From positions 1,798,001 through 1,862,000 of the forward strand of contig NZ_CP132957.1 of assembly GCF_030863805.1 (NCBI RefSeq): DNA of 64,000 nucleotides, read 5' to 3'. This DNA is from Kineothrix sp. MB12-C1. GTDB taxonomy: Bacteria > Bacillota > Clostridia > Lachnospirales > Lachnospiraceae. A program made the translations under genes and the position numbers. The notes beneath the pieces were generated by a model. That model saw only the letters and a program-made list of their open reading frames with translations, had not been told where the DNA came from and did not search any database. The stretch's first letter is position 1. Each line of letters begins with the position of its first letter. Below, piece by piece: positions 1 through 64,000 of this stretch.

Positions 1-25
1 TGCCTTCTAACTTTAATTTCTTCAT
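1..25 (-). CDS. Sugar ABC transporter second permease (start only)
   Basis: Only the first eight codons (MKKLKLEG) lie inside the window; the gene leaves at the left edge. The ATG at 25-23 shares its A with the TAA stop of the upstream permease (TAATG), and AAGGTGG lies just before it, so the two are translationally coupled. YtfT-type permeases are normally paired with a second permease (YjfF in E. coli), and the coupling and position fit that. The identity is inferred from context, because eight residues show nothing by themselves. Confidence 0.6.
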
Positions 26-1089
26 TATGCCACCTTCTTTCTCGTACTATTATCACTAATTCTCTTCGTAAATCCCTTCCAGATCTTCGCAAGCTCCGGC
101 GACTGCAAGGATACGATAATAACCACTACGATTGCCTTATACACTGGAATCTGATCCGCAGATACGCCCATGGCATATAAGGTTGTCGTAAGTGCCTGAA
201 TCGTATATGCTCCAATTACGCTACCTGCCAACGAGAACTTACCGCCTCCCAAGCTATTTCCGCCAAGCGCTACCGCAAGAATTGCATCCAACTCCATATT
301 AAGTCCCGCATTATTAGCATCGATAGAATATACTCTCGAAGTGATGATCAATCCTGCAATACCGGCACATAATCCGCAATAAGCATAAGTCAGAAACTGT
401 ATCAATGTGGAGTTCAGCCCTACCAGCCTGGCTGCCTTAGCGTTAATACCTACTGTCTGAATATAAAGTCCAAGAGCTGTTTTTCTCAGAAGCAACATAG
501 TCAGAACTACTACAATAACTGCTGCGAATACCGGCGTAGGAAGGGGAACACCACCGATGAAAGCTCCCAACTTCTTGAAGTGATCCACGCGTACATAAAT
601 CATCTGTCCATCCGTGATAAGCTGTGCGATACCGCGTCCTGCCGTAAAAAGAATCAGAGTTGCCACCATCGGCTGAATCTTCATCTTCGCCACCAGGAAT
701 CCGTTCCATGCACCGCATACAATACCAACTGCCATCGCCGCCAGCACACCGATAAAATAAGGGGCGTGATACTCGTTTACCGATTGCTCTCCTCCGGAAA
801 GTACAAAGCAGCATACCGCTCCTGCCAGAGCACTAACCGCGCCTACAGAGATATCTGTACCTCCGGAAGCTGCAACAACAAGCGTCATTCCTACTGCAAG
901 AATAACAAGCTCACTGGCACGGTTGATGACGTCGATAATATATCCATAAAATACCCCATTATTAATTGTAATTACAAAAAAGCTCGGTGTTTTTATAACG
1001 TTGACAAACAACACGAGTGCCAAGCATAAAAATGGCAAGAAGAGCTTATACCCCGTCAATTTCTTCAGCATTTTCGCCGTATTATTCAT
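25..1089 (-). CDS. Sugar ABC transporter permease, YtfT/RbsC type
   Basis: Inner-membrane permease of a ribose/galactofuranose-type ABC importer (BPD_transp_2 family), about 354 residues. Some eight to ten hydrophobic segments are visible. The family hallmark around residues 80-95 (VVAASGGTDISVGAV) and the glycine-rich GGNSLGGGKFSLAGS stretch near residue 280 are present. I take the ATG at 1089 because AGGAGG stands eight bases before it; a GTG three codons upstream is less likely. The start overlaps the end of the ATPase gene by eight bases, and the stop overlaps the next permease start, so binding protein, ATPase and two permeases form one operon read leftwards. The substrate is not readable from the permease; the YtfQ-like binding protein suggests a furanose sugar or arabinose. 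Confidence 0.9.
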   Translation of the reverse strand: MNNTAKMLKKLTGYKLFLPFLCLALVLFVNVIKTPSFFVITINNGVFYGYIIDVINRASELVILAVGMTLVVAASGGTDISVGAVSALAGAVCCFVLSGGEQSVNEYHAPYFIGVLAAMAVGIVCGAWNGFLVAKMKIQPMVATLILFTAGRGIAQLITDGQMIYVRVDHFKKLGAFIGGVPLPTPVFAAVIVVVLTMLLLRKTALGLYIQTVGINAKAARLVGLNSTLIQFLTYAYCGLCAGIAGLIITSRVYSIDANNAGLNMELDAILAVALGGNSLGGGKFSLAGSVIGAYTIQALTTTLYAMGVSADQIPVYKAIVVVIIVSLQSPELAKIWKGFTKRISDNSTRKKVA

Positions 1090-2620
1090 CACTTCCACCT
1101 CCTGCTATCGCTTTCATAACACCTTCCTGTGAAAGCTCATTCTCTTCCAGTTCTCCTACCTTCCAGCCATCTCTCAAAACAGCCATCCGCGAGCAGGTAC
1201 GAAGCATCTCCTCTATTTCAGAGGAAATAAACATAACGGACATTCCTTCTCCCGCCAGCTTAAGCACTAACTTCTGTATCTCCGTCTTCGTACCAATATC
1301 AATACCCCTGGTAGGCTCATCGAGAATGATAAAGTCAGGATCGGTTAATAGCCACCTTCCCAGAATTACCTTCTGCTGGTTACCGCCAGATAACTGCTTA
1401 ATAGGAACTTCTCTGTTGGCCGTTTTAATCTGCAAAAGTTCTATATATTTATCCGTGAATTCTTCTTGCTCCTTCTTGCTAAGCAGTTTGAACATTCCCT
1501 TTTTCGCCTGTAAGGCAATCATAATATTTTCTCTTACGGAAAGGTCGGCAATAATACCTTCTTCCTTTCTGTTTTCCGGCAAATAGGCCATACCTTCCTG
1601 CATTGCATCAATAGGCGCCCCGATTAAGACTTTTTTCCCTTTTACAGAAAGATTGCCGCCATCCGCCTTATCCGCACCGTAGATGGCACGCGCCAACTCA
1701 CTACGACCGGAGCCTAATAGCCCGGTGAGTCCGATAACCTCACCTTTATGTATCTGAATGTCGAAAGGTCTAATCGTACCCGTGTGGTATAGCTGCTTCG
1801 CATCAATAACCACTTCTTCACTCACCTTTTTCTCACCTTTTCCGCCCTTCTTAATAGCAGCAAGATCGTCGAAGTCTTTTCCCATCATCTCTGCTACAAG
1901 ACGCACTCTAGGTAACTTCTCCACTTCGAATTCACCTACTAAGGCACCATTTCTAAGAACAGTAATCCGGTCACAGACCTCATATACCTGCTCCAGGAAG
2001 TGAGTAACGAATACAATTCCTACTCCCTGCGCCTTCAGCTTTTTCATTAACACGAATAATTTCTCTACTTCACCATCATCTAACGAAGAGGTCGGTTCAT
2101 CCAGAATCAATACTCTGGCCGACATATCCACAGCTCTCGCTATCGCTATCATCTGCTGTATCGCGATGGAGTAATTATCCAGTGTCTTTGTTACATCTAT
2201 ATCGATATCCAGATTGCCTAATACTTCCTTAGACTTTCTGTTCATAGTTTTCCAATCAATTGCCCCGAATTTCTTCGGTTCTCTGCCAATAAAAAGGTTC
2301 TCGGCAACAGACAGATTCGGACAGAGGTTCACCTCCTGATATACGGTACTGATACCGTTAGCCTGCGCCTCCTGGGGCGATTTATTAATGATTGGATGGG
2401 ACATTCCATCAATTTTAATTTCTCCCGCTTCGAATTCCTCTACTCCGGTTAACACCTTGATTAAAGTCGATTTTCCCGCGCCGTTTTCTCCCATCAGAGC
2501 GTGTATTTCTCCTACTCTTAATGTAAAATCTACATTGTCCAGCGCTACAACTCCGGGGAAATTCTTATTAATATGACGCATTGTCAATACAATTTTATTT
2601 TCCTTGTTGCCGTTTTCCAT
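1082..2620 (-). CDS. Sugar ABC transporter ATP-binding protein, YtfR/RbsA type
   Basis: Duplicated ABC ATPase that drives import of a monosaccharide through the two adjacent permeases. Two nucleotide-binding domains are visible. The first has Walker [10 protein letters not shown] near residues 44-52 and Walker B ILDEPTSSL. The second has a degenerate P-loop (GLLGSGRSE), signature LSGGNQQK and Walker [11 protein letters not shown]; this asymmetry is normal for RbsA/MglA/YtfR proteins. The Met at 2620 is preferred: GGAAGG lies about 12 bases upstream, while an earlier in-frame ATG at 2644 has no ribosome binding site. Length is about 512 residues, usual for the family. A hairpin-rich gap of some 270 bases separates it from the binding protein gene. 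Confidence 0.92.
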   Translation of the reverse strand: MENGNKENKIVLTMRHINKNFPGVVALDNVDFTLRVGEIHALMGENGAGKSTLIKVLTGVEEFEAGEIKIDGMSHPIINKSPQEAQANGISTVYQEVNLCPNLSVAENLFIGREPKKFGAIDWKTMNRKSKEVLGNLDIDIDVTKTLDNYSIAIQQMIAIARAVDMSARVLILDEPTSSLDDGEVEKLFVLMKKLKAQGVGIVFVTHFLEQVYEVCDRITVLRNGALVGEFEVEKLPRVRLVAEMMGKDFDDLAAIKKGGKGEKKVSEEVVIDAKQLYHTGTIRPFDIQIHKGEVIGLTGLLGSGRSELARAIYGADKADGGNLSVKGKKVLIGAPIDAMQEGMAYLPENRKEEGIIADLSVRENIMIALQAKKGMFKLLSKKEQEEFTDKYIELLQIKTANREVPIKQLSGGNQQKVILGRWLLTDPDFIILDEPTRGIDIGTKTEIQKLVLKLAGEGMSVMFISSEIEEMLRTCSRMAVLRDGWKVGELEENELSQEGVMKAIAGGGSDE

Positions 2621-2692
2621 TTGGGCTTCATTCCTTCCATACAATATACGTAACTGTTCGGTCCCCTTACTATGGCGATTCCTAATATATAT

Positions 2693-2853
2693 AGACGGCG
2701 ATTAATTCGCCGTCTGCACCGAGCACGGTCGCTTTGCGACAAAATACCACTTCGTGCGAGTGTGCATCCACCAAAGGTCGCTATATATTCGGTGATTTTT
2801 AATTATCGAATATATAGAAAGCGGCGGAGAAGAATCTCTCCGGATTCTCCGCC
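2693..2853 (-). terminator. Cluster of intercistronic hairpins between binding protein and ATPase genes
   Basis: The gap between the binding protein and ATPase genes holds several inverted repeats: AGACGGCGA/TCGCCGTCT (2693-2701 with 2707-2715, 5-nt loop), GTCGC/GCGAC (about 2728-2740), CTATATATTCG with its exact complement (11-bp arms, about 2780-2817), and GGCGGAGAA/TTCTCCGCC (2823-2831 with 2845-2853). None has a long U tract. Such structures after binding protein genes are known to cause partial termination or to protect the upstream mRNA, giving excess binding protein. That role here is inferred. Confidence 0.65.
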
Positions 2854-2894
2854 CGCCACCCTTTGCACTCCATTAATAACAGTGTATATCCGAA

Positions 2895-3965
2895 TTAGTA
2901 TGCGCGTGTTTCTTTTACTGCCGGAACATCCATGGATGTATCGAAGTAAGCTTCATCTACATACTGAATCTTCTCTACTGTTTCGCCTGCTCTAAGCTTC
3001 TGAATGATTTCAGCTACACGAGGTCCGTGAAGAGGATTACATTCAAATGTTGCATTTAAGTCGCCTGCGATCATCGCATCGAAAGCTGCTGCTACTGCGT
3101 CGAAGGAAATAACGATAATATCGCCTTCCGGTCCGCACGTCTTACCTGCTGCTTTGATAGCATCGATTGCACCGAATGCCATGTTGTCGTTCTCACATAC
3201 AACTACGTCGATATCGGGATACTGCTTCAAGAATGACTCCATAACTTCCTGTCCTTTGGACTGTGTGAATTCACCGGTCTGTTTGTCTAACATAACCCAG
3301 TTATCCTGCATTCCATTCGCAAAACCATCGGTACGTCCAACCTGTGCAGATGCTCCGATCGTTCCCTGAAGAGTAACAATATTGATTTCTTCTTCGCCTC
3401 TTCCCTGGCTTTCCAGATAAGATTTCACCCAAGCTGCTGCATCTTCACCTTCTTTTATGAAGTTACCGCCAACCCAGCACTCATATAAAGAATCGTCAGA
3501 TACATCCATCATTCTGTCAGAAAGAATTACAGGAATACCTGCTTCTTTTGCTTCTTCCAAAACAGTTTCCCATCCTGTTTCAACTACGGGAGCAACTACG
3601 ATATAATCAACTTCCTGCTGAATAAAGGAACGGATTGCCTTAATCTGGTTTTCCTGTTTCTGCTGAGCATCGTCAAAAATCAACTGATAACCATTTTCTT
3701 CTGTAAATGTCGTCTTGAAAGATTCTGTGTTAGCTGTTCTCCAATCGGACTCCGCGCCAACCTGTGCATAACCAACTACTATTAATTCATCGGAAGCTGC
3801 TTCTGCGGTTTCCTCTGCTGCCGGTTCTTCCGCCGCAGGTTCTTCTGCTACTGCTTCTTCAGCCACTGGTTCTGCCGTTGCCGGCTGAGAAGTTGCACTA
3901 CCGCAGCCTGCCATCGTTGCTACCATTGCTGTTGCAAGGATAACGCTTAAAATTTTCTTTTTCAT
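2895..3965 (-). CDS. Sugar ABC transporter substrate-binding lipoprotein, YtfQ-like
   Basis: Extracellular lipoprotein that captures the sugar for the adjacent transporter. A lipoprotein signal ends in ATMAGCGS (lipid-modified Cys at about residue 20) and is followed by a Pro/Glu/Ala-rich linker (residues 25-57). The mature domain is a periplasmic-binding-protein type 1 fold; stretches such as VGYAQVGAESDWR, VVAPVVETGW and ISFDAVAAAFDAM resemble the galactofuranose-binding YtfQ group. Length 356 residues; a clear AAGGAGGG ribosome binding site lies before the ATG. It is the first gene of its transporter operon and is followed by hairpins. YtfQ relatives bind galactofuranose; in this arabinose-rich locus L-arabinose or arabinofuranose is also possible. 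Confidence 0.88.
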   Translation of the reverse strand: MKKKILSVILATAMVATMAGCGSATSQPATAEPVAEEAVAEEPAAEEPAAEETAEAASDELIVVGYAQVGAESDWRTANTESFKTTFTEENGYQLIFDDAQQKQENQIKAIRSFIQQEVDYIVVAPVVETGWETVLEEAKEAGIPVILSDRMMDVSDDSLYECWVGGNFIKEGEDAAAWVKSYLESQGRGEEEINIVTLQGTIGASAQVGRTDGFANGMQDNWVMLDKQTGEFTQSKGQEVMESFLKQYPDIDVVVCENDNMAFGAIDAIKAAGKTCGPEGDIIVISFDAVAAAFDAMIAGDLNATFECNPLHGPRVAEIIQKLRAGETVEKIQYVDEAYFDTSMDVPAVKETRAY

Positions 3966-4079
3966 TTAATACCCTCCTTAAAGTTTTCTGTTTGTTTATG
4001 TGTCAATTCTATCAATTTCAGAAAAAAAAGATAGAGAATTTTTTATGTGGAAAGTTGTATTTCTTACTAATATGTGAAC

Positions 4080-4126
4080 AAAAAATGAACTTTTTTAATT
4101 TTCTTACGAAAAAAGTTCATTTTTTT
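4080..4126 (-). terminator. Terminator after the YesM-type kinase gene
   Basis: A nearly perfect inverted repeat, AAAAAATGAACTTTTTT at 4080-4096 with its complement ending at 4126, around a 12-nt loop. It overlaps the stop codon of the kinase gene and gives a stem with U-rich flanks on the minus strand. It also separates that operon from the transporter promoter region at 3966-4079. Confidence 0.75.
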
Positions 4127-5600
4127 ATTTGACCGGTATCGTTACGCTGACCGAAGTTCCTTGTCCATAGATACTGGAAAAAATAAGGCCGTATTCTTTT
4201 CCATAGTTTAAGCGGATTCTCTCATTCACATTCGCAAGACCAAAACCGGCCGCAATTTCATCATCACCTTGCTCCTTCTTAATATTGCTATGAAGCTCCA
4301 TAAGTTGTTCTTTCGTCATTCCGATTCCGTCATCCCTTATGGTGAAAATGAGCATATCATCCTTACACTCTCCACTGACCTTAATTGTTCCCTTTCCTCT
4401 TTTATTCTTGATTCCGTGGTAAAGAGCATTCTCAACTAAAGGCTGAAGGGTAAGCTTTAAGATAGGGTAACGGTGCATATGAATGGGAATATCTATTTCA
4501 TAGTCCATAATATCCCGGTAACGGAACTTCTGAATCTCCAGATAACTCTGAATATGGGAGACCTCTTCCCCTACAGAGATAAAATCCCGTCCCTTGCTGA
4601 GCGTCGTTCGAAAGAAACCGGATAAAGAGGAAACCAAGTCCACCACCTCTTCCTTCTGCCCTGCTTCTGCCATCCACATAATCGTATCCAATGTATTATA
4701 TAGAAAGTGAGGATTAATCTGCGCTTGCAGAAGCTTCAGTTCCGCATCCCGAAGGTTCAGTTGCTCTTGCTTAATTCCTTCTACTAATTCTCCCATTTCA
4801 GAAATCATACGATTGAAGCTCTCTGCCAGAATCGCTGTTTCATCCGAGGAATTCACCTCGACTCGGACATCGAAGTTACCGCGGGCTACCTCCTCCGTCG
4901 TCTTGCACAACTCAACAATCGGGTCAACCACGCTTCTGGAAATAGCAAAACCGACAATCACCGCTCCAATTATGACAACAATCAAACAGGTAACGCTAAT
5001 CTCCACCGCATCCTGTTCTTTCTGCTCGAGTTCATACCTGACAGATTCCAAATGATCTGTCTCATAATGAATATATTCTTGAATTGCCTCCTGAAGTACC
5101 TCCGTCAGGATTCTTATATTATTATCAAGTCGAAGCAGATTCTCTTCATAGTGTCCGCTTTCTCCCGCATCCTGAGAAATCTCAAGCATTCGCTTTTCCA
5201 GCGTATCGAAGGTCTTAATAAGCCGCCTCACCCTTCTGGCATTGCCCGGCGCCAGAGTAGATTTCTGCAGCTTGGTGAAATCTTCCCTGGCTTCACCCAA
5301 CACCTCATAAGGATTGCGTATATCTTTTCTCTCCAGAATATTTTCCGGAATGGCGGAGCCTATGGCAATCTGATACATACCGGCATCGATCTCTCTCTTG
5401 AAATCGATATTATAGCTGTTGGCAAGAGATACATTCTTCACAATCTGATTATAGGAATTACAGTAATTAATCATGGAGACCAATAAGTAGATGACAAGTA
5501 TAATAAAAGGAACCATAATCACTGTAATCATCATATTCAACTTACGGTTCAGCTTACCATTGAAGCTAAAACCCCTAACTAACTGAAACAGCTTCCTCAT
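4125..5600 (-). CDS. Sensor histidine kinase, YesM/LytS type
   Basis: Membrane sensor kinase that phosphorylates the adjacent YesN-type regulator. Visible parts: TM helix at residues 24-46, extracytoplasmic region to about 200, second TM at 201-222, HAMP domain at about 222-275, His_kinase domain with phospho-acceptor His298 in INPHFLYNTLD, and a HATPase_c domain with IRDDGIGM and GFGLANVNERI. Length 491 residues. Its ATG overlaps the stop of the regulator gene (ATGA), so the two are translationally coupled. YesM/YesN pairs usually sense oligosaccharides or sugars and control a nearby transporter; the YtfQ-type transporter just downstream is the obvious candidate target, but this is inference. 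Confidence 0.92.
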   Translation of the reverse strand: MRKLFQLVRGFSFNGKLNRKLNMMITVIMVPFIILVIYLLVSMINYCNSYNQIVKNVSLANSYNIDFKREIDAGMYQIAIGSAIPENILERKDIRNPYEVLGEAREDFTKLQKSTLAPGNARRVRRLIKTFDTLEKRMLEISQDAGESGHYEENLLRLDNNIRILTEVLQEAIQEYIHYETDHLESVRYELEQKEQDAVEISVTCLIVVIIGAVIVGFAISRSVVDPIVELCKTTEEVARGNFDVRVEVNSSDETAILAESFNRMISEMGELVEGIKQEQLNLRDAELKLLQAQINPHFLYNTLDTIMWMAEAGQKEEVVDLVSSLSGFFRTTLSKGRDFISVGEEVSHIQSYLEIQKFRYRDIMDYEIDIPIHMHRYPILKLTLQPLVENALYHGIKNKRGKGTIKVSGECKDDMLIFTIRDDGIGMTKEQLMELHSNIKKEQGDDEIAAGFGLANVNERIRLNYGKEYGLIFSSIYGQGTSVSVTIPVK

Positions 5601-7243
5601 GCCTCTTCCATGCCTGCCTTTCCCCTCATACGGTATTCCCTCGGCGTGCAGTTCTGTGTCTTCTTAAAAAGATAGCTGAAATAATGAGGGTCTTTATAGC
5701 CTACCGAGTAACCGATTTCTGAACTTTTTAAGCTAGAGCACATCAAAAGTTCCTTCGCCTTGTTCATACGAAGAGCGGTCAAATATTCGATAAACGTCTG
5801 CCCCTCCTCCTGACTGAAAATACTGCTAAAATGGCTTGGACTTATATTGACGTGGGTCGCTACACTGTTAAGCGAGATATCTTCGGAATCGTAATTCTGT
5901 TCAATATATTCCTTCGCATCATCAATCAGACTCCCATATTTCTTCACAGATACCTTATCTCTGAGAGTAATCGCTTCCCGCATCATTTTCTTCAGATACT
6001 CCTTCGTCTTCTCCAGGGAAGGAAGTACCTCTGAAATCGCCTTAAAGTCTCCGAATACGTTAACTATATTATCCGCGCTATACCCTAGATCTTCTACAAA
6101 TACAACTGCTCCAAAGTACATATCGGAAGTGATATACTGGCGAAACAGTATGGACTCCACATTGCCAATCCCAAGACTTGAGAAATAATCCTCTATAAAA
6201 TGCGGAGCCTCTTCCAACAATCCTTTACTAAGAAAATTTTTCACAATACGGCGGTCTATTTTCCCAAAGTCCATTTCCTTTAAGTCTATATCCACATCCT
6301 TATTGAATTCTACCCGCATATTTTCCATGTTATCTGCAAAAACAATCCGGTTATAAGGCACCAAATAGCGATAAGAGAAAGCTTTGCTGGCACTTTCATA
6401 AGATTCCTGTATCTCTCTTAACCGATAGACTATATTTCCCACACCACCGAAGTATTGTACTTGTTCATGACCGGAAGAAATTTTCTCCAGCCGCTTTAAA
6501 AAGCCTTCTCTTTTTCTCTCCAACTGTTCGGGTGTCTCATCCAGGAAGAGAAACTCTACGCCATCGATACCCCGGTTAAACATATAAATATTACCCGTTT
6601 CTTCCACCAACTCCAGAATATTATCCCACGCCTTTGCCAATTCCTTCAAATGAATATTATCGCTATCTTCCGACCTGCGCATCATAAAAAGAATCACATT
6701 ATAAACCCCCGCTGCCAGATGAATATTCAACCGCTTTCCTTTTTCTAAAAGCTCGGGCAAAGGCATCTTACCGGAAAGAATCTCATGAAGGAACTTCTCT
6801 TTTTCATGAAGCTCCATTTCTTTCATTTCCTTTTTGAATTGTTCTAAGTACGTCTTCTTCTCCTGTTCCTTTTCAATGCGGCTGCCAATTTCCTTCACTG
6901 CTTCTAAAAGCCTGGCAGAAGAAATAGGCTTCACCAAGTATTCTGTCACGCCGATCTTAATAGCCTCCTTAGCGTACTCGAATTCGTCATAACCGCTCAA
7001 TATAATAATGCTCGTGTCAGGAAAGTCTTTCTTTACGAGGCGGCTGAGTTCTAATCCATCCATAAAAGGCATTTTAATATCCGTAATGATAATATCCGGC
7101 TGAAGCTTACGAATCATAGGATACGCCAACTCGCCATCACTCGCTTCTCCTACGAAATCGAAGCCTTCCTCCTTCCATGGAATATTATTCTTAATCCCCT
7201 CCCGCATTACGATTTCATCCTCTACAAGAAAAACCTTTAACAT
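5597..7243 (-). CDS. Response regulator with AraC-type output, YesN type
   Basis: DNA-binding response regulator partnered with the kinase. It has an N-terminal receiver domain (phospho-acceptor Asp55 in IIITDIKMP, conserved Lys in YLVKP near 105), a central region of some 300 residues with no motif I can name, and a C-terminal AraC/XylS helix-turn-helix pair (about 440-540; HVNISPSHFSSIFSQ and SVGYKDPHYFSYLFKK). Length 548 residues. It lies 24 bases after the chemoreceptor gene and overlaps the kinase start, so all three form one operon. The start has the unusual leader GAAAGGCATGG...ATG discussed under findings. Confidence 0.93.
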   Translation of the reverse strand: MLKVFLVEDEIVMREGIKNNIPWKEEGFDFVGEASDGELAYPMIRKLQPDIIITDIKMPFMDGLELSRLVKKDFPDTSIIILSGYDEFEYAKEAIKIGVTEYLVKPISSARLLEAVKEIGSRIEKEQEKKTYLEQFKKEMKEMELHEKEKFLHEILSGKMPLPELLEKGKRLNIHLAAGVYNVILFMMRRSEDSDNIHLKELAKAWDNILELVEETGNIYMFNRGIDGVEFLFLDETPEQLERKREGFLKRLEKISSGHEQVQYFGGVGNIVYRLREIQESYESASKAFSYRYLVPYNRIVFADNMENMRVEFNKDVDIDLKEMDFGKIDRRIVKNFLSKGLLEEAPHFIEDYFSSLGIGNVESILFRQYITSDMYFGAVVFVEDLGYSADNIVNVFGDFKAISEVLPSLEKTKEYLKKMMREAITLRDKVSVKKYGSLIDDAKEYIEQNYDSEDISLNSVATHVNISPSHFSSIFSQEEGQTFIEYLTALRMNKAKELLMCSSLKSSEIGYSVGYKDPHYFSYLFKKTQNCTPREYRMRGKAGMEEA

Positions 7244-7267
7244 ATTCTAAGACCATGCCTTTCATTT

Positions 7268-8995
7268 TTATTCCGTCTTCTGTCTATTGAATACCCTTAT
7301 CTCACTTTCCAGTATTCTCACTGCCTCCGCCATTTCAAGCAAGGCATCATCAATTTCCTTCATGCCGTCAGCTACTCCGGCAGTATTCTCTACTACATTA
7401 CTAATTCCTTCCGCACTTTCATTGACCGTCAGCATAATGCCTTCATTGGTCTGTGCTACTCTCTCCATGGTATACCCGAGTGCATCTGAAGCTTGTGTAA
7501 TATTCTCCATAATTTCATGAAGTGTGGCTGCATCGGTGAAATACTGCTTTCCTGTATGCTCCAAAACATCATAGTCTTCCATTACCTTGCCGCCTACAAA
7601 TTGAAGCATCCTTTCGGCCTCCCCCGAGAGCCTTGCCACACTCGTTACTACCTTCTCGCTAATGCTTTGTATCCGATTAGCCGTTTGCTTGGAATCATCT
7701 GCAAGGTGGCGTATCTCCTCCGCTACCACGGCAAAGCCTTTGCCCGCTTCCCCTGCTCTGGCTGCCTCAATCGATGCATTGAGTGCGAGCAAGTTGGTCT
7801 GACTTGCCACAGCTAGAATATCCTCCGTCAATTCTGTAATTTTGTCAATCTGTTTCGTATCACTAATAGAATGATTCACCGCACTTCCGATCTGCGTCAG
7901 CATATTACCGGCTTCCTCTTTACTCTCTCTCGCCTTATCCTGCAGACCCTTCGCACGCTCCCTTATTTCTCCCGCATAATCACTGCCTTCTTTTGCCTGT
8001 TTCATCATATTCTCAGAAGATAGATGAACCTTCCTGGTCTCATCGCCTACCTTCTCCATATTGTCGGTAACATTCTTCATACCGGCTGCAAGCTCCTCCG
8101 TCGTCGCCGACGTATTCTGCGCATTGGCATTAGTGATATGAATGCTCTCTCTTACCCTCTCCTGTGCGACTGCCATCTGGCCGCAGGAATCTATCATATT
8201 ACCTATGATCTGATCCAAAATATCCAGGAAGCGATTAATGCCCCTTACCAGCATTCCGATTTCATCTTTTGACTTCACCGATATCCTCAAGCTCAGGTCC
8301 CCCTGTTCTTCTTCAATACTCTTGATAATCTTATTCAACTCCCTCGTCGTTCTCTTAATGGGCATGATAATCGCCCATCTCGCAACTAAAAATGCTATGA
8401 TTACCGCAAATATAATAATACCCACTGCCGCCATACTAACTAAAGGTACCTGTTTCGTATAAATATAAACAGCTTCCTTTCCTGCTTCCATCTTCTCCAT
8501 CGATAAATCCTGAAGCTGACTGAGACAAGTTTCCATCTGTCCTTCATAGTTGGCGATGTTACTGAATACCAGGTTCTGCGCCTTGGACTTATCTCCGCTC
8601 TTACTAACTTCCAGAATCGCATCCAGATCCGATAAATATATTTCATAGGTCTTTATAAGTTCATCATAAATCGGCTGCTTCTCCTCGTCCAATCTCGTCG
8701 CATAAGACTCTAAAAGCGCAGTTATGGCCTTACGCTTTGCTTTGATCTCATTTTCTGCCAGAGCTGCCTTTGTCTCTTTCGCTGTCACTACATGCTTTAA
8801 AACAGACTTATGTATCACCTCAAAATTCATCACAATCTCAGATGCTTCTTTGTAATCTTGCAACTCCCCGGACAAGATGCGTTCCGACACCGAACGTATT
8901 TGATTTACGTTGTTTACCAGAATAGCCATTCCGGCAAGCCCGATTGCCGCTACTATTAAAATAACTGCCATAAACTTGGTACTGATTGTCTTCAT
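7268..8995 (-). CDS. Methyl-accepting chemotaxis protein (first gene of a YesN/YesM operon)
   Basis: Transmembrane chemoreceptor of 575 residues. TM1 is at about 7-29, an extracytoplasmic helical region (four-helix-bundle type) runs to about 185, TM2 is at about 187-207, then a HAMP domain and a long cytoplasmic coiled coil with the conserved signalling tip [18 protein letters not shown]. The tip binds CheA/CheW and controls flagellar rotation. The gene is unusual in leading an operon with the two-component genes, 24 bases upstream of the regulator. Either chemotaxis to the sugar is co-regulated with uptake, or this protein feeds the local sensor system. The start is set by GGAGG directly before ATGGTTTATG. 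Confidence 0.92.
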
Positions 8996-9044
8996 AAACC
9001 ATCCTCCACATTTTTCATTAATAGCACATGCTTCCCCTATTAAA

Positions 9045-9050
9045 ATTATA
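9045..9050 (-). promoter_or_regulatory. Probable -10 box of the chemoreceptor/YesN/YesM operon
   Basis: On the minus strand TATAAT lies about 50 bases before the chemoreceptor start codon, in an A+T-rich stretch free of genes. No good -35 hexamer is visible at 17 bases, so the promoter may be weak or activated. Only the -10 box is supported. Confidence 0.45.
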
Positions 9051-9122
9051 TCAGACAGCTACTTAAAATCATGGTGTTTTTTTGTGTAAAAGGTTCATTT
9101 TTTTGCGAAATAATTAATTTTA

Positions 9123-9158
9123 AAAATGGCGGACAGCCTATGAGCTGAACGCCATTTT
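9123..9158 (-). terminator. Terminator after the araR-type gene
   Basis: AAAATGGCG (9123-9131) pairs with CGCCATTTT (9150-9158), with an inner CAGC/GCTG pair (34-37 with 44-47). On the minus strand the stem is followed by A/T-rich sequence. It lies 15 bases after the repressor gene and ends the transporter operon. Its symmetry would let it work in both directions. Confidence 0.7.
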
Positions 9159-9172
9159 CATACAAATTACAT

Positions 9173-10255
9173 TTAATTTAATTTTTTCACAGAATTACGA
9201 AGTGTCAGCTTCGCATCGAATTCGTAATTCCCATCATATGAGGGATTATCTATCATTCGAAGCAGATTATTAGCCGCCTTCTCACCCAGTTTATCCATCG
9301 GATGAGAAATACAGGTAAGAGCGATATCTCCAAGCACAGCAAGATCCGAATCATCGATACTTACAACAGACATATCCTCCGGAATAGCAATTCCCTCTTT
9401 CTTCAACATTTCTAAAAGTTCAAAGGCCACCTGGTCATTATAGCAAAATACCGCGCTGCACCCTTCAAGACGTTCTAAAATTGCTGCTTTTCTCTTGTTT
9501 AAGTTCTTGATATCTTCCGTATCGATCCATATTACATGAGCATCTTCTACTATCATGCCCGCATTCTGCATAGCCTCTGTGTAACCGGCATACCTCATAT
9601 GTCCCTGGCCATCATCCAGCTTGAAAATACCTCCGATTTTCTTATGTCCCATTTCAATCAGATGCTCAGTTACTTTCTCTCCTGCCATTCTATCGTTTAA
9701 CGATACGTGTGGAATAGAAAGCAGAGGATAATAACTATTAATAAAAACAACAGGAATTCCCCGCTTCTGCAGTTCCTTATATAAATACAAATTAGAATTA
9801 GGAATGCCGCTTTTGGTCGTTTCCATAATGACTCCGGCCACTTCATCCCGGCTTAAGATATCTTCCAAAATCGTCTTCTCCCGGCTGCCCTGGTTATTGG
9901 TAAACGCGATCTGCACGGAATAACCATTTTCAAACAACACATTCTCTATCCCCTGTATGGTTTTGGGGAAGATATATCCGTCCACATAAGTCGTCACCAC
10001 AGAAATCCTGGTCCGATTCTCCAGATTCGCCTGCCGCTTATCATTAATATATGTTCCGCTTCCCTGTATTCTAATAAGGATTCCCTCACTTTCGAGGACA
10101 CTGATTGCATGGCGTACCGTCTGCCTGCTCACATGAAACATATCCTTTAATTCATTTTCTGAATGCATTTTCTGCCCTGGCAGAAATGTCTTCGATGCAA
10201 TCTGTTCCTTTATCCAGCTTACAAGCTCCATATATTTTGATTGACTTTTACTCAC
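9173..10255 (-). CDS. araR: AraR-type transcriptional repressor (GntR DNA-binding domain plus LacI-type sugar domain)
   Basis: Cytoplasmic repressor expected to release DNA when it binds L-arabinose. Residues 1-70 are a GntR winged helix (SENELKDMFHVSRQTVRHAI, GILIRIQGSGTYI). Residues 80-355 are a LacI/GalR-type periplasmic-binding-like domain (VAGVIMETTKSG, GGIFKLDDGQGHMRY, VFCYNDQVAFELL, VSIDDSDLA). This fusion is typical of AraR of Bacillus subtilis, and the 360-residue length agrees. It is the last gene of the ChvE-type transporter operon, 54 bases after the permease. The start is a GTG at 10255 with no ribosome binding site close by; AAGGAGG lies 30 bases upstream next to a seven-codon minicistron that ends in GTGA overlapping this start. 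Likely targets are the transporter operon and araA-araB-araD. Confidence 0.85.
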   Translation of the reverse strand: MSKSQSKYMELVSWIKEQIASKTFLPGQKMHSENELKDMFHVSRQTVRHAISVLESEGILIRIQGSGTYINDKRQANLENRTRISVVTTYVDGYIFPKTIQGIENVLFENGYSVQIAFTNNQGSREKTILEDILSRDEVAGVIMETTKSGIPNSNLYLYKELQKRGIPVVFINSYYPLLSIPHVSLNDRMAGEKVTEHLIEMGHKKIGGIFKLDDGQGHMRYAGYTEAMQNAGMIVEDAHVIWIDTEDIKNLNKRKAAILERLEGCSAVFCYNDQVAFELLEMLKKEGIAIPEDMSVVSIDDSDLAVLGDIALTCISHPMDKLGEKAANNLLRMIDNPSYDGNYEFDAKLTLRNSVKKLN

Positions 10256-10309
10256 AGCATACCGGGGTGCATTGGACGCAGCCCGCCTCCTTATTCTAGC
10301 TTTAAACTA

Positions 10310-11479
10310 TCAGCCTTTTTTTCTCTTAGATAAAATATCTACTGTAACAGCTCCAAGAAGTACCGCTCCCTTTACTATCTTCTGAATATCTGTGGACCAT
10401 CCGTATAAGGACATACCATTATTCAGGATACCCATAATGAAAGCACCTACTACCGCTCCGATAATGGTACCGACACCACCGGCTGCTGCCGCTCCGCCGA
10501 TATAGCAGGAAGCAATAGCATCCAACTCGAAACCATCTCCGGCCTTCGGTGTTGCCGAAGCATTACGTGCGGACAATACAATACCTGCAACCGCAGAAAG
10601 CATACCCATATTCGTATATACCCAGAAGAATACTTTCTCCGTATTGATACCGGATAACTGGGCTGCCTTAGCATTACCACCCATAGCATAAATCTGACGT
10701 CCTGCCACTGTCCTACTCGTAAGGAAGTGATAGATACCAACGAGAAGTCCCATAATAATTAATACGAAAGGAATACCGTTGTAGTTTGCCAGTTTATAGA
10801 AGAAGAACCATACAATAATAAGAATAATCGCTTCTTTTATAATAACCTGCCACATCGGATTTACCGCAAAACCATATTTCTTCTTCGTATTGATATTCCT
10901 AATCTCCGAAAGGATAATGAGAATGGATGCCACAAGCGCTACGATAAGGCAAACCAAGTCGATTTGCTTGCCGCCGAACGCCACTTTTATTGTCGGCAGG
11001 AATCCGGCACCTATATATGTATAGTCGGTAGGAAGGGGACCTTTTGTCTGTGCCTTCAATAATGTATAGGTCAGACCACGGCCCATAAGCATGGTCGCCA
11101 GTGTTACTACGAAGGGAGGAATCTTAAGCTTTGCAATAAAGAATCCTGCAAACATACCGGATGCCACACCGATTACGAGTGCTGCCAAAATAGCGACAAA
11201 TATACCTGCTTTGAAGTCTACCATCAGAATACCTACCGCAGCTCCGCTCAGTGCAACAATGGATCCTACTCCCAGGTCAATGTTACCAGTCAAAACACAT
11301 AATAACATACCTACTGCTAAAATAACAATATATCCGTTCTGCATAATTAAGTTATTGATGTTTGCCGGAGAGAGGTTCTTTCCTCCTGTGAGAATGGCAA
11401 AGATAATAAATACGGCTATTAGGGCAAGTACCATACCGTATTGCTTCATATCTAAATTAATAGTTTTTTTCTTTTCCAT
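10310..11479 (-). CDS. Sugar ABC transporter permease, GguB/XylH type
   Basis: Integral membrane permease of a multiple-monosaccharide importer, 389 residues with about ten hydrophobic segments. The family signature near residue 60-75 (LLCVLTGNIDLGVGSIVAL) and the later GGAAAAGGVGTIIGA region are seen. Length and the long cytoplasmic loop around 190-215 (RNINTKKKYGFAVNP) fit the XylH/GguB/MmsB group rather than the shorter RbsC group. Start and the ATPase stop overlap by one base (TAATG). It works with the ATPase upstream and the ChvE-like binding protein. Confidence 0.9.
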   Translation of the reverse strand: MEKKKTINLDMKQYGMVLALIAVFIIFAILTGGKNLSPANINNLIMQNGYIVILAVGMLLCVLTGNIDLGVGSIVALSGAAVGILMVDFKAGIFVAILAALVIGVASGMFAGFFIAKLKIPPFVVTLATMLMGRGLTYTLLKAQTKGPLPTDYTYIGAGFLPTIKVAFGGKQIDLVCLIVALVASILIILSEIRNINTKKKYGFAVNPMWQVIIKEAIILIIVWFFFYKLANYNGIPFVLIIMGLLVGIYHFLTSRTVAGRQIYAMGGNAKAAQLSGINTEKVFFWVYTNMGMLSAVAGIVLSARNASATPKAGDGFELDAIASCYIGGAAAAGGVGTIIGAVVGAFIMGILNNGMSLYGWSTDIQKIVKGAVLLGAVTVDILSKRKKG

Positions 11480-13032
11480 TAGTTTTCACCCTTTCTGTTA
11501 TGCGCCATAATGCGCTGCATAATTCTTTCCTGTGATATTTCTTCCTTCGTAAGTTCTCCGGCTATCTCGCCTTCATTTATGACATATACACGGTCACAGG
11601 TTCCTATAATCTCGGGCATTTCCGAAGAAATAACAATTACTGCTTTTCCTTCCTTTGCCAGTTCATTGATAATACAATAAATTTCGTATTTGGCGCCAAC
11701 ATCGATACCTCTTGTAGGTTCATCGAGAATCAGTATATCCGGCTGTGTCAGCATCCACTTTGCGAGAACAACTTTCTGCTGATTACCTCCTGAAAGCGAT
11801 CCAACTGTCTGATTAATGGAATTGGTCTTTACATTAATTTTCTTTCTATATTCTTCTGCAGATATAATTTCATCGTTGCTGTTCACTACACCATTTTTAG
11901 AGAAAAACTTTCTAAGGGCAGCCATCGTCATGTTTCTCTTAATATCATCAATCAGAACCAATCCATAGTTCTTACGATCTTCCGATACATAAGCTAACTT
12001 GTTATCAATAGCATCCTTTACAGATTTAATCGTAACCTCTTTACCATTGATAGATATGCTTCCCGATATTTTCTGACCATAAGATTTTCCGAAGATACTC
12101 ATAGCTAATTCTGTTCTTCCTGCACCCATTAATCCGGCCAGACCGACTACTTCTCCGGCTTTTACGTGCAGATTAACATTTTTAATTATATGCCTGTTCG
12201 CATCATCGGGATGATATACATTCCAATTCTTTATTTCAAATATCGTTTCTCCGACTTCTACATCTTCCCTTAACGGATATCGGTTAGTAAGCTCTCTTCC
12301 TACCATTCCTTTAATAATCCTGTCCTCAGAGAAATCATCTTTTCCTTTTTCCAATGTCTCGATTGTATGTCCGTCACGAATTACCGTAATGGAATCCGCC
12401 ACATAGCTGATTTCATTCAATTTATGAGAAATAATGATACAGGTAATTCCATGCTTTTTTAATTCCAGCATAATTTCGAGAAGCTTACCGCTTTCTTCGT
12501 CATTTAGCGCTGCGGTGGGTTCGTCCAGAATCAAAAGCTCCACCTTTTTTGCCATCGCCTTGGCAATCTCTATCAACTGCTGCTTGCCAACACCCAGGAG
12601 ATTGACAGGAGCATTGACATCTTCATCCCCTAATCCTACTTTTTCAAGCATCTCGTGCGCTCTTTTTCTCGTCTGCGTCCAATCGATCACGCCTTTGATA
12701 CCGGTTTGTTCATTTCCGAGAAATACGTTCTCCGCAACAGAAAGGTGGGGGCTTAAGGCAAGCTCCTGATGGATGATAACCACCCCTTTTGCTTCGCTTT
12801 CTTTTATACTGTGGAATTTACATACTTCGTTGTTATAAACAATGTCGCCTTCATAGGTTCCGAACGGATATACGCCCGATAAGACATTCATAAGCGTTGA
12901 TTTGCCGGCTCCGTTTTCTCCGCATAACGCATGGATTTCTCCCCGCTTCACTTTCAGATTGACATCGTCCAATGCTTTTACTCCCGTAAAAGCCTTTGTT
13001 ATGTGATTCATTTCCAATATATAATCAGACAT
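11479..13032 (-). CDS. Sugar ABC transporter ATP-binding protein, GguA/XylG type
   Basis: Tandem ABC ATPase energising the ChvE-type importer, about 517 residues. Walker [10 protein letters not shown] is near residues 38-46, the first Walker B is [10 protein letters not shown], the second half has [17 protein letters not shown] and [11 protein letters not shown] chose the ATG at 13032 because AGGAAG lies eight bases before it; an ATG two codons upstream is too close to that site. The gene starts about 150 bases after the binding protein gene, with a hairpin between them, and runs directly into the permease. Confidence 0.92.
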
Positions 13033-13098
13033 CCGCATAACTTCCTTTCTGCTTACTTTCCAAAACTTCTTTATGTTCAGTGGTAAAATATTAAGAGA

Positions 13099-13116
13099 GC
13101 GGCAGCACTATGCCGC
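13099..13116 (-). terminator. Intercistronic hairpin after the ChvE-like gene
   Basis: GCGGCA (13099-13104) pairs with TGCCGC (13111-13116) around a six-base loop, 67 bases past the stop of the binding protein gene. No U tract follows, so it is more likely a partial terminator or mRNA-protecting stem than a full stop, matching the arrangement in the first transporter operon. Confidence 0.5.
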
Positions 13117-13182
13117 CGCCCACACTTTTTAATTATAATATATAACTGTTCAGTACCCTCACAATTACTGGTATGTTAACAA

Positions 13183-14349
13183 TTATTCAGCCAACTGATC
13201 CGCTGTGTAGTATCCACCGTCAACAATTAATTCCTGATAGTTGTTCACATCAACTGCTGCAGGTGTGCAAAGGTAAGAAGGAACTACTATTACGTTGTTG
13301 TTGTACTGCTCTGTATCGTTGATTTCAGGTTCTGAGCCTTCAAGAACTGCCTGAACCATCGTTACACACTTCTCAGCGAGGAGACGCGTATCTTTGTAGA
13401 TAGACATTGTCTGATATCCGCTGATAATGTTCTTAACTGCCATAAGCTCTGCATCCTGTCCTGTAATGAGCGGCCAATCTTCACCTAATGTATAACCGGC
13501 ACCTTCGAGAGCAGCCTTAATACCATAAGCAAATCCGTCAAATGCGGAGCAAGCGATATCGAGTTTATCATCTGCATAGAAGCCTGTTAAGTAGTTCTCA
13601 CAGTTCTGCTGAGCTGTTTCCTGAGACCATCTTAAGATACAAGTATCTTCAAAAGAAGTTCTTCCGGATTTACATACGAGGGTACCATCATCAAGATAAG
13701 GCTGTAATACTTCTATTACACCATTATAAAGCATAACTGCGTTATTATCATCAGGAGAGCCCATAAAAAACTCGATGGTGTAAGATTCGCCTGCTGCCTG
13801 AGCTGCCGGTAAGTCTTTGTTTTCTTCGATGTATTTACCGATTGCAGTACCTATACCTTTATTATCGAAGGTTGCATAGTAAGAAACTGCATCCGTATCC
13901 ATAAGAAGACGGTCATAAGCGATAATAGGAATTCCGGCTTCCTTCGCCTGCGCTTCTACGTTAACGAGTGCCTGTGAGTCGATAGATGCAATTACGAGGC
14001 AGTTTACACCACTTGCAATCATATTCTCAAGCTGAGAAACCTGAGCCTGTACATCATCTTCTGCATACTGAAGGTCAACTTCATATCCGAGTGCTTCTAA
14101 CTGTTTCTTCATGTTCGCACCGTCATTAATCCATCTTTCAGATGACTGTGTGGGCATCGCCACACCAACCTTCTTGCCTGCTCCAGATGCAGTGGCATCT
14201 GCTGTCTCTTCTGTTGTGCTCTCTGCTGCCGGAGTTTCCGTCGTCTCAGCCGCCGGTGTCTCTGTTGTTGCTGCAGAACCGCCACATCCGATTAAAAGGG
14301 TTGCGGCCATCGCTACACTGATTAATGCGCCTAAAAGTTTTCTTTTCAT
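13183..14349 (-). CDS. Sugar ABC transporter substrate-binding lipoprotein, ChvE/XylF-like
   Basis: Secreted lipoprotein of 388 residues that binds a monosaccharide. Signal peptide with lipobox TLLIGCGG (Cys at about 22), then a Thr/Glu/Ala-rich linker to about 55. The mature part has the ChvE/XylF hallmarks: VGVAMPTQSSERWINDG near 62-78, CLVIASIDSQAL, IIAYDRLLMDTD, FFMGSPDDNNA and a hinge region with TGQDAE. ChvE-group proteins bind arabinose, xylose, galactose and glucose. The AraR-type gene at the end of the same operon points to L-arabinose. A GGGAGG ribosome binding site precedes the ATG, and a strong promoter and palindromes lie upstream. Confidence 0.88.
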   Translation of the reverse strand: MKRKLLGALISVAMAATLLIGCGGSAATTETPAAETTETPAAESTTEETADATASGAGKKVGVAMPTQSSERWINDGANMKKQLEALGYEVDLQYAEDDVQAQVSQLENMIASGVNCLVIASIDSQALVNVEAQAKEAGIPIIAYDRLLMDTDAVSYYATFDNKGIGTAIGKYIEENKDLPAAQAAGESYTIEFFMGSPDDNNAVMLYNGVIEVLQPYLDDGTLVCKSGRTSFEDTCILRWSQETAQQNCENYLTGFYADDKLDIACSAFDGFAYGIKAALEGAGYTLGEDWPLITGQDAELMAVKNIISGYQTMSIYKDTRLLAEKCVTMVQAVLEGSEPEINDTEQYNNNVIVVPSYLCTPAAVDVNNYQELIVDGGYYTADQLAE

Positions 14350-14385
14350 GTTTTTCCTCCCATGAATCTTGTAATTATAAATTAC

Positions 14386-14430
14386 TTGTATTTACAATTC
14401 ATACCACATTGGTATGAGATTGTACGACAA
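14386..14430 (-). promoter_or_regulatory. Three palindromes in the leader of the ChvE-like operon, candidate AraR operators
   Basis: TTGTATTTACAA at 14386-14397, TCATACCA/TGGTATGA with a 3-base centre at 14399-14417, and TTGTACGACAA at 14420-14430. The B. subtilis AraR site has the form TTGTA(CG)TACAA, so the first and third resemble it. They lie downstream of the promoter, where a bound repressor could block elongation or loop to the upstream site at 14653. Function is inferred. Confidence 0.5.
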
Positions 14431-14576
14431 TTAAGGATAATTATAGATGTCTTTTTCACATTATTATGGATAAAAAACAAATTAAGAATACTATTTACTA
14501 TGCTTATTCCCCATTTTTACATGATTTTGAAGACACTTTCCATATAACTTAATTTTCATACATTCATTGTATTTAT

Positions 14577-14605
14577 ATATTATGCTATGTTTTTTGTTTT
14601 GTCAA
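14577..14605 (-). promoter_or_regulatory. Sigma-A-type promoter of the ChvE-like transporter operon
   Basis: On the minus strand TTGACA (14605-14600) and TAATAT (14582-14577) are separated by exactly 17 bases. Transcription would start near 14570, giving a leader of about 220 bases before the binding protein gene. No other gene lies downstream on this strand before it. Confidence 0.75.
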
Positions 14606-14652
14606 TATGTTATTGTGTATTTTTTGCACAAATCATGTTCAACTTTATAAAC

Positions 14653-14666
14653 TTGTATGTGTACAA
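14653..14666 (-). promoter_or_regulatory. Upstream palindrome, candidate distal AraR operator
   Basis: TTGTATGTGTACAA is a palindrome with TTGTA/TACAA arms and a 4-base centre, about 50 bases upstream of the -35 box. It matches the arms of the sites in the leader, which would suit a looped repression complex. The spacing of the arms differs from the classic AraR site, so this remains tentative. Confidence 0.4.
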
Positions 14667-14788
14667 CTTGAAATAAATCTATACCGTGCCATATTTGCCT
14701 GTTTTTATAACAGTTCATTACCCCACTGTTACTTATGAAAATCCATTGGACTCACCTTCCGTTATGGAATCTTCACTTTTAGCCGGCA

Positions 14789-15130
14789 TTACTCGTCATT
14801 GTCTTCACGATCCATGGCACCACCCACATATTTTCCCATCGCCAATGCCCTTGCGGAATGAATGATGAGGAGCACCCCAATCACCACAAATGCTGCGATT
14901 GCCACGAGAAAGAAAACGAGCTCGCTTCCACTATATTTCTGAGTCACATCTCTTAATGAGTAAACGATGTAAAGCAGATAGGCTGCCACCATTAGACGAA
15001 TCGTCAAGGAAAGCTTCGTAGGAAGGTAAATTTTCTTACCGCCTTTATCTTTTCCTTCCTCTATTCCCCCTGATTCCGCACCAACGACGGGGGATTCCTT
15101 TTGTTCCCATTGGTTATCTTCCACCTTCAT
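14789..15130 (-). CDS. Small membrane protein downstream of a chemoreceptor
   Basis: Protein of 113 residues that I do not recognise. A hydrophilic, charged N-terminus (1-42) is followed by two hydrophobic segments (about 44-63 and 70-92) and a short acidic tail. It starts three bases after the stop of the chemoreceptor gene and has GGAGGAAGGAAGAGG before the ATG, so it is surely co-expressed with the receptor. A role with the receptor is possible, but nothing in the sequence proves it. Confidence 0.7.
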   Translation of the reverse strand: MKVEDNQWEQKESPVVGAESGGIEEGKDKGGKKIYLPTKLSLTIRLMVAAYLLYIVYSLRDVTQKYSGSELVFFLVAIAAFVVIGVLLIIHSARALAMGKYVGGAMDREDNDE

Positions 15131-15132
15131 AA

Positions 15133-16992
15133 CTATATTCCTCTTCCTTCCTCCACTAGCGATACCCTTGCCAACTTGAATTCTGAGACCATACTCTCAA
15201 GTCCCTTCGTCAATTCCACAAGTTGTTCCGCTGCCGTAGCGATCTGTTCCAGGTTCGCACTTTCCTCAGTTACCACTTCATTAATTTCATTGATTCCGAT
15301 TACATTTTCATTGGTCGTATCCTCAACTACTTCTGCACTAAGGACCGCTGTCTCTATGGCCTTCATAAGAATCGAGAGTTTGTCGGTAATATTAAATACA
15401 CTTTCCTCTACCTTCGAAGTGCCGTCCTTAATCGTCATAAAGTCATTCCTTGTTTCCTGAGTCATCTCATTCCCCTTCTGTAAATGATTCAGGCTCTCCT
15501 CCAGTTTGTTATTCATATTCTGTGATTCCGCCTGAAGAGCTTTAATCATCATTCCGATTTCTTCTGCTGCTTTGCTGGAATCATCTGCCAGCTTTCTTAT
15601 TTCATCAGCGACTACAGCAAATCCCTTACCTGCTTCTCCGGCTCTCGCCGCTTCGATAGATGCATTTAATGAGAGTAGGTTCGTCTGTGATGCGATTTCC
15701 GTAATTGCACTCAGCGCATTTGACATCTGTCTGGCATTATCATTGAACTTCTCGAATACCTTCGTCACCTCATGAATAGAACTGTCTATAACCTCTAATT
15801 GTTTCACATACTCATTGATTCTATCCATTCCACTCTGAGCATCTGCCTTCGCCCTCTCAGAGCTCTCCTGAATATAGGTGGTATTCTCTACAACGACTCC
15901 TGATATTCCCTCCATCTCACGAATCTGCTGTACAATCCGGACTACTTCTTCTTGCTGCTTCTGCATCCTGGACTGCATTTCTCCGACGGAAGCCGCAATT
16001 TCTTCACTGCCCGCCGCATTCTTCATCATATTATCACTTACAGTGGCGGTAACCCGTTCCAACTCGGCAGAACCATCTTTTACACGTTGTAAAACAGAAG
16101 TAATGCTCCCTTTCATTTTATTAAAAGCTTCTACAAGGCGGCCCGTCTCATCCTTACTTCTAACTTCAATATCATCTTCCGATAAATCTCCATCCGCAAT
16201 AATTACAATCTTTTTGCTGAGAGCTTTAATCGGTCCCGTAATACTCCCTGATATTATAATCGCCGCTACCGTTGTCACTGCAAAGATAACAACCGCAATT
16301 CCCATCAAAAGGCCAAATACGCGAGCAACTTCATTTTTAATCTGCTCCTGTACATTTTCACTCCTCGTTATCTCGTAGGTAAGCAGATTTTCCGCATTGC
16401 CGGAAAGAAATAAGGCGGTGCTGTCAAGCTGCACTGCCTGTGCAGACGCTGCATTGGAATAACTTTCACCTTCGCTTAAAGCGATAATTTCTTCATAGAG
16501 AGCAACATACTTGTCCACTTCGGAAGAAAGGCTGGCAAGCTGGTTCCTGTTCTGGCTGTATTCTACCTCGTCTCCGATGTTGTTTGCGATATCCTCTATG
16601 TATGCCTTCATAGTAGCAATCATCTCCGGATGGCCACTGTCGGTAATACTACCCCCTACACCGCATAGATTCACTACCGTTCTCGCCGTCTTCACACTGT
16701 TCGTTTTAATATAAGAAATCTTACTTATATTTTCCAGAACCCCTTCGTATTGCGCATTGTATCCAATCGTTTTTATCGCCATTACCCCTAACAGCACAAT
16801 AAAGATAATCGACATTATAAATATCACACTATTGATTTTAAGACGTATTCCTATTCCGTTTTTGGATGACTTCCCAATATCTCTTTTCTTTTTTCGATGT
16901 TTTAAATGTTTTACTTTATTGGTATTTTCTGTCTTGGTTATTTTTTTCAGTTGGTTTTTTAGATTTCCTATGTTTCTCCTTTTCTTTTCCAT
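15133..16992 (-). CDS. Methyl-accepting chemotaxis protein with basic N-terminal tail
   Basis: Chemoreceptor of 619 residues. An unusually basic cytoplasmic tail (residues 1-50, many Lys/Arg) precedes TM1 (about 54-73). An extracytoplasmic helical sensor region runs to about 222, then TM2 (about 224-249), a HAMP domain (about 250-302), and the cytoplasmic signalling domain with the tip [28 protein letters not shown] lies before the ATG. It is the first gene of a two-gene unit with the small membrane protein. The ligand is unknown; the neighbourhood suggests sugars. Confidence 0.92.
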
Positions 16993-17291
16993 TTCATCTC
17001 CCTTTCAAATCGTTTTTCCCTTGTTATGTACGACTTTCAAGTTTTTGTACATTTTTATTACTTTATCGGATACATTTGCCATTTTATTGTCATATATGTA
17101 TAATATGATACATTTCTTTACTTGTCAATTATTTTTGTTCATTATACCCATAATATAGATACCTATTATCTAAGTTGTACATTATAAGTTGTATCATTCC
17201 CTCTAATCCCCGCAGAACTCATCGCGGAATTCAATACATCTTTCTTTCTTCTCATTCATATATTTAAGAAAAACGAAACCGGGTATCGTCC

Positions 17292-19139
17292 TTGAAGCCT
17301 TTTATTCATTTTCCTCGTTCCAGTAGGCACAAAGCGGCCATTTTATCGCTTTTTTCTCTCTTCCTACTTCTCGGATTCTTCTTATTCTTCTCTACGAAGG
17401 ATACAAGAACTTTTCAACATTTTGCAAAGGAATTCTTTACGAAGGAGCTCACCTCCAACACTTTGAACATGCACTATACCGTGGCTAATCCAGAGGCTTA
17501 CGGCATCAACTCTTATGTGCCCGTGCTCCCCTCCTATTCCATTCAGGAAAAAGAAGCCTCTTTTCAGGAGCTTACCGATTCCATTGCCTTACTTCGTTCC
17601 ATCGATAATGACCGGTTAAGCGGACAGGATTCTTACACTTACCGCTTACTCCTGCCTTACTTAGAAAATGAGAGAGCAGGTATGTCCCTCTATTATTATA
17701 CTGCTCCGCTCTCGCCTTCCTCCGGTATGCAATCACAGCTCCCTATATTGCTTGCTGAATATACGTTCCGAAACAAAAGAGATATTGAAGATTATCTGGC
17801 ACTTCTCGATCAGACTGATACTTATTTCGAAGGTGTCACTACCTTTTTACAGGAGCAGTCATCTAAAGGGTTATTTATGCCAGACTATTCTGCGGATAAG
17901 GTCATTGCTCAATGCGACACCATTATGGACAAAAGTTCTCTCGCAAACGGTACACATTTCCTTCACACTACTTTCGAAGAAAGGCTTGATCTGCTGTTGG
18001 CTAAGGAAATCATTACCGAAAAGGAAAAGCAACAATACCTATCCGAAAACGACAGATTGCTCACTACCGTTATGGCGCCTGCCTACCAGGCTTTGGGAGA
18101 TGAACTCCTTGTGCTAAAAGGCAGTGGAAAGAATGAGAATGGTCTGTATTACTACCCTCAGGGGCGAGAATATTATCTCTATTTGCTGCGTTCACATGCT
18201 TCCTCTTATCGGGATATCGGCAGAATTAAAACTCTTCTCTTTAAGGATTTTGATCAGAACTTTGATAGCATGTACTCTCTGCTGCATAATAATTCTTCCC
18301 TCTCCGCCGCACAGAAGCTTCAGGAAGGGACTTTCCCTTATGAATCTCCCGCAGATATGCTGAATAATCTTCAGCAAGTGATGGCCGAGGACTTTCCCGG
18401 TCTGTCTACCGTTTCACAAGATAAGGCACTGCCCGCTTGTACTGTAAAATCCATTTCCAAAAACTTAGAGGAATACTGCAGCCCTGCCTTTTATCTGACA
18501 CCACCTTTGGATGATATTCGCGAAAATGTTATCTATATCAACCAGAAGCACAATCCTCAGGGTGTAGAGCTTTACACAACCCTTGCTCACGAAGGTTATC
18601 CCGGTCATCTCTACCAGACTGTCTATATGCAGCTATACTTTAATAAAACCGATACCAATCCGATTCGGTCTCTCTTATCCTATGGGGGATATGTGGAAGG
18701 CTGGGCAATGTATGTGGAGCTTAAAGCCTACGATTATGCAAAGGAACTTATGAAAGAACAAAATTCCAAAGCAGAAGCGCTTTATGAATCCTACAAACTA
18801 GATCGTCAGATACAACTCTGTCTTTATTCCTTATTGGATATCGCTATTCATTATGAAGGTGCCAATTATAAACAAGTGCATAAGATGCTTTCCTCCGTGG
18901 GAATCAGCGACGTCGATACCACCCGAGCCATCTATGAATATATTGTAGAAGAACCGGGTACTTATCTGAAATATTACCTCGGTTACTTAGAGATTCTGGA
19001 ATTAAAAAAGGAAGCGCAAAGACTGTGGGGAGATACCTACAGTGATTATCGCTTCCATCGTTTCTATCTGGAAAATGGCCCTGCCGACTTTACCAACCTA
19101 CGTCTGCAACTTCAACAAGAGCCTCAGAACCAAACATAG
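17292..19139 (+). CDS. DUF885 family metallopeptidase, membrane-anchored
   Basis: Protein of 615 residues of the DUF885 family (predicted zinc peptidases). A hydrophobic segment at residues 14-34 acts as signal anchor or signal peptide. The zinc-binding motif HEGYPGH is at 432-438, and the third-ligand region YVEGWAMYVE follows near 470. These match the family's HExxxxH pattern. The start is a TTG at 17292: the reading frame is open only to 17268 and has no ATG until residue 60, well after the signal segment. It is one of the few host genes on the plus strand, divergent from the chemoreceptor. Its product may supply peptides to the neighbouring oligopeptide transporter. Confidence 0.85.
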   Translation: MKPFIHFPRSSRHKAAILSLFSLFLLLGFFLFFSTKDTRTFQHFAKEFFTKELTSNTLNMHYTVANPEAYGINSYVPVLPSYSIQEKEASFQELTDSIALLRSIDNDRLSGQDSYTYRLLLPYLENERAGMSLYYYTAPLSPSSGMQSQLPILLAEYTFRNKRDIEDYLALLDQTDTYFEGVTTFLQEQSSKGLFMPDYSADKVIAQCDTIMDKSSLANGTHFLHTTFEERLDLLLAKEIITEKEKQQYLSENDRLLTTVMAPAYQALGDELLVLKGSGKNENGLYYYPQGREYYLYLLRSHASSYRDIGRIKTLLFKDFDQNFDSMYSLLHNNSSLSAAQKLQEGTFPYESPADMLNNLQQVMAEDFPGLSTVSQDKALPACTVKSISKNLEEYCSPAFYLTPPLDDIRENVIYINQKHNPQGVELYTTLAHEGYPGHLYQTVYMQLYFNKTDTNPIRSLLSYGGYVEGWAMYVELKAYDYAKELMKEQNSKAEALYESYKLDRQIQLCLYSLLDIAIHYEGANYKQVHKMLSSVGISDVDTTRAIYEYIVEEPGTYLKYYLGYLEILELKKEAQRLWGDTYSDYRFHRFYLENGPADFTNLRLQLQQEPQNQT

Positions 19140-19402
19140 ACACAGAATAAAAGAAAAAGAAAAATGGCGAGAAGAAATACACCGCCCACAAGGAGGGCTG
19201 CCACAACCGCGTTCGCAATGAGGTGCCTTGTCTCTTTCGGCGTAAGTTCTTCCCTGGCAGGGGAATCCGCAGACTCTTCCGGCTTGCCGGAAGTCATGCG
19301 TTCTCCTGCATCCTTTGTATACCAGGGCATGCCTTCCACGTTCATATTCGCAACAGTAATATTTTCATACTGTTCTAAATCATCCTTTTTCTTTTTACTC
19401 AT
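19124..19402 (-). CDS. Small membrane protein, unknown
   Basis: Protein of 92 residues with a charged N-terminal 60 residues and one long hydrophobic segment at the C-terminus (about 63-91), so a tail-anchored topology. I do not recognise it. Its 3' end overlaps the 3' end of the DUF885 gene by 16 bases in convergent orientation. It lies 30 bases after oppF on the same strand and is probably the last gene of the opp operon. A ribosome binding site is weak (AGGTAAATTCAAAATT before the ATG). Confidence 0.6.
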   Translation of the reverse strand: MSKKKKDDLEQYENITVANMNVEGMPWYTKDAGERMTSGKPEESADSPAREELTPKETRHLIANAVVAALLVGGVFLLAIFLFLLFCVYVWF

Positions 19403-19432
19403 AATTTTGAATTTACCTGCTATTGCTATTTA

Positions 19433-20422
19433 TTAGTGATAGAGGTGACATTTTACCATATGGCCGTTCCCCATATCGATTGTTGCCGGTTCTTGCGTCT
19501 TGCAAATTTCCATACATTCCTTACATCTTGTGTGGAACTTACAGCCGGAGGGCGGATTAGCCGGGGAAGGAATACTTCCCTCAAGAACAATACGGTTTAT
19601 CTTCGCTTCCGGATCAGGAACAGGAATTGCACTGAACAATGCCTTCGTATAAGGATGGAGAGGATTCGCGAAGATATCCTCTGTAGATCCTGTCTCCACA
19701 ATACTTCCCAGATACATAACTCCTACCGTATCAGAAATATGCTCAACTACCGATAAATCATGGGAAATAAATAAATAAGTTAACCCGAACTCTTCTTGCA
19801 GATCCTTCAACAAGTTAATGATCTGCGCCTGGATAGATACGTCCAAAGCGGATACCGGCTCATCACAAACGATGAATTCAGGATTCAATGCCAATGCTCT
19901 AGCTATACAAATTCTCTGGCGCTGACCTCCTGAAAATTCATGAGGGTAACGGTCCTTATGATAAGTCTGCAGACCACAGGCTGCCATAATCCTCGTTACA
20001 TGATCATCTAATTCATTCTTCGGCACAAGATTGTGCTCTCTTACAGCCTCCCCGATAATCTCACCGACCGGAAGTCTGGGGGATAGGCTGGAATAAGGAT
20101 CCTGGAAAATGATTTGCATTTTAGGGCGGAGGGAACGCAGTTCTCTCTTGTTTAATGCATTTACATCCTTGCCGTTAAACAGAACCTGTCCATCTGTCTT
20201 GTCGATCAGTCGCAAAATAGTTCGCCCTGTCGTCGACTTCCCACACCCGGACTCACCAACGAGTCCCATGGTCGTTCCTCTTTTAATGGAAAAAGAGACA
20301 TCATCCACGGCTTTGACTTGTCCTACTTCCCGGGAAAAAACACCATCCTTAATGGGAAAATACTTTTTCAAATGGGATACTTCTAATATATTTTCTTCCT
20401 TATGCTTCAGAGGTTCATTCAT
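19433..20422 (-). CDS. oppF: Oligopeptide ABC transporter ATP-binding protein OppF
   Basis: ATPase subunit of the peptide importer, 329 residues. Walker A GESGCGKST at 56-64, signature FSGGQRQRI, Walker B EFIVCDEPVSAL and switch His in FISHDLSV. The C-terminal oligopeptide domain (CKFHTRCKECMEICK) has four cysteines that bind an iron-sulfur cluster in relatives. It lies two bases after oppD and completes the set with OppD as the second ATPase. Confidence 0.93.
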   Translation of the reverse strand: MNEPLKHKEENILEVSHLKKYFPIKDGVFSREVGQVKAVDDVSFSIKRGTTMGLVGESGCGKSTTGRTILRLIDKTDGQVLFNGKDVNALNKRELRSLRPKMQIIFQDPYSSLSPRLPVGEIIGEAVREHNLVPKNELDDHVTRIMAACGLQTYHKDRYPHEFSGGQRQRICIARALALNPEFIVCDEPVSALDVSIQAQIINLLKDLQEEFGLTYLFISHDLSVVEHISDTVGVMYLGSIVETGSTEDIFANPLHPYTKALFSAIPVPDPEAKINRIVLEGSIPSPANPPSGCKFHTRCKECMEICKTQEPATIDMGNGHMVKCHLYH

Positions 20423-20424
20423 TC

Positions 20425-21630
20425 TTATTTTACCTCCTTCGTCTTGTTAGCATTTTTACCTGCCTCTGCTTGATAAACCTTCGCTTCCTCTTCATAAAGG
20501 TAACAATTTACCGAATGCGTAGGACTTACCGTGAGCTGTTCAGGATATTTTCCCTGGCACTTTTCTATACATTTCTCGCAACGGTCTCTGAAATAGCAGT
20601 AATCGGGCATATTGACCGGATTCGGTACTTTGCCCGGAATACTATAAAGGCGGTCGATTTCCTTGCCCACTACCGGCTTCGATGCCATCAGACCTATCGT
20701 GTAAGGATGCTTAGGATTCTTGAATATCTCCTGCACCGTTCCCTTTTCCACTACGCGTCCTGCATACATAACGACTACATAATCTGCCATCTCAGCAATA
20801 ACGCCGAGATCATGCGTGATCAACATAATACTGGAGTTGATTTTATCTTTCAATCCGCGCAGCAAATCGAGAATCTGTGCTTGTATCGTAACATCCAACG
20901 CCGTCGTCGGTTCATCTGCAATAATAAGTCTCGGGTTACATGCAAGCCCCATGGCAATACATACTCTCTGACGCATACCGCCGGAAAGCTCATGAGGATA
21001 CATATTATATACACCTTCACTGTTGGCAATTCCCACCAGCTCCAGCATCTCTATCGTACGTGCTTTTACTTCTTCCTTACTCATCTGTGAGTTATGCAAG
21101 GCAGTTACTTCATCCACCTGATTACCAATACGGAATACCGGGTTCAAAGTTGTCATCGGTTCCTGAAAAATCATGGACATATAATTGCCACGCAACTTCT
21201 GCATCGTCTCCATAGGAGCATTGACTACATTGATCGCCCGCTCTCCCGTGTTAAAACGAATCTCTCCCTTAACAGTCTGTCCTTGCGGACGCTGTACTAA
21301 CTGCATCAGAGAAAGGCTGGTTACCGACTTACCACAGCCGGATTCCCCTACTATACCTACCGTCTTACCTTGGGGAACCTCGAAAGACACCCCATCCACA
21401 GACTTTACCGTTCCGATATCGGTGAAAAAATATGTGTGAACATCATCAAATTCCACAACATTTTCAGGATTTTTCATTTGGGTCACATATTCCTCTTCCG
21501 GAATATGTTTTCTCTTGCGTTTCTTCTCTATCTCATCTGTGATTCTTTTATTTTCCTTCGATATTGCTCGGGATTCTTTGGCAGAGATATAGTTTGCATC
21601 TTTTGTACGCTCTTTTTTAAAAAAGTTCAT
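20425..21630 (-). CDS. oppD: Oligopeptide ABC transporter ATP-binding protein OppD
   Basis: ATPase subunit of about 401 residues. Walker A GESGCGKS at 95-102, signature LSGGMRQRV, Walker B RLIIADEPTTAL, and a C-terminal cysteine cluster (YCYFRDRCEKCIEKC). The N-terminus carries an extra Lys/Arg/Glu-rich stretch of about 55 residues before the ATPase domain, which is longer than usual. I use the ATG at 21630 with GGTGAGG before it; a GTG three codons earlier overlaps oppC. Co-transcribed with the other opp genes. Confidence 0.92.
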   Translation of the reverse strand: MNFFKKERTKDANYISAKESRAISKENKRITDEIEKKRKRKHIPEEEYVTQMKNPENVVEFDDVHTYFFTDIGTVKSVDGVSFEVPQGKTVGIVGESGCGKSVTSLSLMQLVQRPQGQTVKGEIRFNTGERAINVVNAPMETMQKLRGNYMSMIFQEPMTTLNPVFRIGNQVDEVTALHNSQMSKEEVKARTIEMLELVGIANSEGVYNMYPHELSGGMRQRVCIAMGLACNPRLIIADEPTTALDVTIQAQILDLLRGLKDKINSSIMLITHDLGVIAEMADYVVVMYAGRVVEKGTVQEIFKNPKHPYTIGLMASKPVVGKEIDRLYSIPGKVPNPVNMPDYCYFRDRCEKCIEKCQGKYPEQLTVSPTHSVNCYLYEEEAKVYQAEAGKNANKTKEVK

Positions 21631-21639
21631 CTGCCTCAC

Positions 21640-23430
21640 CTACCTTTTCATCTTCGGGTCAAACGCATCGCGCAGACCGTCACCTACAAAGTTAAATCCA
21701 AGCACTGTAATTAAAATGAGTAATCCGGCCGGAATCCATACGAACCAATAGTTGGTCATAACGAAGATATCATTTACGGAACTAATAATATTCCCCCAGG
21801 AAGCATAAGGGAACTTAACGCCGATTCCGAGGAAACTCAAGGTTGCCTCCATAAGAATAACTTCTCCAAGTCCCATCGTCGCAATAACGATAAGATTAGG
21901 AATTACGTTGGGGATTAAATGCTTGAAAATTCTTCTCGACACACGGATACCTGTTGCTTCCGTCGCCGTCATAAATTCCTGCTCTCTAAATGAAAGTATC
22001 TGTCCGCGTACCATTCTGGCGATCGGCGGCCAATTGACCAGACCGAGAATTGCACAGAGAAGGTAAATACGTATTCTCGGATCTATCCTGTAATAGTCCA
22101 TAATAGAACCTACGATAATATATAAGGGCATTGCCGGAATACAAATAACGATATCTACCACACGCATAAGGATAGTATCCATCCATTTTCCAAAATATCC
22201 TGCGATACCTCCGACTACGATACCAATTAAAATTTCAATGGCAATCGCCACGAAGCCAATCATCAACGAGATACGTCCGCCATACATCAATCTCGTAAGC
22301 ACGTCCATACCGTTTCCATCGGTTCCTAATAAATGTTCCTCATTAGGCTCTGCGAAGGAATCGTTAAGCTGAGTAATCTGCTCAGAACGAATCTTATATT
22401 CATTTCCTTTTACTTCTATCTTATAATCTATAGTGCTCCCATCATCCAGTGCATATTCGATATTCGTATCTTTAGCAAGCACTGCCTCCTGTACCACCTG
22501 AATGAAATGAAGGGAAAGTGCTTCATTTCCTACCGGTCGGACCGCATAAGTAGAAAGAATCGCATATTCTTCCCCGTCCAAACTAATAAAGCCTGTATTT
22601 TCTTCCACTTCCAACTCATACGTGCTGCCATCCACTGTAAAGGAAGAAGATTTCGCATTAAATGCCTTTTCCGCATTTAATTTAAAATCGTAGGAAAGCT
22701 CTACTCCACCGGCTGCGCTGAACACCTTTTTGCTTGCAAGAGCCGTTCTGTCCATAACAGAAATTGCACTCTGCTTTCCTTCCTTTACAATGTAATAAAG
22801 GGTGCCTTCTATCTCAAAACTGTCTTCACCGGCTGCAAGAGCCGCTTCATAACCATTCTTCACTGCTCCGGGTACACTTCCGCCTTCCTCTGCAGGAGTA
22901 AAACTACTCTTCCCCTTCATCGTAAGCACATTGGCAACAGGAGTAAGCTCCGTAATCTGATAGAGATCTTTATCCTCCTCAATAAGAGAATAGATCACAT
23001 CCTTGGACTCAAACGTAGTCTTCCCATCGTTAATCGCAAGAATCATCTTAGCGCCTGCAATAGAAGGAAAATTCTTACCTTCCGCATTAGTATACAAGAA
23101 ATCTTTATTTTGCGACATTAAAGCATAATCTTTTAATATAACATCTCTTTTCCTAAATACCTCAGACTCTCCATAGGGAGTAAGCATTCCGCCAAGAAAA
23201 GAAAATATAAACATTGTCACGAGTATGATTAGACCTATCATGGCCAACCTATTTCTTAAAAAACGCTTTGCTACGAGCGCGCTGGGAGATAATACCTTAA
23301 CACGCTGTTCATCATCGAGCGCCACAGAGGTGCTGACATGCTCATTTTGTGTTAGTTCTTTTTGTACATCTTTATCAAGGATATTGCTATCCTGGATATT
23401 ATTATCCTTGATATTGTTATCTTCGCCCAT
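21640..23430 (-). CDS. oppC: Oligopeptide ABC transporter permease OppC with large extracytoplasmic insertion
   Basis: Permease of 596 residues, about twice the usual OppC length. The first TM is at about 62-86 (OppC_N region). The transport core with the EAA loop (AFKHLIPN...; residues about 380-590, five TM segments) is normal. Between them lies an insertion of about 280 residues (roughly 90-370), mostly polar and with repeated short beta-like stretches, which by topology should face outside. Its role is unknown; it could contact the binding protein or the cell wall. AGGAGGAGGG lies before the ATG. Thirteen bases after oppB. Confidence 0.9.
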   Translation of the reverse strand: MGEDNNIKDNNIQDSNILDKDVQKELTQNEHVSTSVALDDEQRVKVLSPSALVAKRFLRNRLAMIGLIILVTMFIFSFLGGMLTPYGESEVFRKRDVILKDYALMSQNKDFLYTNAEGKNFPSIAGAKMILAINDGKTTFESKDVIYSLIEEDKDLYQITELTPVANVLTMKGKSSFTPAEEGGSVPGAVKNGYEAALAAGEDSFEIEGTLYYIVKEGKQSAISVMDRTALASKKVFSAAGGVELSYDFKLNAEKAFNAKSSSFTVDGSTYELEVEENTGFISLDGEEYAILSTYAVRPVGNEALSLHFIQVVQEAVLAKDTNIEYALDDGSTIDYKIEVKGNEYKIRSEQITQLNDSFAEPNEEHLLGTDGNGMDVLTRLMYGGRISLMIGFVAIAIEILIGIVVGGIAGYFGKWMDTILMRVVDIVICIPAMPLYIIVGSIMDYYRIDPRIRIYLLCAILGLVNWPPIARMVRGQILSFREQEFMTATEATGIRVSRRIFKHLIPNVIPNLIVIATMGLGEVILMEATLSFLGIGVKFPYASWGNIISSVNDIFVMTNYWFVWIPAGLLILITVLGFNFVGDGLRDAFDPKMKR

Positions 23431-23443
23431 TTCAGCCCTCCTC

Positions 23444-24430
23444 CTAGTTTACTCTTACTCTGGGGTCAACCACTGCATATAAAATATCTGCAATCAAAGT
23501 TCCCACCAGTGTTAATATTGCAAGGAATACCATATAGAACATGGTAAACGGAATATCTCCCTGCGTCAGACTCAGATAAGAGGTATAACCAATTCCCGGA
23601 ATCTGGAACAGAGTCTCTGTAATCATCGCTCCGCCAAACAAAGAAGGAATCATACTTCCAAGGAGAGTTACAAGCGGGATGAGAATATTGCGAAAAGCAT
23701 GATAATTAATGACTTTATTTTCAGACAGACCTTTCGCACGCGCTGTACGGATATAGTCGGAGCTAAGAACTTCCAACATGTTCGTACGTGTATAACGCAT
23801 CAAATTACCGAGACTTACTACTGTAAGAGTGGTGACCGGAAGTATTAAATGCTTTCCCATATCCAAAATCTTTCCAAAAGATGAAAGCTGTTCATGCATA
23901 CGCCCTACAATTCCATATAAGTCAAACCATCCCAGATTAATGGAGAATACCCATTTTAACAAAGTGGCAATAAAGAAAGTAGGCAGCGATATACCGATAA
24001 GTGCAAATACCGTCACCGCATAGTCTGTCCTGCTATACTGCTTTCTCGCCGATATAATACCGAGGGGAATGGCTATTACCACTTGAAAAATAAAGGCGAT
24101 TCCCGACATAGCAAAGGAATACCATATTACACCCTTGAACTTCTCGGTTACCGGTTTATTCCATACCCAGGAATCCCCGAATTCACCCTGTACCGCATGG
24201 CTGAGCCACTTAGCATATCCCTGCAGCATATTCCCATCCAATCCATAAGCGCTTGTCAACTGTTCCAACAGCTCTTCGTAAGGTTTTGCTCCAGCCTTTT
24301 CCGACATTTGTCTCGCTTTTCCTTCCACATAGGAAGTGGGCAGGCAACGTTCTATGGAATAAATGATGAAAGAAACAAAAAACAGTATAACGATACTGAG
24401 TAAAAGTCTTCTGACTAAAAATTTCTTCAT
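23444..24430 (-). CDS. oppB: Oligopeptide ABC transporter permease OppB
   Basis: Permease of 328 residues with six TM segments. TM1 is at the N-terminus (LLSIVILFFVSFIIYSIERCLPTS). The EAA loop is NYHAFRNILIPLVTLLG near 235-251, and the C-terminal DPRVRVN is typical of OppB/DppB. TGGAGG lies nine bases before the ATG. It forms the channel with OppC. Confidence 0.93.
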   Translation of the reverse strand: MKKFLVRRLLLSIVILFFVSFIIYSIERCLPTSYVEGKARQMSEKAGAKPYEELLEQLTSAYGLDGNMLQGYAKWLSHAVQGEFGDSWVWNKPVTEKFKGVIWYSFAMSGIAFIFQVVIAIPLGIISARKQYSRTDYAVTVFALIGISLPTFFIATLLKWVFSINLGWFDLYGIVGRMHEQLSSFGKILDMGKHLILPVTTLTVVSLGNLMRYTRTNMLEVLSSDYIRTARAKGLSENKVINYHAFRNILIPLVTLLGSMIPSLFGGAMITETLFQIPGIGYTSYLSLTQGDIPFTMFYMVFLAILTLVGTLIADILYAVVDPRVRVN

Positions 24431-24771
24431 TCCAAACCTCCAACTTTCTTTTATCCTACTTGCATTCTGATTAGTATCTGCTGTAAATGATACCCCTAAC
24501 TTATATTTCTTATATTTATAAAAACATTTTAATAAAACTTAAAACGCTTTGATTTTCATATTTAAATTATTTTATTTTTTGATCTTTATATTTTTGATTT
24601 TCTTCCTTATCGCCATGTTTATTTTCATCATGTTTTTGCCGCAATTTTTATAAAAGATAACCGCGCCCCACCACTTTAAATCGATAAATCAATAAATTCA
24701 AAAACCTTCTCATAAACTGAGCCCGCCAATACCCAGCGGGCTCAGAGTAGATATTTCTTATCTCTTACTTC
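24431..24771. other. Gap between oppA and oppB
   Basis: No gene is seen. The region is A+T rich and contains the hairpin at 24717-24745 just after oppA. No convincing sigma-A promoter for oppB was found; oppB-D-F may be transcribed by read-through from oppA at a reduced level. Confidence 0.5.
24717..24745 (-). terminator. Hairpin after oppA, probably a partial terminator
   Basis: CTGAGCCCGC (24717-24726) pairs with GCGGGCTCAG (24736-24745) around nine bases; ten base pairs, G+C rich. The tail on the minus strand has only a short T run (TTTATG). It lies 27 bases past the oppA stop, where it would lower expression of oppB-C-D-F relative to the binding protein. Confidence 0.65.
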
Positions 24772-27084
24772 TTATTTCATTTCTAACTTTTCAATTTCTT
24801 TCCACCATTTGTAGAATGTGGTTACATCCGGTGTAAAGCTATCTGTATTGATACGTTCCGCACTATAGATGATGCAGTTCTGTCTCTGATATACAGGAAT
24901 TTCTACCGCCCAATCCATAATGATATTCAAGCACTCTTTGTAAACAGATTTACGGTATCCGGTATCTGCACTGGTTCTCGCATCCATAATATATGCATCC
25001 AAATCAGGATCCGCAATATGATAGTAGTTACTAGAAGCACTTTCGCTATGATATGTCTGATACATATCCGGGTCCGGAGTTGCCTGCCATGCAGCAGTCC
25101 AAAGATCCTGTGTACCTGCATTCAGCTTATCCCAAAGGACATTGGAATCTGTCGGGTCGTTAATCTCCAGAGTAAATCCAATTGTCTCAAACGCCGCCTT
25201 TGCATCCGTAAGAATTGCAAAGCTCGGGTGGTTACCCTGTCCGTCAGCCGGAATGATAATTTCATAAGTTAATCTCGCACCTTCCGGAGCTGCTGTTAAT
25301 TTACCATCTGCTACCGTATAGCCTGCTGCTTCAAAGTATCCGAGAGAAGCTTCAAGCGCCGCTGCATATTTATCATCTGCACTCATAGAGTCTGTATAGA
25401 TTGCATTGCCTTCTACATCGGTAGAATAAGCTACCTGATAGCCTTCATCGGACTTCTGAGGTGCTGCCCATGATGTATTGGAAATAGGATAGTTAATTAC
25501 GCTTGCCGCATCGCCATAGTAAGAATCGATCGTTACATCACGGTATACCGAAAGAACGGTCGCAATTGCTTTTCTTAAGTCCTTAGACTGCTCAGAATCC
25601 GGTTCGCCGCCTACATTGACTGTCTCAGAATTAATACCGATATATCCGTATCCGAGGTTATCCACGCGGCTTGTCATAATAGCATCGCCGTTAAGTTCGC
25701 CCGTTCCGTTGATCTCACCGATCTGCTCGAATGCCTGCTTACTTCCGCTGGGATCGGTCAAATCGATAGTTCCCTGCTGTACACCGGGAATTAAATCGGC
25801 TTCAGCACTCTCCTTAAACTGTACACTCTTAATCTTAGGAGCGCCTTTATAGTAATTTTCGTTTGCTTCAAAGTAAACGGTCTTGTTTTCAAATTTAATG
25901 AATTTATAAGGGCCTGCTCCCATCGGAACTGTTCCTTTTTCTTTAACAATCGATAAGTCTCCTCTGGGGAAACCGAACTGGTTGTTATCATAGTCATATA
26001 AGGACACATCACCATAATAATGAAGAGGAGAAATGCCGAACTCTACAAATTTATAAACTGCTGATGCATCGAATCCATCGAGTGTTACTGCCACTTCGTA
26101 ATCGCCAAGCTTCTCAATACCAACGATGTTCGGAACTTCTTCGCCTTCACCGGCTGCAACTTTTTCTTCAATCAAAAGCTGTTCTGCAAGAGAGATAACA
26201 TCTCCTTCGAAATATGTCTCATCACCTGCATAGTTGCTGCCAAGTGTCTGATAATCATTGCCATACATAGCGATTACATCGCTGACAATCGTATCATAAT
26301 CTTTGCCCGCTGCATCATAGGTCTCGTCTGTGCTATAGCATGCTATGAAGAATTCTTCTGCCGAAGCAGCTCCCTGAGCCTCGAAATTCTCTGTGCACCA
26401 ATCTTTTTCTGCTGTCAGAATAGGAGCGATTACGTTCTCGGAGATAGCTGTCGCCAATGCTTCCGGCATAGATTCTATAAACGCCGTTACATCGTCCGCT
26501 GTTACGCTGTCTGCTGCCGTAGAGTTCGCCCGGTAATTTTTAAGACCTACGATAGGAAGCGTATTAAGTACCTCATATCCATCATAGGCGGTATCTAAGA
26601 ACACATATAAGCTGAAAATAAGGTCATCTGCTGTTAAAGGTTCACCATCGCTGAATGTGATATCCTCACGCAATTTAAAGTTATATGTTGTTGTATCATC
26701 GTCATTCTGCTGAATGTCAAGATCCGCAGCCCCCGTATAAGTATAATCTGTTCCTGAGTATTCAATGGTCTCTCCCTCGATTCCATTCATCACAGCCGCA
26801 CCTGCACGGTCAACATCCAACAACATTGCCGCTGTTAAGGATGCAACTTCTTTGTCATATGCCGATTCGCTGAAGAACATGCTGAACTTCTCGCTGAATG
26901 GACGGTACCCTACCACTAAAGGTGTGTCGCTGCCTGTCTGTGCTGCACTTTCATCCGTAGCTTCTGTTTCTTCCACAGCCGCTTCTTCCGCTGGGGCTGT
27001 TCCTGCATTACCGGATCCACATGCTGCTAAGGTGCTTATTACCATCACAGATGCAAGCATAAGAGAAATGATTCTCTTTTTCAT
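24772..27084 (-). CDS. oppA: Oligopeptide-binding lipoprotein OppA
   Basis: Extracellular solute-binding protein family 5, about 770 residues, longer than typical OppA (about 550). Lipoprotein signal with STLAACGSG (Cys near 21) and an acidic linker follow the start at 27084. AGGAGG lies ten bases before this ATG; earlier in-frame ATGs lack such a site. Family features include the YNFKLREDITFSDGEPLTADD region and the C-terminal WQATPDPDMYQTYH. An inserted segment around residues 150-300 accounts for the extra length and may match the enlarged OppC. First gene of the transporter operon. Confidence 0.9.
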   Translation of the reverse strand: MKKRIISLMLASVMVISTLAACGSGNAGTAPAEEAAVEETEATDESAAQTGSDTPLVVGYRPFSEKFSMFFSESAYDKEVASLTAAMLLDVDRAGAAVMNGIEGETIEYSGTDYTYTGAADLDIQQNDDDTTTYNFKLREDITFSDGEPLTADDLIFSLYVFLDTAYDGYEVLNTLPIVGLKNYRANSTAADSVTADDVTAFIESMPEALATAISENVIAPILTAEKDWCTENFEAQGAASAEEFFIACYSTDETYDAAGKDYDTIVSDVIAMYGNDYQTLGSNYAGDETYFEGDVISLAEQLLIEEKVAAGEGEEVPNIVGIEKLGDYEVAVTLDGFDASAVYKFVEFGISPLHYYGDVSLYDYDNNQFGFPRGDLSIVKEKGTVPMGAGPYKFIKFENKTVYFEANENYYKGAPKIKSVQFKESAEADLIPGVQQGTIDLTDPSGSKQAFEQIGEINGTGELNGDAIMTSRVDNLGYGYIGINSETVNVGGEPDSEQSKDLRKAIATVLSVYRDVTIDSYYGDAASVINYPISNTSWAAPQKSDEGYQVAYSTDVEGNAIYTDSMSADDKYAAALEASLGYFEAAGYTVADGKLTAAPEGARLTYEIIIPADGQGNHPSFAILTDAKAAFETIGFTLEINDPTDSNVLWDKLNAGTQDLWTAAWQATPDPDMYQTYHSESASSNYYHIADPDLDAYIMDARTSADTGYRKSVYKECLNIIMDWAVEIPVYQRQNCIIYSAERINTDSFTPDVTTFYKWWKEIEKLEMK

Positions 27085-27112
27085 AAATTTATTCCTCCTT
27101 TTTTTGTTTTTT

Positions 27113-27141
27113 ATTTTAGCACGATTACTCCTTGTATACAA
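27113..27141 (-). promoter_or_regulatory. Probable promoter of oppA
   Basis: On the minus strand TTGTAT (27141-27136) and TAAAAT (27118-27113) are 17 bases apart, 29 bases before the start codon. The -35 match is poor and lies within a TTGTATACAA palindrome that could bind a regulator. Confidence 0.5.
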
Positions 27142-27160
27142 TTTGCAAATCATACCAAAA

Positions 27161-27183
27161 ACACAAAGAAGTCCCGTTTGCAT
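27161..27183 (-). terminator. Weak terminator after the four-TM protein gene
   Basis: On the minus strand GTTCCGT pairs with ACGGGAC (one G-U pair) and is followed by TTCTTTGTGTTTTT. It lies just past the stop of the 184-residue membrane protein gene and before the oppA promoter. Confidence 0.45.
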
Positions 27184-27197
27184 ACGGAACCTCATTG

Positions 27198-27752
27198 TTA
27201 TACTTTGCCTATCATAACCTTTTTCTTCAAATTTTGCAAGTATTTCTTATGAAAAATAGAAGTACAAAATATGGCAATAAAACCGAATAAAAATACGACT
27301 TCATCCAATATTATGAGCTCTGTCCCCCTACGAAAATGCATAAAAAAACAAATTGCATCCGCTATCCAAAGATAGAGAGAAATTCCCACAATTCCTATAC
27401 AACTTCTATACATTCTCCCGAGCGACTTGTCATAGACCACGCGCTCCATTTTCTCTTCCATCCGCAGAACCGAAAAGGTTCCCATTGATAAATATGCGAT
27501 GGGCAAGAATAAAAATACATATGGGAGCGCAATAAAAAAATTGCGGCTCCCTACATTATTCAACAATCCGGACAAAATAAAAAGTAGAAAATAAGCGATA
27601 AGAAAAAATAAATTTTTTATAAAAATTTTATTTTTTCCAATACTTTCTATAGGAAAGCTATAATAATCTCCCGTATAATGGTATTTTCTTTCCTTATTGT
27701 TACTCTCACTCGCCGTCGTATCGAATTCATAATCTTTATGATATTTTTTCAT
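27198..27752 (-). CDS. Four-TM membrane protein, unknown
   Basis: Protein of 184 residues that I do not recognise. A polar N-terminus (1-42, rich in Lys, Tyr and Ser) is followed by four hydrophobic segments (about 45-66, 72-94, 114-136, 146-164) and a basic C-terminal tail. It starts ten bases after the M3 peptidase gene on the same strand and is likely co-transcribed with it. Codon and base use are A+T rich like its neighbours. Confidence 0.65.
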   Translation of the reverse strand: MKKYHKDYEFDTTASESNNKERKYHYTGDYYSFPIESIGKNKIFIKNLFFLIAYFLLFILSGLLNNVGSRNFFIALPYVFLFLPIAYLSMGTFSVLRMEEKMERVVYDKSLGRMYRSCIGIVGISLYLWIADAICFFMHFRRGTELIILDEVVFLFGFIAIFCTSIFHKKYLQNLKKKVMIGKV

Positions 27753-27762
27753 AATTCTTTCA

Positions 27763-29436
27763 CTATTCCATTTTACTTTCCAACTTCTCTATGATGTCCC
27801 GAATGCAACCATCTTCAAATGGGCTGTTAAGTCCAACTTCTTTCACCATATTTGTATAGAAATCCTTCGCAGACAAATGGCATAACTTCAAATAACTTTC
27901 CCAGGCCTTCGCATAATCCTCATCCATCTTCACCTTATATTGGAAAGCACAAGTTTGTGCCAGACAGTAGTCAATATAATAGAAGGGAGAGTTATAAATA
28001 TGCTGCTGCTTCTGCCAGAAACCACCCTTAGAGAAAAAGGGATCACTTTCATAATCCATATGAGGGCGGTACACCTTCTCCAATTCCAACCATGCATCAC
28101 GTCTCTGTTTCGGAGTCATATCCGGCTTCTCATACACGATATGCTGGAATTCATCTACCATACAGCCGTAAGGAATGAAGGCCGATGCATCTTCCAACTG
28201 CATATTTCTATAATCCTGTGATCTGTCGCCGAAGAAAAGTTCAATCCATTTCTCAGCAAAAAACTCCATGGACATCGAATGAATCTCTGCAGTCTCCATC
28301 GTAATATCCCAATGCTCTTGTATCGGATCCTTCGCCGATACATATCCTTGGAATGCATGTCCGCACTCATGAGTGATGACATCTACATCATCGCTCGTTC
28401 CATTGAAGTTAGCGAAGATAAATGGTGCTCCGTATACCGGAAGTGATGTCATATAGCCGCCGGCCTTCTTCGTCTTTCTTCCGAGCACATCGAACAACTC
28501 ATTTTCCATCATAAAGTCGAAAAATTCTTTCGTCTCAGGAGACATCTCAGAATACATCTTCTGTCCCGCCTGCATAATCTCCTCAGGATTACCTATCGGC
28601 GCAGGATTGCCGTTTAAGAAATATACTCCTGCATCAATATAAGAAAGCTTCTCCAGCCCAAGGCGGTTCTTTCTTCTCTCATGCATTTTCTCAGCAAATG
28701 GCACGAAGTATTCCTTCACCTGATTCCTGTAGTTTTCCACCATATCCTTGTCATAACAGTTACGTCTCATGCGGTAATAACCGAGTTCTATATAATTCTC
28801 ATAACCCATTTCGCCCGCTTGCTTCGTTCTATTCTTCACAAGCTTATCGAAAATATCATCCAGTTCCTCTTCCACAGATAAGAAAAAGGCGCTGAATTTC
28901 TCATAAGCTTTCTTCCGAATCTCACGATCACTATTGGTCAGATAAGGGCGCAGCAAAGAAAGATTTAAACTTTCACCTTCCCATTCAATCGCTGCAGATG
29001 CGATTAATTTATTGTATTTCGTAACGAGTACATTCTCTTCCTGCATAAGGGGAATCAGCTTTTCATCAAAGGACTTGATTTCAAGTTCAATATTTTTAAA
29101 CGCTACCGGTCCTATTTTCTCTTCCAAATAAGAGCGGAAAGGGGAATTATACATGGCCTGTCTGTATTCCACTAACAAATTAGAAATCTTAGGCATAATT
29201 TCATCGTAATATTCTTTTTCTTTGCTATAGAATTCATCGGCAGTATCAATATCATATCGAATATGGGCAATCGTCATCATCGTCTCTATTCTATTGGAAA
29301 GAGCATAGAACTTCTCATGAACCTCGAACTGCTCCTCTCCGCTTTTCGCCTGTTTCAATTCCTCAATCACCTGCTGGAACTCTTTTTCCACCTCTTCATA
29401 TTTCACTCTTTCATAAGGCATATCCTTAAATTTCAT
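27763..29436 (-). CDS. M3 family oligoendopeptidase
   Basis: Cytoplasmic zinc peptidase of about 557 residues that cleaves short peptides, for example those taken up by the Opp system next door. Active site HECGHAFQ with His356, Glu357 and His360, and the third ligand Glu in METAEIHSMSMEFFAEKW about 25 residues later. Whole length fits the M3 oligoendopeptidase family. The likely start is the ATG at 29436; an ATG four codons upstream lies only one base from GGGAAAGG, as in two other genes of the window (see findings). Confidence 0.93.
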   Translation of the reverse strand: MKFKDMPYERVKYEEVEKEFQQVIEELKQAKSGEEQFEVHEKFYALSNRIETMMTIAHIRYDIDTADEFYSKEKEYYDEIMPKISNLLVEYRQAMYNSPFRSYLEEKIGPVAFKNIELEIKSFDEKLIPLMQEENVLVTKYNKLIASAAIEWEGESLNLSLLRPYLTNSDREIRKKAYEKFSAFFLSVEEELDDIFDKLVKNRTKQAGEMGYENYIELGYYRMRRNCYDKDMVENYRNQVKEYFVPFAEKMHERRKNRLGLEKLSYIDAGVYFLNGNPAPIGNPEEIMQAGQKMYSEMSPETKEFFDFMMENELFDVLGRKTKKAGGYMTSLPVYGAPFIFANFNGTSDDVDVITHECGHAFQGYVSAKDPIQEHWDITMETAEIHSMSMEFFAEKWIELFFGDRSQDYRNMQLEDASAFIPYGCMVDEFQHIVYEKPDMTPKQRRDAWLELEKVYRPHMDYESDPFFSKGGFWQKQQHIYNSPFYYIDYCLAQTCAFQYKVKMDEDYAKAWESYLKLCHLSAKDFYTNMVKEVGLNSPFEDGCIRDIIEKLESKME

Positions 29437-29578
29437 AACAATAACCATACCTTTCCCATAACCTGCATACTTTGGGCTGCAGGCACAAATTTGTGTGTGA
29501 AAATTTATTTTTCACACTAATCTTTTTTTTACAAATCTTTACTATAACTCTTCTTGTTCTTACTAATTCTTTTCATTT

Positions 29579-30019
29579 TCACTTATTTTTATTAATGAAA
29601 AAATTATTTAAATTGCGAAGAGCCTTTTCTAAAACTACCTTTTCCTCTTCTGAAAGCTGTGCGATAACAGCATCTATCATTTCCTCATGAAAACGTTGAT
29701 GGTGTTCATACGCTTTCTTCCCCTTCTCGGATAAGGACACCAAAACAACACGCCTGTCTTCTTCACTCCTCGCCCTATCCACAAAGCCCTTCTTCACCAA
29801 GCTGTTCACCGCTATGGTCAGAGTTCCTGTTGTGACGCTCAGAGACTTGGCTACCGCCGTCATATTTCTGGGGCAGCCTATGCCTATCGCTTCGATAACA
29901 TGCATGTCATTTGTAGTAACGCCTTTATATTCTTCCGTTTGAATCGCCCGTTCCTCGATATCGTTGATATTCCGGAATAGCCTCACGAGTACATCATTCA
30001 GTGTCCGTTTGATTTCCAC
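29579..30019 (-). CDS. MarR family transcriptional regulator
   Basis: DNA-binding regulator of 146 residues. A winged helix-turn-helix is visible (AVAKSLSVTTGTLTIAVNSLVKKGFVDRARSEEDRRVVLVSLSEKGKKAYEHH, residues about 57-108), with helices at both ends for dimerisation. The sequence resembles the fatty-acid regulator FabT/MarR group, but fab genes are not nearby. The start is a GTG at 30019 with GGAGAG seven bases before it. It lies 130 bases upstream of the M3 peptidase gene and may control it. Confidence 0.85.
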   Translation of the reverse strand: MEIKRTLNDVLVRLFRNINDIEERAIQTEEYKGVTTNDMHVIEAIGIGCPRNMTAVAKSLSVTTGTLTIAVNSLVKKGFVDRARSEEDRRVVLVSLSEKGKKAYEHHQRFHEEMIDAVIAQLSEEEKVVLEKALRNLNNFFINKNK

Positions 30020-30136
30020 CGCATCACTCTCCGTAGCTAATAATAAGGTAAGTATAGCACGATTTTTCTTAGATGGTCAAATCTTTCTGGCGAGGTATTG
30101 AAACCAAGAAAATTGAACACAAAAGCCAAGATTCTT

Positions 30137-30175
30137 AATACCCCGGTGTTGCTTCTACGGCAATACCGGGGTATT
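30137..30175 (-). terminator. Terminator after the GH16 gene
   Basis: AATACCCCGG (30137-30146) pairs with CCGGGGTATT (30166-30175), ten perfect base pairs, with further GT(T)GC/GGCAA pairing inside. It starts nine bases past the GH16 stop codon. The T tract after it is poor (TAAGAATCTTGGCTTTTG). Confidence 0.65.
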
Positions 30176-30184
30176 CTACATTCA

Positions 30185-33100
30185 TTAATTTTCTGTGTTT
30201 TCCGTGCTCTTAGTGCTCTCGGTGTCTGTCGCGTTCGCCAAGGTCCTCTTCATACGGGGATAGCCCACTGCCAATACTATGCCGAGCGCAACAACAAGAA
30301 GGATGACATAAGGCATTACCGGTGTATCATCTCCGGTTTTAACGCTGCCCACTGCCAAGGCAGTTGCCTTAGCCACAGTATCATTCGCCTGACCGTTGTC
30401 AACATTTCCTCCGGAGCTTGTCCCGCCATCGCCCGTACCTCCGTTACTGTTACCATTATTTCCACTATTTCCGCCATTTCCACCATCACTGTTGTCTGCA
30501 TCCATATAGACGATGGCATAAGTAGAGAATTGATCCGTCTCAAACTGTATAGTATCCGGATTCTGATCCAAATCTTCAAGCAATACCGCCTGTCCATCGT
30601 GCACCCGTACGATCCAGAAAGTACGATTAGCCTTGCGAAGCGCTTCCGGTATCATAACCGTTACGCGAATCTTATGACTCAGCTCCCTCAACTGCTTCGG
30701 CTGCGCAGAACCTGCTGTCTTGAACAGTTCCATATTCAGATAGAGTCCCACTATCCTGCCCTTCAGAATACCGGCAATCGCTTCCACATCTGCTGCTGCA
30801 GGATTATTCAGCAGTTCAACATTCAGCGTGATGTGAATATCCTCACCAGCCTCTAAAGCCTTACGGTCCTCCTCCGTCAAGAGGCTGTCGATTGCGCCGC
30901 TGTCCAATTCTGTCTTCGGTGCCCCGGCTCCAACTTCTACCGTCGCTCCTGCCGTCGCTGTCTTAACCAGAAGTACCAGATTCGTGTAGCCTTCTACTGC
31001 AATCTCTATGCGGTAATTATCCGCTTGGCTCAGGTATTCTGCAGGTATTGTAAAGCTAGTCTTATCCGCGTTCAAGCACTTATCCAAGCCGATGCGTGCA
31101 TTCAAAGACATCGAATTTATCATAACTATTGCTTTCTCATCCTCGATTGCTTTCAGGAACGCTTCCTTCCATTCCCCTTCCTTCAGCTTTATAGAGAAGT
31201 CCTTCCCCTTTATCAATCGGCCTCCGGCGCTTACCGCATCTGCCGGAACCTCCTTGCAACCGCTATCCGCTGCCAAAACTTCCATCGTTGCATTCCTCAG
31301 ATAAAAGTTACCCTCACCCACATTTCTGCCGGACAGTAGATATTTCAGAAGAATCGGATTGCCTCCATTCGTCATATTTGAAGTAAAGGTGAACTCATAA
31401 TCCTTCCATTCCTTCGTGGTATCGATGGTTTCATGGAGTGCCTCTGCCCAAGTGTTATCCTCTTGCACCGACATTTCATAGGTATCTCCCAGATCGGACT
31501 TAGCCTGGAACTTAAGCTTATAGTCAATTCCCTTAGTAATCGATACCGGGTGTAACAGCATCCTCTGGTAATTAATATCAGCCGTTGTCGCTTGAATGGT
31601 TAGTTGCCCATCTTGATTGGTGAACTTATGATCTCCATCGCTTTGATCATGCCCTTTCCATTCCGCAGAGGGCCATATGACCGGTTTCATATCTACACCG
31701 GTATAGTCGATGATTACATTATTCTTGGTCGTACGAGTCAGGCGGATATTGTCCACGGTAACCGTATTGCCCTTTTCCAAGGTTAGAAGGAACTTTCCTT
31801 CCTTATCTGTCACTCCCTTGGGAATCGCGAAGTTTACTTCATATTTCTTAATGCCCTCTGCTGCTTTATAGGCGAAGCTTTCCTTCATGTAAGTCTTGCT
31901 TTCATCCTTGCTGACGAAGGCCACCTGGAAACTTGTATCCTTTTCACTGCTAAGCTCCATCTCAAAACGATATTGGTCGGACTGCAAAAGCTCCATTCCT
32001 GTCTGGTACAATCTGGGATTTTCTCCCGTAGCGGTAATAACCGCTTTGTGATTATATGCTGCAGATACCACACGTGCTGTCGCATCCTGCAGATACCAGT
32101 AACCTAATCGGCCTGTTCCCTGATCGAAACTTCCATTGTAAATCTGATTGCCGTCGGCAAGAGGTATCTTGGGAATATCCGTGGGATCCTTCACCTCCAC
32201 CTCCACCTGCTTAACCGTTACATTACCGATCCATACAGTTCCCGTATTCAGCCCAAGATTGAATTCCAGACGTGCTGTAGGATCAGAGTCCTTATCCATA
32301 GTAAATCGATGGGTAAAGTGCTGCATCTGGGTGGTCAATGCCGCATCATAATTCGTTCCATATGCAGACCATCCATTATCCGCATCTCCCGCCGGTTTTA
32401 CTATAATATTCCTTGCCACAGACGCCTTGGCATCAAAGCTGATCTCATAAGTATAACCTCTCGCTGCCGGGAAATGTTTGATTAGCTGTATGGCATAATT
32501 CTGACTTCCACCCTTGGTAATATCTATCTTTGCCATATTACTGCCGTTTACTGCCTCTACGCCACAGGTCGCCTCTCCCCCAAAGTCACTTCCTACAAAG
32601 AACTGCCAATCTGTATCTTCAGGATTCACCTCAGTCACTGTCTTAAGGGTGGACATTTGCTTATCACCAAGGTAATCTCCGTCCTCACCCCTGGGCTGAT
32701 AAGCCGCACTTTTGAAGGCTTCTGTGTCCTTATCCATATCAGGCTGTTCTAATCCGTCCTCTTGATAGCCTGCTTCCTTCTGGTAAACTCTTACATAGTC
32801 AACTTCCATGCTGGACGGAAAGCTGGCCTTACTAAGATCTGCCGCCTGATCATAGGTTCCTCCCACCGCCAGATTGAAAACAACGTAAAAAGGAACATCA
32901 AAAGGCGCTCCATAAGTATAGTTTTCGGCATTTCCTTCCCCTTTGCTCCAAAAGTTGGAAGTAGTATAGTATGGCACATCGTCTACAAGCCATGTAAGTT
33001 TTCCCGGTTCCCAATCCAGACTGTAGAGATGGTAACCGCTAATATCCGTTTCTGTCGTATCAAAAGAATAACTCTTACCCGAGAAAATATTATTCGGCCA

Positions 33101-34876
33101 CTGCGATCCATAATGTATGGCTCCGCCGACTTCTCCCGGCACACGTCCTCTTGCCTCCATAATATCAATTTCTCCCGAGGCAGCCCACGTACCATAAATT
33201 GAAGTATCCTCAGGAAGCATCCAGAAGGCCGGCCATAATCCTTCACCCACAGGCAGCTTCATTCTCGCCTCTACCCTTCCGTACTTGGTCGCGAAAAGAG
33301 TCTCACCTTCATCTGTTTTGGTGCGAATACGAGTGGAGGTATAGGACATCCCCTCCTTATTCTCTTTCTTCGCAGTGATTTTCAACTTACCATCCGCCAA
33401 TTCATGATTGGAATCTGTATAATACTGCTTCTCCTGATTTCCCCAGTTATCCGGACCGCCGTTAGGATCTTTCGTTCCGATCTGGAAGGACCACTTGGAC
33501 ATATCCAACTGCGTACCATCGAATTCATCGTTCCAAATCAACTTATATCCCTCATCGGCACGGTTCAATTTATCTACGCTATAATCCTTCGCTACAAAGG
33601 GCGCAAACTCATAAATCTTCCGCTCTGTATCTGTCACCGCACTGCTTATATCTGTATTCCGGAAATAGTAGGCAATGGCTTGTCCGCCCTTCAGGCTAAG
33701 CCCTTCCACAACCGCTTCCCAATTATCATTTGTTAATTTCCCCATATCCAGGGTATTAGGCGCTCCCTTGTCCGGATCACTTGCCGCCGCCTCTGCTGCC
33801 GCTTTATTGTCGAATATTCCATAGAATACTTTGGCAGATTCACGATCTGCGGAAACATCCTGCTGGAAACAGATCTGAGTGCCTTCCCGGTTCACTGCTA
33901 TTTCTACCGCCGGAGCAGGTGCCAGCTTCTCAGTCAGTGTAATATCTGCAATTTCCATAGTACCGGCAAGATTTGCTTCTGCTTCTCCCATCGCTCCCAT
34001 AGCAAAATACAATGTTTTATCCGCAAACTCCCCTGCGGCCACTTCCTTGTTATAATGGTAGGATTCATTCGCCTTTAACTCGATGGTCTCCATAATGAAT
34101 CCCTCACCATCCAACTTCACTACTACTTTCTTATCGACAGAAGAGATAATATCGAACTCTACTTTATAAGTAACCTTGTTTTTAACCGGCAGTTCCATAA
34201 CCATATATTGCAGTCCCCATTCGCCATTATAGCCATAGTTAGCCGCCTGAATCGTCACCTTCTGCCCTTCCTCGGTATGGGACGCGTTTGCCCCTGCCCA
34301 ATCATTTCCTACATACAGTTCTGTCTTAGCCGTCTCAAGATTTATCCCTTTCCCTGATGACAGAAGCCCCGCAAAGGTTTCGATGGATGCATCCCCATTC
34401 TCCATCGTTTCCTTTTTATCTGTCAGCCCGTCTTCCTCTAAGGGAATATCTATCTCTTCATCCTTTTCGAGCTCTTCATTCAGAGAATCATCCTCTTCTC
34501 CCGGCTGTCCATCCACGGCTCCGTTCTCTCCCGGTGATGCATCCGGTACTTCACCTTCTTCCGGCAATACGCCCGGAACTTCACTCTCCTTTGGTTGTGT
34601 CTCCGGTATGTCAGTATTTTCTGACAGTTCACTCGATGTGTTGCCGCCTTCCGGCTGTGCATCTACGGGTGTAGTTTCATTCACATCACTCTTTCCCGCT
34701 TCCCCATTGCTGCTCTCCGATACAGTCCCCCCTTCGGCATCTGCCGCTTCCTGTACTACAGCAGCGGTACTTGCCGGTTCACTGCCATGTACCGCTGCCA
34801 TCGGCTGCATAGTCAGTACCGCTGCCAACAGGGCTGCAAATACACGTCTGCTACATCTGTTTGCCTTCCTTCTCAT
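30185..34876 (-). CDS. Secreted multidomain GH16 endo-beta-glucanase with carbohydrate-binding modules and sortase-like anchor
   Basis: Cell-surface enzyme of 1563 residues. Order: signal peptide (1-31); acidic low-complexity linker (32-160); CBM4/9-like module (about 166-317); short beta domain (318-425); GH16 catalytic domain (about 440-700) with GEIDIMEARG, nucleophile Glu569, Asp571 and acid/base Glu574; two or three further CBM4/9-like modules (about 740-895, 905-1050, 1060-1200); a beta domain ending in FETDQFSTYAI; a Gly/Asn/Ser-rich linker (1460-1500); and SVKTGDDTP (1511-1519) before a TM helix (about 1520-1540) and a tail. The catalytic motif with the extra Met marks laminarinase-type beta-1,3-glucanases. 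SVKTG resembles non-canonical sortase signals in Clostridia; a sortase gene lies beyond the inserted element. Confidence 0.88.
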   Translation of the reverse strand: MRRKANRCSRRVFAALLAAVLTMQPMAAVHGSEPASTAAVVQEAADAEGGTVSESSNGEAGKSDVNETTPVDAQPEGGNTSSELSENTDIPETQPKESEVPGVLPEEGEVPDASPGENGAVDGQPGEEDDSLNEELEKDEEIDIPLEEDGLTDKKETMENGDASIETFAGLLSSGKGINLETAKTELYVGNDWAGANASHTEEGQKVTIQAANYGYNGEWGLQYMVMELPVKNKVTYKVEFDIISSVDKKVVVKLDGEGFIMETIELKANESYHYNKEVAAGEFADKTLYFAMGAMGEAEANLAGTMEIADITLTEKLAPAPAVEIAVNREGTQICFQQDVSADRESAKVFYGIFDNKAAAEAAASDPDKGAPNTLDMGKLTNDNWEAVVEGLSLKGGQAIAYYFRNTDISSAVTDTERKIYEFAPFVAKDYSVDKLNRADEGYKLIWNDEFDGTQLDMSKWSFQIGTKDPNGGPDNWGNQEKQYYTDSNHELADGKLKITAKKENKEGMSYTSTRIRTKTDEGETLFATKYGRVEARMKLPVGEGLWPAFWMLPEDTSIYGTWAASGEIDIMEARGRVPGEVGGAIHYGSQWPNNIFSGKSYSFDTTETDISGYHLYSLDWEPGKLTWLVDDVPYYTTSNFWSKGEGNAENYTYGAPFDVPFYVVFNLAVGGTYDQAADLSKASFPSSMEVDYVRVYQKEAGYQEDGLEQPDMDKDTEAFKSAAYQPRGEDGDYLGDKQMSTLKTVTEVNPEDTDWQFFVGSDFGGEATCGVEAVNGSNMAKIDITKGGSQNYAIQLIKHFPAARGYTYEISFDAKASVARNIIVKPAGDADNGWSAYGTNYDAALTTQMQHFTHRFTMDKDSDPTARLEFNLGLNTGTVWIGNVTVKQVEVEVKDPTDIPKIPLADGNQIYNGSFDQGTGRLGYWYLQDATARVVSAAYNHKAVITATGENPRLYQTGMELLQSDQYRFEMELSSEKDTSFQVAFVSKDESKTYMKESFAYKAAEGIKKYEVNFAIPKGVTDKEGKFLLTLEKGNTVTVDNIRLTRTTKNNVIIDYTGVDMKPVIWPSAEWKGHDQSDGDHKFTNQDGQLTIQATTADINYQRMLLHPVSITKGIDYKLKFQAKSDLGDTYEMSVQEDNTWAEALHETIDTTKEWKDYEFTFTSNMTNGGNPILLKYLLSGRNVGEGNFYLRNATMEVLAADSGCKEVPADAVSAGGRLIKGKDFSIKLKEGEWKEAFLKAIEDEKAIVMINSMSLNARIGLDKCLNADKTSFTIPAEYLSQADNYRIEIAVEGYTNLVLLVKTATAGATVEVGAGAPKTELDSGAIDSLLTEEDRKALEAGEDIHITLNVELLNNPAAADVEAIAGILKGRIVGLYLNMELFKTAGSAQPKQLRELSHKIRVTVMIPEALRKANRTFWIVRVHDGQAVLLEDLDQNPDTIQFETDQFSTYAIVYMDADNSDGGNGGNSGNNGNSNGGTGDGGTSSGGNVDNGQANDTVAKATALAVGSVKTGDDTPVMPYVILLVVALGIVLAVGYPRMKRTLANATDTESTKSTENTEN

Positions 34877-35142
34877 TGCGATTCCTCCTTATAATATTTC
34901 ATAAGGGCGATTTCTGTACCCAAATAAAAAAAGAAAACACCCCTCCTTTTTGCATCATAGCAAAAAAGAGAGGCCAAAAAAGTATCCGTTTTTATTATAA
35001 GGTGTGCTTTTTATACTTTTACTACTTATCTCTTTCCTCTATCTCCAGCCTTCGTCAAATTACATGTTTATTCGAGAAATTATTAAATTATATAATATTT
35101 TAACAATATTATACTGCGCCGAGCGAAGCGAGTGTGCAAAAA

Positions 35143-35195
35143 AATAATACCGTGGCCGTAAATACAAGTAGCCATAAAGACAACTTGTGAACCGA
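35143..35195 (+). repeat. Left junction (attL) of the integrated element
   Basis: Read on the plus strand: host half-stem AATAATACCGTGGCCGT (35143-35159), 13 variable bases, then a 23-base arm (35173-35195) that matches the right end in inverted orientation at 18 of 23 positions. The whole 46-base stretch 35150-35195 aligns without gaps to the reverse complement of 51023-51068. CATAAA (35173-35178) also occurs as a direct copy at 51054-51059 and is a candidate crossover region. This is the layout expected for a large serine recombinase, whose site halves are inverted repeats. Confidence 0.65.
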
Positions 35196-35238
35196 GGGTC
35201 AGGGTAAACTGAATACGGAAAAAAGAATGATATAAAAG

Positions 35239-35274
35239 ACGAACAGACAGCAGGTAAAACTGCCTGTTCGTCTT
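35239..35274 (-). terminator. Terminator of the cargo operon
   Basis: GACGAACAG and CTGTTCGTC form the outer stem, with an inner CAG/CTG pair and an A/T-rich loop. On the minus strand the stem is followed by TTTTATATCATTCTTTTTT. It lies about 50 bases after the last cargo gene. Confidence 0.8.
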
Positions 35275-35322
35275 AACTATTATGCCACATTTTAGAATTC
35301 TTCTGTATTATTCAAAGATGTC

Positions 35323-35682
35323 TCATAGTCTATTGCCGCACTTTCCGCAAAAACGTGCGGCTGGAACGACGGGAGCGCCGCATTTGGAGCAGAATCTTAT
35401 CTGCGGGGCAGCTTGGTATGTGAGCGGCAAATCCTCATTCGGTGCATTATTGGACAGAAACAGCCAGTCGATGTCCTCGCCGTCCTCACATAAGCCGATG
35501 GCACCGGCGGGGGAAACCACATAAAAGCTGTCCTCGTCGATGGGGTCTTCACTGTCGCTTGTCTCAGCAAGCACCAGCAAGCCTTTTACATCGTATCTAT
35601 CATTGGATGTGGCAAAGCTCCAGCTTCCGCAGAATGCGGCGGCAAACTCCGCCGCCTCCAGCATGGTAATAAATTTATCCAT
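35323..35682 (-). CDS. Small protein with C-terminal zinc ribbon
   Basis: Soluble protein of 119 residues, last gene of the cargo operon. Residues 1-85 form an acidic alpha/beta-looking domain that I do not recognise. Residues 95-117 are a zinc ribbon, FCSKCGAPVVPAARFCGKCG, two CxxC pairs ten residues apart. This zinc ribbon type also appears in the next two genes, which argues for a shared function. AAGGAGG precedes the ATG, and the gene starts 14 bases after the 442-residue protein gene. Confidence 0.75.
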   Translation of the reverse strand: MDKFITMLEAAEFAAAFCGSWSFATSNDRYDVKGLLVLAETSDSEDPIDEDSFYVVSPAGAIGLCEDGEDIDWLFLSNNAPNEDLPLTYQAAPQIRFCSKCGAPVVPAARFCGKCGNRL

Positions 35683-35696
35683 TACGAAAAGCCTCC

Positions 35697-37025
35697 TTAT
35701 TTGAATAACAGGTTATTGCACCTCTTGCAGCGGTCATTTTGTATGGGGTTCATCATGGAGCAGACGTTGCAATAGATGATTCGGTCTTTGGATTTATCGT
35801 ATTTCTCGTATGTACCGAATCTTGGATGAAACCGCACCCTGTCGCCAACGGAGAGATAATCGTACATATGCCGTCCGCTGTCTTTTTCCACGATGATCTT
35901 TTTCTTGCCCGCGTCGGTGTTGATGATTGTGGTATATTCCGTATAGGTTCTGTAATTATCATCCTCGCCGCCCCTATGCTCGCTTTTTTCCTTGCTGTAC
36001 TTATTGACGACCACACCCTCCCACATGGGCTGCTTGGTCTTTCGCAACGCCAGCAGATTAACGACCAGCATGACAAGAGCAATGCCAACACCGATGACAA
36101 GGGATTCTCCAAACGGGAAATCGTCCATCAGCAGACCGGCGACGGGAAAGCCAATTAGCGGCACAAAAACCAATATCCACATACAGCCAATGGAGGATTT
36201 CTTATTTTTCTGCGCAGCGGCCAGTATCTCAGGGCAGTTATACCTGTCGGAAAAGCCGACCAGCCCCGTTCCGCCCTGTGAGCGCGCGGGAGCTGCCGCC
36301 CGGCTCGGCTCCATCGGCTGCGGCACTGCCGGACTCACTGCCGCTCCACAACCGATGCAAAATTCGGCCTCCTCCGGCAACTTTGCGCCGCAGGCCGTAC
36401 ACACGCCGGGGGCGCTGTCCTGTGTTTTTGCGCCGCAAGCCGAACAGAAAGCCGCACCCTCCGTCAGTTTGTTTCCACAGCCCCGACAAAACATATCCGT
36501 ATCACTCCTTACTTCAATTATTTGAGGCGCGGCGGGCTTCCTCGCCGCTAATTTCTTCTTTTTCCCGCGTCCGGCTGTGCGAATGACAAGCAACAGCAAA
36601 AGCAGATAACCGATAGGAGCGAGGATGTGGTAAATAATTGCCACTTCGCCCATCTCATCAAATTCGCACAGCATGGCAGGCTTGTTGACATAGGGGAAAA
36701 CATCAAGGTAACGGATGCGCTCGGAGCGCGTTTCGCCCTCATCCAAGGATGTCCACGCCTCGTCACTGCCATATATCACATAGCCGTGATACTCCTTGCC
36801 GTTTACCACAAACCAATAGCCCTTGGAAACGGTGCGGGAGCGGTTTTCCTGCGCGGTCGTATCATCCCGGCGGCTGTCATAGCTGTCCACCGTACCCATG
36901 ACGGAATCACCCCATATCGCCAGCGCCAGCGTGGAGAGGCTCAAATACATGGCAAACAGCAGCACGGCGTAAATCAGGATGAGGATGGGCAGGGGGATGT
37001 TTTTGCTCGTTTTCTTCTTTGCCAT
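35697..37025 (-). CDS. Membrane protein with DUF3592-like domain and three zinc ribbons
   Basis: Protein of 442 residues. TM1 at about 11-36; an extracytoplasmic segment (37-130) with WFVVNGKEYHGYVIYGS resembling DUF3592 proteins; TM2 at about 131-148; two tandem zinc ribbons (about 180-233: CRGCG...CSACG and CTACG...CIGCG); two further TM helices (about 288-330); a second DUF3592-like stretch; and a terminal zinc ribbon (CNVCSMMNPIQNDRCKRC, about 420-437). The ribbons should lie in the cytoplasm. Function unknown. Part of the cargo operon, between the 767-residue zinc-ribbon protein and the small zinc-ribbon protein. Confidence 0.78.
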   Translation of the reverse strand: MAKKKTSKNIPLPILILIYAVLLFAMYLSLSTLALAIWGDSVMGTVDSYDSRRDDTTAQENRSRTVSKGYWFVVNGKEYHGYVIYGSDEAWTSLDEGETRSERIRYLDVFPYVNKPAMLCEFDEMGEVAIIYHILAPIGYLLLLLLVIRTAGRGKKKKLAARKPAAPQIIEVRSDTDMFCRGCGNKLTEGAAFCSACGAKTQDSAPGVCTACGAKLPEEAEFCIGCGAAVSPAVPQPMEPSRAAAPARSQGGTGLVGFSDRYNCPEILAAAQKNKKSSIGCMWILVFVPLIGFPVAGLLMDDFPFGESLVIGVGIALVMLVVNLLALRKTKQPMWEGVVVNKYSKEKSEHRGGEDDNYRTYTEYTTIINTDAGKKKIIVEKDSGRHMYDYLSVGDRVRFHPRFGTYEKYDKSKDRIIYCNVCSMMNPIQNDRCKRCNNLLFK

Positions 37026-37065
37026 CGGGACGCTCCTTTCTTTGTCACATTTTTATTGCAGTTGA

Positions 37066-39369
37066 TTATTTCATGCGAATGACATCCCCAAGTGCTGAAT
37101 ATTGGTAGTCCTCTCCCTTTCGGAACTGAATAAAGTCAGCTCCGTACTGCCCTTGTGACTGGTCACAGGCAATCAGCTTAACGCCATTGGGGAAATCCTT
37201 ATAGTTTTCAATGACAAGAGTATGCTCTACCGGGTCAAACACATAGTTGCAGGTATAATACTTAGACTCATCAAGCTCCGTGTAGCGGGACATGATACCT
37301 ACATAAAAAGCGCAGGTTTTCTCGTCCAGTATTTTAATTGCTACGTCGAGATATGGATCATCATCTGGGTCTTGTGACCAGTAACCCTCAAACCATGCAG
37401 CGTCTATCCTCATGCCGCCCAGCGAGATCACCGTGGTCTTTTCCATCACCTTGAAGGTCTGTGTCAGCATCGACTCATCCTCAAACTCGTCGTCGCCCTT
37501 GTTCCATAGGCGAAGCTGGGTGGGGATGCCCGCTTGCATATACCCAAGGATAGTGGCATCTATGGCTGCACGCCCGTCCTTGTCCAGAACCGCCGTCCAA
37601 TTTTCGTCTACAAGAGCGTCGGGTCGGCAGATGTCAATGATACAGCCCGCGTATTTGCTCTTTTCCCCGTCGGAGATTTCCTCAACGATTTTAAACTCCA
37701 GCGGCGCGTTGAGCGCCTGCCGCAGCTCCGTGGCGTTCTTGCCATAAGCCTTGAGAGAGTCATAGCGAACCCGTTGTGTAACGTCCGAAAGCACAGGCTG
37801 GAGCATTTCGCCCAAACGGGCCATATACTGCTCAATGCAATACTCACGGGCGGCGTCTGTTTCGGGAAGAAGCCCCGTGGTGTAGGCGTGCAGTCCGGCC
37901 TCGTTGGTGGCTACAAGCTGCTCCTCCGGGTCGTCGTAGAAATAGCGGGAGCTGTAATTCTCCATAATACCGCGCAGAGCGGCGTTGAACTTCTCCGGGT
38001 CGTCGCCGCGTGTTTTGTACAGCCCCATGATTCTCGCGTACCATTCAGCCTCTGTCCACGGGTGTATCTCCTCGTTATAAGCGATGACCACATTAAACAG
38101 GGCGTCCTTATAGGTCTGGTCGGCCGCGACCATGAACTTGTTCAGAGAGTAGTCAAGGGCGATCACGCCCAGCATGGAGAGCTGCACCATGCCAGTGGTT
38201 ATCCTTTTGTAATCCAGCACTGCCACGCCCACATTGTAGGATAGTTTATACGCTTCCGCCGCCACTGTTTCGGCGGACTCGTTGCCTTTATATGCGTCGA
38301 TCATGGTGTCGCCCAGCGATAAGGCGGAGAGTCCCAGCAGCATATAACCACTTTTTTCCCAAACGCTTGCCATTTGTTTGTTGCCTACGCCCTGTTCCGC
38401 CAGTTCAAACACGTCGGCCGTCCAACCTAAGACATCATGAAGCAGCCCCGCTTCAGCATCACCAAGATTTGGAATGTTCAAGAGCTGTCCGTAGAACTCG
38501 CAGAGCAGACTGTTGCCCACCTCGCCGGGCTGCCCAGTCTGTTCATACTCTCGCAGGATCGCCATCGCAGTTTCATCGTCCAGGCGTCTGCTGCTGAATT
38601 TAGACAGCAGCGCATAGGGTGAACCGGCGTCCTTCAGTGTGACGGTGCAGTATTCCGAAAGGTGGTCGGTGGTGATGCTAACGGTGTTGTCGGTGGTGTT
38701 TACGGTGTAGTCCACAAGCTCCCATTCGCCTGTTTCAGGGTTGTAATACTCCGCCAGCACGGAACCTTCCTCATCAGCAGAGTCGGTTTCACTTTCGTCA
38801 TAGGGCAGAATGATCGTCAAAAGGCCGTCAAACTCGGTGCGTTCACCGGCTGAAATATCATAGGCTGTACGTGTGCCGCCTTCTATGCTGTTGCTGTCGG
38901 CTGACAACTCCTTTACCGACACCTTTTCTCCATCCATAGCGTTATATGGGCCGAAATCAACCATCACGCCGCTGTCGGTTGAAACTGCGGTTTGCCCCTC
39001 CTGCAAGGTAAAGCTGTCGCTTTTCTGTGCGGAAGGACGCTTAACCCCGCCGCCTACCATAAATCCCGGCCAGCCGTAGAGCGCCACCGCCGCGATCTGT
39101 ATTACGAGCAGGACGGACAACACAATGCACAGCGTATTGCGTCCGCCATTTTTCTTCGGTGCTGCGGCGTTTTTTCGTTTTGGCGACACAGCGGGTGGGG
39201 CGCTTTTTTGAGGCTGTGCCTCGGCTATCGGCTGCATAGGCGGCACAGGCTTCGGTTGTGCCACGGGAGCAGGATTCACAGGCGCGTCAAGCACCGCCGC
39301 ACCGCATTTGGCGCAGAAGCGAGCGCCGGTATGCAGTTCCTTGCCGCAATTTACACAGTATTTTCCCAT
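37066..39369 (-). CDS. Zinc-ribbon membrane-anchored protein with large extracellular region
   Basis: Protein of 767 residues. A zinc ribbon (CVNCGKELHTGARFCAKCG, residues 5-23) and a Pro-rich linker (29-70) are cytoplasmic; a TM helix follows at about 77-97; the remaining 670 residues are outside. The start of that region (about 115-250), with VMVDFGPYNAMDGEKVSVKEL and ITTDHLSEYCTVTL, looks like a ZU5-type beta sandwich. A mostly helical middle and a C-terminal beta domain (KIVEEISDGEKSKYAGC, YMQAGIPTQLRLW) follow. It is paralogous to the lipoprotein encoded two genes upstream, with the same domain order outside the membrane. Function unknown. Confidence 0.78.
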   Translation of the reverse strand: MGKYCVNCGKELHTGARFCAKCGAAVLDAPVNPAPVAQPKPVPPMQPIAEAQPQKSAPPAVSPKRKNAAAPKKNGGRNTLCIVLSVLLVIQIAAVALYGWPGFMVGGGVKRPSAQKSDSFTLQEGQTAVSTDSGVMVDFGPYNAMDGEKVSVKELSADSNSIEGGTRTAYDISAGERTEFDGLLTIILPYDESETDSADEEGSVLAEYYNPETGEWELVDYTVNTTDNTVSITTDHLSEYCTVTLKDAGSPYALLSKFSSRRLDDETAMAILREYEQTGQPGEVGNSLLCEFYGQLLNIPNLGDAEAGLLHDVLGWTADVFELAEQGVGNKQMASVWEKSGYMLLGLSALSLGDTMIDAYKGNESAETVAAEAYKLSYNVGVAVLDYKRITTGMVQLSMLGVIALDYSLNKFMVAADQTYKDALFNVVIAYNEEIHPWTEAEWYARIMGLYKTRGDDPEKFNAALRGIMENYSSRYFYDDPEEQLVATNEAGLHAYTTGLLPETDAAREYCIEQYMARLGEMLQPVLSDVTQRVRYDSLKAYGKNATELRQALNAPLEFKIVEEISDGEKSKYAGCIIDICRPDALVDENWTAVLDKDGRAAIDATILGYMQAGIPTQLRLWNKGDDEFEDESMLTQTFKVMEKTTVISLGGMRIDAAWFEGYWSQDPDDDPYLDVAIKILDEKTCAFYVGIMSRYTELDESKYYTCNYVFDPVEHTLVIENYKDFPNGVKLIACDQSQGQYGADFIQFRKGEDYQYSALGDVIRMK

Positions 39370-39381
39370 CTCTGCACCTCC

Positions 39382-40062
39382 TTATGGCCGCACCAGCGCC
39401 ACAAGCGCCGGTATCCCATCGGGCATATCCATTGTGCCAACGGCGTATTGTTTTCCGTTTTTCTCATAAAACTGCGTCAGGCGTATTGTTCCCGCGCCGG
39501 ACGCCCACAGACCGCCGTTTTCCCACTTGCCGCTGAATACGCCGTCCTCCATATCTGTTTCATCGAAGCTCTCGCCCTCATTGGCCCAAAAAATCTGATA
39601 CCAGTCGAGGGTGAGGCTCAGGCTCTCCGCCGTACCCGCAAGGGCGATGTTGAGAAACTCCATAGCGCCTGCGTCGTATTCGTCATTGGGGTCGTAAATG
39701 ATTATTGCTTTCCAGCCCCCGGTCAGCGGGTCGATATTGTCGATGATATTTGCGTCGGAGGGAACTCCGTCGTAAGCCACGTCCTCCGTATACCAGAGAA
39801 AGTCCTCCAAATCAGGGCGTTTCTCGATGGATAAGCTCGCGCCTGTTTCCTCCAGCGATGGAACACCTCCGCTTTCCGTGGTCGTGGGCGGGGTTTGTTC
39901 CTCCGGCGATGGTGTGGCGGGCGAAGTTTGCTCCGCCCTCGGCGCAGGAGATTTCTTGACTGCCGTTGAGCGCAAATTGGGTGGTATGGTGAAAACGCCG
40001 ACGACCAGCATAATTACATTGGCCGCAATAAGAGCGGCTATCAAGCCTTTCTTCAATTTCAT
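39382..40062 (-). CDS. Secreted or membrane-anchored protein, unknown
   Basis: Protein of 226 residues. Residues 5-26 are a signal anchor (GLIAALIAANVIMLVVGVF), 30-75 a Pro/Thr/Ser-rich linker, and 85-226 a compact beta-rich domain (LTGGWKAIIIYDPND, ENGGLWASGAGTIRLTQFYEKNGKQYAVGTMDMPDG) that resembles lipocalin-like or uncharacterised secreted domains; I cannot name it. CAAGGAGGG precedes the ATG. It starts 45 bases after the lipoprotein gene and ends 12 bases before the 767-residue protein gene. Confidence 0.75.
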   Translation of the reverse strand: MKLKKGLIAALIAANVIMLVVGVFTIPPNLRSTAVKKSPAPRAEQTSPATPSPEEQTPPTTTESGGVPSLEETGASLSIEKRPDLEDFLWYTEDVAYDGVPSDANIIDNIDPLTGGWKAIIIYDPNDEYDAGAMEFLNIALAGTAESLSLTLDWYQIFWANEGESFDETDMEDGVFSGKWENGGLWASGAGTIRLTQFYEKNGKQYAVGTMDMPDGIPALVALVRP

Positions 40063-40107
40063 CAGCCCTCCTTGATTCGCTTTATCTCGGACAGGGCAAG
40101 TCTTGCC

Positions 40108-42171
40108 CTATTCAATTTTGGTTCCCTCGCCGTAGACTGTTGAAGTTCTCCCTTCCTTAACATCTTCCACAGTATTGTCGCTTGAAAAACGAACCGCGCC
40201 TTCCTCGGAAATGAATCTAACATGAGTAGACAAAGACAAAGACTCACCTGGCGCTTCACAAGTCGCCGTAGCGGTGGACGGGTCATATTCATACGGCCCC
40301 GGCAAAATCAATAGAGCGGTGCCAAAATCTTTACCTTCCGGCATAAATACTAATTGCCCCTCGTAGTACATAAAAGTAAAGTTATAGGTAGCGGTTTCAC
40401 CTTCAGATGTAAATGTCGCAGAATAAGTGCCCAAAAGCTCCTCCAGCGGCAGTCCACCAAGTTTCACCTCCGTCACCGGCGCGGAGAGCTTAAAGCCAAC
40501 CGTCAGCTCCGGCTCGTCGCTTTCGGGGTCGCTGCCGGGTTTGAACAGTTGCAGTTCCTTGGGACAACCAGCCTGCACATAGCCAAGCAGGGTAAACTTG
40601 GTGGAAGCCCCGCCCGTGCCTTTCATCGCACCGATCCAGCTCTCCTTCACCGCGTTTTCGGAGAGTGGAGCGAAGCGCAGAGCGTAGCCGTCATATTGCG
40701 ACTTCTCTCCATCGGGAACGTCCTCCACGATGTTGAAGGTGATGGTTTGGTTAAAGAACGCTTTGACCTCGTTCAGTGCGGCCAGATACGCAGCCTCGGC
40801 CTTGCGCTGCATATACACGCTGACGGACTGCGTTACCGGGTAGAGGCGTTCATAGAGCTGTGCCTTATAACCGTCTACCAAGGTTTCGATCTCAGCTTGG
40901 GTCGGGTCGGGGATGGTAACAGAGCCTTTATCGCTCTTATCTTTAATATCCGTAACGACAGCGGCTTTTTCCATATCGCCCAGCGTCCAGAATACGCGGG
41001 CATAGCGGTCTATCTCCGCTTCTATGGCGGCCTTGGCGTCGGCTTCGTTTGGGTTGGTTTCGGCTATGTCGATCAGCACCTGCCGCCAATCCTTCAGGCT
41101 GCGGGCATTCCAGCCATTCCCCCCATCCAGTGTGCCGGAGAATTGGTCGTTGAAATAAACATAGATCTCGTCTATCTTATCCATCTTCATCGCCAAGCCC
41201 TGCTCAAACAGACTACTTATTGTGTAGTCAAAGATAAACAGACCGCTGGCGGCAAGTCCCCATGCGGCGGATTCGGCATAGGAGAGCGCCAGCATCGCCG
41301 TGTCCTTATACAAACCGAGAGTATCGGCGTCTGTCTTTTCTGTACTCAGCATCACCGCGCCGATCTTCACAGCAGCAGCCACCTTGCCCAGCTTGTTCAA
41401 TTTTTTATAGGCGGAATCAGCCAGCGCTGTGTCAAAGGTTGGGCTGCCGACGGAGGCCATGTTCAAGATCGTACCTGTGAGGTCAGTGGCAAAGCCCGTT
41501 TCTCCGGCTGCTCCGGCCACGCCGCCCAAAAATCCGTTATAGCCGGTGAGAAGGCGTGCCGCGAGGCCCGCCGCTTCCTCTCCGTCCGCGCCGCCGCCCG
41601 CTACATATTCTCGCAGCGCTTTCGTCGCCTGCTGCTGGTCGATGCCAGTAAAATCTGCATAAATGTCGGTGATATAGGCGCTGCGTTGACCCTCATTTCT
41701 GACATGGAACGCACCAAAGGTGGAGAGATGGTCGGTGTAGACGATAAGCTCATTGGCAGCTGTGTCCACCTCGAACAACACATCTTCCCACTCACCAGTG
41801 GTTTCGTTTCTGTACTTCGCACCCACGCATTTTGCCGGATCCTGCCCATCCTCGCAGTATGCGGTGTCATAGGGGATACGCAGGGTGATGAAGTCCGAAA
41901 GCTCGGACATTTCGCCCAACTTGAAGTCGTAGGCTTCTATCTTGTATCCTTCATCCTTGTTTTCTTCCACAGACTGCTTGGCTACGGTCAATTCCGCTTC
42001 ACCATCCAGGACATAATCGCCCAGATCTACGCTGACGCCGTTTGACAGGGTGACGCTGGTAGCCTCCGGTGAAAGCGTTGCCGCGTCGCTTTTGCTGCCA
42101 CCACCGCCGCATCCGGCAAGACCGGTCAAAAGCATCGCCGCCACGAGTAAAATGGATACTATCTTTTTCAT
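40108..42171 (-). CDS. Large lipoprotein paralogous to the zinc-ribbon membrane protein
   Basis: Lipoprotein of 687 residues. The signal ends in LLTGLAGCGGG with Cys21. The start at 42171 has GGGAGG nine bases before it; an open frame further upstream lacks such a site. The ZU5-like part (about 35-175; VSVDLGDYVLDGEAELTVAKQ, VYTDHLSTFGAFHV), the helical middle and the C-terminal part (FNIVEDVPDGEKSQYDGY, YVQAGCPKELQLF) align in order with the 767-residue protein. The two therefore arose by duplication and are anchored in different ways. Function unknown. Second gene of the cargo operon. Confidence 0.8.
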   Translation of the reverse strand: MKKIVSILLVAAMLLTGLAGCGGGGSKSDAATLSPEATSVTLSNGVSVDLGDYVLDGEAELTVAKQSVEENKDEGYKIEAYDFKLGEMSELSDFITLRIPYDTAYCEDGQDPAKCVGAKYRNETTGEWEDVLFEVDTAANELIVYTDHLSTFGAFHVRNEGQRSAYITDIYADFTGIDQQQATKALREYVAGGGADGEEAAGLAARLLTGYNGFLGGVAGAAGETGFATDLTGTILNMASVGSPTFDTALADSAYKKLNKLGKVAAAVKIGAVMLSTEKTDADTLGLYKDTAMLALSYAESAAWGLAASGLFIFDYTISSLFEQGLAMKMDKIDEIYVYFNDQFSGTLDGGNGWNARSLKDWRQVLIDIAETNPNEADAKAAIEAEIDRYARVFWTLGDMEKAAVVTDIKDKSDKGSVTIPDPTQAEIETLVDGYKAQLYERLYPVTQSVSVYMQRKAEAAYLAALNEVKAFFNQTITFNIVEDVPDGEKSQYDGYALRFAPLSENAVKESWIGAMKGTGGASTKFTLLGYVQAGCPKELQLFKPGSDPESDEPELTVGFKLSAPVTEVKLGGLPLEELLGTYSATFTSEGETATYNFTFMYYEGQLVFMPEGKDFGTALLILPGPYEYDPSTATATCEAPGESLSLSTHVRFISEEGAVRFSSDNTVEDVKEGRTSTVYGEGTKIE

Positions 42172-42190
42172 GTCAGATTCCTCCCTTTCA

Positions 42191-42700
42191 TTACCAATCA
42201 CTGATGTCTGCCCGTACGCCGGTTTCATGCCACAGCTTTTGTGCGGCATCCAGTACCGCCTGCTTTTGAGTCATTCCGTGCAGCAAATCTACCCGCATGG
42301 TCTGATCCTTGTCGCCAAAGATCAGGTACATCCGCTCCTTATCAATTTGAACGGTGCCCAGACGCACACCATGTACCCCGTCGAGACCCCAGCGATAGAT
42401 TTCGCTGCCGATGAGGATACCAAAGGTAGACACTACGGTTTCCTCTGCATCATTTTTCATTTGGCGGCCCGGCATGGAGATGAGAGCAGATGGCACCGCA
42501 AGGATGCGATTATCCCAAATGAGTGTTGCGTCATAGAGCAGACGGCTCTGCCTCACCAATAACAGGAGAGAAATAAGGCTGATAGCTCCAAAGGCGAAAA
42601 CCACTTCTAACATGAATTCCATGCCGAGCCACACCGCCAAACAAATATTGGCTGCGAACAATAAGGCATATCCATTGCGTCGTTTGCGGATTAATTTCAT
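42191..42700 (-). CDS. Two-TM membrane protein, first gene of the cargo operon
   Basis: Protein of 169 residues. Two adjacent hydrophobic segments (about 11-30 and 33-50) are followed by a soluble beta-rich domain (LIWDNRILAVPSALISMPGR, YLIFGDKDQTMRVDLLHG) of about 115 residues facing the cytoplasm, similar in look to PH-like or DUF2244-type membrane proteins; I cannot assign it. GGAGGAGGG stands before the ATG. It ends 19 bases before the lipoprotein gene. Confidence 0.72.
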   Translation of the reverse strand: MKLIRKRRNGYALLFAANICLAVWLGMEFMLEVVFAFGAISLISLLLLVRQSRLLYDATLIWDNRILAVPSALISMPGRQMKNDAEETVVSTFGILIGSEIYRWGLDGVHGVRLGTVQIDKERMYLIFGDKDQTMRVDLLHGMTQKQAVLDAAQKLWHETGVRADISDW

Positions 42701-42782
42701 TTCACCAACCCTCCTCCAGTATTCATTTTAGGGAAGGATGTCTCAAAAAGCATCGTTCGAAAGGATGATTTTGCAGAAAAAA

Positions 42783-42808
42783 GCCCCTCACCCAAAAGGG
42801 TGAGAGGC
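42783..42808 (-). terminator. Terminator after the LuxR-type membrane regulator
   Basis: GCCCCTCACCC pairs with GGGTGAGAGGC around AAAA; on the minus strand the stem is followed by TTTTTTC. A strong intrinsic terminator that separates the regulator from the cargo operon, so the operon at 42700 must have its own promoter in 42701-42782. Confidence 0.88.
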
Positions 42809-42841
42809 CTGTTAAATCCAGTATTTATGCGATTTTATGGT

Positions 42842-44254
42842 TCATTCGCCGGTTTGGTTCTTCAGCAGGGTGCTGATGAGCTCCGCACGGCTTGAAACAT
42901 CGTATTTTGAAAAAATACTTCTTGCGTGTGTTTTAACGGTATTCTCACTGATGAACAAAGCCCCGGCAATTTCGCGGTTGGATTTTCCTGAAAGGATTAG
43001 CTGCAATACCTCTTGCTCCCGGACGGTCAGCGGATCAAGGGTTTTGACCTGCCGTACAATGTCCGTTTGCTGTGACTGGCTCATATTGTCATAGGCGGCA
43101 AGGTAAGCATGGCTTTTCAGCAATAGAACAAGCTGGTGGTTGAGGGGCGGCAGCATAACCAATGTAACACACACCACCGTCAGGGCAATCACCGCCACCT
43201 CCGCACTGGGAAGCCCAATGGATGTCACAGCCATTCCCAGGACGCCTCCGCAAAGGACGCCGAATACATTGGCGGAAAGACCGATGCCAAAGGTTTGTGC
43301 CGGGTTATCGCTATAATCCAGCATTTCTCCGAGGATGCTCCACCAAAACAGGTCGAAAATACCGCAGGCACCGAGCATCAGCGTATCCACAGTCAGATAG
43401 TCGGAGGTATTTCGCCCCAGCAGCATAAAGCTGATGAACGCTCCCATAATCATTGCCATCCCGATATACAAAATTCTGGAACGCTTTGCTTTCATAGGCA
43501 GGTTGCGCATAATGGCGAGCGCCACGATATAAGGCACGGCCCAATACCAGCTCACCAGCCCCGTCAGATGCTCAAAAGCGGGGTTGATGACCTGATACAT
43601 CAGTCCGGAATTAATTGTAATGATAAAGACAAAAAGACACAGCAATATTAGCTGGTTTTTAATGCCGCCATGCGTCTTATTTTTAAATGTTTTGTTCTGC
43701 TCATTCTCCTGCTCCAACGGCAGCATCCAAATGAAAACCATACCGATTACAAGACAAAGCACAGAGAGGCCAAGGCCGATAAAGGTTGACCTGTTCATGG
43801 TCACCACGTTGACTGCAATCATCAGCAAATTGGAATAAATCAGAACGTCGGCACAGGATTTAATGCGCTCGTTCTTGGGAGTAAAGGCCCTGAGAAAAAA
43901 TCCCCATGCCGCCACCGCGCAGCCGCTAAAGTATCCGCTGACAATCAGTCCGCCCATCCATAGAGTGGGGAGAGGAAAAAAGAAGGGGACAGTGGCGGCT
44001 AAGCATAAGCCCATGCCGCCGAGCATCATGCTTTTGGCGGCCGTCTGTGACTTGACAAACAGGCCGCAGGTAAAAAGCCCCGCGAAATGCGCGATAATTG
44101 CAGTCAGTATGTAACGGCCGGCGTCTGTTCCACGCAGATCCAGCAGGCTGTACAGCACCTGCCCCTCGAACAAGAAGGAGAGCAGATACGCAAAAGAAAA
44201 TGAAAACGCCGCAATGGAAAGCCTGCGGGCATTTAAAGTCTTAAATCTGTTCAT
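42842..44254 (-). CDS. LuxR-type transcriptional regulator with 12-TM membrane domain
   Basis: Protein of 470 residues. Residues 1-390 carry about twelve hydrophobic segments arranged like an MFS transporter. The C-terminus (about 405-465) is a LuxR helix-turn-helix: LTVREQEVLQLILSGKSNREIAGALFISENTVKTHARSIFSKYDVSSRAELI. Such one-component membrane regulators are common in Eggerthella-like bacteria and some Clostridia, where the membrane part is thought to sense a ligand. Its start overlaps the stop of the HTH gene (ATGA). It lies just upstream of the cargo operon on the same strand and is the best candidate for its regulator. Confidence 0.85.
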   Translation of the reverse strand: MNRFKTLNARRLSIAAFSFSFAYLLSFLFEGQVLYSLLDLRGTDAGRYILTAIIAHFAGLFTCGLFVKSQTAAKSMMLGGMGLCLAATVPFFFPLPTLWMGGLIVSGYFSGCAVAAWGFFLRAFTPKNERIKSCADVLIYSNLLMIAVNVVTMNRSTFIGLGLSVLCLVIGMVFIWMLPLEQENEQNKTFKNKTHGGIKNQLILLCLFVFIITINSGLMYQVINPAFEHLTGLVSWYWAVPYIVALAIMRNLPMKAKRSRILYIGMAMIMGAFISFMLLGRNTSDYLTVDTLMLGACGIFDLFWWSILGEMLDYSDNPAQTFGIGLSANVFGVLCGGVLGMAVTSIGLPSAEVAVIALTVVCVTLVMLPPLNHQLVLLLKSHAYLAAYDNMSQSQQTDIVRQVKTLDPLTVREQEVLQLILSGKSNREIAGALFISENTVKTHARSIFSKYDVSSRAELISTLLKNQTGE

Positions 44255-44529
44255 TTTATAACCTCCCGCTCATCGGAGGCTCCGCCCTTTTTAACCCATT
44301 CGTCAATGTCGGCAGTTTTGAAACGCCAGAGCTTTCCCACCTTGGATGCGGGCATACCGCGCTGCTCAATCCATCGCATAATGGTATGGCGCTTCACGCC
44401 AAGATAATCGCAGACCTCTTGCAGGGATATCCATCTGTTTTGAATGTTGTTTTCTGGCACGGCAAGCACCTCGCTTTCTTTCAAAGGCATATGAGTAATC
44501 ATGTGATAATGATACGCCATATAAGGCAT
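44251..44529 (-). CDS. Excisionase-like helix-turn-helix protein
   Basis: Small DNA-binding protein with a MerR/Xis-type motif (WISLQEVCDYLGVKRHTIMRWIEQRGMPASKVGKLWRFKTADIDEWV, residues about 32-76). The family includes recombination directionality factors and regulators. The given start is the outermost ATG (92 residues). A GTG at 44460, eight bases after GAGG, would give 69 residues, nearer the family's usual length, and may be the real start. It overlaps the LuxR-type gene by four bases and is translated with it. Confidence 0.75.
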   Translation of the reverse strand: MPYMAYHYHMITHMPLKESEVLAVPENNIQNRWISLQEVCDYLGVKRHTIMRWIEQRGMPASKVGKLWRFKTADIDEWVKKGGASDEREVIK

Positions 44530-44619
44530 GAAAGCAATCTATATTGTAGCTTTATGTAGTATTTGGTTGTTTAGTGAATATGAATCCTAAATAATTTCCT
44601 TCCAAATTTTAATAAACTA

Positions 44620-45708
44620 TTATTCTACCTTAATTTTCTCTAGCATTTCTTCGCCCGTAATTTTCCCGTCAAGATAATTGCTCCGAGCCTGCCGTGCCAG
44701 CTTTGCCCACCGGGCATACTCCTCCGAGGACATGTCCTTGCCGCTAAACTCTTCCGGCAACTTACCGTCCGCACGGTAACGGCGAGAGTACACCTTGTTG
44801 TACTCGGTCAGGAAAGCGAGCAAATAATCGTTTCCCTGCATACCCTGATCATAAAATAGCTTTGCGCCAACCTGCTTGCAGGTGCGATCACCTTTATATG
44901 GCCGATCACAGAAATCCCGTTTACGCTTATCGGTCAACACAAAATAGCGGCTACACAGTTTGCAACGCTTAACAAACCGTGCATTTTTCAGCATCTCGGT
45001 AAACTCAAAATAGAGCATCTCATCCAAATATTCAAACAGATAGTATGGCATCAGACTGACGCCTTCGCCATCCTGGTGCATGATTTCCAAAAGCTCATCT
45101 GTTTCCCGCAGATTCCAATCATGGATATCCTTAAGCGTATCCATATCCACCTTGCCATTTTTCTTCGGCAGCAGCTCGTATTTTATTTTCACAACAGCCT
45201 CGGCAAAGCCGGGGTACTCCGATACAAATTCACAAAGCCGCTGGGACATTTCCTTGTCCGAGTGGCTTTCTCTATCTAAACAGGTGGTAACCGCTTTCGT
45301 GCATACCTCCTGCAGTTCTAAAATGTGTTCCAATTCCTCTATACAGGTTGTAAGAGGTCTAAGCAAAGCGGCCTCAAATTCATCTTTGGCATAGATGGAT
45401 TCTTTCAGAATGTTGTTCAGCAAGCCCACCAAGAAGAAATAGACATAGCGGTGCTTGCCCGCAATAGTTTCGGCAACATCAAATATTTTGCTTCTGATTG
45501 TCTGATAGTTCGCCATAGTGAGCGGAATGGACTTCGTTTCAGTGAGCAGTGTTGTGTATTCTTCGAAATCCATTTCTACAAATTCAATTAGCCCATTGCC
45601 AATAAACTTTTGCGCGTACTGAGTCACCTTGTCCGGATAGGCGTAAGCCATGGAGTAAATCAGCTTGTCACTTCCCTCGAAAATTTTAATCAGTGGGTAC
45701 TGTTCCAT
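44620..45708 (-). CDS. DUF6076-like protein with zinc-finger region
   Basis: Protein of about 362 residues from the ATG at 45708, which has AGAGGAG six bases before it. The frame is open further to 45876, but no ribosome binding site supports an earlier start. The N-terminal two thirds are helical with no motif I know. Near the C-terminus lies CKLCSRYFVLTDKRKRDFCDR followed by a further Cys (TCKQ), a likely zinc site, and a helical end. Proteins of this kind (DUF6076) are often found in Firmicutes mobile elements. It is divergent from the RepA-like gene. Function unknown. Confidence 0.68.
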   Translation of the reverse strand: MEQYPLIKIFEGSDKLIYSMAYAYPDKVTQYAQKFIGNGLIEFVEMDFEEYTTLLTETKSIPLTMANYQTIRSKIFDVAETIAGKHRYVYFFLVGLLNNILKESIYAKDEFEAALLRPLTTCIEELEHILELQEVCTKAVTTCLDRESHSDKEMSQRLCEFVSEYPGFAEAVVKIKYELLPKKNGKVDMDTLKDIHDWNLRETDELLEIMHQDGEGVSLMPYYLFEYLDEMLYFEFTEMLKNARFVKRCKLCSRYFVLTDKRKRDFCDRPYKGDRTCKQVGAKLFYDQGMQGNDYLLAFLTEYNKVYSRRYRADGKLPEEFSGKDMSSEEYARWAKLARQARSNYLDGKITGEEMLEKIKVE

Positions 45709-45876
45709 AGGCACTCCTCTCGCAAATAATCGATTTTCCTCAAACCAGCGTTTCTGCGATTCGCTGTGTATTTCTGTTTCTGGATATAGGACAATGGTAT
45801 CACAAGGAATAGAAGTTTTCAACATTCGATTTATTGCATATCTCAAAGCAAATTGAATTAAGAGGAGGAATCGCAA

Positions 45877-46899
45877 ATGTCAAAAAAGTTAGAAACCATG
45901 GATGCGGAAACCTTGATGACCACACCCATGGAGCCGCTGAAATTTATTGTCAGCGGTCTGCTACCCGAAGGACTGCATGTGCTTGCAGGCTCACCAAAAA
46001 TCGGCAAGAGCTGGTTAGCCCTGTGGATCTGCTTGCAGGTGGCAAAGGGTGAAAAGGTATGGGAATTTGAAACGCTAAAAAGCGAAGTCCTGTATCTCTG
46101 CTTAGAGGACAGCTTCGCCCGTATCCAAAGCAGGCTGTTTGAAATTACCGATGAAGCACCGGCGACACTTCACTTTGCCATTATGAGCGATACTATCGGC
46201 CATGGTCTGGAAAACCAAATTGAAAGCTTTATCAAAGAGCATCCCGACATAGGATTGATTGTGATTGACACCCTGCAAAAGGTTCGCAAAACCGTTTCCG
46301 CAAATGTCAATCCCTATGCCTCCGATTATGATGACATCAGCGCACTGAAGCAAATTGCGGACCGTCACCATCTTGCCATCCTGCTCATACATCATCTTCG
46401 AAAAACAAGTGATGCTGATCCGCTCAATATGATTTCGGGAACCAGCGGCATTGCAGGCGGTGCTGATACAAACTTTGTACTGCAAAAAGACAAGCGAACG
46501 GAAAATACCGCAACGCTTATTTGCACCGGCAGAGATATCGAGGGGCGGGAACTGTTCTTGGAGTTCAACAAAAATAATTTTGTATGGGAGCTGCTGGAAC
46601 CGATTGAAATGGAGCAGCTGATCATACCGGATGAAATTTTTCTTCTCTGTGATTTTATAAAATCGGCAGGTGGCTTCACTGGTACGGCAACCGAGCTGAT
46701 AGAAAAATTGAATCTGGATTGTAGCCCCGCAATTCTGAAGAAGAGAATCATTAAGCACATGGAGCATCTGGGCAGAAATGGCATTCATTATTCCGAGAAC
46801 AGGACTTTTGAGCGACGAGAGTTCACTCTCTGCTATGACGGTAGCATCACGCCCCCCAAATTTACCGTCTTTGCTGTCCGCACTGTCACAGAACAGTAA
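45877..46899 (+). CDS. RepA-like RecA-fold ATPase of the mobile element
   Basis: Protein of 340 residues of the AAA_25 / RSF1010 RepA-like helicase group. Walker A is GSPKIGKS (38-45), Walker B LIVIDTLQKV near 125-135, and LLIHHLRKTSDADP near 165-180 resembles the hexameric helicase core. The C-terminal 80 residues look like a winged-helix domain. AAGAGGAGG lies before the ATG. It starts the plus-strand backbone of the element and may support replication of the excised circle, which would help the element's stability during transfer. Confidence 0.82.
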   Translation: MSKKLETMDAETLMTTPMEPLKFIVSGLLPEGLHVLAGSPKIGKSWLALWICLQVAKGEKVWEFETLKSEVLYLCLEDSFARIQSRLFEITDEAPATLHFAIMSDTIGHGLENQIESFIKEHPDIGLIVIDTLQKVRKTVSANVNPYASDYDDISALKQIADRHHLAILLIHHLRKTSDADPLNMISGTSGIAGGADTNFVLQKDKRTENTATLICTGRDIEGRELFLEFNKNNFVWELLEPIEMEQLIIPDEIFLLCDFIKSAGGFTGTATELIEKLNLDCSPAILKKRIIKHMEHLGRNGIHYSENRTFERREFTLCYDGSITPPKFTVFAVRTVTEQ

Positions 46900-47189
46900 T
46901 CTTGCCACCGTTGCCCCCTGTTCGCCCCTGTGTGGCGAGATTGACGGTGGAATGGCATAACTCCACCTAACCCGAATAAACCCGCAAATTGAGCCACCGT
47001 TGCGAGCAGCTTTGGATTTGCACTTATTTTAGAGAAAACGTAGGAGTTTCGGCTGCGATTTCTCACCCATTGGGTGAGGCGAGCAGAGCGTCGGGCTATA
47101 CGCCCGCCACAGCTCGCTCGGGGCAGAAGCCCCGGACCCCACTTTATAGAGCGCCGTTGGCGCAATGAAAATCGGAAGGAGAAACGCCA
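46900..47189 (+). other. Candidate origin of transfer (oriT)
   Basis: The 290 bases between the ATPase gene and mobC hold no gene but many inverted repeats: CTCACCC/GGGTGAG (near 47067-47083), CGGGC/GCCCG around TATAC, GGGGC/GCCCC around AGAA, and GCGCC/GGCGC around GTT. Two direct copies of GCCACCGTTGC lie near 46906 and 46988. Position directly upstream of mobC and the relaxase gene is where oriT lies in most mobilizable elements. The nick site itself is not recognised. Confidence 0.5.
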
Positions 47190-47495
47190 TTGAAGAAAAA
47201 GCCCTTTGCCTTTCGCATCAGCGAAAGCACCTATAAAACCCTGAAACAAAAATCTAAGCGTGGCAAGGTTACCATGACAGAATTTTTAGAACGAGCCATA
47301 ACAGATAAAGAAATCGTTGTGGTAGACGGGATTCAGGAGCTCATCAGCGAGCTGAAAGCCATCGGCAGAAACCTCAATCAGCTTACCGCCCTTGCCAACA
47401 TGGGGAAAATTGATGCCGTTTACCTTGCAGAAACCAAGGCGAAGCTAAGCGGTATTTATGAAAAGCTGTCCGCACTTTGCGAGGTGAACCGGTAA
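47190..47495 (+). CDS. mobC: MobC-like relaxosome accessory protein
   Basis: Protein of 101 residues. The N-terminal ribbon-helix-helix region (FAFRISESTYKTLKQKSKRGKVTMTEFLERAI) binds DNA, and the C-terminal LKAIGRNLNQLTALANMGKID is typical of MobC/MobS proteins, which help the relaxase open oriT. The start is a TTG at 47190 with AAGGAG eight bases before it. The stop overlaps the relaxase ATG by one base (TAATG). Confidence 0.88.
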   Translation: MKKKPFAFRISESTYKTLKQKSKRGKVTMTEFLERAITDKEIVVVDGIQELISELKAIGRNLNQLTALANMGKIDAVYLAETKAKLSGIYEKLSALCEVNR

Positions 47496-48877
47496 TGGCA
47501 ACGGTTAACTTCATCCCCTGTAAAAAGCAAAATGCCTTCTCCATGCGAAATGAAATTGAATATATTTTGCAGGATTTCAAGGTGTGCATCGAACCGGAGA
47601 AATTCAATTGTGACCACACCGTCAACTACCAAACCTATTCCGCCGATGCGGATAAGACCGGCTGCATCCGCTTAATCTCCGGCAAGGACTGCTGTCCCGA
47701 AACAGCCTTCCAAGAATTTATGGCAACCAAAAACAGCTTTAAAAAGACTGATAAAACGATGTTCTATCACTACGACCAAGCCTTTAAGGATGGCGAAACC
47801 ATCTCACCCAAAACCGCACATGAGATAGCCATAAAATTTGCGGAGGATAATTACCCCGATTATGAGGTAGTCATCGCCACCCATGTGGATAACGAGCATC
47901 TACACTCCCACTTTATTATCAACTCGGTCAGCTTTAAAACAGGAAAGAAATTACATCAAGGTCCCAAAACGTTATTCAAGCTCCGGTCATATTCAGACCA
48001 AATATGTAAGCAATATGGGCTGACTACCCTTGAGCCATACACCGGCGGTAAATCGAAAAGCCTCGCCTCTCGGGAATACCGTGCCGCCGCCAAGGGGCAG
48101 AGTTGGAAGTTTTCATTGATGAACGCGATTGATATTGCAATGAAAATCAGCGGCACAAAAGCTGATTTTATTAAGAATATGGAGCGACAAGGCTACGCGG
48201 TAAAATGGACAGATACCAGAAAATATATTACCTACACCTGCCCAAACACCATGTCCTGCTGGGATATCAAGCTCCATGACAACCGCTATTTGAAGGAGAT
48301 GATGGAGCGTGAATTTGAGCTTAGAAGAATTGAAGCAGCGGAACGCAGGCTCTCAGCCAGTCGAACCGATTCCCCAGCAGCCATCGCAGAACAGCCCGTC
48401 TTGTCCTCTGACACAGGAGAAGCTAGACAATCTGTTCTACAATCAAGGGCTGATTTGGGATGGGATAACCCAGCTGCAGGAGCAGGTAAAAGTTCTCCGG
48501 CAGCAGAACCGCGGCCTCAAAACACAGCTGGACAATCTACCTGCGGGGTCGGAGCTGGAGCAAATCAGCAAGAGCCTGCTGCAGATACAGCAGACGTTGT
48601 CACAGGCTGGGAAACAGAAAGAGAAGTCTTTTTCTCTGCCGAAGATGCAGCTGCCGCACCTGACATGGACGCCACTGTGGATAGTCATTCCCTTAATCTT
48701 GCTGGCATTGGCGGCAGTGTGGTTCAGCTGGGACGCGCTTTGGAACGGCTGGACAACCCTATTTCCCTAAATGACGCCACCACTAAACCTCCGCAGCATA
48801 CCGGCAGGAAGAAGAAATTAGCGGTCGGTCAAAAGGAAGATGACCACAGCGGACACGATTTTGAAATGAAGATGTAA
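47495..48877 (+). CDS. mobA: Relaxase (MobA/VirD2-type mobilization nuclease)
   Basis: DNA-nicking and transfer protein of 460 residues. The metal-binding motif HVDNEHLHSH (His130, 135, 137, 139) is the HxDxxHxH signature of MOB-P-type relaxases; Tyr23 in NEIEYILQ is a candidate nucleophile. The nuclease domain covers about 1-260. Residues from about 270 on are encoded by DNA that also encodes the nested protein at 48309-48770 and have a skewed, low-complexity composition (Ala, Ser, Gln, Gly). The last 35 residues, after the nested gene (NDATTKPPQHTGRKKK...QKEDDHSG), look like the usual end of this family, so the full frame is probably real. The ATG overlaps the mobC stop. Confidence 0.88.
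   Translation: MATVNFIPCKKQNAFSMRNEIEYILQDFKVCIEPEKFNCDHTVNYQTYSADADKTGCIRLISGKDCCPETAFQEFMATKNSFKKTDKTMFYHYDQAFKDGETISPKTAHEIAIKFAEDNYPDYEVVIATHVDNEHLHSHFIINSVSFKTGKKLHQGPKTLFKLRSYSDQICKQYGLTTLEPYTGGKSKSLASREYRAAAKGQSWKFSLMNAIDIAMKISGTKADFIKNMERQGYAVKWTDTRKYITYTCPNTMSCWDIKLHDNRYLKEMMEREFELRRIEAAERRLSASRTDSPAAIAEQPVLSSDTGEARQSVLQSRADLGWDNPAAGAGKSSPAAEPRPQNTAGQSTCGVGAGANQQEPAADTADVVTGWETEREVFFSAEDAAAAPDMDATVDSHSLNLAGIGGSVVQLGRALERLDNPISLNDATTKPPQHTGRKKKLAVGQKEDDHSGHDFEMKM
48309..48770 (+). CDS. MobB-like membrane protein nested out of frame in the relaxase gene
   Basis: Reading frame of 153 residues inside the relaxase gene in another frame, beginning with GTG at 48309 (a GGAG lies six bases upstream in ATGGAGC). 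The product is far more protein-like than chance: a Pro/Gln-rich start, a coiled-coil region (about 35-105; LIWDGITQLQEQVKVLRQQNRGLKTQLDN), then one clear TM helix (about 120-142; LWIVIPLILLALAAVWFSW). RSF1010 mobB is likewise encoded out of frame within mobA and has a membrane segment. The similarity here is in arrangement and topology; homology is not shown. Confidence 0.65.
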   Translation: MNLSLEELKQRNAGSQPVEPIPQQPSQNSPSCPLTQEKLDNLFYNQGLIWDGITQLQEQVKVLRQQNRGLKTQLDNLPAGSELEQISKSLLQIQQTLSQAGKQKEKSFSLPKMQLPHLTWTPLWIVIPLILLALAAVWFSWDALWNGWTTLFP

Positions 48878-48889
48878 AGGAGATGCGAC

Positions 48890-49174
48890 ATGACAAACGA
48901 GAAATTAGCAGCACAGCATTATCTAAAAACCAATATCCTCGGCGCCTATGAAACCGTCGATATCATTTGGCAAAGCGACAGCGAGGGTACCTCTCACCGC
49001 ACCTTTGCAGACAGCTTTGTTTACACAGACGAAACCTCCCATACCATTGAACGGGATATGGTGGTGGAGGACAGAGTGTTCCGGGTGCATTCTGTGTTTC
49101 CCGTAAAAAGCGCCTCTACCCCCACAAAAAAGATGCTTTCAGTGATTGAAAACGACCTCGAAAAAGCGCTTTAA
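48890..49174 (+). CDS. TnpW-like transposon-encoded protein
   Basis: Protein of 94 residues with a C-terminal stretch (RVFRVHSVFPVKSASTPTKKMLSVIENDLEKAL) like the short TnpW proteins that lie just before the recombinase gene in Tn4451-type and related elements. Their function is not known. AAAGGAG lies before the ATG. It is 12 bases after the relaxase gene and 92 bases before the recombinase start. Confidence 0.65.
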   Translation: MTNEKLAAQHYLKTNILGAYETVDIIWQSDSEGTSHRTFADSFVYTDETSHTIERDMVVEDRVFRVHSVFPVKSASTPTKKMLSVIENDLEKAL

Positions 49175-49266
49175 AACGCTTGATTTCAGTAGACTTGTGG
49201 AACCTGTTGCGGTATGCTTGGGTTACCGTATTCAGTTTGCCACAACAAGAAGGAGGATTTTTAACG

Positions 49267-50967
49267 ATGGCAAACAACGAAAAATATACCATACTCTACG
49301 GCAGACTGAGCCAAGAAGATGACCGGGAGGGTGAGAGCAACAGCATCCAAAATCAGCGATTGATTCTCACCAGGTACGCAGAAGAAAAGGGCTTCGAGAA
49401 CATTCGTTTTTTGTTCGATGACGGTTTCAGCGGAACAAACTTCAACCGTCCTTCGTGGAATGAGATCATGGAGCTGATTGAAAGCGGACAGGTGGAAACC
49501 TTGATTGTCAAGGATATGAGCCGACTCGGCAGGGATTATCTGCAAACAGGCTTTCTCATGGAGCATACCTTCCCCAACCACAATGTCCGGTTCATTGCCA
49601 TCAATGATGCGGTGGACACGCTCTACGGCGATAACGACTTTGCTCCGTTCCGAAACTTATTTAACGATTTTTATGCAAAAGACTGCAGCAAAAAAATTCG
49701 GTCGGTAAAGAAAGCACAGGCTGAACGCGGGGAACGGGTTGGGACAAGGCCGCCCTATGGGTACAAAAAAGACGAGAGCAATCCCAAACAGATTGTTCCC
49801 GATCCGGAAGCCGCCGAAGTGGTCAAGCACATTTTCAAGCTGTGCGCCGAGGGCAGAGGCCCCAAGCAAATCGCAAGGCAGCTCACCGAGGAACAGGTGG
49901 TAAATCCAAGCAACTACTATTTTAATCAGACCGGAGTGACTCTGACAAATTTGGATACCACCAGACCCTACCGGTGGAGAGATAACTCCATTGTCAATAT
50001 CTTAAACGATGAAACCTATCTCGGACACACAGTTAGCATGAAGCATACAACCGCATCTTACAAAAACAAGAAGCAAATTATCCGTCCAGAATCCGAATGG
50101 TTAAGGTTTGAAAACACCCATGAGAGCATCATCGATCAAGAAATTTGGGATATCGCCCATGCGGTTCGAGAGCACAAAAAGCGTCCGAGAAAAAACATGG
50201 AGAACCCTAACCCTTACTCGGGACTTGTATTCTGCGCCGATTGCGGAAAGCCTTTGGTGCTACACCGTGCCCACACCATGGACGAGAGTAAAAACAATTT
50301 CGCCTGCTCCACCTACAAGCAGTATGGCAAGGAATCCTGCTCCGCCCATTACATCCGGGAAAGCCAGCTTGCGGCGGTGATTTTGGATGACCTGAAGCGT
50401 GTCACTCACTTTGCAAGGCAGGACGAAGTGCTGTTTGCGGAGTGCATCAACCGCAAAAACACTGCTGATACGAGAAAAGAAATTACCGCGCTGCAAAAAG
50501 AGCTGGAGCTTATGCGGAAAAGGGATTTAGAGCTTACCACACTATTTAAAAGACTGTACGAGGATAATGTGCTGGGGCGTATACCGGATGAGCATTACCG
50601 AACGCTGTCCAACGAGTATGCCGCAGAACAGAAAGCCTTACGCGAACGCATGCCAAAGGCTGAAGCCAGAATGGAAAAGCTCAAGAACTCCCTTACCAGC
50701 GTGGACAGGTTTATTGAAAAAGCAAAGAAATACACCAACCTTACCGAACTGACACCAGAGCTGCTTCGAATGTTCATTGCAAAAGTAGTGGTGGGTGAAA
50801 AGGCTAAGAAATACTCCCGAACTGCTCCGCAGGATATTTGGATTCACTACCGTGACATTGGAATGCTGAACGATGTCAAAGAGGAATTTGATATTCCATC
50901 CATGGAAGTTTTCTACGGAATGGATGATGAAATGATGTTTGATGATGAGCTGCCAGCCGCAATTTAA
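49267..50967 (+). CDS. Large serine recombinase, TnpX type
   Basis: Site-specific recombinase of 566 residues that integrates and excises the element. The N-terminal resolvase domain has the catalytic serine in YGRLSQED (Ser15), plus DGFSGTNFNRP and LIVKDMSRLGRDYLQTG. A Recombinase domain follows (about 165-290; GTRPPYGYKKDE, VVKHIFKLCAEGRGPKQIARQL), then a zinc ribbon (CADCGKPLVLH...CSTYKQYGKESCSAH, about 322-370), a coiled coil (about 400-480) and a DUF4368-like end. Start at 49267 with AAGGAGG ten bases before it; the longer open frame upstream lacks one. It lies at the right end of the element, as is usual for this family. Confidence 0.92.
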   Translation: MANNEKYTILYGRLSQEDDREGESNSIQNQRLILTRYAEEKGFENIRFLFDDGFSGTNFNRPSWNEIMELIESGQVETLIVKDMSRLGRDYLQTGFLMEHTFPNHNVRFIAINDAVDTLYGDNDFAPFRNLFNDFYAKDCSKKIRSVKKAQAERGERVGTRPPYGYKKDESNPKQIVPDPEAAEVVKHIFKLCAEGRGPKQIARQLTEEQVVNPSNYYFNQTGVTLTNLDTTRPYRWRDNSIVNILNDETYLGHTVSMKHTTASYKNKKQIIRPESEWLRFENTHESIIDQEIWDIAHAVREHKKRPRKNMENPNPYSGLVFCADCGKPLVLHRAHTMDESKNNFACSTYKQYGKESCSAHYIRESQLAAVILDDLKRVTHFARQDEVLFAECINRKNTADTRKEITALQKELELMRKRDLELTTLFKRLYEDNVLGRIPDEHYRTLSNEYAAEQKALRERMPKAEARMEKLKNSLTSVDRFIEKAKKYTNLTELTPELLRMFIAKVVVGEKAKKYSRTAPQDIWIHYRDIGMLNDVKEEFDIPSMEVFYGMDDEMMFDDELPAAI

Positions 50968-50977
50968 GGCATGGCAA

Positions 50978-51005
50978 AAGGCGGACAGCCGAAACTGTCC
51001 GCCTT
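50978..51005 (+). terminator. Terminator after the recombinase gene
   Basis: AAGGCGGACAG (50978-50988) pairs with CTGTCCGCCTT (50995-51005) around CCGAAA; eleven perfect base pairs, ten bases past the stop codon. The tail (ATACC) lacks a long T run, but the stem is strong. Confidence 0.8.
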
Positions 51006-51022
51006 ATACCCCACATTTTTAG

Positions 51023-51075
51023 TCGGTTCATAAAGTATCCTTATGAACACTCGCATAAACGGCCACGGTATTATT
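51023..51075 (-). repeat. Right junction (attR) of the integrated element
   Basis: Read on the minus strand: host half-stem AATAATACCGTGGCCGT (51075-51059), 13 variable bases, then a 23-base arm (51045-51023) matching the left-end arm at 35173-35195 in 18 of 23 positions. The half-stem covers the sortase stop codon (51073-51071). A small hairpin, GTTCATAA/TTATGAAC (51026-51048), lies within the arm. With the left half-stem and its run of seven A residues, the pieces form a complete intrinsic terminator for the sortase gene. Confidence 0.65.
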
Positions 51076-51877
51076 TATCATCTTCACTTTCTACCGCTTG
51101 AACTACCAGCCTATGTTGTTCATTACTCGTGCAGGTGGAGAAGGTAAGCACCCTCTTTCCTTCCTCTGGAATGATATCCGACTCTATCTCCGAAGATGAG
51201 ACCGCCTTCTCCAGATAAGCGCCGAAACCTTCTGCCCCTTGGGGGAATATCTGATAGGTGTCCCCGTCCGCTTCCGTCATATAAGCGGCAAAAATCTCAT
51301 ATCGGCAGATTCCCTCAGGAGTATATATCCACACATAAGGGTTGGCATCCACTGTCTCTTGCTGAAGATATTGGCGCAGCTTCCCGAACATGGAGGCATC
51401 CTTTCGATTGTGTCCATAGACGATGGTATTCCAATCCGAGAAGTCTCCTTTATTCTCTGCTGCTATAAAGATACAACCTGCCTGGTTCGCCTGTCCTTCA
51501 AAAGTACGGTCTAAATAAGTATTATTATCCTCCCCTTGAACAATGGGATAACTGATTGCTACAGCTCCGAATTCCACCCAGCCTACAGTATCCTCATTCT
51601 TATTAAGCAGTGCCTCAAAATCAACGGACAGTTCTCCACCACCATTGTGTGCAGCATCGCCCCCCTCTTTCGCGTCTTCCTTATCTTCTTCCCTGACAGT
51701 TTCTTCATCTGCTTCTTCCTTCTCCTGCCTCTTTACCGTCTCAAGAAGTTGTCCATATTCCTCCTCTGCCTGGTCATATTGCCCTTTCATCCCTATCAGA
51801 TTCCATGCTGAAAATCCGATTATTCCAATGGCTATAAGTATGATTACTGTACCGACCCATCCCTTTTTTCGCTTCAT
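51071..51877 (-). CDS. Class B sortase
   Basis: Membrane transpeptidase that links surface proteins to the cell wall, about 268 residues from the ATG at 51877. N-terminal TM helix (about 8-28), a coiled-coil acidic linker (to about 85), then the sortase fold: VYGHN with His156, TFSTCT with Cys249 and QHRLVV with Arg256, spaced as in SrtB proteins. AAGGTAGGCGGG lies before this ATG; a GTG six codons upstream is an alternative. The stop codon lies inside the half-stem of a terminator split by the mobile element. The closest likely substrate is the GH16 protein, whose gene would be next downstream without the element. Confidence 0.88.
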   Translation of the reverse strand: MKRKKGWVGTVIILIAIGIIGFSAWNLIGMKGQYDQAEEEYGQLLETVKRQEKEEADEETVREEDKEDAKEGGDAAHNGGGELSVDFEALLNKNEDTVGWVEFGAVAISYPIVQGEDNNTYLDRTFEGQANQAGCIFIAAENKGDFSDWNTIVYGHNRKDASMFGKLRQYLQQETVDANPYVWIYTPEGICRYEIFAAYMTEADGDTYQIFPQGAEGFGAYLEKAVSSSEIESDIIPEEGKRVLTFSTCTSNEQHRLVVQAVESEDDK

Positions 51878-51944
51878 CCCGCCTACCTTTTGCACTATCT
51901 GTTTTTTCTGTTATTCGATCATTACATTTCCTACTTATTATTAA

Positions 51945-52613
51945 TTAAAGGATGTCCTTTGTCAATGTATCAAGCTGCCATTCATTCAACTCGAACAGTT
52001 CGTCTTCCGCTTCTCCTTCATATCCGTTGAAGCCATTTGCCTTTTGCTCGCTTTTCGACGCATCGGCTGCCTCTTTCGCACTATCCGCATACTGCTCCTC
52101 ACTGCTCTTACCGATTCCATCTTCCATTTCTTCTATTTCCTTTTTCATCTCCTGTATCTTCGCATCCAGCTTAAGCGCCCGTAGAATATTATTGATATCC
52201 TCCGGCGAAAACATGCCGATAGCTTTCCCTAATTGGCCGATATTATCTCGATTCACCATAAGGCATCCGCCTCCTGATAAGGGAATACGGATAACATTCT
52301 TAGGATTACTCATATCGCCGAGGCAAAGCTCTCTTTTCTCATTGTTACAGAGAAAAATAACCCCATTATATTCCACAATACCTTTTTCATCCGCAAGATA
52401 GGAATAAGGCGCCCCTTTCCCTTTCTCAGGAATCGCTTGCATCTTGTCTTTATCATTAATCAGCTTGTTTTTCATCTGCCGGGCAATGCTTTCTGCTACT
52501 TCCCCTTCCACCGTTTTACCGGCAAATGCTGTTTGGCCCATCGTCTTTACCGCCATGTAAGCATAATTATTCTGCAATGTGCTAGTTCCGTTAACTAACA
52601 TATTAATAACCAT
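51945..52613 (-). CDS. Unknown soluble protein upstream of the sortase gene
   Basis: Protein of 222 residues (218 if the second ATG at 52601 is used). No signal peptide or TM helix. A conserved-looking N-terminus (LVNGTSTLQNNYAYMAVKTMG) leads into a mixed region and an acidic, helical C-terminal third (about 135-222). I do not recognise it. It lies some 67 bases upstream of the sortase gene on the same strand and may share its transcript. The start has the GGGGAAAGG-A-ATGGTTATT leader also seen before araB and the M3 peptidase gene. Confidence 0.65.
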   Translation of the reverse strand: MVINMLVNGTSTLQNNYAYMAVKTMGQTAFAGKTVEGEVAESIARQMKNKLINDKDKMQAIPEKGKGAPYSYLADEKGIVEYNGVIFLCNNEKRELCLGDMSNPKNVIRIPLSGGGCLMVNRDNIGQLGKAIGMFSPEDINNILRALKLDAKIQEMKKEIEEMEDGIGKSSEEQYADSAKEAADASKSEQKANGFNGYEGEAEDELFELNEWQLDTLTKDIL

Positions 52614-52728
52614 TCCTTTCCCCTATGAAATCACAAGTATTCTTACGGTCGATGCAGTAAATGCGCAGACCTGCTGAATAGTTACAATCACTCTTTACTA
52701 TGTGTATCGGTATTTCCTATAAATAGTA

Positions 52729-52767
52729 AATAGCTGCAAACGACTTTATCCCTCGTTTGCAGCTATT
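52729..52767 (-). terminator. Terminator of the araA-araB-araD operon
   Basis: AATAGCTGCAAACGA (52729-52743) pairs perfectly with TCGTTTGCAGCTATT (52753-52767), 15 base pairs around a nine-base loop. It starts 42 bases past the araD stop. The tail on the minus strand is TACTATTTATAGG. Confidence 0.88.
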
Positions 52768-52809
52768 GATTGTTATTTCATAGAATCTATACAGGCAGAC
52801 TCTTGCTTC

Positions 52810-53499
52810 CTATTTCTGTCCATAATATGCGTTTGCCCCGTGCTTTCTATAATAGTGCTTATCTTGCAGCTCCTGAGGTGCAGGGGTCACTTCACTATTG
52901 ATCCGCTCACAACGAGCTGCCATCTTGGCCACTTCCTCCAGCACTACCGCATTGTGCACCGCTTCATTGGCATCTTTCCCCCAGGAAAATGGTCCATGGT
53001 TCTTGCAAAGAACTGCCGGAACTGCTTCATAGTCCTTATCCTTAAAATAATCGATGATTAAAAGTCCGGTATTCTTCTCGTAGGCACCTTCGATTTCCTC
53101 TTTTGTCAGACATCTGACACAAGGAATCTCTCCATACATATAGTCCGCATGAGTCGTGCCGTAACAAGGAATTCCCCTTCCGGCCTGAGCCCAGCTCGTT
53201 GCCCAGGAAGAGTGAGTATGCACGATACCGCCCACCTTCGGAAATGCCTTATATAATTCCAGGTGTGTGGCTGTATCGGAGGAGGGGTTATATTTCCCTT
53301 CCACCTTATTGCCATCCATATCCATAACTACCATATCGTCAACCGTCAGCTTGTCGTATTCCACACCGCTTGGCTTAATGACAAAAAGCTGTTTCTCTCT
53401 GTCAATTCCGCTGACATTTCCCCATGTAAAGGTGACGAGACCGTATTTAGGCAACAGCATATTCGCTTCATATACTTGTTTTTTCAGTTCTTCTAACAT
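52810..53499 (-). CDS. araD: L-ribulose-5-phosphate 4-epimerase
   Basis: Cytoplasmic class II aldolase-type enzyme of 229 residues that turns L-ribulose 5-phosphate into D-xylulose 5-phosphate, the last step of arabinose catabolism before the pentose phosphate pathway. The zinc ligands His94 and His96 are in [13 protein letters not shown], the phosphate-binding NVSGIDR and KPSG stretches are at about 28-45, and the C-terminal [15 protein letters not shown] is characteristic of AraD. TAGGAGC precedes the ATG. Last gene of the operon, 36 bases after the kinase gene. Confidence 0.95.
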
Positions 53500-53535
53500 A
53501 TTTGGCTCCTATCTGCGTGCTTTAGCACGACCAGC

Positions 53536-55131
53536 TTATTTCATGCTTTCTACTGCAGCCTTTTCTATCGGTAATCCCGCTTTATAGCGACTGATGAATG
53601 CATCGAATCCTTCCACATCTTTCGGATCAGGATCCATCTTAATTCCTTTATTTCCTGCAAATACTTTTTCATTCAGATAATGAGAAAGTGTCTCATCGGC
53701 TTCTTTGTTGTTCATATAAGAAGCAAGTACGGCAATTCCCCATGCTCCGCCTTCTCCTGCGGTCTCCATAACAGATACCGGAGTATCCATAGCCGCTGCC
53801 AGGAAGCCTTGACCAACACCTTCTGTCTTGAACAAGCCGCCATGACCGAATATTTCATCCGCCTGAACTTTCTCCTCTTTAAATAGAATATCCAGACCTA
53901 TCTTCAAAGCTGCCAGAGAAGAGTACAGGTGTGATCTCATAAAATTAGCAAGAGTAAAATTGCAGTTCATCTCACGTGCGAACAGAGGGCGCCCCTCATC
54001 GAAACCGGTTACCGGCTCCCCTGAGAAATAGCAATAGGAAAGCAGACCGCCACAATCGGCATCTCCTTCTAACGCCTTGAAGTACAAATCATCATAGAGC
54101 TTAGGCATATTCACTTCCAAGCCGATTGTCTCCATAAATTCTTTAAAAATATTCACCCATGCATTTAAGTCCGAAGTACAATTATTGCAATGAACCATAG
54201 CCACCAGGCTTCCATCCGGTGTGGTCACTAAATCGATTTCCGGGTATACCTTGGAAAGGTCTTTCTCCAACACAATCATAGCAAAAACACTTGTTCCGGC
54301 AGAAACATTACCGGTTTTCACAGCTACACTGTTAGTCGCCGTCATACCGGTTCCCGCATCGCCTTCCGGAGGACAAATGGAAATTCCAGCCTTCAACTCA
54401 CCGGTGGGATCTAGAAGCTTCGCCCCTTCTTCCGTAAGAGTTCCTGCATTTTCACCGGCAAGAAGAACCTTAGGAAGTATATCCATTAGCTTCCATGAAT
54501 AATTTTCTCCTGCTACCAACTGGTCGAACTGCTCTATCATCTGCTTATTATAATCTTTCGTATCGATATCGATAGGGAACATACCGGATGCATCGCCTAC
54601 ACCGAGCACTCTTTCTCCGGTAAGCTTCCAATGTACATAGCCGGCAAGCGTAGTGAAGAAGTCAATATCCTTCACATGTTCTTCCTTATCCAGAATCGCC
54701 TGTCTTAAATGGGAAATACTCCATCTGAGAGGAATATTGTAATCGAATAATTCGGTCAGCTCCGCTGCTGCCTGGCCTGTCGTAGTATTTCTCCATGTAC
54801 GGAAAGGAACGAGAATCTCGCCTTCCTTGTCGAACGCCATATAACCGTGCATCATAGCACTGAAACCGATACTTCCTATTGTCTGAAGCGAAACATCATA
54901 TTTGCTCTTCACTTCCTCAGCCAGTTTGCTATAGCTGCCCTGAAGCCCTTTCCATACATCCTCAATACTATAAGTCCAAACACCATCCTTGTATTGATTC
55001 TCCCAGCCATAACCGCCGGAGGCGATAGGGGAATTATCTTCCCCTATCAAAACTGCCTTTATTCTCGTTGAACCGAGCTCAATACCCAATGCCGTCTTTC
55101 CGTTAAGAATCATTTCTTTTATATTGCTCAT
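53536..55131 (-). CDS. araB: FGGY-family kinase, L-ribulokinase by context
   Basis: Sugar kinase of about 531 residues that should phosphorylate L-ribulose. The N-terminal ATP-site motif [31 protein letters not shown], the second-domain GDAGTGM and [14 protein letters not shown], and the C-terminal [13 protein letters not shown] are FGGY-family features. The sequence is of the clostridial type rather than the E. coli AraB type, so the substrate rests on its place between araA and araD. Start: ATG at 55131, with another in-frame ATG at 55143 directly after GGGAAAGGG; see the leader finding. Confidence 0.85.
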
Positions 55132-55181
55132 ATAAATAACCATGCCCTTTCCCTTAAAACATCATCTATTCTGTATGATAG

Positions 55182-56684
55182 TTATCTGAATGCAATTTCA
55201 TTCCATCTCAGTTCATTCTTGAAGTTTCTGATCGTCGTATCATTATCGATAACAACGCTTTCAATTCCCATCGCTGCCGCCCAATCTACCATCTGGTCTA
55301 CAGTAAGATCATAAGAGAATGCTGTATGGTGTGCACCGCCTGCCAGAATCCAAGCTTCTGCTCCTACCTTAAGGTTAGGCTGAGGTGTCCAGAATGCTGC
55401 CGCAACCGGAAGCTTGGGCATCGGCTTCTCGATTTCCTTGCAGTCCACTGCATTGATAATCAAGCGGAATCTCGTTCCCAAATCGATTAAGGAGGTTGCT
55501 ACCGCAGAACCTGTCTTCGATGTGAATACGAGACGTGCGGGTTCTTCTCTGTTACCCATGGATAAAGGATTAACCTTAATGCCCACCTTTCCACTCGCAA
55601 CAGTAGGGCATACCTCTAACATATGTGCCTGTAGAATACCTTCTTTACCCGGTACAAGATTATAAGTATAGTCTTCCATAAAGGAGGTTCCTTTTGCATC
55701 TTTAATACCGGAAGCCATAATCTTCATTAAGCGAACCATAGCCGCTGTCTTCCAGTCACCTTCTCCGCCGAATCCATAGCCTTTTTCCATTAATCTCTGG
55801 ATGGCAAGACCGGGAAGCTGCTGCAACTGTCCCAAATCGCCAAAGTGAGTAACAATTGCATGATAATTTCTTTCTTCAAGGAATTTCTCAAATCCAATCT
55901 CAATGCCTGCCTGAACTGCAACATGTTTTCTAAAGTCCGCTTCATCCCTTCCTTCAAGAATAATGTCGTATTTGGAATAATATTCCTCAACGAGAGCATT
56001 CGTCTCGCCTTCCGTTACTGCATTTACATATTCTACAATCTCATTTACCGGATAAGCATCGATTTCCCAGCCGAATTTAATCTGTGCTTCTACTTTGTCG
56101 CCTTCTGTTACCGCTACGTTCCTCATATTATCTGCAACACGGCATACGCGGATGTGGGAAGATTCCATAATACCGATTGCGGTTCTCATCCAATCGGCCA
56201 TCGTCTTCTGTACTTCCTTATCACTCCAATGCCCTACTACTACTTTCCTCTCGATGCCCATGCGGCTTACGATATGACCGTATTCCCTGTCACCATGAGC
56301 GGACTGATTTTCATTCATAAAGTCCATATCGATATCATCATAAGGAATCTCTTCATTAAACTGTGTATGAAGGTGCATCAATGGCTTTCTATATTCCTGA
56401 AGTCCAAGTATCCACGATTTCGCCGGAGAGAAAGTGTGCATCCATGTGATGACACCTGCACATTCTTCGTCCGCGTTCGCTTCGTTGAAGGTTCTTCTTA
56501 TTAATTCATTCGTAATTAATGTGGGTTTCCATACGATCTCAAAAGGAAACATTCCCGAGTTGTTCAAATTCTCTACAATGATCTTAGAGTGCTCTGCTAC
56601 CCTTGTGAGGCATTCATCTCCATATAAATCCTGTGAACCTGTGCAAAACCAAAATTTGTAATTCTTTCCTGTTTTCATTTTCAA
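55182..56684 (-). CDS. araA: L-arabinose isomerase
   Basis: Manganese-dependent cytoplasmic enzyme of 500 residues that converts L-arabinose to L-ribulose. Length and sequence fit the family throughout: WFCTGSQDLYG at the N-terminus, GVITWMHTFSPAKSWI near 78-93, GREYGHIVSRM-like HGDREYGHIVSRMG near 130-143, GGEGDWKTAAMVRLMK near 305-320, FMEDYTYNL near 333-341 and GGAHHTAFSYDLT near 447-459, the last two carrying metal or catalytic residues in relatives. AGGAGG precedes the ATG. First gene of the operon, with a strong promoter about 190 bases upstream. Confidence 0.96.
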   Translation of the reverse strand: MKMKTGKNYKFWFCTGSQDLYGDECLTRVAEHSKIIVENLNNSGMFPFEIVWKPTLITNELIRRTFNEANADEECAGVITWMHTFSPAKSWILGLQEYRKPLMHLHTQFNEEIPYDDIDMDFMNENQSAHGDREYGHIVSRMGIERKVVVGHWSDKEVQKTMADWMRTAIGIMESSHIRVCRVADNMRNVAVTEGDKVEAQIKFGWEIDAYPVNEIVEYVNAVTEGETNALVEEYYSKYDIILEGRDEADFRKHVAVQAGIEIGFEKFLEERNYHAIVTHFGDLGQLQQLPGLAIQRLMEKGYGFGGEGDWKTAAMVRLMKIMASGIKDAKGTSFMEDYTYNLVPGKEGILQAHMLEVCPTVASGKVGIKVNPLSMGNREEPARLVFTSKTGSAVATSLIDLGTRFRLIINAVDCKEIEKPMPKLPVAAAFWTPQPNLKVGAEAWILAGGAHHTAFSYDLTVDQMVDWAAAMGIESVVIDNDTTIRNFKNELRWNEIAFR

Positions 56685-56695
56685 TCCTCCTATGC

Positions 56696-56784
56696 GTTGT
56701 ATTGTTTGTAAGTGTTATATCCATATGCAAGCCGAATATTCCAACACATTTGCTAAAGTTGTATTGTTTTGTCCTAGTTGTATT
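56696..56784 (-). promoter_or_regulatory. Direct repeats in the araA leader, possible regulator sites
   Basis: On the plus strand GTTGTATTGTTTGT (56696-56709), GTTGTATTGTTTTGT (56758-56772) and GTTGTATT (56777-56784). TTGTA is the half-site of the AraR operator, but no full palindrome is seen. The repeats lie in the transcribed leader. A regulatory role is inferred from position and repetition only. Confidence 0.35.
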
Positions 56785-56877
56785 CTTTTATAATTCATAC
56801 GAAAACCATATTTTCGACTCATATCCTATATAACATATACAAATATTTATAATTTCCTTTTCATTCTTTATAAGATA

Positions 56878-56906
56878 ATAATATATTTTTCCTCTATACT
56901 TGTCAA
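56878..56906 (-). promoter_or_regulatory. Sigma-A-type promoter of araA-araB-araD
   Basis: On the minus strand TTGACA (56906-56901) and TATTAT (56883-56878) are separated by exactly 17 bases, giving a start near 56870. It is the best promoter match in the gap and faces araA. Confidence 0.78.
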
Positions 56907-56938
56907 TACGTAATTACATACTTATAATACAAATACAA

Positions 56939-56971
56939 AAAAGTTGTACCATTTATATAAGTACAACTTTT
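56939..56971 (-). terminator. Terminator after the dCache chemoreceptor gene
   Basis: AAAAGTTGTAC (56939-56949) pairs with GTACAACTTTT (56961-56971). On the minus strand the stem is followed by TTTTGTATTTG. It lies 23 bases past the chemoreceptor stop and directly upstream of the araA promoter. Its arms contain TTGTAC, so it might double as a regulator site. Confidence 0.78.
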
Positions 56972-56993
56972 CATATCACCTTTGCAATATTAA

Positions 56994-58751
56994 TTATTTA
57001 AATCTCTGTACAATTTCTTCTAACTGTTGTGCTAACTCCTTCAACTCCTTCGTATGGCTGGCAACTTCCTCCATGGAAGCAAGCTGTTCCTGAGAAGTAG
57101 CGGAAACCTCTTCCGTAGCCGCAGATGTTTCTTCCGTCGATGCGGAAATGGATTCCATATTTCCTACTATTTCATCCTTCATCCTGCGCATCTGCCTGCT
57201 GTCCTCCGTAATAGAGGATACCCTATCGATAAGAGACCTGATCTCTTCCGCAATATTTAAAAATATTTCTTTCGTATTATCAACTGCCAAGGACTGTTCT
57301 TCTATAACCTTAAGTACTGAAGCCATCGTCTTTACCGAGGAATCTGCATATGTATGAATTTCTTCGATTGCACCATTTATTTCACCCACTTCTGAAGCAG
57401 ACTGTTCCGCAAGCTTGCGTATTTCCTCTGCAACTACTGCAAATCCTCTTCCTGCATCTCCTGCCCTTGCCGCTTCTATGGAGGCATTGAGGGCAAGGAG
57501 ATTGGTCTGCTCGGAGATTTGAATAATCGCTTCCGTTACCGAATTAATGTTGTTGGCGCTCGCCATAACCTTATTAATGACCTCATCAATTTCATGAATT
57601 GCACTGTCTGTCTTATTCATGGATTCTGCAAGTGTTCCCACCGCTGCAAGCCCACTTTCCCTTAACTCTTCCGTTCTCTGTGTCGTAAGGTTCATCTGCT
57701 CTGTGGACTCCGATACGGATTCGATATTATTCGCCAATTCATCCACTTTGTTTACCGTATCCGCTACACTGGAAGCCTCATCCGATACCGCACTGGCAAC
57801 TTCTTGAATGGTAACCGCTACTTCATTAATTGCTTTCGATGTTTCATCCGTTATCCCGGCGAGAGAATCTGAGAACCGGAGGACTGTTCCCGAAGACTTC
57901 TTCAGCGCACCGATAAGTTCTTGCATATTATGAAGCATAATATTAAAAGAATTGCCAAGCAGCCCTGTCTCATCCCTATTTCTCACCGATAATGCCGCAA
58001 TATTCAAATTGCCATTCGAAACTTGTTCCAAAGAGCCGCTGATTCGTCGAATAGGAGTGGCAATATGGCGTGCAAAAAGGAAGATAACTGCCAGTCCGAT
58101 AACAAGCGAAATAATTAATACTATCACTAATGTATTTAAAATAGTGCTTGCACCTGCGTTATAGTCCATGGCATAGGAGCCTGCAGATACAATCCATCCC
58201 CAATCTGCTTCCTGTTTCTGATAGGATATCTTAAGCGCTGTCGCTTCAGAACCCGGTAAATTCCATGTGTAGGTCACATAACCTCCGCCATTAACACCTA
58301 TGTTAATCTGCTCCTGAACGAATTTCGTTCCATCACCGCTCTTATCCTCCACATCCCATACATTCTGCCCTTCTAACGACGGATGTGCAACCTCATTACC
58401 CTGTGCATCGTATACGACGAAATAACCATTTTCTCCCAAATCAACACTGGAGTTAATGGGACGCTTTCCTTCCGCATCCTTTTCCCCAAGCAAAGCAACC
58501 TTAACTTGTTCCTGCGCATCTTCAAGGGTCAAAGTCCCCCTCTCCACTTCCTCTTGCTTGGCATCAATCAATTGGAGAGCCTGCTCCACGCTATTTTTCA
58601 GTATGACCTCCCCTTTTTTATCGAGTTCCGACTTCGCCGTCGTATAGCTGAATGCTCCCGTTAATGCCAGCGGTATCGTCAATAATAGGCTGGATATAAT
58701 AACCAACTTAAGTTGAATGGTAAATCTGATATTTCTTTTTTCCTTTTTCAT
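56994..58751 (-). CDS. Methyl-accepting chemotaxis protein with dCache sensor
   Basis: Chemoreceptor of 585 residues. TM1 at about 12-33; extracytoplasmic dCache-type sensor (about 35-205), with [26 protein letters not shown] and the later [15 protein letters not shown] typical of such domains; TM2 at about 207-229; HAMP (about 230-282); signalling domain with [20 protein letters not shown]. Cache sensors bind amino acids, organic acids or sugars; the ligand is unknown here. GGGAAGAGAG precedes the ATG. It is the last gene of a unit with the Mrr-like nuclease and the ABC-class ATPase. Confidence 0.93.
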
Positions 58752-58779
58752 TCGTTCTCTCTTCCCGGAGATAACTATT

Positions 58780-59244
58780 TTATCTCTCTATCGTCTTCTC
58801 CTGCATCATACTATCCAGATATCCCCTATCCCATAATAGAATCTTAAGCTTTCCGGCCGCTTCTACCGCCGGCGACGTAAAGTATTGATTCGTCAACACT
58901 ACCCCTACCATGCGATCATAATAATCCCTTCCCGCATACGCTTCCTGTACCGCTTTTACTCCTACCGGTGTGGAATAACATTTACACTGAATAGCATAAG
59001 TTACCCCCTCTTTTTCCGCTAATATATCAATCCCATAGTCACCGCTCCCTTTTGTTACCTCCACTTCCACAAATCCTCTTTCCTGCAGAAGCTCAGCACA
59101 AAATTGCTCGAAGTCATGTCCTTCCATCTCATCGATAGAATTAGGTCTTCGTTTTCTATGCAAAAGATGATACAAAAGCACAGTAATCATTGCGATTAGA
59201 ATAACGAGTATTAGTACAATCATCGCTCCACCGTATCCTGCCAT
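58780..59244 (-). CDS. Membrane-anchored Mrr-like restriction endonuclease domain protein
   Basis: Protein of 154 residues. A TM helix at about 7-28 ([21 protein letters not shown]) precedes a PD-(D/E)XK nuclease-like domain: [49 protein letters not shown]-type motif with Asp72-Asp76 region and QCK. This is the Mrr_cat family; the E. coli enzyme cuts methylated DNA, but many anchored relatives have no known role. The N-terminal winged helix of Mrr is missing. A strong GGAGGAAAGGAGAAGAGG site lies before the ATG. It sits 28 bases before the chemoreceptor gene and 38 after the ATPase gene. Confidence 0.85.
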
Positions 59245-59282
59245 CCTCTTCTCCTTTCCTCCCCGGATTCTCTTATCAGGCT

Positions 59283-61064
59283 CTACAGACCTTTTATCTG
59301 CAGACTCCGGCAGCGATTTATACAGGCGAATACTTCCTGTTTTCTTGGAAGCGCCATGCCTGCCGGAAGATAACTCCCAGGAACAACAGTTGACAGACCC
59401 TCCTTCTCCATTAATTCCATTAGCTTATCTACAATTTCCTGTACCGTATATTTCCCATTGAATAACTTCTGCTGCGCATAAGCGAGCAGATAGCCAAGCG
59501 CCGTCACCTGCTCCGAATCCGCAATCTGTTCCACGTAATGGAGATGAATCGTCTCCTTATTAAGCATTACTCCTTCTTTTCCCATTCCTTTTATTTTAAT
59601 ACGGTCACCATCTCTTCGCTCATTCCCTCTCCTGCCATAACCTCTTCCGGGCGCATTTCCCCTATTTTCCGATGTATGCCCATCAAATACTAAAGCAGGA
59701 ATAGGCATACGTCTATAATCCGGCATATTAGGTACTTCTCGCGGTAACGTCACCGCCGGGAATGCCTTAGCTTCCTCTTTGGCAAATGCTGTAATCTCTT
59801 CCGGCTTATAATGATCCATCTGAATAATACAGTCCGCAATCTGAAAATAAGAACCGGAGCTTCCCGCTACCAGAATACAGGATACTCCTCTTTCCTCATA
59901 TAAGAATCTAGCCCTCTCTATAAAAGGTGTAATCGGCTCCTTATCTCTATGAACAACGCGCTGCATAAGCTCGTCCCTCACCATGAAGTTGGTGGCACTC
60001 GTATCTTCGTCTATCAATAACAGAGAAGAGCCGCTTTCAATCGCCTCCACTACATTCGCGGCCTGAGAAGTACTTCCGCTGGCATCCTCTGTCTCGAACC
60101 TTTTGGTATCCTTTCCACCCGGAAGATTATTGACAAATAATGAGATATCATCTCCCTTTACACTTCTTCCATCTTCCGCACGAATTTTCACCGCATCAGC
60201 AATAGTTACTACATATTCTCTGCCGTCTCCTGATATATGGTTATAGACTCCAAGCTCCAATGCTTTTAACAGGGTGGATTTTCCATGATAGCCCCCTCCT
60301 ACAATTAAGGTAATCCCCTTTTTGATTCCCATACCGAATATCTCACCCTTATGAGGAAGCTGCATCCTCACCTCCATAGACTCCGGCGATAGGAACGGCA
60401 CACTGTTCTTCATCGGTTTATCGGAAATTCCTGATTCCCTAGGCAGAACCGAGCCATTAGCCACAAAAGCTACAAGCCCCATTCCCTCCAAGTTCTCTCT
60501 TATATAATGCCTGTCATCTGCCAGGAACAATATCTTCTTTATCTCATCCTTATTTAGACGCGCATAAAAAAATACACTTTGCACACATTGAGGCAAAAAA
60601 TCAAAAAGAATTTTCTCAAGTTCCTGTGAGCAAATGGTTCTCCCATTGGCAGGAAACCCAATTTCTATACGTACCGTAACATTTCCATTTTCCGGCGCAA
60701 TCATACATGCTGTTCTCTCGATCACCTCTTGTCCACACCGGCTTACCGCCAAAAGCCCGCTCTTGCCGGAACCCTTCGCTTTAAAATTATACCGTTCTGC
60801 CGAGTCTCCGAATAGTCTGAGCAAATAATCCTGCATTGCTACCCTACGCTCCTTCTTCTCATAGCACTCCATGGGAAATCCCGCCTTCGTTCCCTCCACA
60901 TGGATACTCACTTTAGACGGAGATGCGAAGGGATCACCCTGTACATGGTCAATGGATAGGGTATAATTTCCAAAGGAATATGCACCGCGAGTATCTTTAT
61001 ATGCAGGATAACCTTTACGATCTATGCTTCTAAGAAGTTTCTGTAAATCTGTCGATGTCTTCAT
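59283..61064 (-). CDS. Predicted ATPase of the ABC class (COG3044)
   Basis: Cytoplasmic protein of about 593 residues with an unusual ABC-type ATPase core. Walker A is GGGYHGKSTLLKAL near 260-273, a signature-like region follows (TEDASGSTSQAANVVEAIESG), and Walker B is SSLLLIDEDTSATNFM. This set is typical of the COG3044 family, whose function is unknown. The N-terminal 230 residues and the C-terminal helical domain belong to the same family. The second ATG (61064) is chosen because GAGGGG lies seven bases before it, whereas the ATG at 61070 is too close. First gene of the unit. Confidence 0.85.
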   Translation of the reverse strand: MKTSTDLQKLLRSIDRKGYPAYKDTRGAYSFGNYTLSIDHVQGDPFASPSKVSIHVEGTKAGFPMECYEKKERRVAMQDYLLRLFGDSAERYNFKAKGSGKSGLLAVSRCGQEVIERTACMIAPENGNVTVRIEIGFPANGRTICSQELEKILFDFLPQCVQSVFFYARLNKDEIKKILFLADDRHYIRENLEGMGLVAFVANGSVLPRESGISDKPMKNSVPFLSPESMEVRMQLPHKGEIFGMGIKKGITLIVGGGYHGKSTLLKALELGVYNHISGDGREYVVTIADAVKIRAEDGRSVKGDDISLFVNNLPGGKDTKRFETEDASGSTSQAANVVEAIESGSSLLLIDEDTSATNFMVRDELMQRVVHRDKEPITPFIERARFLYEERGVSCILVAGSSGSYFQIADCIIQMDHYKPEEITAFAKEEAKAFPAVTLPREVPNMPDYRRMPIPALVFDGHTSENRGNAPGRGYGRRGNERRDGDRIKIKGMGKEGVMLNKETIHLHYVEQIADSEQVTALGYLLAYAQQKLFNGKYTVQEIVDKLMELMEKEGLSTVVPGSYLPAGMALPRKQEVFACINRCRSLQIKGL

Positions 61065-61370
61065 TTTCATACCCCTCTGCACGCTTCGTGCGCATTCAAA
61101 TAAATAAGTTGAAAACACATTTTATTCAACTTTATACTTCATATCTACAATTCAATTTAATTACGTCTTATCATATAACTTTTTAGAAGAAATGAAAACT
61201 AGTATTCCTAAAAATAATATAATAAAGTCTTTCCTATAATTCAAAAAAAGCTGTCGCTCCAGTAGATTATTCATCTACTGAGGCGACAGCCTCACTCATC
61301 CTCTTAAAATACTAGTAACTATTCAGTGCAGTAGGTGCACCAGCCTACTGAATAATTACAAATGACATTA
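61065..61370. other. Gap with terminators between ATPase and HAD genes
   Basis: No gene is seen. The strong terminator at 61250-61290 ends the HAD gene transcript. A second hairpin, CAGTAGG/CCTACTG (61329-61350), lies between it and the HAD stop codon. The A+T-rich part 61065-61240 must hold the promoter of the ATPase gene, but no clear hexamer pair was found. Confidence 0.6.
61250..61290 (-). terminator. Intrinsic terminator after the HAD phosphatase gene
   Basis: GCTGTCGC (61250-61257) pairs with GCGACAGC (61283-61290) and CAGTAGA (61260-61266) with TCTACTG (61274-61280). On the minus strand a run of seven T follows. A textbook intrinsic terminator. Confidence 0.92.
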
Positions 61371-62198
61371 TTATACCAACTTTAGTTGTTCCAATACCGT
61401 ATAGACTCCATCAGCATCTATATCCGGTGCGATCATATCTGCATACTGCTTTAATATTGGAACACTATTTTCCATCGCAATCCCAATATGAGAAAATTGA
61501 ATCATCTCTATATCGTTATAACCATCACCTAAGGCAATTACTGACTCTTTCGTTTCATCAATATAGTTTAGGATATGACTTATTCCTACTGCCTTATTAA
61601 TTCCTATTTTCGTCACCTCACCGCTACTCTTATCTGAGGCATCAACAATACTGTTCGGAAGGATATAAAAATAGTCAGAAAACTTTTCTTTTAGCTCATC
61701 CAGATTCCCTTTATAGTTAAAAAAGTTAATCTTCTCGATCTGATTGATATCCTTTGAATCGTGAATAATCATCATGATTCTTTCCATCTCTTCTGAGACG
61801 CCTGTTTCCGGATACATCTCTTGCATTAGGTTCAAGAGGTACTCTTTGGATGATTGCCAAACATAGCAAGCATCCTTCGCCCCATACAAAATGTGCGCAT
61901 TCCACTGTTCCAAATCCTGTGATAGATGATAAAGCATTTCTTTATCCATCACATCGCGATAAATTTCCTTGCCTGCATATTCTACATAGGAACCATTTCC
62001 CAAGACCATACCTTGAAATTCCAAATCCAGAAGCTGTTCCGGCAACTCCACCTTACTACGCCCTGTGGCCAGAAATATTTTATGCCCCTTTTCCTTTAAC
62101 CTTTGCAGTGCCAATCCCGCTGACTCCCGCAACACACCTTTATCATTTAAGAGGGTGCCATCGATATCAAAGAAAATCAACATGCTTTTCCTTTCCAT
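61371..62198 (-). CDS. Cof-type HAD phosphatase
   Basis: Cytoplasmic sugar- or cofactor-phosphatase of 275 residues. Motif I FFDIDGTLLND (nucleophile Asp11, Asp13), motif II FLATGRS near 40, motif III Lys in KIGINKAVG near 205, motif IV ALGDGYNDIEMI near 228. The cap between motifs II and III fits subclass IIB. AGAGGG lies nine bases before the ATG. It follows the broken histidine phosphatase gene by about 100 bases. The substrate cannot be read from sequence. Confidence 0.92.
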   Translation of the reverse strand: MERKSMLIFFDIDGTLLNDKGVLRESAGLALQRLKEKGHKIFLATGRSKVELPEQLLDLEFQGMVLGNGSYVEYAGKEIYRDVMDKEMLYHLSQDLEQWNAHILYGAKDACYVWQSSKEYLLNLMQEMYPETGVSEEMERIMMIIHDSKDINQIEKINFFNYKGNLDELKEKFSDYFYILPNSIVDASDKSSGEVTKIGINKAVGISHILNYIDETKESVIALGDGYNDIEMIQFSHIGIAMENSVPILKQYADMIAPDIDADGVYTVLEQLKLV

Positions 62199-62296
62199 TT
62201 ACTTCACCCTCTTTCCATTAATTTACTGTGTCTGTTCAGCACCTCCACAGTTACATGTAAAAACTATTAAAGTCACCTTAGAACCATGTTACTGAA

Positions 62297-63191
62297 TTAG
62301 CCCTCACGATAACTAGTATCACCAACAACTTCCATTGTATAATTACCGTCTTTATATTTCAAGATCGTAACAGAACAATTTCCAATATCTTCGCCATTGT
62401 AGTCATCAGGTACATACATCTCCAAAATAGTCGGTATCTGACTGCCGGATGATACTACCAGTACATTACCTCCACCTGCCGCAAGAGATTCTTCCACTAA
62501 CTGGTTCATTGCCGCTCCGGCACGAGCCAAAATCTCATCATAAGACTCTGCCGCCTGTAACGCATCATTCGCTGCAATCGCATCCGCAATGCCACGGTCT
62601 CCTAAGATTTCATATACTTCGCCGTAGTGTGTCCATTCTTCGTCAAAAGTATATCCATATTCTTCGAAAATTGGATTCCACATCGCCGCATTGGTTCCGC
62701 CTTCATATCCTCCATAATTCCATTCATTGAAACCAACATTCTCTACCAGCATAGGTATTTCATTATCATTTTGCTCTAATATTAATTTTGCCGTTTTAAT
62801 CTGACGCCCTAACTCACCACTATAGGCAGCGACAAATTTCACGTCTTTCAGTCCTGCTCCGACTAGTTGGGCCTGTTCAATTCCTACTCCTGTTAAAGGG
62901 GAATCACAGAATCCTTGTACCTGTCCGGTAGTATTAAAAAATGTCTTACCATGTCTTACCATGTCTTACCATATAAATTGTCACTTCATCCGACACTGGC
63001 ACATCTGTTTCTGCATCGGCTATTTCCTCGGCTTCCGTATTCGCATCGACTTCTGTATTGGCATTTGCCTCCACATTGGTTTCCACCATATCTACACTTG
63101 TATCTGCGCCTTGCGTGTTTTGTGCTTTTTGACCACATCCTGCTAACGATACTGTTAGGCAAAGCAGAATTCCTATCACTGTCTTTTTCAT
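62297..63191 (-). pseudogene. Lipoprotein histidine phosphatase disrupted by a 10-bp tandem repeat
   Basis: From ATG 63191 (GGAGG five bases before) a lipoprotein signal (SLAGCGQ) and an acidic linker lead to TIYMVRHGKTW and a premature TAA at 62948-62946. The rest of the protein (FFNTTGQVQGFCDSPLTG..., with the later RQIKTAK and VLVVSSGSQ) continues in another frame to 62297. The sequence ATGGTAAGAC stands three times; with two copies the frame runs through RHG and gives one protein of 294 residues. The RHG motif holds the catalytic His of the histidine phosphatase family. Re-initiation at ATG 62962, in the repeat, could make a form without signal peptide. As it stands the full lipoprotein is not made, unless the repeat changes length in some cells. 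Confidence 0.85.
62941..62970 (-). repeat. Three tandem copies of a 10-bp unit in a coding region
   Basis: On the plus strand ATGTCTTACC stands at 62941-62950, 62951-62960 and 62961-62970, followed by AT. The unit lies exactly on the codons of MVRHGKT. Ten is not a multiple of three, so gain or loss of one copy switches the reading frame. Confidence 0.95.
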
Positions 63192-63400
63192 CGTTTCCTC
63201 CATAGTTTCTTTTTTAGAATTTAATTTTTTAGATTATAGTCACTATATCTATGTTTATTATATTAATTCTTTTGTGCACTTTCAAATAAATGCAGTTCCA
63301 TGATAGCGTAAATTTACTGTAGGATTTAATTGGGTAGAGAATCCCCTTGATGTGTTTTAGATTTAACCTCTTTTCACAATATACCTACTTTCTATTCTTT

Positions 63401-64000
63401 TTACAATCCCCAAATGTGGTTTTTAAAATAAGCTATCTTTTTCACTTCTGGAAAGGGAATGCTATGAGTTATCCTTTCTACATAGCGTTGTTCCTCTGTC
63501 AGTCGCTTGCTTTCCAATCGAAACATCTCGCTGCTTAAATAGATTCTTTCTTCTGTACCCACTGCTATGGGCAACTCCTGCTTTTGCATTCTCACCAACT
63601 CCAACATATTTCCTTTGTTTGCTTTATAAATCCTTAGCTTTGCCATTTGGTGAACTCCATGCTTACTCCACCCTAATGGTCTGGAACTCATCCTGTCTGC
63701 GTAGATATGGCTCACATGTCCTTCTGCACTGCATCCCACTTGTGTTTCTTTATTTCTCAAACCCTGCATGATCCCATCCCAATGCCCTAGGATATAAGCC
63801 ATACTACTTTCTACCTTTTTCCTTTGTGCTTCGTTTTCTGTTATATTCAGGATTTTTTCAAAGGTCTCGGATGCCATCCATTTCGCTCTCTTGTGTATGG
63901 CACCATACAGTTCACTTCTTGCATCCTCTGACGAATCCATTAAATGCGAAGTTGCTGCTGTGATATATTTCTGCATATGGAATTTATCCAGTACGAAGGT
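63401..64000 (-). CDS. ISLre2-family transposase, C-terminal part (cut by window edge)
   Basis: Frame open to the right edge; about 199 residues are visible, beginning TFVLDKFHMQKYI at the edge. The stretch CSAEGHVSHIYADRMSSRPLGWSKHGVHQMAKLRIYKANKG is the C-terminal signature of ISLre2 (UPF0236) transposases. The stop is at 63403-63401. The insertion sequence end should lie between here and about 63250, but I could not fix an inverted repeat with only one end in view. It lies upstream of the broken phosphatase gene, so it may also have changed that gene's promoter region. Confidence 0.85.
   Translation of the reverse strand, partial: TFVLDKFHMQKYITAATSHLMDSSEDARSELYGAIHKRAKWMASETFEKILNITENEAQRKKVESSMAYILGHWDGIMQGLRNKETQVGCSAEGHVSHIYADRMSSRPLGWSKHGVHQMAKLRIYKANKGNMLELVRMQKQELPIAVGTEERIYLSSEMFRLESKRLTEEQRYVERITHSIPFPEVKKIAYFKNHIWGL

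Follow-up and report, generated by a model that had tools for sequence, protein, structure and literature searches.

Genetic organization of the integrated element

The window (the whole 64-kb stretch of DNA that was analysed) contains a class B sortase gene and, within the predicted terminator of this gene, an element of about 15.9 kb. The identified features are listed below (coordinates in the window, strand, description).

35091–35159, plus: 5′ part of a dispersed three-hairpin repeat; its third hairpin is the interrupted terminator
35143–35159, plus: left arm of the split terminator hairpin (B half-site, left half of attB), an exact inverted match to 51059–51075
35160–51058, no strand: integrated element of ~15.9 kb with an AA core at each end, delimited by junction comparison with 13 related elements
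35160–35161, plus: crossover dinucleotide AA of attL, common to both junctions, placed via the element ends of relatives
35162–35207, plus: P′ half-site (element end), an inverted repeat of the other end (27/46)
35323–42700, minus: cargo block of six further ORFs, from the ORF list
42842–44254, minus: cargo protein with a LuxR-type DNA-binding C-terminus (PF00196)
44251–44529, minus: excisionase-family helix-turn-helix protein (PF12728; TIGR01764 above cut-off)
44620–45876, minus: DUF6076 protein (PF19553)
45877–46899, plus: AAA_25 ATPase (PF13481)
47190–47495, plus: NikA/MobC-like mobilization protein (PF21983, E 4e-14)
47477–48877, plus: MobA/VirD2-type relaxase (PF03432, E 3e-34)
48890–49174, plus: 94-aa ORF with no family match
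49267–50967, plus: large serine recombinase, 566 aa (resolvase, recombinase, zinc ribbon and DUF4368; Pfam, PDB)
50976–51007, no strand: terminator-like hairpin immediately inward of the right element end; a hairpin is present at this place in 14/14 elements
51011–51056, plus: P half-site (element end), an inverted repeat of the other end (27/46)
51057–51058, plus: crossover dinucleotide AA of attR, placed via the element ends of relatives
51059–51075, plus: right arm of the split terminator (B′ half-site), overlapping the sortase stop codon (51071–51073)
51071–51895, minus: class B sortase with the split terminator (TIGR03064 above cut-off)

As reported in the first-pass annotation, the sequence at 35143–35159 (AATAATACCGTGGCCGT) is the exact reverse complement of 51059–51075, and our analysis revealed that the inverted match of the element flanks is 18 bp long in full, starting at 35142. 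Apart from this pair, exact non-overlapping inverted 17-mers occur once in the 64-kb window (4080/4109, unrelated), and a 17-mer scan allowing up to 3 mismatches found 2 places, compared to 0.13 expected. When joined, the arms are predicted to fold into a 17-bp stem with a TAAA loop (−28.1 kcal/mol) which, read on the minus strand, runs into a T7 tract (35144–35138); the fold bears out the proposed terminator, with its stem at the sortase stop codon and seven T at its end. The element ends had been described as inverted repeats aligning without gaps over 46 bases, and this was also found to hold (18/23 at 35173–35195; 27/46 overall). A short direct repeat (TAAA) is present at both junctions (35159–35162 and 51056–51059). 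The junction itself had been misplaced at 35173/51059: the crossover dinucleotide AA lies at 35160–35161 and 51057–51058, about 12 nt away on the left side. It is thus confirmed that the 15.9-kb element sits in the loop of a predicted intrinsic terminator, and the initial view that it is mobile and encodes a large serine recombinase is supported.

The recombinase (translated from the TTG codon at 49180 for the Pfam scan) contains PF00239, PF07508 and PF13408 above cut-offs, which identify it as a large serine recombinase, as well as DUF4368 (PF14287, E 3e-18), a feature of the multi-targeting DUF4368 clade. Its best match among solved structures in PDB is TnpX (2mhc, E 2.4e-39). MobP-type models matched the relaxase (47477–48877) below cut-off only, and type IV secretion families were absent from the element proteins scanned (a subset of ORFs). 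Judged from its predicted proteins, which include its own integrase and the PF03432 relaxase, the combination that marks integrative mobilizable elements, the element is probably of this type, with a TnpX-like DUF4368 large serine recombinase. Family scans of the cargo block covered five of its six ORFs (all except 35323–35682) and detected a zinc ribbon above cut-off in one of them. A lipoprotein-like start was noticed by eye in one ORF of this block.

The left half of the window terminator forms the end of the dispersed three-hairpin repeat, about 70 copies of which, often in tandem with a period of 77–80, are present in the genome. A search of Rfam with positions 34000–52000 gave no match. 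An origin of the repeat from Y1 transposases was rejected: the genome contains four Y1 genes, and the repeat lies within ~1.5 kb of none of them.

Integration sites of related elements

Twenty-four elements with recombinases showing 62–100% identity were considered, and both ends were located for 14 (four of these end pairs are linked only by belonging to the same genome, and the L093/L105 pair was chosen among three left ends by complementarity). Each of the 14 occupies the loop of a separate terminator-like hairpin; the 14 integration sites are all different, and no two of them share their arm sequences. The hairpin of L099 is perfect. The core dinucleotide, placed by comparing element ends and partly by eye (L127, L093), is AA in 13 sites and TA in one, and is found in every case not more than 1 nt from the loop centre. 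TTTT is present in 12/14 right arms, and a stop codon faces the site within 65 nt in 12/14; on the basis of a predicted hairpin and a T-tract near gene ends, the 14 sites are predicted to be terminators. For the remaining 10 of the 24 elements a left end was not found; the right flank contains TTTT within ~25 nt in seven of these and lacks it within this distance in L100, L103 and L119. The search for the left end of a 95% identical relative (G289:C2) found only the end of another element. The close relatives therefore look as though they follow the terminator-loop rule proposed from the single site, at least wherever both ends were located, which suggests that the integrase uses terminators as landing sites.

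The complementarity of the arms was examined by an arm-swap test. The 14 sites fold with their own arms at a mean of −23.0 kcal/mol, compared to −9.2 kcal/mol with swapped arms; the observed sum was reached in 0 of 20000 permutations, and the own arm was the best one in its row in 12/14 cases and in its column in 12/14. With the 10 sites that have both ends on one contig, the values were −23.3 kcal/mol (own) and −7.7 kcal/mol (swapped), again with 0/20000 permutations, and the own arm was best in both row and column in 10/10.

The first-pass annotation had proposed a search of related genomes for a locus without the element. Two such loci with an intact terminator were identified in congeners, at the GT gene/rubrerythrin locus (G659) and downstream of rex (G804), each with closely similar arms, which supports the view that attB was a near-symmetric terminator. 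G760 carries another element, in the opposite orientation, where this GT gene ends, and two further congeners (G531 and G743) have no recognisable orthologous terminator at this locus. A genus search for the empty site of L128 returned its own genome only. At the window locus the check did not succeed: the sister species G001, the one examined of the two further members of the genus in which a sortase match was found, has neither the element nor the terminator/repeat, and so the window's own empty site could not be shown. A plasmid collection searched with the sortase flank gave no match.

Proposed mechanism and alternative explanations

We consider it highly probable that the DUF4368 recombinase uses an intrinsic terminator as attB, with the crossover AA on the dyad axis that passes through the loop. 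The recombinase would join attP of the circular form with a chromosomal attB at the AA dinucleotide, attB being the double-stranded DNA of a terminator, often bidirectional, with the putative layout A-tract, GC-rich arm, T-AA-A loop, complementary GC-rich arm and T-tract. The two opposed T-tracts, 13–18 nt from the core, may serve as zinc-ribbon-domain motifs, by analogy with the Listeria (A118 family) integrase, whose zinc-ribbon domain contacts T at attB positions 17–19 (PMC3783163). T is found at such positions here as well, whereas the attB of the Listeria integrase is specific and the available part of that report describes no hairpin targeting. The twofold symmetry of a terminator could let a recombinase dimer fit with few constraints on the sequence of the arms, and the element's own right-end hairpin may restore termination. 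We infer that the choice of terminators is adaptive, because coding sequence is avoided and the element carries its own hairpin inside the right end.

The position of the core varies little relative to the dyad (sd 0.48 nt) and more relative to the A tract (sd 3.2 nt) and the T tract (sd 3.8 nt). It is possible, although we suggest this only tentatively, that the dyad or hairpin itself is what the recombinase recognises, i.e. self-complementary arms of largely any sequence around an AA loop, by way of (i) the twofold symmetry of the duplex, (ii) a transient cruciform or (iii) the terminator hairpin or a paused polymerase. If so, this would be a structure-guided serine integrase, intrinsic terminators would constitute a universal, host-independent class of attB, and the A-rich/AA/T-rich motif of the multi-targeting clade would acquire a biological meaning.

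A rather unlikely explanation is that sequence alone is read (A-tract, AA and T-tract), hairpins being hit since terminators supply such spacing. T indeed reaches frequencies of 0.68–0.93 at 13–18 nt from the core (28 half-sites), giving an A-rich/AA/T-rich motif like that of Cp36 (A-rich 5′, AA core, T-rich 3′; PMC10083194). However, a hairpin was found at only 3/85 background places with an A-tract, AA and a T-tract, compared to 10/10 real sites above the same motif threshold (four of the 14 real sites lie below it) and 14/14 real sites overall. When GC-rich arms were also required, with the weakest real site as the hairpin cut-off, the background proportion was 4–18% (92/2500, 28/351, 25/240, 23/127), while 13, 11, 11 and 10 real sites passed the respective filters and every one of them forms a hairpin. 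Moreover, L127 matches the tract motif poorly (−19.9), yet has a centred hairpin.

Selection after random integration, with insertions elsewhere being lost and those between convergent genes surviving, is very unlikely. Nine of the 14 sites are flanked by convergent ORFs that both stop within ~150 nt (raw ORF calls), but much intergenic DNA is not terminator, and selection for intergenic sites would not explain why the crossover is at most 1 nt away from the loop centre in 14/14 cases. Still less probable as the target is this genome's dispersed repeat, acting as a REP-like hotspot: the window site corresponds to the third hairpin of this repeat, but the arms at the remaining 13 sites are unrelated in sequence, for which reason the repeat was rejected as the general target, and the complete copies examined have a CTTG-type loop, and TAAA in none. 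Finally, the 17-bp flanks, exact inverted repeats at the element edges, can hardly be its own terminal repeats instead of host DNA, as they differ from site to site despite the relatedness of the elements and persist in closely similar form at the two element-free loci.

Relation to known systems and distant homologs

Terminators serve as harmless landing sites for group IIC introns and for Tn7 (at glmS). These insert by reverse splicing and TnsD-guided transposition, respectively, in contrast to the attP × attB recombination envisaged here. IS1397-type insertion sequences encode DDE transposases and use one repeat family per genome, whereas our case involves a serine recombinase whose target hairpins have many different sequences. 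A common feature with IS1397 and other insertion sequences found in REP palindromes is that a mobile element aims at palindromic intergenic repeats (PMC1525189).

The element resembles Tn4451/Tn4453 in its TnpX-like recombinase, mobilization gene and 2-bp crossover. The crossover dinucleotide of Tn4451 is GA, and differs from the AA (13/14) and TA (1/14) cores identified in this study. Its relaxase is reported to be of the MobV type (PMC5704250), unlike the MobA/VirD2-type protein encoded here, and terminators are not mentioned in the available parts of descriptions of Tn4451/Tn4453 (e.g. PMC5704250).

The closest parallel in targeting is a published clade of multi-targeting large serine recombinases with DUF4368 (Cp36, Pc01, Enc9; Durrant et al. 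2022, PMC10083194), which share with our element this domain, relaxed multi-site targeting and the A-rich/AA/T-rich motif. The available main text of that paper contains no mention of a terminator, hairpin, stem-loop, inverted repeat or palindrome; in contrast to that description of the Cp36 type, the tracts here enclose self-complementary arms, and terminator-like hairpins are targeted. Recombinases of this clade are used for genome writing and have been called relaxed or random. Should a terminator loop be their natural attB, target choice would be predictable in bacteria, and the element would gain landing sites in many genomes, leaving coding sequence unbroken and bringing its own right-end hairpin. 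This raises the question of how the recombinase selects self-complementary arms without conserved sequence.

Among 14 more distant relatives (~40–45% identity), four lie in hairpins (one of them weak, −10.5), one (G028C19) has ends without a hairpin and nine gave no acceptable ends; the latter include L078, L058 and L055, with 2.8–6.6 kb upstream covered, and G206C1, with a score-17 match. A sister clade of 15 rows, which we take to be “maff2”, forms one branch (support 100/100) in a tree whose target labels were assigned by hand from the site results and which comprises recombinases of at least 300 aa (thus not L102, from a terminator site). In 12 of the 15 rows the right flank is a shared one (AGGGCATGAAGCAGCT-like) that lies inside a gene, which places these rows outside the terminator rule; the right flanks of L066, L071 and L076 differ from it.

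A recombinase-less relic of 3.7 kb was also observed in a hairpin, which is imperfect (−13.0).

Element anatomy and the split terminator

The 15.9-kb element lying between the two terminator halves encodes a 566-aa large serine recombinase with resolvase, recombinase, zinc ribbon and DUF4368 domains, whose nearest solved sequence is TnpX. Since it also carries genes for a MobA/VirD2 relaxase, a NikA/MobC-like protein, an AAA_25 ATPase and an excisionase-family HTH protein, together with a cargo block, its anatomy is that of an integrative mobilizable element. The first-pass annotation, which placed a mobile element of about 15.9 kb with a large serine recombinase in the loop of a terminator, was correct. 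Within the cargo block (35323-42700), two large proteins (37066-39369 and 40108-42249) resemble each other by eye.

The insertion site comprises the following features:
35143-35159, left terminator arm
35160-51058, element, with the crossover dinucleotide AA (core) at 35160-35161 and 51057-51058
51059-51075, right terminator arm
51071-51895, minus strand, class B sortase gene

The arms, previously annotated as an exact inverted 17-mer pair, proved to match over 18 bp, and the pairing is not due to chance. When joined, they are predicted to fold into a 17-bp stem with the loop TAAA (-28.1 kcal/mol); this stem shares bases with the sortase stop codon and, as also claimed, continues on the minus strand into seven T. 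The inverted repeats noted at the element ends (18 of 23 positions) were found again, with 27 of 46 positions matching over the longer stretch.

Insertion sites of related elements

Recombinases 76-100% identical to that of the window were identified on 16 contigs of named genomes. The own-family sample (397 genomes) contained four close recombinases (that of the window, two in G289 and one in G033), the three non-window ones recurring among the 16 contigs. A group with 62-65% identity comprised six recombinases from a class sample that spanned 391 genomes, plus one from a viral contig. The analysis thereby covered 24 distinct elements, with recombinase identities of 62-100%. Their right junctions could be read off the sequence, and left junctions were located by element comparison, by sequence search within the same genomes (a match in 9 of 14 records, one merely a chance-level 17-mer) or by an inverted-repeat scan. 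For 14 of the 24 elements this gave both ends, which in 10 cases lie on one contig. In seven of the other 10, for which no left end was found, the right flank has TTTT within about 25 nt; L100, L103 and L119 lack it. Element L100, from a MAG titled Faecalibacterium, has a recombinase identical to that of the window over 386 aa, and lies at another site, with no run of T in its right flank; it represents either a recent transfer or a misbinned contig.

All 14 elements with both ends located are inserted in a hairpin loop, with the core (AA in 13, TA in one) no more than 1 nt from the loop centre. The suggestion that terminator-loop insertion may be general for this recombinase thus held for every close relative with both ends located. 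The arm sequences vary from site to site, yet they pair within every site: own arms gave a mean folding energy of -23.0 kcal/mol, compared to -9.2 for 182 swapped pairings (best swap -20.2), and the observed own-arm sum was reached in 0 of 20000 permutations. The own arm was the best partner in 12/14 rows and 12/14 columns. For the 10 contig-linked sites alone the values were -23.3 (own) and -7.7 (swapped), with the own arm best in 10/10 rows and columns (0 of 20000 permutations). According to raw ORF calls, nine of the 14 sites are flanked by convergent genes whose stop codons both fall within about 150 nt; at 12, at least one stop codon faces the site within 65 nt. Each element also has its own hairpin (-18.4 to -24.4) 41-54 nt inside the right end; left-end hairpins of -15 or stronger occur in 5/14, L092 being counted as a miss with just 25 nt to scan. 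A 3.7-kb relic without a recombinase (L131, G416:C12), found later and kept outside the 14-site counts, has both element ends on one contig and an imperfect terminator-like hairpin (-13.0).

Empty sites were found as intact terminators in two relatives (G659 and G804). At the window locus, where the first-pass annotation proposed to look for one, the sister species G001 has no terminator behind the sortase gene. In G695, an element splits the hairpin separating two genes that we take, from the look of their translations, to encode a glycosyltransferase (GT) and rubrerythrin. The GT gene is present in four other genomes of this genus. In G659 its terminator is intact, with the rubrerythrin gene behind. 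Two related elements occur at the GT-gene end in opposite orientations (L144/L129 versus L124), the element of G760 differing from that of G695; in G531 and G743 the region downstream differs and shows no orthologous terminator that could be recognised. The second locus is in Clostridium sporosphaeroides, where the terminator of a presumably rex-like gene is split by an element. Comparison with three other genomes of its genus revealed, in G804 (rex 96%), an intact terminator whose arms are closely similar, and hairpins of unrelated sequence in G417 and G805.

Target recognition and its reach

Alignment of the 28 half-sites at the core showed A or T beside the core, GC-rich but weakly conserved positions 2-11, and T at 13-18 nt (0.68-0.93); TTTT is present in 12/14 right arms. 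The outer-tract motif alone, at a threshold passed by 10/14 real sites, occurred at 85 other places in 595 kb, three of which reached the hairpin energy of the weakest real site (-14.7). Adding GC-rich arms in four filter sets (1.05 Mb of partly overlapping stretches; 13, 11, 11 and 10 real sites passing) yielded hairpins in 92/2500, 28/351, 25/240 and 23/127 cases, respectively. The core tracks the dyad (sd 0.48 nt), not the tracts (sd 3.2 and 3.8 nt). By analogy with the Listeria integrase attB, in which T is favoured at 17-19, inside the zinc-ribbon motif (PMC3783163, consulted in part), the two oppositely oriented T-tracts of a terminator plausibly mimic attB.

Among 14 relatives with about 40-45% identity examined for both ends, four had hairpins (-32.1, -17.5, -34.5 and a weak -10.5), one with ends found had none, and nine gave no acceptable ends. 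Midpoint rooting of a 54-row tree places 14 rows of terminator-site recombinases on one side of the root and 3 on the other. Another clade, of 15 rows, is separate and has full support; it includes 12 members sharing a gene-internal target, with a AGGGCATGAAGCAGCT-like right flank (L057, L059-L064, L067, L069, L074, L075 and L077); judged by these flanks, targeting of a single gene appears to exist in this sister clade alongside the multi-site mode.

The multi-targeting DUF4368 clade and the Cp36 motif have already been published (PMC10083194, consulted in part). The word "terminator" is absent from the main text of a 2026 bacterial application paper (PMC13137831), an IME review (PMC5704250) and a C. 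difficile element paper (PMC3158075), and no description of serine recombinases targeting terminators was recognised, by title or abstract start, among the matches listed. The novelty of such targeting is provisional, since subscription papers and supplements were outside the scope of the search.

A dispersed repeat at the sortase locus

The left terminator half forms the end of a three-hairpin repeat of roughly 80 bp, often tandem (period 77-80), with ~70 copies in the genome of the window. Copies of the repeat and the transposase genes considered alongside it are:
35091-35159, copy at the insertion site
L009-L045, 37 other genome stretches with the repeat
L169-L172, four Y1-type transposase genes of about 742 bp, as two near-identical pairs, presumably IS200-like by size

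The repeat was not found within about 1.5 kb of any of the four transposase genes. A sortase match is present in three of 16 genomes of the genus: that of the window, G001 (79%) and G003 (36%). The locus was compared in G001, where, by eye, the gene left of the element adjoins the sortase gene and the interval contains no element and no repeat. Therefore, a terminator-like repeat probably came to sit behind the sortase gene, and the element then entered its third hairpin. The repeat is possibly a portable terminator.
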